This document shows positions 1-34,339 of a stretch of 34,339 bases of DNA, in pieces (positions within the stretch are counted from its first letter, which is position 1; each line of letters begins with the position of its first letter). Source of the DNA: Bacteroidales bacterium (GTDB lineage Bacteria; Bacteroidota; Bacteroidia; Bacteroidales; VadinHA17); contig JAGGXD010000125.1 of the NCBI GenBank assembly GCA_021163295.1, positions 1 to 34,339 of the forward strand, in the 5' to 3' direction. The translations under genes and the position numbers were made by a program. The notes under the pieces were generated by a model, which was not told the origin of the DNA, searched no databases, and worked only from the letters and a program-made list of their open reading frames with translations.

Positions 1-148
1 AATTATATATACGAATGATAAAGATCATAGGTTTGAAAATTGTAAGATAATATTTTTACAACGTTTTTATTATTATCAACAATATTATCAGATTGTCAAA
101 TATCTAAAAATTGATATTTTCCAAGTCAATAAAACTATATGAAAAAAA

Positions 149-1060
149 ATGTTTAACAAATTAATTGCCAATTTATTACCCTATTTCCCCGAGAAATTTG
201 TATGGCTTTTTTCAAAATCCTATATCGCCGGTGAAAGTGTAGAGGACGCATTAAAGGTATCAAAAGAACTCAACAAACAAGGGATAATGGTTACCCTTGA
301 TGTTCTTGGTGAATTTATTAATACTCTCGATGAGGCAGAAGATAATAAAAATCAATATCTGGAGTTAATAGAACTATCTGAAAAAAATAAGATCGACGGG
401 AATTATTCTGTTAAACCTACTATGTTCGGACTATTAATCGACAAGGAAATTTGTTACAAAAAAATCAGGGAAATTGTTATTAAAGCTGTCGAATACAACA
501 ATTTTATCCGCGTTGATATGGAAGATTCACAATGTGTTGATATGGAAATAAAATTATTCAGAAAACTTAAAAATGAATTTCCTGATAATGTTGGCCTCGT
601 ATTCCAGTCTTATATGAAACGTACACTGGATGATTTAAAAAGTTTAATGGATATTCATTCTGAAGAATCACCCTTGAATTACAGACTTTGCAAAGGAATT
701 TATGTTGAATCACCTGAGGTAGCATACAAGAAATATGAAGATGTAAACAATCACTTTCTGGAAGATATTGAATTTATGTTGAAGAATGACATTTATTCAG
801 GAATTGCCACTCATGACAAACCCCTGGTTGAAGGTGCCTATAAGCTTATTGAGAAATATAATGTTCCGAAAGAGAAGTATGAATTCCAAATGTTATACGG
901 TGTGACACCGGCACTTAGAAAGTCGATTGTTGACAAAGGGCACAGGATGAGAGTTTATGTTCCTTTTGGGAAAGAGTGGTTCGGTTATTCAACCCGCCGC
1001 CTAAAAGAAAATCCTAAAATGGCAAGTCTTATTATTAAAGCAATCTTTTTTAAAGGATAA
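149..1060 (+). CDS. Proline dehydrogenase (FAD-dependent, monofunctional)
   Basis: This 303-residue protein looks like a monofunctional proline dehydrogenase, which oxidises L-proline to pyrroline-5-carboxylate and passes electrons through FAD to the quinone pool. The best signature is near the C-terminus, YVPFGKEWFGYSTRRLKENP (about residues 270-290), the substrate-binding helix with the paired arginines typical of the family. IRVDMEDS (about 118-126) and YRLCKGIYVE (about 176-186) fit the beta/alpha barrel. The length is normal for stand-alone enzymes; no aldehyde dehydrogenase domain is fused. The start follows an A-run with no clear Shine-Dalgarno, common in Bacteroidota. No pyrroline-5-carboxylate dehydrogenase lies beside it, so the second step must be encoded elsewhere. 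The family call is firm; electron acceptor and physiological role are inferred. Confidence 0.9.
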   Translation: MFNKLIANLLPYFPEKFVWLFSKSYIAGESVEDALKVSKELNKQGIMVTLDVLGEFINTLDEAEDNKNQYLELIELSEKNKIDGNYSVKPTMFGLLIDKEICYKKIREIVIKAVEYNNFIRVDMEDSQCVDMEIKLFRKLKNEFPDNVGLVFQSYMKRTLDDLKSLMDIHSEESPLNYRLCKGIYVESPEVAYKKYEDVNNHFLEDIEFMLKNDIYSGIATHDKPLVEGAYKLIEKYNVPKEKYEFQMLYGVTPALRKSIVDKGHRMRVYVPFGKEWFGYSTRRLKENPKMASLIIKAIFFKG

Positions 1061-1108
1061 CAGAAGAAGTGCCTAAAGTGAACTAAAGTCGAAGATCATG
1101 AATTATAT

Positions 1109-1132
1109 TTTACAATAATACTATATTGTAAA
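1109..1132. promoter_or_regulatory. 9-bp perfect inverted repeat upstream of the DUF1858 gene
   Basis: TTTACAATA (1109-1117) and TATTGTAAA (1124-1132) are perfect inverted arms around a 6-nt spacer, 26 bp before the start at 1158 and 49 bp after the proline dehydrogenase stop. No T-run follows, so an operator is as plausible as a weak terminator. No regulator can be named. Confidence 0.35.
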
Positions 1133-1157
1133 CAAAAATTCACAAAGAAAAAAGCGC

Positions 1158-1415
1158 ATGATAGATAAAACTATTACTATTGAAGATCTGGTTGAAACCA
1201 TCTCCGGATCAGTAAGATACCTAATGGAAAAAGGAATTAAGTGCATTGCATGCGGGGAACCAATATGGGGGACACTCGAAGAGGCTGCGAAAGAAAAAGG
1301 CTTTAACGATGAAGATATCAGGAAATTTGTCAGTGATCTGAATAATCTTAATAGCGGTGAAACAAAAGATGAAACAAACAGAATAATCAATATAAAAAAA
1401 ATGAATGCCGGTTAG
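1158..1415 (+). CDS. DUF1858 domain protein, small, CxxC-containing
   Basis: An 85-residue protein of the DUF1858 type, a small alpha-helical domain often found with hybrid-cluster or redox proteins. The family pattern is visible: an acidic start (ITIEDLVETI), YLMEKGIKCIACGEPIWGT with a CxxC pair (about residues 29-32), then LEEAAKEKGF and a final DLNNL. The C-terminal 20 residues are polar and probably disordered. Its stop overlaps the stop of the convergent hldD gene by 4 bp, so the two transcripts must run into each other. Biochemical function is not known for the family; metal or cofactor binding by the two cysteines is an inference. Confidence 0.8.
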   Translation: MIDKTITIEDLVETISGSVRYLMEKGIKCIACGEPIWGTLEEAAKEKGFNDEDIRKFVSDLNNLNSGETKDETNRIINIKKMNAG

Positions 1416-2377
1416 TTATATCCATGAGAGTTAAGATAATTCCGTACATAATCTGCAATACCATCTTCAAACGAAATAAACGGTTTTGTAAATCCTATTG
1501 ATCTTAGTTTTGTAATATCAGCCTGAGTAAAATACTGGTACTTATCACGAATATCCTCAGGGGTATCGATATATTCAATATTTTCATCTAACCCCATAGC
1601 TTTAAAAACACCTTTAGCAAGATCGTTAAAGGTTCTTGCAGTGCCCGTACCCAGATTATAAATGCCCGGATTTTTCCTCAGGTGCATAAGAAAGATCAAT
1701 ACATCAATAACATCTTTAACATAAATAAAATCCCGAGCCTGTTCACCATCTTTGAAACCGGGATTATGCGAACGAAAAAGTTTTATTTTTCCGGTTTTCT
1801 TTTTCTGGTTATAAGCATGAAATATAACAGAAGCCATTCTGTTTTTATGATACTCATTTGGACCATAGACATTAAAAAATTTAAGTCCTGCCCAATAATA
1901 GGGTTTCCTTTCCTGTTTTATTACCCATTTGTCAAATTCGTTTTTCGATTCTCCATATGGATTAAGTGGCTTGAGCTTGTTCACAATCATGTGATTATCT
2001 TCATAACCAAACTCTCCGAGACCATATGTTGCAGCAGAGGAGGCATATATCAGGGGAATACCAAATTCAACACATAACATCCAAACCTTTTTTGAGTATC
2101 CCAGATTCAAATTTTCAAACACTGATTCATTAAACTCCGTTGTATCTGTTCTGGCGCCTAAATGAAAAACAAATTGAACAAACCGGTGGTTTTCCCTGAG
2201 CCAATTAAAAAACATATTCCGGTCAACCTTATCTGAATAAATTTTACCGTCAAAATTTTTATTCTTTTCAGGCTTTGAAAAATCATCAACCAGAATAATA
2301 TCTTTAAAGCCTTTTTCATTGAGGCCGGCAACCAGATTACTGGCAATAAAACCTGCTGCTCCGGTAACTACTATCAT
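1412..2377 (-). CDS. hldD: ADP-L-glycero-D-manno-heptose 6-epimerase
   Basis: This short-chain dehydrogenase/reductase-fold protein of 321 residues matches HldD (RfaD), which epimerises ADP-D-glycero- to ADP-L-glycero-D-manno-heptose for the LPS inner core, in the cytoplasm. The NADP-binding loop GAAGFIAS is at residues 6-13. The catalytic region reads YASSAATYG (111-119) and YGESK (Tyr141, Lys145), the same spacing as E. coli HldD. FNVYGPNE and the region around HNPGFKDGEQARDF are typical of the family rather than of generic UDP-sugar epimerases. It is the last gene of a minus-strand run after mqnB and mqnD, 26 bp downstream of mqnD, so co-transcription is likely although the pathways are unrelated. 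The other heptose genes are not in the window. Confidence 0.93.
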   Translation of the reverse strand: MIVVTGAAGFIASNLVAGLNEKGFKDIILVDDFSKPEKNKNFDGKIYSDKVDRNMFFNWLRENHRFVQFVFHLGARTDTTEFNESVFENLNLGYSKKVWMLCVEFGIPLIYASSAATYGLGEFGYEDNHMIVNKLKPLNPYGESKNEFDKWVIKQERKPYYWAGLKFFNVYGPNEYHKNRMASVIFHAYNQKKKTGKIKLFRSHNPGFKDGEQARDFIYVKDVIDVLIFLMHLRKNPGIYNLGTGTARTFNDLAKGVFKAMGLDENIEYIDTPEDIRDKYQYFTQADITKLRSIGFTKPFISFEDGIADYVRNYLNSHGYN

Positions 2378-2403
2378 ATCAAATTATTTTGCCTGTTAAA
2401 CAT

Positions 2404-3234
2404 TTATCCCTGAAACATGTCCCTGTTTACCTCAGGTATCAAACCGGAATGCTCAGCTCTATTATATAGCTCTTTAATAGCATCCTTCCCTTTTTCCCCA
2501 AGATTAAAAGTGAATTCATTTACATACAGATTGATATGTTTACGAATCACTTCATCTTCCACCGATTGGGCATGTTTCTTAATATAATCAGATGAGTCCA
2601 GAGGATGTTCTTCCGCATAACTTAAACTCGTCTTAAGAATACGATTAACTTTCTTTCTTATTTCCCCGGGCAAATCTCTTCTGATCATAATTCCCCCAAG
2701 CGGGATTGGCAGATGGGTTTTCTTTTCCCAGTACTCCCCAAGATCCATTATTTTTTTCAGTCCTTTGCGGGAATATGTAAACCGTGACTCGTGAATAATA
2801 AGTCCGGCATCAGTCTCTCCACTCAGAACAACATCTTCAATATCCGAGAAAAGATATTCCTTTTTCTTTTTTACATCAGGATAAGCAATTCCAAGAAGCA
2901 GGTTAGCCGTGGTATATTTGCCTGGAACAGCTATTACCAAATCACTTATCTCATTGGGATAAATTTTTTTCTTACTGATAAGCAGAGGTCCGTTTTTATA
3001 TCCCAGTGCACTCCCGGTATTCAGAATCTTAAAATAATCAGAGACATGTGCATAAGCATGAAAACTCAACTTGGTAACATCCGGAATTAATTCAAAAGCC
3101 ATTGTATTTAGCTCCTCAACATCAGCTAAAACAACCTCAAAAGAAATTCCCTCAAGATTGATCTTCTTATTTACAATAGCATCAAAAATATATGTGTCAT
3201 TCGGACAGGTTGAAAAACCAAGTTTCAGTTTCAT
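2404..3234 (-). CDS. mqnD: 1,4-dihydroxy-6-naphthoate synthase (futalosine pathway)
   Basis: A 276-residue periplasmic-binding-protein-fold enzyme that matches MqnD, which converts cyclic dehypoxanthinyl futalosine to 1,4-dihydroxy-6-naphthoate in the alternative menaquinone route. The N-terminus LKLGFSTCPNDTYIFDAIV is the family hallmark; VTKLSFHAY (about 53-61), LLISKKK (about 85-91), GETDAGLIIHESRFTY (about 139-154) and LPIPLGGIMIRRDL (about 176-189) follow in the expected order. Length is normal. mqnB lies 34 bp upstream on the same strand, which strongly supports the assignment. No signal peptide is seen, consistent with a cytoplasmic enzyme. mqnA, mqnC and mqnE are not in this window. 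Confidence 0.94.
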   Translation of the reverse strand: MKLKLGFSTCPNDTYIFDAIVNKKINLEGISFEVVLADVEELNTMAFELIPDVTKLSFHAYAHVSDYFKILNTGSALGYKNGPLLISKKKIYPNEISDLVIAVPGKYTTANLLLGIAYPDVKKKKEYLFSDIEDVVLSGETDAGLIIHESRFTYSRKGLKKIMDLGEYWEKKTHLPIPLGGIMIRRDLPGEIRKKVNRILKTSLSYAEEHPLDSSDYIKKHAQSVEDEVIRKHINLYVNEFTFNLGEKGKDAIKELYNRAEHSGLIPEVNRDMFQG

Positions 3235-3268
3235 ATTTAAAGTTTCTGAATTCCTAAATTATTTACTA

Positions 3269-3949
3269 TTACATTTTTGACAAAACCTTTTGAAGTGCTT
3301 CGTTAGATGAATTCACCGCTAATTGAACATCCCATAATTTCCTGTTCCTTTCCTCAACAAAATTTGATATCCCCCTCAATTCTATAAAAGGAATGTTTTC
3401 CATTAAACAAATATAGAAAAATGTAGCACCCTCCATCGATTCAATATCCGGATTAAATTTATCACGATATAAAGAAATTGTTTCACTACTCCCGCTTACA
3501 CAATTAACTGTGATTCCGGATACACAGGGAATGTCTTTTATTATTCCAGAATCGAAATTAGCTGGATTTACAAGCTTCCCTCCTGAGTATGGTAGTTTAT
3601 CCGGCGAACAAATTCCTTCCTCAAACAGAGTAACAAACTTGTTTTTATTCTCCACTCCAAGATCAGCAAACTGCTCATTAAGTACCTGAACTACAGATCC
3701 AATATGAAGTTTTTTATTATAGCTCCCAGCTATACCAACCTGAATAACAAAATCATAAACTTCAGCAGTAACAAATTTCATTAACAAATAAGCAGTAGAA
3801 ATACTTCCAACGCCTGTTATTATCACATCAATACTATGGTTATTATACATGTATTTCCCAAAATGAGGATCAGGTTGATTTTTCAATTTAAATTTACCTA
3901 CCAAAGGGCTAACCTCTGGTAAAGTGGCTGAAAGTATCAGAATTTTCAT
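3269..3949 (-). CDS. mqnB: Futalosine hydrolase
   Basis: This roughly 226-residue nucleosidase of the MTA/SAH-nucleosidase (PNP) superfamily is assigned as MqnB, which cleaves futalosine to dehypoxanthinyl futalosine and hypoxanthine. The start MKILILSATLPEVSPL is characteristic. GVGSISTAY, VQVGIAGSY and the catalytic-region pattern ESMEGATFFYICL followed by ELRGISNFVEERN are visible in order. I place the start at the ATG at 3949; an in-frame TTG at 3970 would add seven residues but the family begins at MKI. The downstream neighbour mqnD is in the same pathway. It is divergent from the pterin gene at 4047, with a 97-bp shared upstream region. A generic MTA nucleosidase is possible, but the neighbour makes futalosine much more likely. 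Confidence 0.92.
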   Translation of the reverse strand: MKILILSATLPEVSPLVGKFKLKNQPDPHFGKYMYNNHSIDVIITGVGSISTAYLLMKFVTAEVYDFVIQVGIAGSYNKKLHIGSVVQVLNEQFADLGVENKNKFVTLFEEGICSPDKLPYSGGKLVNPANFDSGIIKDIPCVSGITVNCVSGSSETISLYRDKFNPDIESMEGATFFYICLMENIPFIELRGISNFVEERNRKLWDVQLAVNSSNEALQKVLSKM

Positions 3950-4046
3950 TGTTCTTTTGAAATAAATCAAATAAATGGATATCTTGGTTCCCTTAAAAAA
4001 TTACAAAATTAATTATTATATTTTGAATCGCCTATTTTAATATTGT

Positions 4047-4466
4047 ATGCCAATGATTTATTTAACCCGCAGGGAGAAATTCAGTGCAGCTCACCGGATG
4101 TATAAAAATGGGTGGTCAGATAGTAAGAACCAGGAAGTATTCGGTGATTGCTCCAATCCAAACTGGCATGGACATAATTATATTTTATTTGTTACCGTAA
4201 AAGGTAATATAAATTCTGAAACCGGCTACCTTGTTAATCTTAAAACATTAGGTTCAATAATCAGAGAAAATGTAATTCAAAAGATTGATCATAAGAACAT
4301 GAACCTGGAAGTTGACTTTATGGATGGGAAAGTTGCATCATCTGAGAATCTGGCTGTCTCGATATGGGAAGTTCTGGATCCGAAAGTAAAAATGTTAGGG
4401 ATTGAGCTTCACAAAATAAAAATTGAAGAAACTGAAAATAATTTTATTGAATATTTTGGAAAATAA
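4047..4466 (+). CDS. 6-pyruvoyl-tetrahydropterin synthase family protein (PTPS/QueD)
   Basis: This 139-residue protein belongs to the PTPS/QueD family, acting on dihydroneopterin triphosphate. Zinc ligands are His16 (in FSAAHR), His41 and His43 (HGH). The catalytic cysteine is Cys35 in FGDCSNPNWHGHNY, six residues before the HGH as in animal PTPS, rather than four as in E. coli QueD. The Asp-His pair is IDHKN (Asp81, His82) and the pterin-anchoring glutamate is Glu128 in EETENN. From what I recall of human PTPS the match runs over nearly the whole length. folE, the preceding pathway step, starts 9 bp after its stop. The product could be 6-pyruvoyl-tetrahydropterin or, if it acts as QueD, 6-carboxy-tetrahydropterin for queuosine; the sequence alone does not decide. 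Confidence 0.88.
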   Translation: MPMIYLTRREKFSAAHRMYKNGWSDSKNQEVFGDCSNPNWHGHNYILFVTVKGNINSETGYLVNLKTLGSIIRENVIQKIDHKNMNLEVDFMDGKVASSENLAVSIWEVLDPKVKMLGIELHKIKIEETENNFIEYFGK

Positions 4467-4475
4467 AATCAGCTT

Positions 4476-5111
4476 ATGGAAATTATAAATAATGGATACG
4501 GGAATGACTCTGGTGACGGTTATGCTAAAATTGACCGGTGGAATGATAAAACAATCAAAGAAATGGCTTTTCATTACAAAAAAATTCTTGATCTTATTGG
4601 AGAGGATTCAAGCAGGGAAGGGTTATTAGAAACTCCTGTTCGTGTTGCAAAAGCTATACAGTTCCTTACACAAGGATATAATACCGAACCACATGAGATA
4701 ATCAAGAGTGCTAAATTCAAAGAAGATTATCAGCAAATGGTACTGGTAAAAGATATTGAACTGCATTCACTTTGTGAACATCATATGATCCCATTTTTCG
4801 GAAGGGCACATATTGCATATATTCCAAATGGTTATATTACCGGACTGAGCAAAATTGCACGTGTTGTTGATGCTTATGCCCGGCGGCTGCAGGTACAAGA
4901 ACGTCTTACGGTACAAATAAGGGACTGTATTCAGGAAACTCTGAATCCGATTGGTGTAGCAGTTGTTATTGAAGCACAGCATATGTGCATGATAATGAGG
5001 GGTGTGCAAAAATTAAATTCGGTAACCACTACTTCTGCCTTTACAGGCGAATTCCTTAAAGAGCCAACACGTCAAGAGTTTATTCACATCATCAGTTCCA
5101 AGCTTCATTAA
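4476..5111 (+). CDS. folE: GTP cyclohydrolase I
   Basis: A 211-residue GTP cyclohydrolase I, which turns GTP into 7,8-dihydroneopterin triphosphate. Zinc ligands Cys100 and His103 (LCEHH) and Cys171 (QHMCMIMRG) have exactly the spacing of E. coli FolE (110, 113, 181). [20 protein letters not shown] (124-143) and the C-terminal [13 protein letters not shown] (181-193) are diagnostic. The first 25 residues are a polar extension before the conserved core. It directly follows the PTPS-like gene with a 9-bp gap, so the two form a pterin operon. Its product may feed both folate and the PTPS reaction. Confidence 0.96.
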
Positions 5112-5152
5112 TTAATAAAAAAGGTTCATTCGGAAAATGAATAGGTATCAGA

Positions 5153-5572
5153 TGGAATAATGGAAGAATGGAATAGTGGAAAGATGGAAAGAAAAAACAT
5201 TAATAGAGGGCTTAAACAATTAATAAAATTTTAGGTATAGACTTTCAGAGCGTACAAATTCAATAATTAAATCTAAATTTGAAAATTGGTGTAATTGTTT
5301 TATAGTTTCATAAGCGATTGATAGTTGCGGTAAGAAAATAATTTTCAGAAATAAATTTCAAATTTCGAATATCAAATGATAAATAATAAAGTTAAGTATG
5401 ATTTACAGGAACTTTAACATTTATTATTCAACATTCGACATTTATTATTTAAAATACAGCGACAATCTTTAATACACTACTAAAAAGGATGGTAATTGGG
5501 ATGGTACATTCTATCAAATTAAAAAGTATTTATAGTGAATTTTCACGTATATATCAATATTCCATTATTCCA
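5153..5572. repeat. Outer inverted repeat, 13 bp perfect, arms 394 bp apart
   Basis: TGGAATAATGGAA at 5153-5165 is the exact reverse complement of TTCCATTATTCCA at 5560-5572. Each arm continues into a degenerate run of the same style: purine-rich to about 5190 on the left, pyrimidine-rich to about 5590 on the right. The inner inverted repeat at 5360-5443 lies between them. Confidence 0.7.
5360..5443. repeat. Inner imperfect inverted repeat, 34-bp arms, 16-bp loop
   Basis: The left arm at 5360-5393 aligns without gaps to the reverse complement of 5410-5443 at 27 of 34 positions (hand count). The unpaired middle is 5394-5409. On RNA or single-stranded DNA it would form a long AT-rich hairpin. 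It has no T-run, so it does not look like a rho-independent terminator. Confidence 0.7.
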
Positions 5573-5631
5573 ACTTTCCAATTTTCCAAAATAACTACGT
5601 ATTATCCTGAAAAACTATAAAAAATATCACT

Positions 5632-6507
5632 ATGAAAGCATATATATTCCCGGGTCAGGGAGCCCAGTTTGTTGGAATGGGAAAAGAATTATACAATACC
5701 TCCGGGCAGGCGAAAGAAATGTTTGAGAAAGCTAATGATATTCTTGGTTTTAGAATTACTGATATTATGTTTGAAGGAACTGATGAAGATTTGAAACAAA
5801 CGAAGGTAACCCAACCTGCCATTTTTCTGCATTCTACAATCCTTGCTACAACTTTAGGAGATGATTATAAGCCTGATATGGTTGCAGGACATTCTCTTGG
5901 TGAGTTTTCAGCCCTTGTAGCCAACAAATCATTATTATTTGAAGATGGTTTAACACTGGTTAGTAAACGGGCAATGGCTATGCAAAAAGCATGTGAAGCA
6001 GAGCCATCTACGATGGCAGCAATACTGGGAATGGAAGATAAATTAATAGAACAGGTTTGTAACGAGATTGATGACATTGTTGTTCCTGCAAATTATAACA
6101 GTCCCGGCCAGGTTGTAATCTCAGGATCATTAACCGGTGTTCAAAAAGCTTTGGATAAACTCCGGGAACATGGAGCAAAAAGGGTTATCCAGCTAAAAGT
6201 CGGGGGAGCTTTTCATTCACCCTTAATGATACCTGCAAAGAATGAGTTGGAAAAATCAATTACACAGACACTTTTTTCAGTACCTGCTTGTCCTGTTTAT
6301 CAAAATGCTACTGCCAAACCTTCAACTGATATTCAGACAATAAGGAAAAACTTAATTGACCAGTTAACATCACCGGTAAAATGGACTCAAACTGTTAGAA
6401 ATATGCTTACCGACGGCGCTTCATCATTCACTGAAGTAGGTCCGGGCAAAGTACTCCAGGGACTGGTTAAAAAAGTTGACCCGAATGCAGATGCACAGAG
6501 CGCCTGA
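5632..6507 (+). CDS. fabD: Malonyl-CoA:ACP transacylase
   Basis: A 291-residue FabD, which loads malonyl groups from CoA onto acyl carrier protein to feed fatty-acid elongation. The oxyanion-hole region FPGQGAQFVGMG is at residues 6-17. The nucleophile is Ser88 in GHSLGEFSAL, the malonate-binding arginine is Arg113 in SKRAMAMQ, and the catalytic histidine is His195 in GGAFHSPLM. The C-terminal FTEVGPGKVLQGL completes the fold. The length is slightly below the usual 300-310. It is transcribed alone, with a long repeat-rich gap before it and a convergent gene after it. No other fab genes are near. Confidence 0.96.
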   Translation: MKAYIFPGQGAQFVGMGKELYNTSGQAKEMFEKANDILGFRITDIMFEGTDEDLKQTKVTQPAIFLHSTILATTLGDDYKPDMVAGHSLGEFSALVANKSLLFEDGLTLVSKRAMAMQKACEAEPSTMAAILGMEDKLIEQVCNEIDDIVVPANYNSPGQVVISGSLTGVQKALDKLREHGAKRVIQLKVGGAFHSPLMIPAKNELEKSITQTLFSVPACPVYQNATAKPSTDIQTIRKNLIDQLTSPVKWTQTVRNMLTDGASSFTEVGPGKVLQGLVKKVDPNADAQSA

Positions 6508-6768
6508 GCGGAAAATAAATTCATGGCTGAAACTTTGAAGCATACAAGCAGAATAATTCGCATAATTTCTTAAAATGAATTTCGAACAAGGAACACCGAT
6601 TTTAGATTTTAAAAATAATCCTTGCTTAATAGAAACTTCAAAATTCGTTATTCGTTTACTTAGCGAAGCGATCTCACGAACATAATAAAAATTATTAATT
6701 TTGTGAGTAATCCTTGTTCATTATTCATCTTAACAACTATATATTTATGTATAGTCAAGTGCGAAACT
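6508..6768. other. Convergent intergenic region with nested repeats
   Basis: This 261-bp gap separates the 3' ends of fabD and the PEP/pyruvate-binding gene and has no coding signal. GAACAAGGA (6584-6592) and its reverse complement (6711-6719) bracket most of it. TAATCCTTG occurs twice in the same orientation (6616-6624, 6708-6716). The 53-bp hairpin element copy 1 (6658-6710) sits inside. Confidence 0.6.
6658..6710. repeat. 53-bp interspersed palindromic element, copy 1
   Basis: This copy aligns without gaps to 28027-28079 at 44 of 53 positions (hand count). Arms CTCACGAA (6673-6680) and TTTGTGAG (6700-6707) pair with one G-T wobble. Inside, TAATAA (6683-6688) pairs with TTATTA (6692-6697) around an AAA loop. 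It lies about 150 bp after the fabD stop. Confidence 0.75.
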
Positions 6769-9700
6769 TTAGTTATTTATGTTTCCCTTTCCGGGTTTAT
6801 AAATCACGCCCTTCCTGGTTTTTCCGTCAATAACAACAAGCAGAGGCTCAGAAAACCTTATATGCCGTATAAAGTCATCTTCATATGTGGCTTCCATATT
6901 ATCCAGAAATTTAATGTCATAATAGCCATCATTCATAAAAGGATTGATTGTAAAATATCCTACCCTGAATGATGTAAGATTCTGGAAGAAATGGGTTCCC
7001 TGGCTTGGATCGATCCTGTAGTTATCCAATCCCGATTCCACGATTACTCTTGCCTGTGATATCTGAGCCCATTTTGTGGGTATTCCCAGCCAATAATCTG
7101 TTGAGCCCCATCGTCCGGGCCCTGTAAGAATGTAATTCTTGCCCTCACTGGCAAACTTAGTATTTAATTTTTCAATGTCACCGGCAATTTTTTCATTAAA
7201 AGAAGCATCAAAAGCATCAGGTTTAACATATACAAGATCACGGATTCCATTTAATACTCCATTTCCCAGAGCAGAATCAGAAATAATGAGTGTATCTTCA
7301 CTCTTTACATCATCAAGACTAATGGATTCAAATTGTTCCTCATTAACTACCGGCCTTATTTGTAAAAAGTTAAACTCCTTAGGATATCCTTCAGGAGTAT
7401 CTATATTTACAGCAAATTCTATCTCAATAGGGTTATTCATTTGATTTTGACCAATCTCAAGAAGATCCCTGAGTATCTCAGCCAGAGGAAACGCATTGTG
7501 TTCCAGGATATTGGAAAATGTTATTACCGGGTTACCTGAACCGTAATATCCATTTCGTAAAATGTTATTCTCAAAATCGAAAGTTGAAGCCACCCATTTC
7601 AGAGTATTATCATTTTTTGCTTCCCTTATAGGTAAACTAAGAATATTAATTCCATCATCAACTGAAGGAACAAAGCTATTTATATTCATATCAAGCGCAT
7701 AATAATTCTTTTGCGACTCTCTCAATGCTAATTCCGGTGTTGATAATTGAAGAATTTTACGAGGGTATTTAGGAGAGAAGCGAAGAGTAGCACCACCATC
7801 CACAACTAATTTACCAAGTCCCATTGCAACATTGGCAATTCCATCTTCAGACTTTTCAGGTCCGATTGGATAGAAATTAAGTGACCTTGCCACACCCGAA
7901 ATTGTCGGATAGAACCGATTGTTATATTGACTCCCACAGACCTCCTGCAATATTATTCCCATTTTTTCTTCGTCAATAACGTTAGATGTTGCTGTCATAT
8001 ATGCTTTGCTGCTCTTGAAATATACCGAAGCATATACCTGTTTAATGGCATCAGCAAGCTTTGCAAGCATTACCTTCTTATCATGATGCGGAGGAATCAT
8101 GTAGGTGGAGTAAATGCCTGCAAACGGCTGATAATGTGAGTCTTCTAATTTACTTGAAGACCTTACAGCGATAGGGATATCTCCCGATACCTTAAGGAAG
8201 GCTTTTATATCAAGGTAAATCCAACCGGGTAATTTAGCTTTTGTAAAAGCTTGAAGTATATCATTATCGTCAAGATCAGACAGTCCAATTTTGTACAGAT
8301 CGTTATTCTCCATAAATTCATCAAAGACATCGGTGCATAAAACCACTGTTCTTGGAATAGTAATCACAACATCTTCATATTTACTAAAAAGTTTTTTATC
8401 CTTTATAAGAGAATTGACAAAAGCAAGTCCTCTCGCTTTCCCCCCTATTGAACCATCGCCTACTCGTGAAAAAACAGAATACTTATCATATGTTGTCCTC
8501 TCAAATTTTGCAATAACTCCACGCCCTTTACCCAAACGAAAGCATGATATTGACACGTCTAAAAATTTCCTGATCCCATCAAGCGAGCCGAAATCGTCCG
8601 TATGCAAATACTTGAACATTTGTGCAATTGGGAACAATGCTCTTGCATTCAACCATTTTGAAAAATGATCACGGCTTGTATGATACTCAAGGCATTGATC
8701 AGGGATACTCATAAGAATCTGCTGGAATTCCTGGAGGTTTGCAGCCCTTGCAATCTCCTTTTTCGTGTCAGGATCACGGAAAATAAAAGATCCAAAAGCC
8801 AGATTATGTATTATAAAATCCCGGAGTTCAATTGAAAGGTTTTTTGAATACTTGTATAAAAAATCCACATTCATTTCTATGGCAATCCTCTTATACTTAT
8901 TGTCGGAAGATTGCAGAACAAATGGCATGTTCACATTATCTTTCTTTACAAGTTTACATAACTTTATTCCCGCTTCAACGTCTCTTATTCCTTTTCGATT
9001 GAAAGTAATATCCGAAATGATACCGAGAACATTTTCTTTGTATTTCTCATATAATTCAACAGCTTCTTCGAAATTTGTTGCAAGTAGGATCTTTGGTCTG
9101 CCCCTCATTCTCATCATTATCTGGTGTTCATTCAAAGCTTCCTGCTGAAACTCTTTTGACTGATTAAGAATAATCGTGTACAAATTGGGCAGATAGGAGG
9201 ATACAAAACGAATAGAATTTTCAACAAGAATAATAGATTGAACACCTATTTGAAGAATATCATATTCAGCGTTCATTTTATCCTCAATAAGCTTAATTAT
9301 AGCTAGTAACAGGTTCGCATTACCAAGCCAGGAAAAAACATAATCAATGGCACTAAGATCACTTTTTTTAATCTGTACTGAAACTTCACGCGAAAAGTAT
9401 GCTAAAATTACAATAGGTATATTTATATATTCTCTTTTTATTTGCCTGCTTAATTCAAAAGTATCCATTTCCCCTTTGCCCCACATTGTAATAACAAGAT
9501 CAATTTTTTCATTCTCTAAACGATGAAAGGCTTCCTCTATATTATCTACCTGAATAAAAACCGGCGGATACCGTAAATTCAGAGACACATATTCAATAAA
9601 TATCTGTTCATCAATCCTCCCATCTTCTTCGAGCATAAAAGCATCATAATTACTACAAACTAATAATACTTTATGAATCCGGGTTTGCATCAACAAATCA

Positions 9701-9801
9701 AAGGAGGTATCACTGAAGTCAAATCCATAAGATTCTATTATCCCATGATTATCAGCGCATTCAGAGTTATTGGTTTGTATTTGGTTATTATCTTTACTCA
9801 T
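6769..9801 (-). CDS. PEP/pyruvate-binding ATP-grasp protein with N-terminal receiver-like domains
   Basis: A 1010-residue protein from the ATG at 9801 (an in-frame TTG at 9816 is less likely; AGGA precedes the ATG). Residues about 42-165 and 185-345 look like two receiver-type alpha/beta domains; the first has no clear phospho-aspartate (VITMWGKGEMD), the second has SDITF with Asp264. Residues about 440-820 form a PPDK/PEP-synthase N-terminal ATP-grasp domain: GGKARGLAFV (454-463), AVRSSSKLEDSHYQPFAG (545-562) and EIEFAVN to LQIRPV (794-818). The last 190 residues, with GPGRWGSTDYWLGIP and DPSQGTHFF, form a domain I cannot name. The phosphohistidine swivel domain and PEP-utilising barrel of true PEP synthase are absent, so it should not be called PEP synthase. 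It follows korAB on the same strand, behind a terminator. Confidence 0.85.
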   Translation of the reverse strand: MSKDNNQIQTNNSECADNHGIIESYGFDFSDTSFDLLMQTRIHKVLLVCSNYDAFMLEEDGRIDEQIFIEYVSLNLRYPPVFIQVDNIEEAFHRLENEKIDLVITMWGKGEMDTFELSRQIKREYINIPIVILAYFSREVSVQIKKSDLSAIDYVFSWLGNANLLLAIIKLIEDKMNAEYDILQIGVQSIILVENSIRFVSSYLPNLYTIILNQSKEFQQEALNEHQIMMRMRGRPKILLATNFEEAVELYEKYKENVLGIISDITFNRKGIRDVEAGIKLCKLVKKDNVNMPFVLQSSDNKYKRIAIEMNVDFLYKYSKNLSIELRDFIIHNLAFGSFIFRDPDTKKEIARAANLQEFQQILMSIPDQCLEYHTSRDHFSKWLNARALFPIAQMFKYLHTDDFGSLDGIRKFLDVSISCFRLGKGRGVIAKFERTTYDKYSVFSRVGDGSIGGKARGLAFVNSLIKDKKLFSKYEDVVITIPRTVVLCTDVFDEFMENNDLYKIGLSDLDDNDILQAFTKAKLPGWIYLDIKAFLKVSGDIPIAVRSSSKLEDSHYQPFAGIYSTYMIPPHHDKKVMLAKLADAIKQVYASVYFKSSKAYMTATSNVIDEEKMGIILQEVCGSQYNNRFYPTISGVARSLNFYPIGPEKSEDGIANVAMGLGKLVVDGGATLRFSPKYPRKILQLSTPELALRESQKNYYALDMNINSFVPSVDDGINILSLPIREAKNDNTLKWVASTFDFENNILRNGYYGSGNPVITFSNILEHNAFPLAEILRDLLEIGQNQMNNPIEIEFAVNIDTPEGYPKEFNFLQIRPVVNEEQFESISLDDVKSEDTLIISDSALGNGVLNGIRDLVYVKPDAFDASFNEKIAGDIEKLNTKFASEGKNYILTGPGRWGSTDYWLGIPTKWAQISQARVIVESGLDNYRIDPSQGTHFFQNLTSFRVGYFTINPFMNDGYYDIKFLDNMEATYEDDFIRHIRFSEPLLVVIDGKTRKGVIYKPGKGNINN

Positions 9802-9884
9802 CGTTATTCCTGCCAATTAGTATATATGTGAAAACAATTAATAATAAAAATAACAGATTTCTTTCAGAATGCCTAATTACTTAC

Positions 9885-10013
9885 TCGCTATCGCTCGTGT
9901 TATTCCGTCTCTGCTCTCTTCTCTTTATCGGCCAGTCGTCCCCTCTCACCCAGTCGCCTCGTCGTTCTTCCTTCCGACTCTGCCAAAAACACCTGCGGCG
10001 CACTCTGGCAGGT
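9885..10013. other. C-rich, G-poor GC island between korB and the PEP-binding gene
   Basis: In an otherwise AT-rich gap the + strand from about 9885 to 9990 is dominated by C and T (repeated TCGCT, TCGTC, CTCTC motifs). It ends with a possible hairpin, ACCTGC (9991-9996) and GCAGGT (10008-10013). Open frames through it look non-coding. It resembles the degenerate pyrimidine tracts elsewhere in the window but is richer in C. The promoter of the PEP-binding gene probably lies between here and 9802. Confidence 0.5.
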
Positions 10014-10033
10014 CTATTGTATGTTTATTGGAT

Positions 10034-10064
10034 AAAAAAAAGCTGCCTCCGGTTTTGAGACAGC
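10034..10064 (-). terminator. Rho-independent terminator after korB
   Basis: Read on the minus strand, an 8-bp stem GCTGTCTC / GAGGCAGC (10064-10057 with 10049-10042, one wobble) closes a 7-nt loop and is followed by eight Ts (10041-10034). It lies 27 bp after the korB stop and should separate korAB from the next gene. Confidence 0.88.
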
Positions 10065-10090
10065 ACTTCAAACTTTAGGCATTTCTTTTA

Positions 10091-11107
10091 TTACAATTCC
10101 CAGGTGTTTCCACTATTTAACAGATCATCAACACACTTAATCTCCGCTTTTGCTCTTATTTCCTCCATCTGATGGTTTACATCATAATCATATGTCTCTG
10201 CATCAACACATCTGATAATACCAAGTACAACAGGATAATCAGGATAACGCATGTTTGCCAGCATCAGATGTATTCCCGGATTCACTTCCTCTGCATTATG
10301 GATCAATAAATCATCTTCGGTTATCCCATCCTCACCAATCTTAACAACCTTTAATTTATTATCTTTCAGAATGATACCTTTATCGTTATCTTTCCCAAAG
10401 ATCATTGGTTCATTATGGTGCAGAATTAATTGTCTGTTTCCCTTCTCCTCTTTATCAGTAAGGTAACTATATATTTTATCATTGTATATAACGCAATTCT
10501 GAAGCACTTCAACTACAGAAGTCCCTTTATGTTTTCCTGCCTGGATATAAATTTCAGTAGACAATTTAACATTACTGTCAATTGTTCTGGCAAAGAATTT
10601 TCCCTGAGCACCGATTACAAGTTCTCCGGGATGAAAAGGTTCTTCGACTGTTCCATATGGTGATGTTTTAGTTACGAAACCCTTGTATGAGGTAGGTGAA
10701 TATTGTCCTTTAGTAAGACCATATATTTGATTATTGAAAAGTATGATATTTATATCAACATTTCTCCTGATAACATGAATAAAATGATTCCCTCCAATAG
10801 CAAGGGCATCTCCATCGCCTGTAATTTGCCATACACTTAATTCAGGGTTAGCAATTTTTACACCCGTGGCAATAGCCGAAGCCCGTCCATGAATTCCATG
10901 AAATCCATATGTGTCTAAATAATATGGGAAGCGGGACGAACAACCAATACCTGAAATAAATGCGAAATTCTCTTTTGGAACATCCAGTTCAACCAGGGCA
11001 CGCTGAATCGCATTCATAATAGCATGATCCCCGCATCCCGGGCACCAGCGGGCTTCCTGATCACTTTTCAAATCTTTAACTGTGAGTTTATGTGTTATAT
11101 CAGACAT
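10091..11107 (-). CDS. korB: 2-oxoacid:ferredoxin oxidoreductase, beta (TPP) subunit
   Basis: A 338-residue thiamine-diphosphate-binding subunit of a 2-oxoacid:ferredoxin oxidoreductase, most like the 2-oxoglutarate type. WCPGCGD (residues 21-27) gives Cys22 and Cys25, and Cys56 in SGIGCSSRFPYY is a third likely iron-sulfur ligand. The TPP/Mg motif is GDGDALAIGGNHFIHVIRRN (about 97-116) with NNQIYGLTKGQYSPTS following. It pairs with korA, which ends one base before its start, so translation is probably coupled. The complex would oxidise 2-oxoglutarate or a related oxoacid to the acyl-CoA, reducing ferredoxin. Substrate choice is inferred from similarity. A strong terminator follows it. Confidence 0.92.
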   Translation of the reverse strand: MSDITHKLTVKDLKSDQEARWCPGCGDHAIMNAIQRALVELDVPKENFAFISGIGCSSRFPYYLDTYGFHGIHGRASAIATGVKIANPELSVWQITGDGDALAIGGNHFIHVIRRNVDINIILFNNQIYGLTKGQYSPTSYKGFVTKTSPYGTVEEPFHPGELVIGAQGKFFARTIDSNVKLSTEIYIQAGKHKGTSVVEVLQNCVIYNDKIYSYLTDKEEKGNRQLILHHNEPMIFGKDNDKGIILKDNKLKVVKIGEDGITEDDLLIHNAEEVNPGIHLMLANMRYPDYPVVLGIIRCVDAETYDYDVNHQMEEIRAKAEIKCVDDLLNSGNTWEL

Positions 11108-11108
11108 T

Positions 11109-12953
11109 TTATTTATCCTCCAAAATTTTATTGATGTTCTTTTTCAATTCAATCACGGTAAAAGGAAGTCCCTGTATCTTATTATACTGATAGTACTTGA
11201 ATTCCTGATGTTTCATTCTGAGATAATCAGCAAACTGTCCCATGTTCAATTCACAAACCACTATTTTCTTAAACTTTCTAAAAACATCTCCGGTATTTTT
11301 TGGGAGTGGCCGGATGTAATTAAAATGGGCAAGACTAACTTTTCTCCCCTCTTCCCTCAACTCATTTACCGCTGTAATAAGGTGTCCGTATGTGCCACCC
11401 CAGCCAACAACAAGAAGATTGCCATCTTCACCCCCTTCCACTTCAAGCTCAGGTATAAAATTAACGACATTTTCGACTTTTTTATCTCTTATCTTTATCA
11501 TTTTCTCATGATTCTCAGGATCATGAGAAACATTACCGGTAATAAAATCTTTTTCCAACCCACCAATTCTGTGTTCAAGACCTTTTGTGCCGGGCAGTGC
11601 CCATGTTCGTGCAAGCCTCTCAACATCTCTCGCATAAGGTTCCCAGTCTTTTATGCCTTCTTTTACAATAGGAGGTTTAATATCAGGATAATCTGCCATT
11701 TTGGGGATTCTCCATGGTTCAGTCCCATTAGCCAGGAAACCATCTGACATTAAAATAACAGGGGTCATATGTTCAAGGGCAATCTTTGCAGCTTCAAATG
11801 CATATTGGAAACAATTAGTAGGAGTACTTGCAGCCATAACCACTACAGGACATTCGCCACTTCTTCCATATAATACCTGCCAAAGATCAGCCTGCTCGGT
11901 TTTTGTAGGTAGTCCGGTCGAGGGACCACCTCTTTGCACATTAATAATTACAATAGGAAGTTCAGTTATCACAGCCAGTCCTATAGATTCAGATTTTAAA
12001 GCCAGTCCGGGACCTGAAGTTGTTGTTACACCAAGTTTCCCAGCAAAACTCGCTCCAATAGTTGTACATATCCCCGCAATTTCATCCTCAGCCTGAAAAG
12101 TAATAGCTCCCAGGTCACGCCTAAGTGCCACCTCTTCCAGAATACTGGTAGCCGGAGTTATCGGGTAAGAACCAACATATACACTTAGTCCGGCTTTTTC
12201 TGCAGCTGCCAGGACGCCCCAGGCTACAGCAGTATTTCCATTGATATTACGATATTTTCCTTTTTCAATTTCAGCCCGGCTAATATTATAGGGACATAAA
12301 GCCTCTACAGTTTCAGCATAATAATAGCCGGCTTTAAGTACTTTTTTATTGGCTTCAACAACCAACGGTTTTTTCCTGAATTTCTCTTTAAAAAAGTTTT
12401 CAGTATAGTCAAGCGATTTACCAAATAGCCAGTAAACCATACCCAATGCGAACATGTTTTTTGTTCGTAAGATACTTTTTCTATCGAGGTCTGTATCCTT
12501 GAGCACTTCTTTAGTCATATTGGTAATCGGGGCTTCAACTACCATAAATGCGTCTAAAAATTCCTTGCCAATCGGATTTGAATCAAATCCCGCTTTTTCA
12601 ATTCCTTTTTCATCAAAATTATCAATATCCAGTATAATCACCCCTCCCTGCTTAACCCATTTTAAATTTGCTTTAAGAGCAGCCGGATTCATTGATACCA
12701 AAACATCAGCAAGATCTCCGGGAGTTTTTATTTCCGAATGTCCTACATGAACCTGAAATCCGGAAACTCCTCCCACTGTGCCTGAAGGTGCACGGATCTC
12801 TGATGGATAATCAGGAAATGTTGACATATAGTTACCGAATAAAGCTGCTGTGTTCGAGAAAAGAGTTCCTGTGAGTTGCATCCCATCGCCAGAGTCTCCT
12901 GAGAACCTGATAACCATTTCGTCACGTTCAACAACTTCGGGTTTTTTATTCAT
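11109..12953 (-). CDS. korA: 2-oxoacid:ferredoxin oxidoreductase, fused gamma-alpha subunit
   Basis: A 614-residue protein with the gamma domain (about 1-195, starting with the FSGDSGDGMQLTG motif) fused in front of the alpha pyrimidine-binding domain (about 225-500) and a C-terminal transketolase-like domain. SYPITPATSILEEVA and TTTSGPGLALKSE are the alpha-subunit signatures, as in KorA/VorA enzymes. The gamma-alpha fusion is the usual arrangement in Bacteroidota and many anaerobes. No separate ferredoxin-like delta subunit is nearby. With korB it would yield acyl-CoA, CO2 and reduced ferredoxin, in an oxidative or partly reductive TCA path. The 296-bp upstream gap holds its promoter, but I see no clear box. 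Confidence 0.93.
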   Translation of the reverse strand: MNKKPEVVERDEMVIRFSGDSGDGMQLTGTLFSNTAALFGNYMSTFPDYPSEIRAPSGTVGGVSGFQVHVGHSEIKTPGDLADVLVSMNPAALKANLKWVKQGGVIILDIDNFDEKGIEKAGFDSNPIGKEFLDAFMVVEAPITNMTKEVLKDTDLDRKSILRTKNMFALGMVYWLFGKSLDYTENFFKEKFRKKPLVVEANKKVLKAGYYYAETVEALCPYNISRAEIEKGKYRNINGNTAVAWGVLAAAEKAGLSVYVGSYPITPATSILEEVALRRDLGAITFQAEDEIAGICTTIGASFAGKLGVTTTSGPGLALKSESIGLAVITELPIVIINVQRGGPSTGLPTKTEQADLWQVLYGRSGECPVVVMAASTPTNCFQYAFEAAKIALEHMTPVILMSDGFLANGTEPWRIPKMADYPDIKPPIVKEGIKDWEPYARDVERLARTWALPGTKGLEHRIGGLEKDFITGNVSHDPENHEKMIKIRDKKVENVVNFIPELEVEGGEDGNLLVVGWGGTYGHLITAVNELREEGRKVSLAHFNYIRPLPKNTGDVFRKFKKIVVCELNMGQFADYLRMKHQEFKYYQYNKIQGLPFTVIELKKNINKILEDK

Positions 12954-12995
12954 GGCTTACTAATTTATTATGTTATACGATTCAGTCCCGTTTTG

Positions 12996-13038
12996 AAAAA
13001 AATTTAATGCATATAAAATCATTTATTTTATATGCATT
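12996..13038 (-). terminator. 14-bp perfect inverted repeat with minus-strand T-run
   Basis: Arms 13006-13019 and 13025-13038 are perfect reverse complements (core ATGCATATAAAAT) around a 5-nt loop. On the minus strand AAA and then seven Ts follow. It lies about 210 bp downstream of murI and 50 bp upstream of korA. It could terminate the murI transcript or be an operator for korAB; the very AT-rich stem weakens the terminator reading. The rest of 12954-13249 shows no gene. Confidence 0.45.
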
Positions 13039-13249
13039 TCCCTTTATTTTTCATTCTGTTATACAACCAAAATGTGACAATTGAAATTCTTATTTACAAA
13101 AGTAAATATTTTACAATACTAAAATATTTTTTTTCATATATTTTTCAGCAGAAACAGCTTATAAAGGTCTGTTAATAAGAAAATAAACAAAATAATATCC
13201 TATAACATATTTTCATATATTGAATTCGTGAGAAGAAGAAAGCATTTTT

Positions 13250-14059
13250 TCAATTCCAGAAATCGATTTTTTTGAGATCGATTGTTTCCTCAAAAAACAT
13301 TTTGGCAATTTTCTCAAAAAATAGTGTGAAATCGGAGATATAAAATTGATCCTTTTGTGATTTCCCGGTATTCAGAAGGTTATTTTCAGTAAGTAAATTT
13401 TTAACGAACTCTGCAATAATTTTTCCAGAATCAATTACATCAATATTAAAATTAAAAAACTTTGTTATTTGATTCTTAATAATAGGATAGTGTGTGCACC
13501 CAAGTATAAGCGTTTCAACACTTTTCATGCTTTTATCAGAGAGGTACGCTCTAATAATTGCATTACTTATGTCATCATAAATAAACCCTTCTTCGATCAT
13601 TGGGACAAACAAAGGAGTTGCCATCGATATCACATCAAGTTCAGGATTATTACTTTTCAATACTTTTTCATATGCTCCTGAATTTATCGTTCCTTTGGTA
13701 CCTATAACCCCAATCTTTTTATAATTACTTTTTCCAATATATTCAGTCACAGGATCAATTACATTTACCAGTTGAACCTGCTCACTAAAAAAATTCTTAA
13801 GATCGTTAAAAGCTACGGCTGATGCAGTATTACATGCAACCAGGATAGTTTTGCATTTTTTTTCCATTAAAAAACCGGCAATTTTTCGCGAATAGTAAAT
13901 AATGGACTTTGCAGATTTATCCCCATAAGGAAGATGTGCAGTATCTCCAAAATATATGATGCTTTCCTGTGGCAACAACTGTCTGATAGCATGTGCAACA
14001 GTTAGTCCACCCACTCCGGAATCAAAAATTCCAATCGGTTGTGAGGATAATAATTTCAT
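13250..14059 (-). CDS. murI: Glutamate racemase
   Basis: A 269-residue MurI, which makes D-glutamate for peptidoglycan. The N-terminal IGIFDSGVGGLTV places Asp13 and Ser14 in the substrate site. The two catalytic cysteines are Cys76 in VACNTAS and Cys188 in LGCTHYP, and YFGDTAHLPYG (36-46) is diagnostic. The length is typical. It comes after the twin skp genes on the same strand, but a bidirectional terminator lies between, so it is probably expressed from its own promoter or by read-through. The neighbourhood, envelope assembly genes, fits its role. Confidence 0.96.
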   Translation of the reverse strand: MKLLSSQPIGIFDSGVGGLTVAHAIRQLLPQESIIYFGDTAHLPYGDKSAKSIIYYSRKIAGFLMEKKCKTILVACNTASAVAFNDLKNFFSEQVQLVNVIDPVTEYIGKSNYKKIGVIGTKGTINSGAYEKVLKSNNPELDVISMATPLFVPMIEEGFIYDDISNAIIRAYLSDKSMKSVETLILGCTHYPIIKNQITKFFNFNIDVIDSGKIIAEFVKNLLTENNLLNTGKSQKDQFYISDFTLFFEKIAKMFFEETIDLKKIDFWN

Positions 14060-14097
14060 TTAGTTCCCGAATATAATTAAAAAAGATGTGTAAAAAT

Positions 14098-14134
14098 AAA
14101 AAAACCATCCTCAATATTGCGGATGGCTTTTTTT
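14098..14134. terminator. Bidirectional terminator between the second skp and murI
   Basis: CCATCC (14105-14110) and GGATGG (14121-14126) form a 6-bp stem with a 10-nt loop. On the minus strand it runs into seven Ts (14104-14098); on the plus strand C and then seven Ts follow. It lies 25 bp after the stop of the skp-like gene. Confidence 0.8.
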
Positions 14135-14150
14135 CTATGAATTTAAAATA

Positions 14151-14669
14151 TTATTCCTCAAGTCCGAGTTTCTTTTTAACCATGGGCAAAATATCTATAC
14201 TCTGTTCGGAAAAATAGATCACTGAACCCCTTGAAAGATCAAAGATATACATAAATCCATTTTCTTTTGCCACATCTTTAATTGCCTTTTCCGCCTTCAT
14301 AATAATTGGCTGGATCAACTGAGCGTTCTGTTGTTGTAATTCCTTCTCGGCATTAGTTGTGAATGCCTGAATTCTACTCTGAAATTCATTAAGCTCCTGT
14401 TCTTTAGTCTGTTTCACCAAAGGAGTTAAATTATCACGTTTCTCAACATAATCATTAAGTTTATTATTGTACTCAACATTCATTATTTCAAGTTCACCCT
14501 CCAGGTCCTTAGCATACTGTTGAATTTTCACTTCTGCACTATCCCTTTCCGGCATCATGCTCAATAACTCCTGGCTATTAATATGACCAAATTTATAATT
14601 CTGAGCATTTACTGTTGTTCCTGAAAACAGGAATAGAATTATAACAATTAATTTTATTACATTTTTCAT
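14151..14669 (-). CDS. OmpH/Skp-family periplasmic chaperone (second copy)
   Basis: A 172-residue Skp (OmpH) family protein. It begins with a signal peptide, charged MKN then a hydrophobic stretch, cleaved near VNAQ (about residue 23). After it comes YKFGHINSQELLSMMPERDSA, the usual family start, then a long coiled-coil-prone helical part (about 45-125) forming the tentacles, and a C-terminal segment MYIFDLSRGSVIYFS resembling other family members. Skp holds unfolded outer-membrane proteins in the periplasm for BamA. It follows a paralogue 48 bp upstream, and bamA lies before that one. A good -7 box lies in the 48-bp gap, so it may also have its own promoter. Confidence 0.9.
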   Translation of the reverse strand: MKNVIKLIVIILFLFSGTTVNAQNYKFGHINSQELLSMMPERDSAEVKIQQYAKDLEGELEIMNVEYNNKLNDYVEKRDNLTPLVKQTKEQELNEFQSRIQAFTTNAEKELQQQNAQLIQPIIMKAEKAIKDVAKENGFMYIFDLSRGSVIYFSEQSIDILPMVKKKLGLEE

Positions 14670-14704
14670 TTCATTTCTTTTTAATTATTCATTCAGAATT
14701 CGCA

Positions 14705-14735
14705 CAAAAATAACCAATTAATTTTTATAACCTAA
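14705..14735 (-). promoter_or_regulatory. Bacteroidota-type promoter before the second skp
   Basis: On the minus strand a -7 box TATTTTTG (14712-14705) matches TAnnTTTG perfectly, with TTAG (14735-14732) 19 bp upstream as a near-match to the -33 TTTG. The predicted start is about 35 bp before the ATG at 14669. The -33 element overlaps the end of the first skp gene. Confidence 0.5.
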
Positions 14736-15233
14736 TTTTTCTAAAACATCATCACTAAGATCATATTTCGGATTTGTATAAAGCATGCTTGGTCCACTTG
14801 CCGTATCAAAAATAACGGCGTAATTTCCCTCAACAGCAATTTCTTTAACAGCATTATACACTTCATCCTGTATAGGTTTAATAAGTTCCTGTCGTTTTAT
14901 ATAAAGATCCCCTTCGCGTCCAAAATACTTATTCTGTAATTCCTTAACAGCTTTTTCCTTACCAATAATCTCTTCTTCTCTCTTAATCTTCATTTCCCGC
15001 GTAAGCAAAACCTGTTCGTTCTGATAATCCTTATACATTTTCTCAACTACAGCATATTCATCAGATATTTCTTTTTCCCATTCTTTGGAAAACTGATCTA
15101 ATTTATCCTGAGAAGCTTTGTACGAAGGGATATTACTTAAAATATATTCAGTATCAACAAATGCATATCTTTGGGCAAATGTAAAACCTGCCGAAAGTAT
15201 AAGAACTCCAAGTGTGATCATTATTTTTTTCAT
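14718..15233 (-). CDS. OmpH/Skp-family periplasmic chaperone (first copy)
   Basis: A 171-residue Skp/OmpH family protein directly downstream of bamA (30-bp gap). It has a signal peptide MKKIMITLGVLILSAGFTFA, cleaved before Gln21. The mature start RYAFVDTEYILSNIPSYKAS is the family signature. Residues about 40-125 are rich in Lys, Glu and Gln and should form the coiled-coil tentacles; AVIFDTASGPSMLYTNPKYDLS near the end is also typical. It shares overall plan but only modest sequence with the next gene, so the duplication looks old. Role: chaperoning outer-membrane proteins to the Bam complex. Confidence 0.92.
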   Translation of the reverse strand: MKKIMITLGVLILSAGFTFAQRYAFVDTEYILSNIPSYKASQDKLDQFSKEWEKEISDEYAVVEKMYKDYQNEQVLLTREMKIKREEEIIGKEKAVKELQNKYFGREGDLYIKRQELIKPIQDEVYNAVKEIAVEGNYAVIFDTASGPSMLYTNPKYDLSDDVLEKLGYKN

Positions 15234-15263
15234 GACTAATTCCGTTTTTGGTTAATAAACTAA

Positions 15264-17771
15264 TTAAAATTGCTGTCCTATCATAAAATGGAAATGTCCA
15301 CCGTTAGCATCCGGATTACCCGGAACTTCATCAAATCCCCAACCATAATCAATTCCCAGAAGTCCAAACATCGGAAGAAAAGCTCTTATCCCAACACCCA
15401 CAGCTCTTTTTATCCTGTAGGGGTTAAAATCCTCGAAACTATACCATGCATTCCCGGCTTCAGCAAATATCAGTGCAAAAAGTGTTGCCTGCGGATTCAT
15501 TGAAATTGGATACCTGAGTTCCATTGTTAATTTCTCGTACACATTTCCTGATTTCATATTTCCTGATGTTGTTTTTACAATAGGTGTCAAAGAACCATTT
15601 TCATATCCTCGCTGTGCTATGGTTTCACGGCCGTAGAGACTGTATCCTGTCATTCCATCACCCCCCAGATCATAACCTTCAAATGGCGAAGGACCGATAT
15701 CATCATTGTAATGACCAAGATAACCAAAGGCAGCTTTGGTATTCAATACCAATTTCCCTGCCAAAGTAAGGTACCAGTCGGCTTTAAATCCCCATTTATG
15801 ATATTCTATCCACTTATACTTCTCACTATCAGGCATATCCGCAACTGAAAAATCTTTGCCGCTAATAATTGAATATGGAGGTGTAATTTGAAGGCTCAAC
15901 GAAAAGCTGGAACCCCGAACAGGGTAAATAGGACTTGGTCCGGAAGAATGTCTTGCCAAACGCGTTTTAAAACTAAAATTATTTGACCGTCCGTCAGAGA
16001 ATAGAAAATACTGTGTCCAGTTATTCAGGTTATAGTTCTGATAACTTATTTCATTATACCAGTGAAAAAAATCATCGGGCTTACTTAATCGTTTTCCCAG
16101 GCCAAGAGCACCACCATCAATACTTAATGATTGTCTTCCACTTTCACCTTTTTCTCTTCCATTTGTTTGTAGAGACTTAAAAAGCGAAAATGTAAAAGAG
16201 TTAGGTTTTTTACCACCAAACCAGGGTTCAACAAATGTGATGTTATATGACTGGTAATACCTTCCGTTTGACTGTGCTCTTAAACTTAATGATTGTCCAT
16301 CGCCAGTTGGCACCGGTCTCCAGGCTTTAGGATCCAGGACATTACGGAAAGAAAAATTATTAAACCGAAGGCCAATTGTACCTATTAACATATTTGCGCC
16401 CCATCCTCCGGAAATTTCAAATTGATCATTAGCTTTTTCTTCCAGATCATATTCCAGATCAACAGTTCCTTCTGCCTGATTTGGGATTGGATTAGGTGAA
16501 ATTTTTTCAGGATCAAAATGGCCAAGTTGCGCAATTTCCCTGGCTGAACGCATAATATCCGTCTTGCTGAACAATTCCCCTGGCAGGGTTCTTATTTCAC
16601 GTCTGACAACATGCTCATTTGTTTTTGTATTGCCTCTAATGATCACATGGTCAATATAGGCCGGTTTCCCCTCGTAAACCTGCATCTCCAGATCAATTGA
16701 GTCATTTTCTACATGTATTTCAACCGGATTGATATGTGAAAAAAGATAGCCTCTGTCCATATAAACTGAATTAACCGCATCTTCATCAAATAATAATCTT
16801 TCATCTAACAAGGTTTGATTGTAAACATCACCGGGTTTAATTCCGAGAACCTTATTTAACAATTCCGATGGGAACTTTGTATTACCAACCCACTTGATAT
16901 CTCCATGGAAATATTGATTCCCTTCATTAATCTTAATTACCATCCCTACCCTATCTTCACTCACAGTATATATCGAATCGCTCAGAATTTTAAAATCGCG
17001 ATATCCAAATTCATTATAAAGTTCGTTAAGACTTGTTTTATCTTCCTTAAGTTTATCAGGGATATATTTTGATGCTTTAAAAATATTAAGATTTTTCTTC
17101 TTAGTATTCTTCATTTTCCGACGGAGTTTACTATCGGGAAATACTGTGTTACCAATGAACTCAATATCCTTTATCTTTATTCTTTCAGCTTTACGGATAT
17201 CAGCTTTCAGGATCAAACTATTGTTCCGGTCAGGATCATCCCTCTGTGAAATATCAACTTCAATCTGGTAAAATCCTTTTTCAATAAAATGGTTGTATAT
17301 TATTCTTTTTGAATTACTAATGATATTCTCTGTAACCTGGCTGCCCTTAAGCAAATTAATCTCATCCAGTAAGTCTTTTCGTTCACTTTTTGAAATTCCG
17401 GTAAATTCAAATCTGGACAGTCTTGCTCTTTCCTGAAGATATATATCAAGAAAAATAGAATCGCCTGAGATACCCTTTTTAGTTATTCTTACATCTGAAA
17501 AAAGGCCCTGCGACCACATTTTTTCTACTGCCATGGTTATTTGCTCACCGGGTATCAATAATTTATCACCCACTTTGAGCCCTGAAATCTGCACAAGAAT
17601 ATTTTCATCAAGGTACTTGATTCCGGAAATTGAAATACCACCAATAATATATTCGTTAGGTGAAAAATAATCCATAACATCCTTGCTCTCCTGTGAAAAC
17701 ATAAGAGATGGGAAAAGAACAAATATTATAAGTATTGCCTGTATATATATTTTTTTCTTTCTACAAATCAT
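15264..17771 (-). CDS. bamA: Outer membrane assembly factor BamA (Omp85)
   Basis: An 835-residue Omp85 protein, the core of the machine that folds beta-barrels into the outer membrane. Residues 1-26 are a signal peptide ending at MFSQ. About 40-440 hold successive POTRA domains (five judged by eye): repeated phrases are IKIKDIEFIGNTVFPDSKLR, DIKWVGNTKFPSELL and IDHVIIRGNTKTNEHVVRRE. About 455-835 is the 16-strand barrel, ending in the aromatic FHFMIGQQF, the usual C-terminal barrel signal. It starts 2 bp after the uppS stop, so coupling is likely, and is followed by two Skp chaperones that deliver its clients. Length and order are normal for Bacteroidota. Confidence 0.96.
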   Translation of the reverse strand: MICRKKKIYIQAILIIFVLFPSLMFSQESKDVMDYFSPNEYIIGGISISGIKYLDENILVQISGLKVGDKLLIPGEQITMAVEKMWSQGLFSDVRITKKGISGDSIFLDIYLQERARLSRFEFTGISKSERKDLLDEINLLKGSQVTENIISNSKRIIYNHFIEKGFYQIEVDISQRDDPDRNNSLILKADIRKAERIKIKDIEFIGNTVFPDSKLRRKMKNTKKKNLNIFKASKYIPDKLKEDKTSLNELYNEFGYRDFKILSDSIYTVSEDRVGMVIKINEGNQYFHGDIKWVGNTKFPSELLNKVLGIKPGDVYNQTLLDERLLFDEDAVNSVYMDRGYLFSHINPVEIHVENDSIDLEMQVYEGKPAYIDHVIIRGNTKTNEHVVRREIRTLPGELFSKTDIMRSAREIAQLGHFDPEKISPNPIPNQAEGTVDLEYDLEEKANDQFEISGGWGANMLIGTIGLRFNNFSFRNVLDPKAWRPVPTGDGQSLSLRAQSNGRYYQSYNITFVEPWFGGKKPNSFTFSLFKSLQTNGREKGESGRQSLSIDGGALGLGKRLSKPDDFFHWYNEISYQNYNLNNWTQYFLFSDGRSNNFSFKTRLARHSSGPSPIYPVRGSSFSLSLQITPPYSIISGKDFSVADMPDSEKYKWIEYHKWGFKADWYLTLAGKLVLNTKAAFGYLGHYNDDIGPSPFEGYDLGGDGMTGYSLYGRETIAQRGYENGSLTPIVKTTSGNMKSGNVYEKLTMELRYPISMNPQATLFALIFAEAGNAWYSFEDFNPYRIKRAVGVGIRAFLPMFGLLGIDYGWGFDEVPGNPDANGGHFHFMIGQQF

Positions 17772-17773
17772 AA

Positions 17774-18517
17774 TTAAAAATTAACCTGTTCACTAATTTT
17801 GCCAAATCTACGTTCACGGGATTGAAAATCCAAAATCGCAGCATATAAATCCTCCTTTTTAAAATCGGGCCACAATTTATCAGTAAAATAAAGTTCAGAA
17901 TAAGCAATCTGCCAAAGAAGAAAATTACTTATTCTCTGCTCTCCGCTTGTCCTGATCAATAATTCAGGATCAGGAATATTTTTCGTGCAAAGATAATTTG
18001 AAAAAATCTTTTCATTTAACTGATCCAATTTAATTTTCCCTCTTTTCACTTCTGAAGCAATATTCTTGACCGCATTAAGTATCTCCCAACGAGAACTATA
18101 GCTTAGAGCAAGCACCAATGAAAGTCCATCGTTTTCCGATGTTTTATTGATAGTATCTTCCAGCTTTTTGTAAACCCTGACAGGCAATCTTGATGTATCA
18201 CCAATAGTCAACAGACTCACCTTATTTTTCATCAATGTGTTTGTTTCTGCACTTATAGTAGAAACCAGCAAAGACATAAGTGCATTAACTTCTTTCACCG
18301 GACGATTCCAGTTTTCGGTTGAAAAGGCGTAAAGAGTAAGATACTTAATTCCAATTTTGGCAGCAGATTCTGTAACTTCTCTAACAGCAGCAACCCCGTT
18401 CTTATGACCAAATATTCTGTCTTTCCCTTTTTGCTTTGCCCAGCGACCATTACCATCCATAATAATAGCAACATGATTGGGTATTTTACCCTGTGATATT
18501 TCTTCTTTTAATATCAT
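17774..18517 (-). CDS. uppS: Isoprenyl transferase (undecaprenyl diphosphate synthase)
   Basis: A 247-residue cis-prenyltransferase that extends farnesyl diphosphate with isopentenyl diphosphate to the C55 carrier for cell-wall and surface glycan synthesis. HVAIIMDGNGRWAKQKG (residues 15-31) holds the catalytic Asp21. FGHKNGVAAVREV, LTLYAFSTENWNRP and the C-terminal LIRTSGEQRISNFLLWQIAY are all diagnostic. Its ATG overlaps the TGA of the preceding DUF6089 gene by 4 bp, and bamA starts 2 bp after its stop, so the three are almost certainly one transcript. Confidence 0.97.
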   Translation of the reverse strand: MILKEEISQGKIPNHVAIIMDGNGRWAKQKGKDRIFGHKNGVAAVREVTESAAKIGIKYLTLYAFSTENWNRPVKEVNALMSLLVSTISAETNTLMKNKVSLLTIGDTSRLPVRVYKKLEDTINKTSENDGLSLVLALSYSSRWEILNAVKNIASEVKRGKIKLDQLNEKIFSNYLCTKNIPDPELLIRTSGEQRISNFLLWQIAYSELYFTDKLWPDFKKEDLYAAILDFQSRERRFGKISEQVNF

Positions 18518-19188
18518 TTCCCTTTTATCTTTTCATCCCAATATGCCGGACAATCCTCCGAACCACCATAAATCTTATATGTTAAAGAAATACCTGCTAT
18601 TGAGTACCAGTCAAAATTATGAATAAACGACCGGTATTCCGGATCGATTGGGTTTTCAAATCCATCCAGCTTATCATAAAACATTTTTCTAAGCCCCCAC
18701 TCAATACCGATTCCCATTTTTTTACCCAGATTCACTTTAGCTCCAACCCCGAATGGGATTACCAATGGAGATGAGGGTCCTGAGATATTTATAAATGCAA
18801 CTCCAATTCCACCGGTTGTATAAACAGTATATTCTCCTGCTCTGCCAAATGTACTGTATGGCATAAAATTAAACTCAAACTGCAGTGTAGCATCTAATAC
18901 AGTACCTGAAAAACTATTATCTCTACTTTGTTGAAACCGGTTGTTAAAATCCTGATCATCAGCCTGCAAATTCCCATAAAAAATACTGCACCTAATAGTA
19001 TACCTTGGATTTATGTTAAATCTGTACAATCCACCAAGGGCATATGAAAGGGAATAAAACTGTTTTGATTGATTAATATCCCCCAGGTAATATGAGCCAC
19101 CTCCAAAAATTCCTAAATCAACTTTCTTTTGCGCCTTCGCTCCAATAATTGTTCCCAAAAAAAATGCAATGATAATAAATTTTTTCAT
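18514..19188 (-). CDS. DUF6089-type outer membrane beta-barrel protein
   Basis: A 224-residue exported protein, probably a small beta-barrel. The signal peptide MKKFIIIAFFLGTIIGAKAQ has a typical AKAQ cleavage site. The mature part alternates short hydrophobic and glycine-rich strands, for example LGIFGGGSYYLGDINQSKQF and YTTGGIGVAFINISG. GLYRFNINPRYTIRCSIFYG and WGLRKMFYDKLDGFENP fit the DUF6089 family, which Bacteroidota usually encode just before uppS. The function of the family is not known to me; position suggests a link to envelope biogenesis. The gene overlaps uppS by 4 bp and follows a paralogue after 23 bp. Membrane insertion is inferred from the pattern. Confidence 0.8.
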   Translation of the reverse strand: MKKFIIIAFFLGTIIGAKAQKKVDLGIFGGGSYYLGDINQSKQFYSLSYALGGLYRFNINPRYTIRCSIFYGNLQADDQDFNNRFQQSRDNSFSGTVLDATLQFEFNFMPYSTFGRAGEYTVYTTGGIGVAFINISGPSSPLVIPFGVGAKVNLGKKMGIGIEWGLRKMFYDKLDGFENPIDPEYRSFIHNFDWYSIAGISLTYKIYGGSEDCPAYWDEKIKGK

Positions 19189-19211
19189 TTTTTCCAGCTT
19201 CGACCGGAATT

Positions 19212-19952
19212 CTATTTAAATACCGGTAATCCGTTTGATCCCGTTCTAATTTTATACACCATGTTAAACACTCCGAAAAAATATACATCTTTCGACTCAG
19301 AATAATCTGATGTATATCCATCAAGATAATCCGATGTAGTAAACCTTCCACCCATATCAAATCCAATTGACCAGTTTGTGTTCAGTCCGAATTTAAGACC
19401 AATGCCTACAGGAACCACTAATGCAATCGGAGTATATTCAAGATCAACATTCTGCAGATCTTCTTTCTCAGTAACCTTAAAAAAGGCTCCGCCTAAGCCA
19501 AGAAAAGCATAAGCACTAATTGAAGGATGGAACTGACTCATACCTCTGCCTTTCATCATCAGGTAACTCATAGCCTCTTTCTCCTTAATAAAAGCGTATT
19601 CAACCTGAACAGATGGTTCGAAAATGCTTGTATAGAATTTAAAATTCCTGGTACTATTAGCCTTATCGGCATCATCGCCATGTAAATATCCATAATTAAG
19701 ATTTAATTTCAGGCTAATTTCTTCGTATAGTTTATATCTAACTCCAAAATAAATACCTGGTCGAACCTGTGAAAGGGCAATATCCTTCAAACCGAGAATA
19801 TTCTCATCCTTTGACCATCCCCCAATATCACCAAAATATTGGGCTGATCCAATACCTATAATAGCCTCGTATCTCCTCATCCTCCATGCTTGAGCATTAA
19901 TAGTCAGATTTAACAAAAAAGAAGTAATTAAAAAAAACAAGAGCTTTTTCAT
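19212..19952 (-). CDS. Outer membrane beta-barrel protein, paralogue of the DUF6089 neighbour
   Basis: A 246-residue exported protein. The signal peptide MKKLLFFLITSFLLNLTINAQA is followed by a mature part of predicted beta strands. It shares a plan and short motifs with the next gene: both have Y(F/L)GDI near the start, a Y/FYG..(H/A)(G/D)D motif about residue 90, and a late segment with GIG(L/I)(K/E)FG/WG. The two are therefore probably tandem duplicates that have diverged far. It heads the envelope run (this gene, DUF6089, uppS, bamA, skp, skp) and has a perfect -7 box 22 bp before its start. The function is unknown. Confidence 0.75.
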   Translation of the reverse strand: MKKLLFFLITSFLLNLTINAQAWRMRRYEAIIGIGSAQYFGDIGGWSKDENILGLKDIALSQVRPGIYFGVRYKLYEEISLKLNLNYGYLHGDDADKANSTRNFKFYTSIFEPSVQVEYAFIKEKEAMSYLMMKGRGMSQFHPSISAYAFLGLGGAFFKVTEKEDLQNVDLEYTPIALVVPVGIGLKFGLNTNWSIGFDMGGRFTTSDYLDGYTSDYSESKDVYFFGVFNMVYKIRTGSNGLPVFK

Positions 19953-19974
19953 GATTACGTCAGGTTATTTATTA

Positions 19975-19982
19975 CAAATCTA
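19975..19982 (-). promoter_or_regulatory. -7 promoter box upstream of the envelope operon
   Basis: TAGATTTG on the minus strand is a perfect TAnnTTTG -7 element, giving a predicted start close to the ATG at 19952. No convincing -33 TTTG is found at 19-20 bp upstream, which lowers confidence. Confidence 0.4.
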
Positions 19983-20174
19983 TTAAAAAAAACAACTTTA
20001 TCCTGACAGTATTTAATTAACACTCACGAGACTATTTTATTGCCCGGTACTTTAAAGATATTTTTAATCAAATTTCAGAATAATCAGGCTATAATCTTTG
20101 TTTATAACTAATCAGCCGGCAGTCGGCAGTCCATACTTCTTTATTCAGTCATTCAATCATTTAAACATTCTTTA

Positions 20175-21053
20175 CTAATTCCGTTTGTCCGCTCCCCACA
20201 TTAGTTTATCCCGAAGTGTACCGTAATAACTATGCCCCTTTAGCTTCAATATTTTCATTTTGAATTCTGCCCGCTTCACCCGCACTTCTGTACTATTGGG
20301 CAGTATAACAGATCTGGAATCGACAGAAGCAATATATTTTTCATCTCTACCCTCCACCCGAAGCGTAAGCTCATCTTTATCAGGAATAACTAAAGGACGA
20401 ACAGTTAAGTTATGTGGGGAAATGGGAGAAATAATAATGTCATCTGACCCGGGAATTACTATTGGCCCCCCGACACTTAATGAATATGCAGTGGAACCTG
20501 TGGGGGTTGAAATGATCAAACCATCAGCCCAGTATGTATTAAGAAATTCCCCGTTTATATAAGCATGGATCGTGATCATTGTTGACCCGACTTTCTCAAT
20601 GGACACTTCATTCAGTGCATAATTAAAATCCTCCTTCTTTGCTCCCGGAAAGTCCAGTTTAAGCAGTGTTCTTTCTTCAATAGAAAATTTCTTACGAAAA
20701 ATGACATCCAGAGATCCAAGTAGTTTCTCCTGCGAGATAGTTGCCAGAAATCCGAGACGTCCACTATTTACACCCACGATAGGTATTCCTTTCTCCCTCA
20801 CCAGAGAAACGGTATCAAGGAAAGTTCCATCGCCACCAATACTAAATATCATATCTGTATTATCCGGAAGATCCGTATGAGAATTGAATAAACCTTTCAC
20901 CCGGGGTGAAAAATTTAAATTGGATTCAATAAATTGCTTAAAAGGTTTATAAATAATAATATCTGTACCTTCTCTTTGTAAGATATCAAAGAAATCCTTG
21001 ACAGACTGATGAAAAGCCTTTCCAAATAGTCTTCCATATACTGCTGCAATCAT
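20175..21053 (-). CDS. nadK: NAD kinase
   Basis: A 292-residue ATP-NAD kinase, which makes NADP from NAD. The nucleotide-binding GGDGT is at residues 73-77, followed by the family signature GVNSGRLGFLATI. ALNEVSIEK, YWADGLIISTPTGSTAYSLS and GGPIVIPGSDDIIISPISPH are the NAD-binding and fold motifs in the expected order. The length is typical. It follows the CBS-domain gene after 25 bp on the same strand, a common Bacteroidota arrangement, so they are likely co-transcribed. A 222-bp gap with a GGCAGTC direct repeat (about 20116-20129) separates it from the next gene. Confidence 0.97.
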   Translation of the reverse strand: MIAAVYGRLFGKAFHQSVKDFFDILQREGTDIIIYKPFKQFIESNLNFSPRVKGLFNSHTDLPDNTDMIFSIGGDGTFLDTVSLVREKGIPIVGVNSGRLGFLATISQEKLLGSLDVIFRKKFSIEERTLLKLDFPGAKKEDFNYALNEVSIEKVGSTMITIHAYINGEFLNTYWADGLIISTPTGSTAYSLSVGGPIVIPGSDDIIISPISPHNLTVRPLVIPDKDELTLRVEGRDEKYIASVDSRSVILPNSTEVRVKRAEFKMKILKLKGHSYYGTLRDKLMWGADKRN

Positions 21054-21078
21054 ATAGCAATAAATTTACTTTTAATAA

Positions 21079-21744
21079 CTAAATATTCAGAAAACGCATA
21101 AATGATTCATACCGGTTGTTATAAAAGCTATCCATATTTTGATCTTCCATATATGAAGCCTTAATATTATAATTATACCGATTCAATGTTTGAACAATAG
21201 ATGTCAGGTCGGTGCGGTTAATCTTGAGAGTAACCTCAAGCTTAGTTGATTGATCCGGAGAAGTCACATAAGCACTCAAAATCTTCGCATCATTACTTTC
21301 AACTATCTGTGCAATATGAGTCAATGAGTAGTCATTTTGATTAAGTTCAAGTACAATTAATCCCCCCGGGTCTTTCAAAGCAGACATTTCGGCAAAATGA
21401 TATAACAACTCATTCATTGTTATCAATCCCAGATATTGTTTCTTTTCATTTAAAACCGGCACAACCGTAAGACGATTTTCAGCTACAAGTTTCATCACAT
21501 CATAAATATGTTGGTCATTCACCACATAAGGACTAAATAAGGATAACTTATGATTACCAATAGGTTCATCAGCCATATTCAGATCATAGATATCGGTATC
21601 AGAAATCAGACCAAGAAACTCCCGGTTATTTACAATGGGCAAATGAGAGATCCGGAATATTTCCATCCAGCTCAATGCCCGTAAACCTGTATCAGAGGTT
21701 TTCAACGCAGGGACAACATCAGATAATAAATCTTTTGCCAACAT
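21079..21744 (-). CDS. CBS-domain protein with ACT-like C-terminus
   Basis: A 221-residue cytoplasmic protein with a CBS pair and no membrane segment. The first CBS motif covers about 1-60 (LPIVNNREFLGLISDTDIYD), the second about 75-115 (LTVVPVLNEKKQYLGLITMNELLYH). Residues about 128-205 look like an ACT-type domain (LIVLELNQNDYSLTHIAQIV, then ILSAYVTSPDQSTKLEVTLK). CBS pairs bind adenine nucleotides, so regulation by AMP, ATP, NAD or similar is plausible, and the adjacent nadK is suggestive. No enzymatic domain is fused. It is divergent from pdxJ. The exact role is unknown. Confidence 0.85.
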   Translation of the reverse strand: MLAKDLLSDVVPALKTSDTGLRALSWMEIFRISHLPIVNNREFLGLISDTDIYDLNMADEPIGNHKLSLFSPYVVNDQHIYDVMKLVAENRLTVVPVLNEKKQYLGLITMNELLYHFAEMSALKDPGGLIVLELNQNDYSLTHIAQIVESNDAKILSAYVTSPDQSTKLEVTLKINRTDLTSIVQTLNRYNYNIKASYMEDQNMDSFYNNRYESFMRFLNI

Positions 21745-21775
21745 TACTCATATATTGAAAAAACAATTAATTTTG
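21744..21775 (+). promoter_or_regulatory. Promoter candidate for pdxJ
   Basis: A perfect -7 box TAATTTTG (21768-21775) has a weak -33 partner TTAC (21744-21747) 20 bp upstream. The predicted start is about 45 bp before the ATG at 21826. The divergent CBS gene begins at 21744, so the -33 element touches its first codon. Confidence 0.4.
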
Positions 21776-21825
21776 TAGTTAAAAATACAACTTTTTAAAT
21801 CCATTACGAAAGTATAAATGATTTT

Positions 21826-22551
21826 ATGACACGTTTAAGTGTAAATATAAACAAAATTGCTACTCTAAGAAATGCCCGTGGAGGAAATATACCAGATTTG
21901 TTAAAAGCAACTACCGACTGCCAAAGATTTGGAGCACAAGGCATTACTATTCATCCCAGACCAGATGAAAGACATATCCGCTACCGGGATGTAACAGATA
22001 TTAAACCATTAATCACAACTGAGTTAAATATTGAAGGATATCCATCAGATAGATTTCTTAAGCTTGTTTTACCGGTAAAACCACATCAGGTGACATTGGT
22101 TCCGGATTCTCCCGGAGTACTTACTTCAAGTGCCGGGTGGGATACAATAAAGAATAAATCGTTTTTAAAGGATGTAATTGGCATTTTGCAAAATGAAGGT
22201 ATCAGAACATCAATTTTTGTTGATGCTGAACTTCATATTATTGAGAATGCGGTGGATACCGGCACAAACAGAATTGAACTTTATACTGAACCATATGCTT
22301 CAAAATACTCTAATAACAGGGAAGAAGCAATTAAACCTTTCTGTATTGCTGCCGAAAAGGCAAATGAGTTAGGACTGGAGTTAAATGCAGGACACGACCT
22401 GAATCTGGATAATCTGACTTTTTTCGTTCAAAAAATCCCTTCACTGAAAGAGGTGTCAATCGGGCATGCTCTGATCTCAGATGCTCTTTATTTCGGACTT
22501 GAAAACACAATTCAAATGTACCTGAGAAAAATTAAAATGGCACCTCATTAA
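21826..22551 (+). CDS. pdxJ: Pyridoxine 5'-phosphate synthase
   Basis: A 241-residue TIM-barrel enzyme that condenses 1-deoxyxylulose 5-phosphate with 3-amino-1-hydroxyacetone phosphate in de novo vitamin B6 synthesis. [20 protein letters not shown] at the N-terminus, [18 protein letters not shown] (about 45-62), [17 protein letters not shown] and the late [14 protein letters not shown] and [13 protein letters not shown] are all diagnostic. Length is normal. It is divergent from the CBS-nadK pair and convergent with udk; no other B6 gene is nearby. The assignment is firm. Confidence 0.97.
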
Positions 22552-22617
22552 CGATAGCCATCGACGATTTGTGCCGTTAAAAAGTTTTAAGAAATCAGGG
22601 AATAGTATAATTCGAAG

Positions 22618-23250
22618 CTAAAGCTGCAATTTGCCGGATGATCTTGAAAGATTTCTCTCAATAATAGAGGTTAAAATATTGATAGCAACCTTATTATTTC
22701 CACCCTGTGGCACAATTATATCAGCAAATCTTTTTGACGGTTCAATAAACTGAAGATGCATTGGTTTTACTGTCTTTTCGTAACGTTCAAGCACCTTATC
22801 AACAGAACGTCCACGCTCAATAATATCTCTTTTAATTACGCGGGCTAACCGGTCATCTGCATCTGCATCAACAAATACCTTTATATCCATCATTTCTCTA
22901 AGCTTTTTGTCAGTAAGTATCATTATTCCTTCAACAATAACCACATGTTTTGGTTGTAACTTTACTGTTTCACCAGCTCTTGTACATGTAAGGTATGAGT
23001 AAATCGGCATATTAATTATTTCACCATTTTTCAGCTTTTTAAGATGATTTATCAGTAATGGAAATTCAATTGAACCCGGGTGATCAAAATTAATCTCCTG
23101 TCTTTGTTCAATAGGAAGATGACTGTTATCCTTGTAATATGAATCCTGAGGCACCACAACCACTTCGTCATCCGGAAGTTTTCCAATAATTTTTTTAACT
23201 ACAGTTGTTTTTCCTGAGCCGGTGCCTCCGGCAATTCCAACAATTAACAT
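22618..23250 (-). CDS. udk: Uridine kinase
   Basis: A 210-residue uridine/cytidine kinase of the pyrimidine salvage pathway. The P-loop is GGTGSGKTT (residues 8-16). VVPQDSYYKD (about 34-43) and NFDHPGSIEF (about 54-63) form the nucleoside site, and KVFVDADADDRLARVIKRDI with the ERGRSVDKVLERY region completes the lid and fold. It faces pdxJ tail to tail and is divergent from manA across a 71-bp AT-rich spacer that must hold both promoters. The assignment is firm. Confidence 0.96.
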   Translation of the reverse strand: MLIVGIAGGTGSGKTTVVKKIIGKLPDDEVVVVPQDSYYKDNSHLPIEQRQEINFDHPGSIEFPLLINHLKKLKNGEIINMPIYSYLTCTRAGETVKLQPKHVVIVEGIMILTDKKLREMMDIKVFVDADADDRLARVIKRDIIERGRSVDKVLERYEKTVKPMHLQFIEPSKRFADIIVPQGGNNKVAINILTSIIERNLSRSSGKLQL

Positions 23251-23321
23251 TTTTTTTTAATTTTACTCAATAATTTTTTTAAACCTTTACCAAAATACTA
23301 AATTAATTAAGAAATTAAAAA

Positions 23322-24302
23322 ATGGACTTTTTATATCCTCTAAAATTCAAACCTGTTTTTAAAGAAAAGATCTGGGGAGGCAACAAATTAAATACTATCC
23401 TTGGGAAAAATTTGCCTCAAAACAAGAAAATTGGCGAGAGTTGGGAGATTTCGGGAGTTAAAGATAACATTTCTATTATTTCAAATGGCCAACTGGCTGG
23501 AAATAACCTTCAGGAACTGGTTGAGATATACATGGGTGATCTGGTTGGAGATAAAGTTTTTGAAAAATTCGGAATCGAATTTCCATTGCTTGTAAAGTTT
23601 ATTGATGCCAACAAAGTATTATCTATCCAGGTACATCCGGATAACGAACTTGCCCGCAAACGACATAATGCATTTGGCAAAACCGAAATGTGGTACATTG
23701 TTCAGGCTGATAATAATTCTGATATAATAACAGGGTTTAAACAAGAAATTAATAAGGAACAATATCAAAAATATTTCCGGGAAGGCAAGTTAACTCAAAT
23801 CCTGAATATTGAAAAAGCAGAAGCCGGAGAGGTGTTTTTTATTCCCGCAGGAAGGGTACATGCTACAGGGAAAGGGATACTCCTTGCCGAGATACAACAA
23901 ACTTCGGATATCACTTATAGAATTTATGACTGGGACAGAAAAGATAAGAACGGTAACAGCAGAGAATTACATACTGAACTTGCACTTGATGCAATAGATT
24001 TTTCCACATATGATAATTATAAAACACCCTATAATAAGACTAAAAATCAATCAGTATCTATCGCGGATTGTAAATATTTTCATACAAATATCTTAGATTT
24101 TAATGAACCCATAGAAAAAGACTATTCTCTGATTGATTCGTTTATTATTATCATGTGCCTGAAAGGCAGCCTATTAATACATACTAAGAACAACAAAGAA
24201 CAGGTTAACACCGGAGAAACTGTTTTGGTTCCTGCTTCACTGGATAATGTAATCTTTGAACCTGTGGGCGAGTCAAAAATACTTGAAGTTTTTATTCCCT
24301 GA
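23322..24302 (+). CDS. manA: Mannose-6-phosphate isomerase, type I
   Basis: A 326-residue zinc-dependent class I mannose-6-phosphate isomerase, interconverting fructose 6-phosphate and mannose 6-phosphate. It begins FLYPLKFKPVFKEKIWGG. The metal ligands appear as Gln103 and His105 in SIQVHPDN, Glu122 in KTEMWY, and His180 in PAGRVHATG. The C-terminal cupin part is shorter than in the E. coli enzyme, as is normal for the small family form. The neighbours are unrelated housekeeping genes, so its use (mannose catabolism or GDP-mannose synthesis) cannot be told from the context. Confidence 0.95.
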   Translation: MDFLYPLKFKPVFKEKIWGGNKLNTILGKNLPQNKKIGESWEISGVKDNISIISNGQLAGNNLQELVEIYMGDLVGDKVFEKFGIEFPLLVKFIDANKVLSIQVHPDNELARKRHNAFGKTEMWYIVQADNNSDIITGFKQEINKEQYQKYFREGKLTQILNIEKAEAGEVFFIPAGRVHATGKGILLAEIQQTSDITYRIYDWDRKDKNGNSRELHTELALDAIDFSTYDNYKTPYNKTKNQSVSIADCKYFHTNILDFNEPIEKDYSLIDSFIIIMCLKGSLLIHTKNNKEQVNTGETVLVPASLDNVIFEPVGESKILEVFIP

Positions 24303-24305
24303 CCT

Positions 24306-24325
24306 GAGGTGATGAGGTGATGAAG
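24306..24325. repeat. Short tandem repeat between manA and engB
   Basis: GAGGTGAT occurs twice in tandem (24306-24313, 24314-24321) followed by GAAG, just after the manA stop. Read on the minus strand it has the same pyrimidine-rich style as tracts elsewhere in the window. Confidence 0.5.
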
Positions 24326-24364
24326 TAATAAAAAGTTTAGAAGTTAATTAATAAATAGTATGCA

Positions 24365-24964
24365 GTGATTATAAAGGATGCAAAATATATTAAAAGCAGT
24401 GCGAAATTGAATCAGTGTCCGCCACCTGATTACCCGGAATATGCATTTACAGGCAGGTCGAATGTCGGAAAATCATCGCTTATAAATATGCTCACTGGCA
24501 GGAAAAAACTTGCCAAAATATCATCAACTCCGGGCAAAACAAGGACTATTAATCACTTCCTTATTAATGAAAGATGGTATCTTGTTGACCTTCCGGGATA
24601 CGGATATGCAAAAGTTTCAAGGGATATTAAGAAACAATGGAATAAAACAACAACAAACTATATTTTGAAAAGGGAGAATCTGATATGCTTGTTTGTACTT
24701 ATTGATTCACGTCACCCACCGCAAAAAAAAGATATTCAGTTTATCGAACTACTTGGACATAATAAGGTTCCTTTTGCGATAGTTTTTACAAAAACCGATA
24801 AGCTTTCCGAAACCGAATTAAAAAAGAATACTTCTAATTATGAAGAAGAACTATTAAAGCATTGGGAATTCCTTCCCAATTGTTTTAATTCTTCAACAAA
24901 GAAAAAGCTCGGGAAAAATGAAATTCTTGACTTCATTGAAGAAACTAACAAAAACTTAAAATGA
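24365..24964 (+). CDS. engB: Ribosome biogenesis GTPase EngB/YsxC
   Basis: A 199-residue GTPase of the YihA/YsxC family, which helps assemble the large ribosomal subunit. The P-loop is GRSNVGKSSL (residues 30-39), the switch II region is VDLPGYGYAKVS, the base-specificity motif is FTKTDK (about 138-143), and the late NCFNSSTKKKLG occupies the G5 position. The start must be GTG at 24365: an in-frame stop lies at 24356-24358 and the nearby ATG at 24360 reads into a stop after two codons in another frame. It is followed by the long pyrimidine-rich gap before prs. The assignment is firm. Confidence 0.95.
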   Translation: MIIKDAKYIKSSAKLNQCPPPDYPEYAFTGRSNVGKSSLINMLTGRKKLAKISSTPGKTRTINHFLINERWYLVDLPGYGYAKVSRDIKKQWNKTTTNYILKRENLICLFVLIDSRHPPQKKDIQFIELLGHNKVPFAIVFTKTDKLSETELKKNTSNYEEELLKHWEFLPNCFNSSTKKKLGKNEILDFIEETNKNLK

Positions 24965-24980
24965 CTAGAGTTTAAAGAGC

Positions 24981-25134
24981 TAATCTACTCATCTTACTCA
25001 ACTCTTCATTCTTCCAAAATGTTACGGTTTACGAGTTAAGTCTTTGCCTTTTATTCACTTCATTTCCTCATTTCCTCCTCTTCCAATTTATTTATTTACT
25101 CATTTACTCATTTCTTCACATTAGTTCACTTTAA
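24981..25134. repeat. Degenerate pyrimidine-rich repeat tract
   Basis: The gap between engB and prs is filled on the + strand by irregular repetitions of ACTCAT, TTCATT and TTCCTC words with few Gs. CTTACTCAACTC (24993-25004) recurs exactly at 31734-31745, and ACTCATTTCTTCA (25106-25118) recurs exactly at 28228-28240. No coding signal is present. Confidence 0.6.
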
Positions 25135-25145
25135 ATACTGATTAG

Positions 25146-25177
25146 TTACATTAAATAAAAAGAGATTATTAACTTTA
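25146..25177 (+). promoter_or_regulatory. Promoter candidate for prs
   Basis: A near-consensus -7 box TAACTTTA (25170-25177, one mismatch to TAnnTTTG) lies 20 bp after TTAC (25146-25149). It sits 31 bp upstream of the prs ATG, directly after the pyrimidine-rich tract. Confidence 0.35.
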
Positions 25178-25208
25178 CATCATTCAAAAATCAATCAAAT
25201 TAAAAACG

Positions 25209-26147
25209 ATGGATGGTAAACCTCCTCTTAAATTTTTTTCAGGTAGAGCCACACGTTACCTGGCAGAAAAAATTGTTAAAAGTTCCGGTAATGAGTTAGG
25301 GCAAAGTTCCGTAATGAAATTCAGCGATGGTGAATTTCAACCCTCATTTGAAGAATCTGTAAGAGGATGCAAGGTTTTTATTATTCAGTCAACTTTTCAA
25401 CCTGTAGATAATTTGTTCGAACTATTAATGATGATTGATGCTGCCAAAAGAGCCTCTGCCTACAATATCGTTGCAGTCCTTCCCTATTTCGGATTTGCAC
25501 GTCAGGACAGGAAAGACAAACCACGTGTCTCTATTGGAGCTAAGCTGGTAACAGATCTTCTTACTACGGCAGGAGTTGATCGTGTAATGACTATGGATCT
25601 TCATGCTGATCAAATTCAGGGGTTTTTCAATGTTCCGGTTGATCATATCTTTGCGTCATCACTTTTTGTTCCCTATATTAAAGATCTTAACCTTGATAAT
25701 CTGGTAATTGCAGCACCGGATATGGGTGGAACAAAACGGGCAAATGCTTACTCCAGGTTTCTGAAATGTGAAATGGTTATTTGTTATAAGCTAAGGAAAA
25801 AAGCGAATTATATTAATGAGATGCAGGTAATTGGTAATGTTAAGGACAAAAATATTATTATTGTAGACGACATGGTTGATACTGCAAGAACTCTCACTTT
25901 AGCTGCACAGATGATGATGGACAAAGGGGCAATAAGTGTCCGTGCAGCTACAACACATCCTGTTCTCTCTGGTGATGCTTATGAAAAAATCGAAAGCTCA
26001 CCTATCAAAGAACTCCTGGTAACTGATTCTATACCTCTGAAACAGGAATCAAAAAAGATTAAAGTAATCTCTGTAGCTGATGTTTTCGCTGATGTAATTA
26101 ACAAAGTTTACAATTATCAGTCAATAAGCAATAGTTTTATACAATAA
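25209..26147 (+). CDS. prs: Ribose-phosphate pyrophosphokinase
   Basis: A 312-residue PRPP synthetase, converting ribose 5-phosphate and ATP to PRPP for nucleotides, histidine, tryptophan and NAD. KFSDGEFQPSFEESVRG (about 37-53) and YFGFARQDRKDKPRVSIGAK (about 93-112) form the N-terminal half and ATP loop; TMDLHADQIQGFF (128-140) holds the catalytic region; the PRPP loop is IIIVDDMVDTARTL (216-229), with Asp220 and Asp221. Length is typical of class I enzymes. The next gene, rplY/ctc, is commonly beside prs in bacteria. A perfect -7 box lies in the gap after it, so the two are not solely co-transcribed. Confidence 0.97.
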   Translation: MDGKPPLKFFSGRATRYLAEKIVKSSGNELGQSSVMKFSDGEFQPSFEESVRGCKVFIIQSTFQPVDNLFELLMMIDAAKRASAYNIVAVLPYFGFARQDRKDKPRVSIGAKLVTDLLTTAGVDRVMTMDLHADQIQGFFNVPVDHIFASSLFVPYIKDLNLDNLVIAAPDMGGTKRANAYSRFLKCEMVICYKLRKKANYINEMQVIGNVKDKNIIIVDDMVDTARTLTLAAQMMMDKGAISVRAATTHPVLSGDAYEKIESSPIKELLVTDSIPLKQESKKIKVISVADVFADVINKVYNYQSISNSFIQ

Positions 26148-26152
26148 GTTAT

Positions 26153-26160
26153 TATATTTG
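26153..26160 (+). promoter_or_regulatory. -7 promoter box upstream of rplY
   Basis: TATATTTG exactly matches the TAnnTTTG -7 element. It starts 6 bp after the prs stop, giving a leader of about 80 nt before the ATG at 26246. No good -33 match is seen at the usual spacing. The leader contains no structure I can name. Confidence 0.5.
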
Positions 26161-26245
26161 CACCCCGTAAAAAATCAATTATTTACTAACGTGTGATGGG
26201 AGGATTGTTAATTATTCTTGAGTAGCATAATCAAATTTTAGTAAA

Positions 26246-26971
26246 ATGAAAACTATTGAGTTAAAAGGTACCATAAGAGAGGATACAGGTAAAAAATACT
26301 CCAAACAATTAAGAATGGAAGAAAAGGTACCTTGTGTAATGTATGGAGGTAAAGAAAATATTCATTTTTCTATGCCTGAACTTAGTTTTAAAAACATTGT
26401 ATATACACCAAATGTATATCTTCTTAAGATTGAAATAGAAGGAGATTTTCACGATGCAGTTATCAGGGAAGTCCAGTTTCATCCGGTTACTGATAAAATT
26501 ATCCATGCTGATTTTAAGGAATATTATCCCGATCAACCTGTAATTATTAATCTCCCGGTAAAGATTATCGGTGAGTCAATTGGCCTGAAAGCCGGAGGAA
26601 AGCTGCGTATAAGAAGAAGGGTGCTCAAAGCAAAAGGTCTTGTTAAATATTTCCCCGAACATCTTGAACTTGATATTACTGATCTTGATATTGGTCATAC
26701 AATCAGGATTGAAGACCTTAAAATTGAAGGATTAGAGTTTCTCGATTCTCCGGGAGCAATGATTGTATCAGTTGTTTCAGCTAGAGTTATCTCAAAAGCT
26801 ATGCTTACTGCTATTGAAGATATTGAAGCCAAGGAAGCAGAAGCCAAAGAGGCTATAGCAGAGCATGCTGAAGAAGAAAAAGCAGGTGAAGATAAAGAAG
26901 CAGTTGAGGGTGAAGAAAAAGAAGAAGAAAAGCCAGAAGAAAAAGGCCATAAAGAAAGCGAATCTAAATAA
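26246..26971 (+). CDS. rplY: Ribosomal protein L25 / general stress protein Ctc
   Basis: A 241-residue long-form (Ctc-type) L25, which binds 5S rRNA in the large subunit. The N-terminal domain (about 1-90) starts with IELKGTIREDTGKKYSKQLR and contains the VPCVMYGGKE and HPVTDKIIHADF motifs. The second beta domain (about 95-185) includes LPVKIIGESIGLKAGGKLRI and DITDLDIGHTIRI. Residues from about 190 form a highly charged Glu/Lys/Ala tail, disordered by composition, as often seen in long L25 proteins. Pth follows 17 bp downstream, the usual ctc-pth order, so one transcript is likely. Confidence 0.96.
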   Translation: MKTIELKGTIREDTGKKYSKQLRMEEKVPCVMYGGKENIHFSMPELSFKNIVYTPNVYLLKIEIEGDFHDAVIREVQFHPVTDKIIHADFKEYYPDQPVIINLPVKIIGESIGLKAGGKLRIRRRVLKAKGLVKYFPEHLELDITDLDIGHTIRIEDLKIEGLEFLDSPGAMIVSVVSARVISKAMLTAIEDIEAKEAEAKEAIAEHAEEEKAGEDKEAVEGEEKEEEKPEEKGHKESESK

Positions 26972-26988
26972 TCTAATAATTTTTTGTT

Positions 26989-27555
26989 TTGAAATTTCTG
27001 ATCGTTGGGTTAGGAAATTTTGGCGATGAATATCAACATACACGCCATAATATAGGATATACAATACTGGATGCTATATCTGATTTGAATAATGTTAATT
27101 TTCAGGATAAAAGATATGCTTTCAGGGGAGATTATAAATACAAAGGACGTACTTTTGTCCTGATAAAGCCTACAACTTATGTTAATCTTAGTGGTAAAGC
27201 CGTAAATTACTGGTTACAAAAAGAAAAAATACCTGTTGAAAAACTTTTAGTCTTAACTGACGACATCTCATTACCTTTCGGATCACTTAGATTAAGACCT
27301 GCAGGCGGGGATGCCGGTCATAACGGATTAAATAATATTTCAACTATTCTGGGACATAATAATTATGCTCGCCTGCGGTTTGGTATTGGTAGTGAGTTTA
27401 GTAAAGGAACTCAGGTTAATTATGTTTTAGGGAAATGGACAAATGAGGAAGAAAAACAGATCGCAGATCTTGTAAATAAGTCTGTTGAAATTATCCGGAG
27501 CTTCGGTACAATTGGAATTAAGCGCACTATGAACCTTTTTAACCGGAAAAAATAA
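26989..27555 (+). CDS. pth: Peptidyl-tRNA hydrolase
   Basis: A 188-residue Pth, which frees tRNA from peptidyl-tRNA dropped by ribosomes. The N-terminus KFLIVGLGNFGDEYQHTRHN shows Asn10 and the catalytic His20; KPTTYVNLSGKAV and DDISLPFGSLRLRPAGGDAG, HNGLNNI and RLRFGIG follow in order. The start is TTG at 26989: an in-frame stop lies at 26977 with no ATG or GTG between, and the family begins at MK(Y/F)LIVGLGN. Phe replaces the common Pro in GNPG; I recall variation here in Bacteroidota. It is 17 bp after rplY. Confidence 0.95.
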   Translation: MKFLIVGLGNFGDEYQHTRHNIGYTILDAISDLNNVNFQDKRYAFRGDYKYKGRTFVLIKPTTYVNLSGKAVNYWLQKEKIPVEKLLVLTDDISLPFGSLRLRPAGGDAGHNGLNNISTILGHNNYARLRFGIGSEFSKGTQVNYVLGKWTNEEEKQIADLVNKSVEIIRSFGTIGIKRTMNLFNRKK

Positions 27556-27599
27556 TACCGGTTAAAACTGTGTCTCACTCAATTGAAAACTAAATATAA

Positions 27600-27989
27600 A
27601 TGGTAGCTGATGGGGGGAAAATCCGGTTTGATAAGTGGCTTTGGGCAGTAAGAATTTACAAAACCCGCAGTATAGCAGCTGCAGCTTGTCGTAAAGGGAA
27701 AGTCATTATAGATAATCTGCCTGTTAAGCCATCCGGGAATGTTTCATTAGATAAAATTATTAATGTCAAAAAGCTACCTGTTATCTTCACCTACAGGATA
27801 AAAAAATTACCACTGAAAAGACTATCAGCAAAACTTGCCAAAGAATGTTTTGATGACTTAACTCCGCAAGAAGAATTTAACAAGTTAAAAATTAAAGAAT
27901 TACCCGGATTCGGTTACAGAAAAAAGGGGGAAGGCCGTCCAACAAAAAAGGAAAGAAGAATTATTGACAAGTATAATGATCCTCTGTAG
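27600..27989 (+). CDS. S4-domain RNA-binding protein (Hsp15/HslR-like)
   Basis: A 129-residue basic protein with an N-terminal S4 RNA-binding domain: IRFDKWLWAVRIYKTRS (about 8-24), AACRKGKVIIDNLPVKPSGN (about 28-47). It resembles Hsp15 (HslR), which binds stalled 50S-nascent-chain complexes. The C-terminal part is rich in Lys and Arg, including GFGYRKKGEGRPTKKERRII, which would add RNA contacts. It ends the engB-prs-rplY-pth run, 44 bp after pth, a context of ribosome maintenance and rescue that fits an Hsp15-type role. The exact substrate is inferred. Confidence 0.88.
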   Translation: MVADGGKIRFDKWLWAVRIYKTRSIAAAACRKGKVIIDNLPVKPSGNVSLDKIINVKKLPVIFTYRIKKLPLKRLSAKLAKECFDDLTPQEEFNKLKIKELPGFGYRKKGEGRPTKKERRIIDKYNDPL

Positions 27990-28026
27990 TTGCAAGAAAA
28001 CTCCAAATAACAATATACAAATCACA

Positions 28027-28079
28027 ACTTAACAAAGTGATCTCACGAACACCTTTAAAATTAATTATTTTGTGAGTAA
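28027..28079. repeat. 53-bp interspersed palindromic element, copy 2
   Basis: The same length and orientation as 6658-6710, 44 of 53 identical. The outer arms CTCACGAA (28042-28049) and TTTGTGAG (28069-28076) are fully conserved, while the loop side differs. It begins 38 bp after the stop of the S4-domain gene. Confidence 0.75.
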
Positions 28080-28131
28080 ATAAATCCCAATAATGAATAT
28101 TCAAATTTTTCAAACGTTTGGATATTAATAA

Positions 28132-28180
28132 TTTGAGATTTGTTATTTATTTGTTATTTGCTTTTTGAGATTTGTTATTT
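28132..28180. repeat. 17-bp direct repeat
   Basis: TTTGAGATTTGTTATTT is at 28132-28148 and again at 28164-28180, exact, 32 bp apart. A partial third copy, ATTTGTTATTT, lies between at 28147-28157. Confidence 0.7.
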
Positions 28181-28291
28181 TTTTAAAGTAACTAGTTCTC
28201 TTTCGGGCACTATGTAACCAATCATCTACTCATTTCTTCATTTAATCACAGATAATTTTATACCTTTCCACCGGTTTTTAAATTTTCCCCT

Positions 28292-29677
28292 ATGAGCATT
28301 GAGAATATTGAAAGATGGTCGTTCAGGTATGGTTTCCTTAGAAAATGGATAATGCTTTGGCAAAACTATGTCTTTTACAAAAAAATAATAGTCCTGAATA
28401 AAGAAAACATACCCCAAAATGAACATCTGATATTTGCACCAAATCACCAGAATGCTTTGATGGATGCTCTTGCTATTGCCACTAACCTGAAAAGACAACC
28501 GGCTTTTCTGGCACGATCAGACATTTTCAACAAACCCTTTATAGCCAACCTCTTATATCTTTTCAAGATGTTGCCTGTATACAGAATCAGGGATGGTATT
28601 GACACTATTGGAAATAATAAAAAGACCTTTGAAAAAACAATTGATATTATTACTAACAAAAACGGACTGATAATATTACCTGAAGGAAATCATTCAAAAT
28701 TCAGGCGACTACAGGTACTGAAAAAAGGAATATGCCGTATAGCTTTTCAATCAGAAGAATCCAGGAACTTTAATCTCAACATAAAAATTATTCCTATTGG
28801 ACTCGATTACAGCAACCACCAAAATGCAAGAAGTATATTAGTTATCAAATTCGGTAAACCAATTGAAGTCAGGAAATTCAAAGAATTATATCTTGAAAAT
28901 CCCCAAAAAGGGATGAGAGCATTAAAGGAGGAGATAAGTGACAGGATAAAGGAGCTTATGTTACATATTGAAACCAGCCAATATTATGATCTTTATAATA
29001 GAATCAGACTAATTTATGGCAGTAAAATGGCTAAAAACCAGGGGATTAACGAGTACAAACAACCTTTAGCCCTTGAAGTAGATCAAAAAACCGTTAATGT
29101 CCTCAATAAATACAACGATAAATTCGGTGACAGACTGGATAATTTGAAAGAAAAGGTTGAAAAATTCACACAATTGAGCACAAAGTTAAATATTGATCAC
29201 CAGGTTCTTGAAAACGAGCCCTTATCATTTATCAACCTATTACTTAAAAGTCTGGCTGCCCTGTTATTTCTACCGGTTTTTATTTATGGTTTTATTAATA
29301 ATTTCCTTCCATTCTACATCCCTGAACGGCTTTCGGGTATATTCAATGACAAGCAGTTCCACAGTTCGGTAAAATTTGTCCTCTCAATGTTACTTTTTCC
29401 AATATTTTATCTTATTCAGACACTTCTGGTATCTTTTCTTCCTTTATCAGGTTTTTATACAGCAGGATATTTTCTAAGCTTACCGGCATCGGGAGCCTTT
29501 GCATTATATTATGCAAACAATGTAAAGAAACTCAGAACAGGTTGGAAGTTTTTCTTTCTTCATGCCAAAAAAGACAAGCAATTATTATCCTTGTCAGATA
29601 TCCACAATTCTATAATTACTGAAATGGATGAAATTTTTTCCTGGTTCAGGAAACAAGAAACAGGCACTACCCCTTAA
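28292..29677 (+). CDS. Membrane-associated glycerolipid acyltransferase (PlsC domain)
   Basis: A 461-residue protein with an N-terminal PlsC-type acyltransferase domain (about 30-215). The catalytic motif is FAPNHQNALMDALA with His52 and Asp58, five residues apart (HX5D) rather than the HX4D of classic PlsC. The phosphate-binding motif is LPEGNHSKFRRL (about 132-143), followed by KKGICRIAF. Residues about 215-310 are charged and helical; two or three hydrophobic segments lie at about 315-340, 365-390 and 395-412, so it is probably an inner-membrane protein. The likely reaction is transfer of an acyl chain to glycerol 3-phosphate or lysophosphatidate; which one is not decided. It ends directly against the stop of the convergent dipeptidase. 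Confidence 0.85.
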   Translation: MSIENIERWSFRYGFLRKWIMLWQNYVFYKKIIVLNKENIPQNEHLIFAPNHQNALMDALAIATNLKRQPAFLARSDIFNKPFIANLLYLFKMLPVYRIRDGIDTIGNNKKTFEKTIDIITNKNGLIILPEGNHSKFRRLQVLKKGICRIAFQSEESRNFNLNIKIIPIGLDYSNHQNARSILVIKFGKPIEVRKFKELYLENPQKGMRALKEEISDRIKELMLHIETSQYYDLYNRIRLIYGSKMAKNQGINEYKQPLALEVDQKTVNVLNKYNDKFGDRLDNLKEKVEKFTQLSTKLNIDHQVLENEPLSFINLLLKSLAALLFLPVFIYGFINNFLPFYIPERLSGIFNDKQFHSSVKFVLSMLLFPIFYLIQTLLVSFLPLSGFYTAGYFLSLPASGAFALYYANNVKKLRTGWKFFFLHAKKDKQLLSLSDIHNSIITEMDEIFSWFRKQETGTTP

Positions 29678-30916
29678 TCAGGATTCTTTCTCAGCAATAT
29701 CCCTTACTTTACGGAATACACGCATCAAATTACCACCCCATATTTTCTCTATCTCTTTTGAATTATATCCTCTTTTAACAAGCTCAAGAGTTACGTTCTC
29801 CATTTCACTTACATCGAAGCAATCTTTCAATCCTCCACCGCCGTCAAAATCGGTTCCGATCCCAACATGGTTGATACCAACCAGTTCAACAACATGGTCA
29901 ATATGATCTGCCATGTCAGCAACAGTTGCAAGCTTTGGAGGAAATTTCCGGTCAATGGCATACCATTCATACCTCGCGCTGTCCATTTCCGCATCAGAAA
30001 GATTTTGAAAATCCTTATACTTTTCACGCAGGGCAAGTCTTGCAGAGTCTCTTTCGGGAAACGGTTCAGGAGTTTTAAGGTACTCAGACACGAAACATAT
30101 CTGAATAACCCCTCCATTATCCGCCAATACCCTGAGCATATCATCGGTAAGATTTCTTGGATTATCACACAAAGCTCTTGCACATGAATGGGATGCAATT
30201 ACCGGAGCAGTGGAAATCTTTAGTACATCATAAAAAGCTGAATCGGAAATATGTGAAACATCAACCATAAATCCAACACGATTCATCTCTTTTACAACAC
30301 TAATTCCAAAATCGCTCAAACCATTATGTTCCGGCCCCTCAGAATCTGTTGAAGAATCGCAAATATCATTATTTCTTGTATGACACAGGGTAATATACCT
30401 GGCACCCATCTCATAAAATTTTTCAATTAAACTTAAATCATTACCAATAGGATACCCATTTTCTATACCTATAAAAATTGCACGCTTCCCTTCATCCTGA
30501 ATCTTATATGCATCTTCAGGTGAGGTAGCTAACTGAGCAATATCCTGATTATCCTTTACAGCCTTTTTTATAGCATCAAAAATATTAAAAGCCAGGTTTT
30601 TTGCTTTTTCATTTCCTTCTTCTGTACGTTCACCCTGCCCAATAAATACAGCAAAAAACATTGCATCCAATCCACCTTCTTTCATTCTTTGAAAATCAAC
30701 TTTACCACCACCCTGCCTTGGATCATGTTTGTCACCAGGATTGTAATCAGATCTGAGTAACCTCATAGGAGTATCACAATGAGTGTCAACAGTGAGAACC
30801 TGATCATGAATTCCGGCTGCTTTCTCTGCAAGATTTTCCTTATTCAATTTGCATGAAACCAGCAAAATTGAAATACCTGCTAAAAATAAAAACAGGATTG
30901 TTTTTAATTTAAACAT
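29678..30916 (-). CDS. Lipoprotein membrane dipeptidase (peptidase M19)
   Basis: A 412-residue M19 (renal-type) dipeptidase with a lipoprotein signal: hydrophobic stretch then LLVSC, with Cys22 as the lipidated residue, so it is likely anchored in the periplasm or outer membrane. The zinc site shows TVDTHCDTP (His46, Asp48), the bridging glutamate in FIGIENGYPIG, the VDVSHISDSAFYDVL helix, and ASHSCARALCDNPRN. GIGTDFDGGGG near the end completes the fold. It hydrolyses dipeptides, probably including some with D-residues. Its TGA directly abuts the TAA of the acyltransferase gene on the other strand. It follows the LysE gene by 32 bp and may share its transcript. Confidence 0.93.
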   Translation of the reverse strand: MFKLKTILFLFLAGISILLVSCKLNKENLAEKAAGIHDQVLTVDTHCDTPMRLLRSDYNPGDKHDPRQGGGKVDFQRMKEGGLDAMFFAVFIGQGERTEEGNEKAKNLAFNIFDAIKKAVKDNQDIAQLATSPEDAYKIQDEGKRAIFIGIENGYPIGNDLSLIEKFYEMGARYITLCHTRNNDICDSSTDSEGPEHNGLSDFGISVVKEMNRVGFMVDVSHISDSAFYDVLKISTAPVIASHSCARALCDNPRNLTDDMLRVLADNGGVIQICFVSEYLKTPEPFPERDSARLALREKYKDFQNLSDAEMDSARYEWYAIDRKFPPKLATVADMADHIDHVVELVGINHVGIGTDFDGGGGLKDCFDVSEMENVTLELVKRGYNSKEIEKIWGGNLMRVFRKVRDIAEKES

Positions 30917-30948
30917 AACGGATTTGTTTTAAAAATTGTGTAAAAAAA

Positions 30949-31581
30949 CTAGACCTGCATAACGAATAAACTGCAAATCGCAAAAACTCCGAAAAGAATT
31001 ATCGTTATACCTGCAATCCGGTTTATCAACATTAGTTTTCGTAATCGAATTTTTGCCCTGAAGTGATTAACAACGGTGCTTATTGCAAACCAGGAAACGG
31101 ATGCTCCAACAAAAACGCCTGTTACAACCAACAATGCAGAAGAATAACCCGTAGAAACATCTTGTAAATTAAGACCTGCAAAAACGGCAATATATAAAAA
31201 GACAGTAAACGGATTAGAAAGAGCCATAAAAAGGATTGAAACAAAATCTTCAAATAAAGTCTTTCCCTCTCTCCTGTGTTTTTTAAATTGTTTTACCGGA
31301 TTAGTAATAAATATTTTAAGACCAATAAATGCAATAACTACCCCTCCGATTATCTTAATGATAAGTTGCTGTTCGCTGAGAAAATGAATAATGAAAGATA
31401 TTCCAAGTCCGGCAATTAAAGCAAAAATAGCATCAGCTGTAGCTATTCCCATCCCAGAAGAAAAGCCGGAGGATTTTCCTTTATTAAGAGTCCGTTGTAC
31501 ACATAAAATCCCCATTGGACCTACTGGTGTTGATACTAATAAGCCTACTATAATTCCCTTAATTAATAACTGTAATTCCAT
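30949..31581 (-). CDS. LysE/RhtB-family amino-acid exporter
   Basis: A 210-residue integral membrane protein with about six hydrophobic segments (roughly 5-27, 38-62, 66-84, 110-132, 143-166, 182-204). The N-terminal GLLVSTPVGPMGILCVQRTL (13-32) and GMGIATADAIFALIAGLG (43-60) are signatures of the LysE/RhtB family, which export amino acids or related compounds. A good Shine-Dalgarno, AGGAG, lies 4 bp before the ATG, unusual here and supporting the start. The dipeptidase follows by 32 bp; peptide hydrolysis and amino-acid export would make sense together, but this is inference. The substrate is unknown. Confidence 0.9.
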   Translation of the reverse strand: MELQLLIKGIIVGLLVSTPVGPMGILCVQRTLNKGKSSGFSSGMGIATADAIFALIAGLGISFIIHFLSEQQLIIKIIGGVVIAFIGLKIFITNPVKQFKKHRREGKTLFEDFVSILFMALSNPFTVFLYIAVFAGLNLQDVSTGYSSALLVVTGVFVGASVSWFAISTVVNHFRAKIRLRKLMLINRIAGITIILFGVFAICSLFVMQV

Positions 31582-31682
31582 AATACTCCTGTAAATCCTG
31601 TTCTCACTTTTATACGCAACAACTTAAAACTGGTTTCATTCTACATGTAAAAGTTGTAAAAGTAATAAATATTTTGATAAAC

Positions 31683-31706
31683 AGATAAGCACGGCCGTGC
31701 TTATCT
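31683..31706. repeat. 24-bp perfect palindrome
   Basis: AGATAAGCACGG is followed immediately by its own reverse complement. It is GC-richer than its surroundings and has no spacer. It lies 45 bp after the stop of the aldehyde dehydrogenase and about 100 bp upstream of the LysE start. On the minus strand only scattered Ts follow, so it is a weak terminator candidate; an operator for a dimeric regulator is equally possible. Confidence 0.7.
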
Positions 31707-31751
31707 ACATTCTTTCTTCCTCTTCCCACTCAACTTACTCAACTCACTTAG

Positions 31752-33176
31752 CTACTCACCTTTCCCCTTTACAAGCAACCTTGGTTCCATCATTTCAAAC
31801 ATAGAATACTTAACACCTTCTCTTCCAAGACCAGAATTTTTCACACCACCATATGGCATATGATCAACACGAAAAGTTGGTACGTCATTAAGTATTACGC
31901 CACCGGTTTCTATGTCATTAAATGCCATATCCATTTCATTTAACGCATTTGTAAATACACCTGCCTGTAAACCATATTTCGAATTATTCACAGCATTTAC
32001 CGCTTCATTAAAACTTTTAAACTTCTCGAGTGTTATCACCGGTCCAAATATTTCAAAAGAACAGACTTTCATCTCAGGTCGTGTACTTGTCAAAACTGTT
32101 GGTTCAAAAAAGGACTCTTTTCTCGCACCACCACACAGAATTTCAGCGCCATTTTCAACAGCTTCTTTTACCCAATCATCAACCCTTTCTGCATTTTCTT
32201 CATCTATCATCACTGATATTTCGGTCTCCTGATTAAGCGGATCTCCTGTCTTCAGTCCCTTTACTTTTCTAAGAAACTTCAATTTAAACTCCTCGAAAAC
32301 ACAGTCATGAACAAATATTCGCTGTACATGAATGCAAACCTGCCCTGAATATGCAAAGGATCCCACCAGACATTTTTCAACTGCCAGGTCAATATTTGCT
32401 GATGCAGAAATTATCACTCCGGCATTTCCACCAAGCTCAAGCAAAACTTTCTTTTTCCCTGCACCCTGTTTCATTTTCCATCCTACAGCAGGCGAACCGG
32501 TAAAACTCAACAACTTAAACCGCTCATCTGTAACAAGTTGATTGCCAGCTTTCCTGTCCATTGGCAAGATGGACAGAGCACCTTTTGGAAGGGAAGTTTT
32601 ATCAATAATCTTTGCCAGTTCCAATACTGATAATGGAGTTGACCTTGCAGGCTTTAGAATAATTGTATTACCCGATGCTATTGCCGGAGCAATTTTATGA
32701 ACTGCCAGGTTTAACGGGAAATTAAAAGGAGATATTCCAGCAACCATTCCAACAGGGAAATATTTGATCCACCCCTCTTTACCTTCACCTTTAGGGGTCC
32801 AGTCAATTGAGATATACCCACCCGGCAGCCTTTTACTTTCCTCGGCTGCAATAAGGAAAGTCTGTGAAGCACGATCAACCTCACCCAGCGCATATCTTAT
32901 TGGTTTCCCTGACTCTCTTACCAGCACATTAGCCAGATCTTCCCTTCTCTCGTTGATCGTATCCGATATCTGCCTGAGTATTTCATATCGCCTGTAAGAT
33001 GGCAGGTTTTGCATTTCTTCTTTAACCGATTCAGCTCCTGATATGGCTTTTTCCAACTCATCCGCACCGGCAAGATATGTTTTCGCAAATACCTTTTTAC
33101 TATAAGGGTTTGTGACTTCTAAGACAGTTTGTGTAGTTGCAAACCTTCCGCCAATATATATTTTATATCCTATCAT
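31752..33176 (-). CDS. NAD(P)-dependent aldehyde dehydrogenase
   Basis: A 474-residue aldehyde dehydrogenase superfamily enzyme. Catalytic and cofactor residues are Asn152 and Lys175 (SPFNFPLN, ILKPARSTP), Glu247 in LELGG, and the nucleophile Cys281 in GQVCIHVQRI. The late EIFGPVITLEKF and PYGGVKNSGLGREGVKYSM are standard. It resembles the lactaldehyde / non-phosphorylating glyceraldehyde-3-phosphate dehydrogenase group, which use small or phosphorylated aldehydes, but the substrate cannot be fixed. It is too short to be a typical pyrroline-5-carboxylate dehydrogenase, so it should not be paired with the proline dehydrogenase at 149. A -7 box is visible upstream. Confidence 0.9.
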   Translation of the reverse strand: MIGYKIYIGGRFATTQTVLEVTNPYSKKVFAKTYLAGADELEKAISGAESVKEEMQNLPSYRRYEILRQISDTINERREDLANVLVRESGKPIRYALGEVDRASQTFLIAAEESKRLPGGYISIDWTPKGEGKEGWIKYFPVGMVAGISPFNFPLNLAVHKIAPAIASGNTIILKPARSTPLSVLELAKIIDKTSLPKGALSILPMDRKAGNQLVTDERFKLLSFTGSPAVGWKMKQGAGKKKVLLELGGNAGVIISASANIDLAVEKCLVGSFAYSGQVCIHVQRIFVHDCVFEEFKLKFLRKVKGLKTGDPLNQETEISVMIDEENAERVDDWVKEAVENGAEILCGGARKESFFEPTVLTSTRPEMKVCSFEIFGPVITLEKFKSFNEAVNAVNNSKYGLQAGVFTNALNEMDMAFNDIETGGVILNDVPTFRVDHMPYGGVKNSGLGREGVKYSMFEMMEPRLLVKGKGE

Positions 33177-33212
33177 AATTTTGAAAATTTATTATATTGC
33201 CTCAAAGCATTA

Positions 33213-33220
33213 CAAATGTA
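33213..33220 (-). promoter_or_regulatory. -7 promoter box for the aldehyde dehydrogenase
   Basis: TACATTTG on the minus strand matches TAnnTTTG exactly. It would give a leader of about 30 nt before the ATG at 33176. No clear -33 box is found at the usual distance. Confidence 0.4.
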
Positions 33221-33299
33221 GCAGGTTATCTTTTAAACCGATTTTTTTTCAGGAATTCTTTTTATTGCTATTCACCGTTTAAATAATTAGAATAAGTTG

Positions 33300-33335
33300 G
33301 TTTGAAGTTTGAGGTTTGAGGTTTGAGGTTTTAAG
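33300..33335. repeat. Tandem repeat of a 7-bp unit
   Basis: GTTTGAA then GTTTGAG three times (33300-33327), then a degenerate fifth unit GTTTTAAG (33328-33335). It sits in the gap upstream of the aldehyde dehydrogenase. Confidence 0.8.
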
Positions 33336-33679
33336 TTATGTGATTCAAGATTGAGCACTCTCCGAATAAAGTATAAAAAAGTGGAGTATCTTATTGATTT
33401 GATGCACCATTTTTAGTTAGAGATTGAAAAACAGCTGATGGAGTCCTGTTTTTTTGATTTTTAACATAAATAGTATAAATTTGAATAAAAAGCAGCAGCC
33501 TGAAAGATTGCTAAATCAAACCTGTATTATGTTAAACAGACTATATCTGTCTTATTATGTATTGGTTAATAAGAATGAAGACCTATGGATAAAGGCAATA
33601 TAACGGTAATAGGGTTGGGTTAGCAAGTAGTTGTGTGGCATGCTGGCTGAATAGAACTAAATAACACTGATCGATTCGA

Positions 33680-33711
33680 TTAGCAAATCTTTAGAATTTT
33701 AATTATTTTTG
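33680..33711 (+). promoter_or_regulatory. Promoter of the toxin-antitoxin operon
   Basis: A perfect -7 box TATTTTTG (33704-33711) lies 20 bp after TTAG (33680-33683), a near-match to the -33 TTTG. The predicted start is about 10 nt before the antitoxin ATG at 33729, so the leader is very short. TA operons are usually self-repressed, and an operator may overlap here. Confidence 0.55.
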
Positions 33712-33728
33712 TATTAAAACACTAAGAT

Positions 33729-33962
33729 ATGAATATTCAAACAGAAAAATTAAGTTTAATTGAATGGATTTCAGGACTTAATGACAAATCAATATTAGAA
33801 AGACTTCGAGAAATCAAGGACGATTATTCAAAATCAAAGGATTGGTGGGACACATTAAAAAAAGAGGAATTGGAATCTATTAATAGAGGGTTAAAAGATT
33901 TTGAAGAAGGTAGAATTCATTCTCACTTTACTGCTCGCAATATTTATGAAAAATACATATAA
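33729..33962 (+). CDS. Antitoxin of a RelE/ParE-type module
   Basis: A 77-residue, mostly alpha-helical acidic protein. The N-terminus LSLIEWISGLNDKSILERLR and the middle DWWDTLKKEELESINRGLKDFEEGR resemble small addiction-module antitoxins found with RelE/ParE toxins in Bacteroidota. The polar C-terminus, ending in FTARNIYEKYI, would be the toxin-binding tail. It overlaps the downstream toxin gene by 17 bp, and antitoxin-first order is standard. No DNA-binding fold is obvious, so the DNA-binding mode is not predicted. The assignment rests mainly on the toxin partner and on general similarity. Confidence 0.8.
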   Translation: MNIQTEKLSLIEWISGLNDKSILERLREIKDDYSKSKDWWDTLKKEELESINRGLKDFEEGRIHSHFTARNIYEKYI

Positions 33963-34251
33963 ACTTATCTGGTCTGACGAAGCACTATTTAACTTAAAAG
34001 GAATAATTGACTATTTAGAAAATCGATGGACAAAAAGAGAAATTAAAAGATTTGCCCTATTACTTGACCGTCAACTTAAACTAATTAATGATAATCCTTT
34101 TTTATTTGCTGAGAGTGATAAATCAAATGGATTAAGAAAATCAGTTCTTTCAAGGCAGACTACAATCTATTACCGAATAGTTGATAATGAGATACATATT
34201 ATGACTTTGTTTGATAATAGGCAAAATCCTAATAAATTGAGAAAGAAATAA
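33946..34251 (+). CDS. RelE/ParE-superfamily toxin
   Basis: A 101-residue toxin with the RelE/ParE fold: YKLIWSDEALFNLKGIIDYLENRW at the N-terminus (strand then helices), NPFLFAESDKSNGLRKSVLSRQTTIYYRIVDNEIHIMTLFDNRQNP at the C-terminus. LRKSVLSRQ, YYRI and LFDNRQNP are the strand and tail motifs of the family. The ATG at 33946 is chosen because MKNTYKLIWSDEA is the natural family start; a longer frame from 33901 would add a hydrophobic tail lying within the antitoxin gene. ParE-type gyrase poisoning or RelE-type mRNA cleavage cannot be told apart here; DNRQNP resembles ParE more (inference). Confidence 0.88.
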   Translation: MKNTYKLIWSDEALFNLKGIIDYLENRWTKREIKRFALLLDRQLKLINDNPFLFAESDKSNGLRKSVLSRQTTIYYRIVDNEIHIMTLFDNRQNPNKLRKK

Positions 34252-34339
34252 CGCACGACCACACAACATTTAGGTATCAAATGACAGTGGGTGCGGGGCA
34301 TCCCACTGCATTTGTGCCACTGTTGAACAAAACCGGAAT
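34252..34339. other. Hairpin-rich segment after the toxin gene
   Basis: The last 88 bp contain three inverted repeats: CATTT/AAATG (34267-34271, 34279-34283), CAGTGGG/CCCACTG (34285-34291, 34302-34308), and ACAGTGG/CCACTGT (34284-34290, 34317-34323). CCACACAAC (34259-34267) is the reverse complement of GTTGTGTGG at 33630-33638. A GTTGAAC core (34322-34328) fits the GTTRRRY pattern of attC sites. The window ends before any further gene. Confidence 0.5.

What the first reader, a model, noticed from the sequence alone, without database searches (positions are those of the whole stretch)
6658..28079. A 53-bp hairpin element present twice with conserved arms
6658-6710 and 28027-28079 have identical length, the same orientation and 44 of 53 matching bases. 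The outer arms CTCACGAA and TTTGTGAG and their flanks are fully conserved, while the differences fall mostly in the middle. Both copies lie downstream of plus-strand genes in gene-free DNA 21 kb apart. This looks like a genome-wide small palindromic element (REP/MITE-like) with selection on the stem. The arms lack a T-run, so simple termination does not explain it.
Basis: seen in the sequence. Interest (0 to 1): 0.6.

Follow-up and report, generated by a model that had tools for sequence, protein, structure and literature searches.

The report
Tiny mobile double-hairpin DNA repeats
The two look-alike stretches are copies of a very small, probably mobile DNA element, about 26 to 55 letters long, built from two tiny hairpins and scattered through some Bacteroidota genomes; it inserts cleanly between two A's, sometimes inside the loops of other hairpins and inside copies of itself, by a machinery not yet identified.

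Summary
In detail: 6658-6710 and 28027-28079 match at 44 of 53 bases, and 100 shuffled windows contain none. The stem CTCACGAA/TTTGTGAG shows no covariation in 59 long relatives. No RAYT link: 0 of 80 Y1-transposase loci scanned carry the element.

The element is ACTTA-[hairpin 1]-GATCTCAYGA-[hairpin 2]-GARTA. The genus has 4 to 35 copies in each of 7 genomes, the family has it in 17 of 36; elsewhere in Bacteroidota it is patchy. Hairpin 1 has a GNA loop in 139 of 147 sequences; its GCGNAGC version meets a published rule for extraordinarily stable DNA mini-hairpins. Filled/empty pairs show clean insertion between A and A without target duplication. Sites include group II intron domains V and VI, a maturase gene, an apparent IS200 transposase gene, dispersed repeats and the element's own loops. 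Nested copies and a 34-nt tandem array occur.

Best reading: a non-autonomous mobile element acting as folded single-stranded DNA, mobilised in trans by an unidentified enzyme. Closest known kinds: cyanobacterial SDR elements and REPs.

The parts
6658..6709 (+). Copy 1 of the element: unit ACTTA...GAGTA, 52 nt, long form. By convention the following A (6710) is target. The preceding base is T (6657), where most copies have A.
   Evidence: unit borders from a 34-nt tandem array and from empty sites
6663..6669 (+). Hairpin 1 of copy 1, GC-GAA-GC (GNA loop mini-hairpin)
   Evidence: covariation; loop rule
6676..6708 (+). Hairpin 2 of copy 1: pairs 6676-6708, 6677-6707, then GA (6678-6679) opposite GA (6705-6706), then 6680-6704, 6681-6703, 6682-6702
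   Evidence: columns 19-55, 20-54, 23-51, 24-50, 25-49 of alignment A2
28027..28078 (+). Copy 2 of the element, unit ACTTA...GAGTA, 52 nt, long form
28032..28038 (+). Hairpin 1 of copy 2, AC-AAA-GT: outer pair changed from G-C to A-T relative to copy 1; the loop is AAA, not GNA
28045..28077 (+). Hairpin 2 of copy 2: pairs 28045-28077, 28046-28076, GA (28047-28048) opposite GA (28074-28075), then 28049-28073, 28050-28072, 28051-28071
6576..6790 (.). Dispersed host repeat around copy 1. A relative with a different, short form of the element at the same place is in L133, 77% identical over 216 nt.
   Evidence: L133 sequence
27997..28181 (.). Dispersed AT-rich host repeat around copy 2 (CAAATAACAA...TTGTTATTTG), approximate borders; found around many element copies of the genus and also without the element
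   Evidence: element-free match L164, 84% over 80 nt

Best explanation
The two copies belong to a family of very small non-autonomous mobile DNA elements (mostly 26-55 nt; commonest short form 34 nt, window form 52 nt). One strand folds into two mini-hairpins joined by GATCTC: hairpin 1 is RC-GNA-GY, and hairpin 2 is A-Y, tandem GA opposite GA, then a small or a long hairpin. SHOWN by sequence: the family is dispersed, the hairpins covary, and the unit ACTTA...RTA is inserted exactly between two A's without target duplication, sometimes in hairpin loops, in group II intron D5/D6, in genes and in other copies. INFERRED: the folded form that matters is single-stranded DNA (GNA/GNNA loops, as in extraordinarily stable DNA mini-hairpins). 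INFERRED: an enzyme acting on single strands, supplied in trans, recognises the double hairpin and inserts it at A^A in exposed single-stranded stretches such as hairpin loops. UNKNOWN: the enzyme. Once inserted, copies probably also multiply with their host repeats.
For: Dispersed: 6 copies in the own genome, genus 7 of 7 genomes with 4-35 copies, family 17 of 36 including the genus; the reversed-pattern control rang once in 60 genomes. Structure: 58 distinct short forms, 96.8% of cells paired, 47 two-sided cells against 12.5 in shuffles, 0 of 500 as high; 59 long forms, 56 against 14.9, 0 of 500. Loop GNA in 139 of 147 for hairpin 1, all four bases at N, as in the DNA mini-hairpin rule (PMC4686876, passages). 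Wobble at the Y-R pair: T-G 20 against C-A 3, as if the written strand folds. Insertion: 60 of 245 flank-joined queries have an element-free match, 52 without a gap at the junction (about 13 of the 36 with complex flanks are self-tandem artefacts). Clearest pairs: L035/L074, 98.7% over 75 nt; L132/L088 (D6), 98.4% over 63 nt; L405/L396 (homologous D5) GCGGTGA[34 nt]AAGTCGC against GCGGTGAAAGTCGC. In L087 the insert splits the GIIM maturase domain of a group II gene, profile 2-45 before and 49-74 after it. Tandem array of exactly 34 nt x3 in L249. Closing stems: 12 of 87 distinct sites score 14 or more, against mean 2.2 and maximum 6 in 200 re-pairings.
Against: Nearest-neighbour energies do not favour the short form: DNA z +1.0, 171 of 200 shuffles as good; RNA z +1.3, 193 of 200. 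That these parameters miss special GNA hairpins is a recalled caveat. The published rule asks for two G-C pairs; hairpin 1 has an A-T outer pair in 9 of 58 short and 36 of 83 long forms, window copy 2 among them, with loop AAA. Weaker covariation measures are less clear: pairs with a two-sided change, 29 and 41 of 500 shuffles as high. No strand bias to local GC skew (mean -0.004, s.e. 0.006, n 168), so the lagging-strand signature recalled for known single-strand transposases is absent. No enzyme identified. Loop preference shows only in the short form (long form 3 of 36 against 0.9, control maximum 5). One D5 insertion (L014) is in the stem strand. D5 copies share one hairpin-2 type and D6 copies another, so those are probably few old insertions inherited with the introns. 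Part of the long-form copy number may be amplification of host repeats. No recent, dated insertion was seen.
Confidence: 0.6

Rival explanations
1. RNA-mediated spread. The element moves as a small RNA that is inserted into RNA hairpin loops (such as intron D5/D6) and reverse-transcribed, as has been suggested for the cyanobacterial SDR elements (recalled).
For: Insertions sit in group II intron domains in sense orientation. GA^AA sites look like GNRA tetraloops. Nested insertions and compensatory changes resemble SDRs (recalled from Elhai 2008, not held). T-G wobble tolerance fits RNA too. Within 150 nt, the upstream neighbour gene is sense 53 times and antisense 35 times over both sets (counts; p 0.07).
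Against: No clear sense bias relative to neighbouring genes: tandem sense 27 against antisense 23 in the family set, 17 against 28 in the other set. Group II maturase domain not found in 11 of 16 carrier genomes, including those with 64 and 25 copies; other reverse transcriptases were not searched for. The loops follow the DNA rule (GNA triloops).
Confidence: 0.2
2. It is an atypical REP mobilised by a RAYT/Y1 (HUH) transposase, possibly subclass 2.6 (RAYT group 5) of Bacteroidetes, acting in trans.
For: PMC6006769 (passages) says subclass 2.6 genes, mostly Bacteroidetes, are flanked by atypical structures without GT[AG]G, with copies elsewhere in the genome. Y1 count and element count correlate weakly over 36 family genomes (Spearman 0.40, p 0.015). 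Y1 enzymes insert without target duplication (recalled).
Against: 0 of 80 Y1 loci scanned (some overlapping; not every listed Y1 hit was fetched) carry the element, including 23 loci with weak hits, mostly about 200 aa, seven of them with YIH[QN]NP. The one Y1 fragment next to an element (L119) appears to be interrupted by it. Five carriers have no Y1_Tnp match at E 0.001: G015, G024, G083, G086, G090. Among the 17 carriers the correlation disappears (0.14, p 0.58); presence 15 of 17 against 13 of 19, p 0.24. The supplementary table of the published structures could not be read.
Confidence: 0.15
3. Not mobile in itself: copies spread only as passengers of larger dispersed repeats and by recombination or replication slippage (template switching) at palindromes.
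For: Both window copies sit in larger dispersed repeats. Many long-form copies share 30-100 nt of flank. The 34-nt and 17-nt expansions (L249, L252) look like slippage.
Against: The same unit, with the same borders, is found in 87 contexts under 60% identical, in filled/empty pairs of group II introns and in a split maturase gene, and in distant genera.
Confidence: 0.13
4. A cis-acting RNA or transcription signal (terminator, mRNA stabiliser, riboregulator).
For: Both window copies lie downstream of plus-strand genes; structure is conserved; a mild excess of sense genes just upstream (53 against 35 within 150 nt, counts, p 0.07).
Against: No Rfam match in the window, no orientation bias over all neighbours within 500 nt, present within genes and introns, no T-run.
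Confidence: 0.05

Closest known systems
SDR (small dispersed repeat) elements of Nostoc and relatives (Elhai et al. 2008; recalled; cited in PMC3116915, passages seen; text not held)
   Same: As recalled: very small repeats of tens of nucleotides, common secondary structure with compensatory changes, nested in copies of themselves and in other repeats, inferred recent mobility, no encoded protein.
   Different: Different phylum (Bacteroidota) and sequence; two GNA mini-hairpins with a tandem GA/GA step; A^A insertion with filled/empty pairs; sits in group II intron D5/D6. Not compared with SDR sequences.
REP elements and REPINs mobilised by RAYT transposases (PMC3116915 and PMC6006769, passages; PMC3733652, listing only)
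   Same: Short palindromes, many copies, non-autonomous, no target duplication visible.
   Different: No GTAG/GTGG foot, two consecutive mini-hairpins instead of one stem, no RAYT flanked by copies among 80 Y1 loci scanned, insertion inside hairpin loops and genes.
Atypical structures flanking TnpA_Y1 subclass 2.6 (RAYT group 5) of Bacteroidetes (PMC6006769, passages)
   Same: Same phylum; no GT[AG]G; weak structure; copies dispersed.
Palindromic elements of Rickettsia that insert in genes (recalled)
   Same: Palindromic inserts in coding and non-coding sequence.
   Different: Recalled as about three times larger and mostly in-frame; here the 34-nt unit is not a multiple of three and breaks the maturase frame in L087.

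Membership tests
REP / REPIN (RAYT-associated) | GTAG or GTGG (or CGTC) tetranucleotide at the foot of the palindrome | tested here: not met
   Consensus ACTTA...GARTA in alignments A1 and A2 has no such foot.
REP / REPIN (RAYT-associated) | Copies flank a RAYT/TnpA_REP gene | tested here: not met
   0 of 80 Y1_Tnp loci (some overlapping, not all listed hits) carry a copy within the held flanks of up to about 1.5 kb.
REP / REPIN (RAYT-associated) | Dispersed palindrome, many copies, conserved stem | tested here: met
Subclass 2.6 (RAYT group 5) atypical structures | Same sequence as the structures listed for that subclass | not testable with these tools
   Supplementary Table S1 of PMC6006769 not readable (0 look-ups allowed).
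SDR-like very small mobile elements | Tens of nucleotides, no coding capacity, dispersed | tested here: met
   units mostly 26-55 nt
SDR-like very small mobile elements | Shared secondary structure with compensatory changes | tested here: met
   (two-sided cells: 0 of 500 shuffles as high)
SDR-like very small mobile elements | Nested within copies of themselves and other repeats; filled and empty sites | tested here: met
   L090, L097, L099, L127, L169, L249; empty sites
SDR-like very small mobile elements | Sequence homology to a described SDR family | not tested
   SDR sequences not available here.
Extraordinarily stable DNA mini-hairpins (GNA/GNNA loop, at least two G-C pairs; PMC4686876 passages) | GNA or GNNA loop | tested here: met
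   hairpin 1 loop GNA in 139 of 147; short hairpin 2 in 43 of 58
Extraordinarily stable DNA mini-hairpins (GNA/GNNA loop, at least two G-C pairs; PMC4686876 passages) | Two G-C pairs in the stem | tested here: inconclusive
   Hairpin 1 outer pair G-C in 44 of 58 short and 47 of 83 long forms, A-T in 9 and 36; met in window copy 1, not in copy 2.
Rfam RNA families | Match over gathering score | tested here: not met
   0 matches in the window
IS-derived MITE with terminal inverted repeats and target duplication | Target-site duplication | tested here: not met
   Filled/empty pairs show insertion between A and A, no duplication beyond an ambiguous A.

The most novel reading that the evidence does not exclude
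A previously undescribed class of minimal mobile DNA, down to 26-34 nt and spread patchily over Bacteroidota, that moves as a folded single-stranded double mini-hairpin (GNA loops, tandem G-A step). It is joined precisely into A^A sites exposed in hairpin loops of other nucleic acids, including group II intron domains V and VI and its own copies, by a trans-acting enzyme that is neither a flanking RAYT nor a group II reverse transcriptase.
Probability: 0.3. Interest if true: 0.8.

Novelty: new variant of a known kind. Interest (0 to 1): 0.6.

Why it matters
If confirmed, a 34-nt unit that inserts precisely and nests in itself would be among the smallest mobile elements known, and the same motif in cultured Mucilaginibacter, Pedobacter and Brumimicrobium makes it experimentally accessible. 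Filled/empty pairs with exact borders and a defined target (A^A, often in hairpin loops) turn the old question of how tiny palindromic repeats spread without their own gene into a directly testable one. The conserved GNA/GNNA loops would be a genomic counterpart of the DNA mini-hairpins found by chemists in vitro. Copies in group II intron D5 and D6 give natural insertion variants of a catalytic RNA.

Tried and rejected
RAYT association: not found; the weak correlation of Y1 number with copy number does not hold among carriers. Group II intron reverse transcriptase as the mobiliser: maturase domain not found in 11 of 16 carriers. Transcript-level function: no orientation bias over neighbours within 500 nt (ORFs of 300 nt or more taken mechanically), a mild one-sided excess within 150 nt upstream (counts, p 0.07), no Rfam family in the window. 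Strand bias relative to GC skew: none. Plasmid collection: no match. Viral contigs: one 4-kb contig. Even sampling of the phylum with 2 mismatches: 6 of 395 genomes including the own one. The five others (one hit each, 1-2 mismatches) are hardly more than the four reversed-pattern hits that I count, so the element is patchy, not universal. Literature: full-text search for five sequence strings found 0 papers. Searches on small dispersed repeats, REP in Bacteroidetes, stable hairpins and palindromic elements (listings and abstract beginnings seen) showed no description of this element. Rows dropped: loose 4-mismatch hits not starting like the element (for example L196 2723, L269 6198, L284 2466) were left out of the alignments; 59 of 89 long forms were chosen by hand for alignment A2, leaving out near-duplicates and hairpin variants of 45-46 nt; 83 of 89 entered the pair counts. 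In the empty-site test the junction of window copy 1 was mis-set at first and redone, where only a weak 30-nt element-free match was found.


Full report
OBSERVATION. The two 53-bp copies are real and beyond chance (2 matches, 0 in 100 shuffles). They differ at nine positions. The window lies in a 3.5-Mb, 272-contig genome. That it is a member of Bacteroidota is an inference: contigs of same-family genomes match named Bacteroidota MAG contigs in length and place. Neighbours are a FabD-like acyltransferase and a PPDK/response-regulator gene for copy 1, and an S4-domain gene and an acyltransferase for copy 2.

COPY NUMBER AND RANGE. A strict pattern finds 3 copies in the own genome. With up to 3 mismatches there are 6 and the reversed control has none. 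All 7 genomes of the genus carry 4 to 35 copies; the family counts 17 of 36 genomes (genus included), and 2 of 24 further genomes of the order. The control rang once over all 60. 118 of these are titled as Bacteroidota lineages, among them cultured Mucilaginibacter, Pedobacter, Olivibacter, Sphingobacterium, Gelidibacter and Brumimicrobium; one is a Geobacteraceae MAG. Eleven carriers chosen from that scan hold 1 to 64 matches with up to 3 mismatches. An even sample of the phylum gave only 6 of 395, the own genome included, with the rest at about control level. So the element is patchy: many copies in some lineages, none in most.

ANATOMY. 285 rows (144, 141, a few of them spurious) show one plan: ACTTA, hairpin 1, GATCTCAYGA, hairpin 2, GARTA. 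Hairpin 1 is GCGNAGC, ACGAAGT and the like. Hairpin 2 is short (ACGAAGT, CCGAAGG, ATAAAAT, GCGTTAGC) or long; the long form, to which both window copies belong, often begins ACACCTTT and ends TTGT. The simplest copies lack the GA step and have AC-GAA-GT or AC-GTAA-GT as hairpin 2 (L035, a 26-nt unit; L106). On 58 distinct short forms the structure pairs 96.8% of cells with 47 two-sided cells (shuffles 12.5, 0 of 500 as high). On 59 of the 89 distinct long forms it pairs 95.6% with 56 two-sided cells (shuffles 14.9, 0 of 500). Two weaker measures are less decisive: pairs with any two-sided change reach 29 and 41 of 500 shuffles, further pair types 55 and 42 of 500. Shuffles ignore relatedness, but partners slid by 1-3 columns fall to a covariation score of at most 0.086, against 0.457 and 0.401. 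The GA opposite GA is kept in 57 of 58 and 82 of 83 sequences. At the Y-R pair, T-G is found 20 times and C-A 3 times, suggesting that the written strand folds. For hairpin 1 the wobble types are not asymmetric, so this is only a hint.

WHY DNA. Hairpin 1 has a GNA loop in 139 of 147 sequences, with A, T, C and G at N; the short hairpin 2 has GNA in 43 of 58, and GNNA loops occur. PMC4686876 (passages read) describes GNA or GNNA loops with at least two G-C pairs as extraordinarily stable DNA mini-hairpins (GCGAAGC melts at 78 C). Copies with GCGNAGC meet both conditions. Those with an A-T outer pair (9 of 58 short, 36 of 83 long), window copy 2 among them, meet at most the loop condition. This loop rule is the main reason for preferring single-stranded DNA. 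Against it, nearest-neighbour energies rate the short form no better than shuffles for DNA and RNA.

INSERTION. Joining the flanks and searching the held loci found an element-free counterpart for 60 of 245 copies, 52 without a gap at the junction. By inspection about 13 of the 36 with complex flanks are artefacts of tandem copies and three repeat the same place, which leaves about 20 distinct sites. The other 24 have simple-sequence flanks. The clearest are L035 against L074 (98.7% over 75 nt), L132 against L088 (98.4% over 63 nt), L114 against L018, L202 against a second place in the same locus, and L205 against L290. In one search, L405 has group II domain V as GCGGTGA-[34 nt]-AAGTCGC where a homologous intron, L396, has GCGGTGAAAGTCGC. 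L014 has D5 and D6 inserts where the related L400 has none; the L014 D5 insert is in the stem strand. RF00029 independently recognises the D5-D6 region of L076 with its two inserts (G006:C493:2824-2968, 145 nt, over the gathering score) and, below it, L405. Other D5/D6 assignments rest on sequence resemblance. The borders are also given by the 34-nt tandem array in L249. The base before the unit is A in 49 of 51 short and 32 of 36 long distinct sites; the A after it was required by my extraction and is not an independent count. There is no target duplication beyond the ambiguous A.

TARGETS. Closing stems around the junction exceed re-paired controls (12 of 87 distinct sites at score 14 or more, control mean 2.2, maximum 6 in 200), but only in the short form (9 of 51 against 1.6, maximum 5; long 3 of 36 against 0.9, maximum 5). 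Nested copies sit in the hairpin-1 loop of another copy (L090, L097, L099, L127, L169) or at its 3' end (L025, L030, L104, L131). Genes are hit too. In the own genome (L087) an insert splits the maturase domain of a group II reverse-transcriptase gene: GIIM profile positions 2-45 upstream, 49-74 downstream. In L119 a Y1_Tnp match breaks off (profile 3-89 of 121) just before an element, and the piece after it gave no match, so that gene appears interrupted. Both window copies lie in larger dispersed repeats (6576-6790, 27997-28181). L133 carries a different, short form at the place of copy 1. For copy 2 there is an element-free match in L164 (84% over 80 nt). For copy 1 only a weak 30-nt one was found.

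MECHANISM. Neighbouring genes within 500 nt show no consistent orientation bias (tandem sense/antisense 27/23 and 17/28); within 150 nt upstream there is a mild sense excess, 53 against 35 (counts, p 0.07). Local GC skew shows no strand preference. RAYT/Y1 genes: 0 of 80 loci scanned carry the element. Y1_Tnp is unmatched in carriers G015 and G024 and in G083, G086 and G090. Copy number and Y1 number correlate weakly in 36 genomes (0.40, p 0.015) but not among the 17 carriers (0.14, p 0.58). PMC6006769 (passages) reports that Bacteroidetes subclass 2.6 Y1 genes are flanked by atypical structures lacking GT[AG]G. Their sequences were not readable here, so trans-mobilisation by such an enzyme remains open. 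The group II maturase domain was not found in 11 of 16 carriers; other reverse transcriptases were not searched for. I therefore commit to: mobile, structured single-stranded DNA, mobilised in trans by an unidentified single-strand enzyme (0.6 for the whole statement; about 0.85 for mobility of the unit alone, about 0.65 for DNA rather than RNA).

COMPARISON AND NOVELTY. It works like the very small nested SDR elements of cyanobacteria (recalled; cited in PMC3116915, passages; the paper itself not held) and is REP-like in habit. It fails the REP tests that could be run (foot motif, RAYT flanking). A search of 5.39 million open papers for five sequence strings found none; subscription papers and supplements were not searched. 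I rate it a new variant of a known kind. Neither changes the odds.

Noticed in passing
L076, L132, L014, L137, L405 (group II intron D5/D6): Copies in D5 have a CCGAAGG-like hairpin 2 and those in D6 GCGTTAGC, in several genomes; D5 stems differ but stay paired. This suggests old inserts inherited and spread with introns that stayed active.
   Followed up: partly
L119 (G019:C38 about 4005-4305): An IS200-type Y1 transposase match breaks off at an element inserted at a GA^A site; the piece behind it gave no Pfam match.
   Followed up: partly
L087 (G000:C25 about 8062) and L088 (G000:C237 about 32215): In the window's own genome two further copies lie in group II intron material: a 34-nt insert splitting the GIIM domain of a reverse-transcriptase gene, and a D5-like hairpin with an uninterrupted D6 beside it.
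   Followed up: partly
L359 (G093:C55): Tandem array of about 28-nt units TACTCACTAAGCGAAGCG... in a MAG labelled Chitinophaga pinensis, built on the same GCGAAGC mini-hairpin.
   Followed up: no
L252 (about 5223 on the minus strand): Run of a 17-nt unit GCGAAGCGATCTCATGA, an expansion of half an element.
   Followed up: no
L188: Copies with hairpin 2 GCTTGC lie inside two mechanically called open frames, 33 nt long and so frame-preserving.
   Followed up: no
L176, L193, L220, L221, L253 and other Sphingobacteriaceae loci: Copies follow a hairpin ending in AAAGTAACCAAA or similar, a separate dispersed repeat.
   Followed up: no
G006: 9 of 35 listed copies lie within about 110 nt of a contig end: repeats break the assembly, so copy counts are lower bounds.
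   Followed up: no
L226: A long-form copy in a Geobacteraceae MAG, the only non-Bacteroidota title among the 119 stretches; binning error not excluded.
   Followed up: no
L037, L078, L082, L164: A CCTGCCCCGTTTTTTTCGGGG-like hairpin is inserted at the same point (CTCAC^GAAC) of the element in several copies, a second inserted hairpin type.
   Followed up: no
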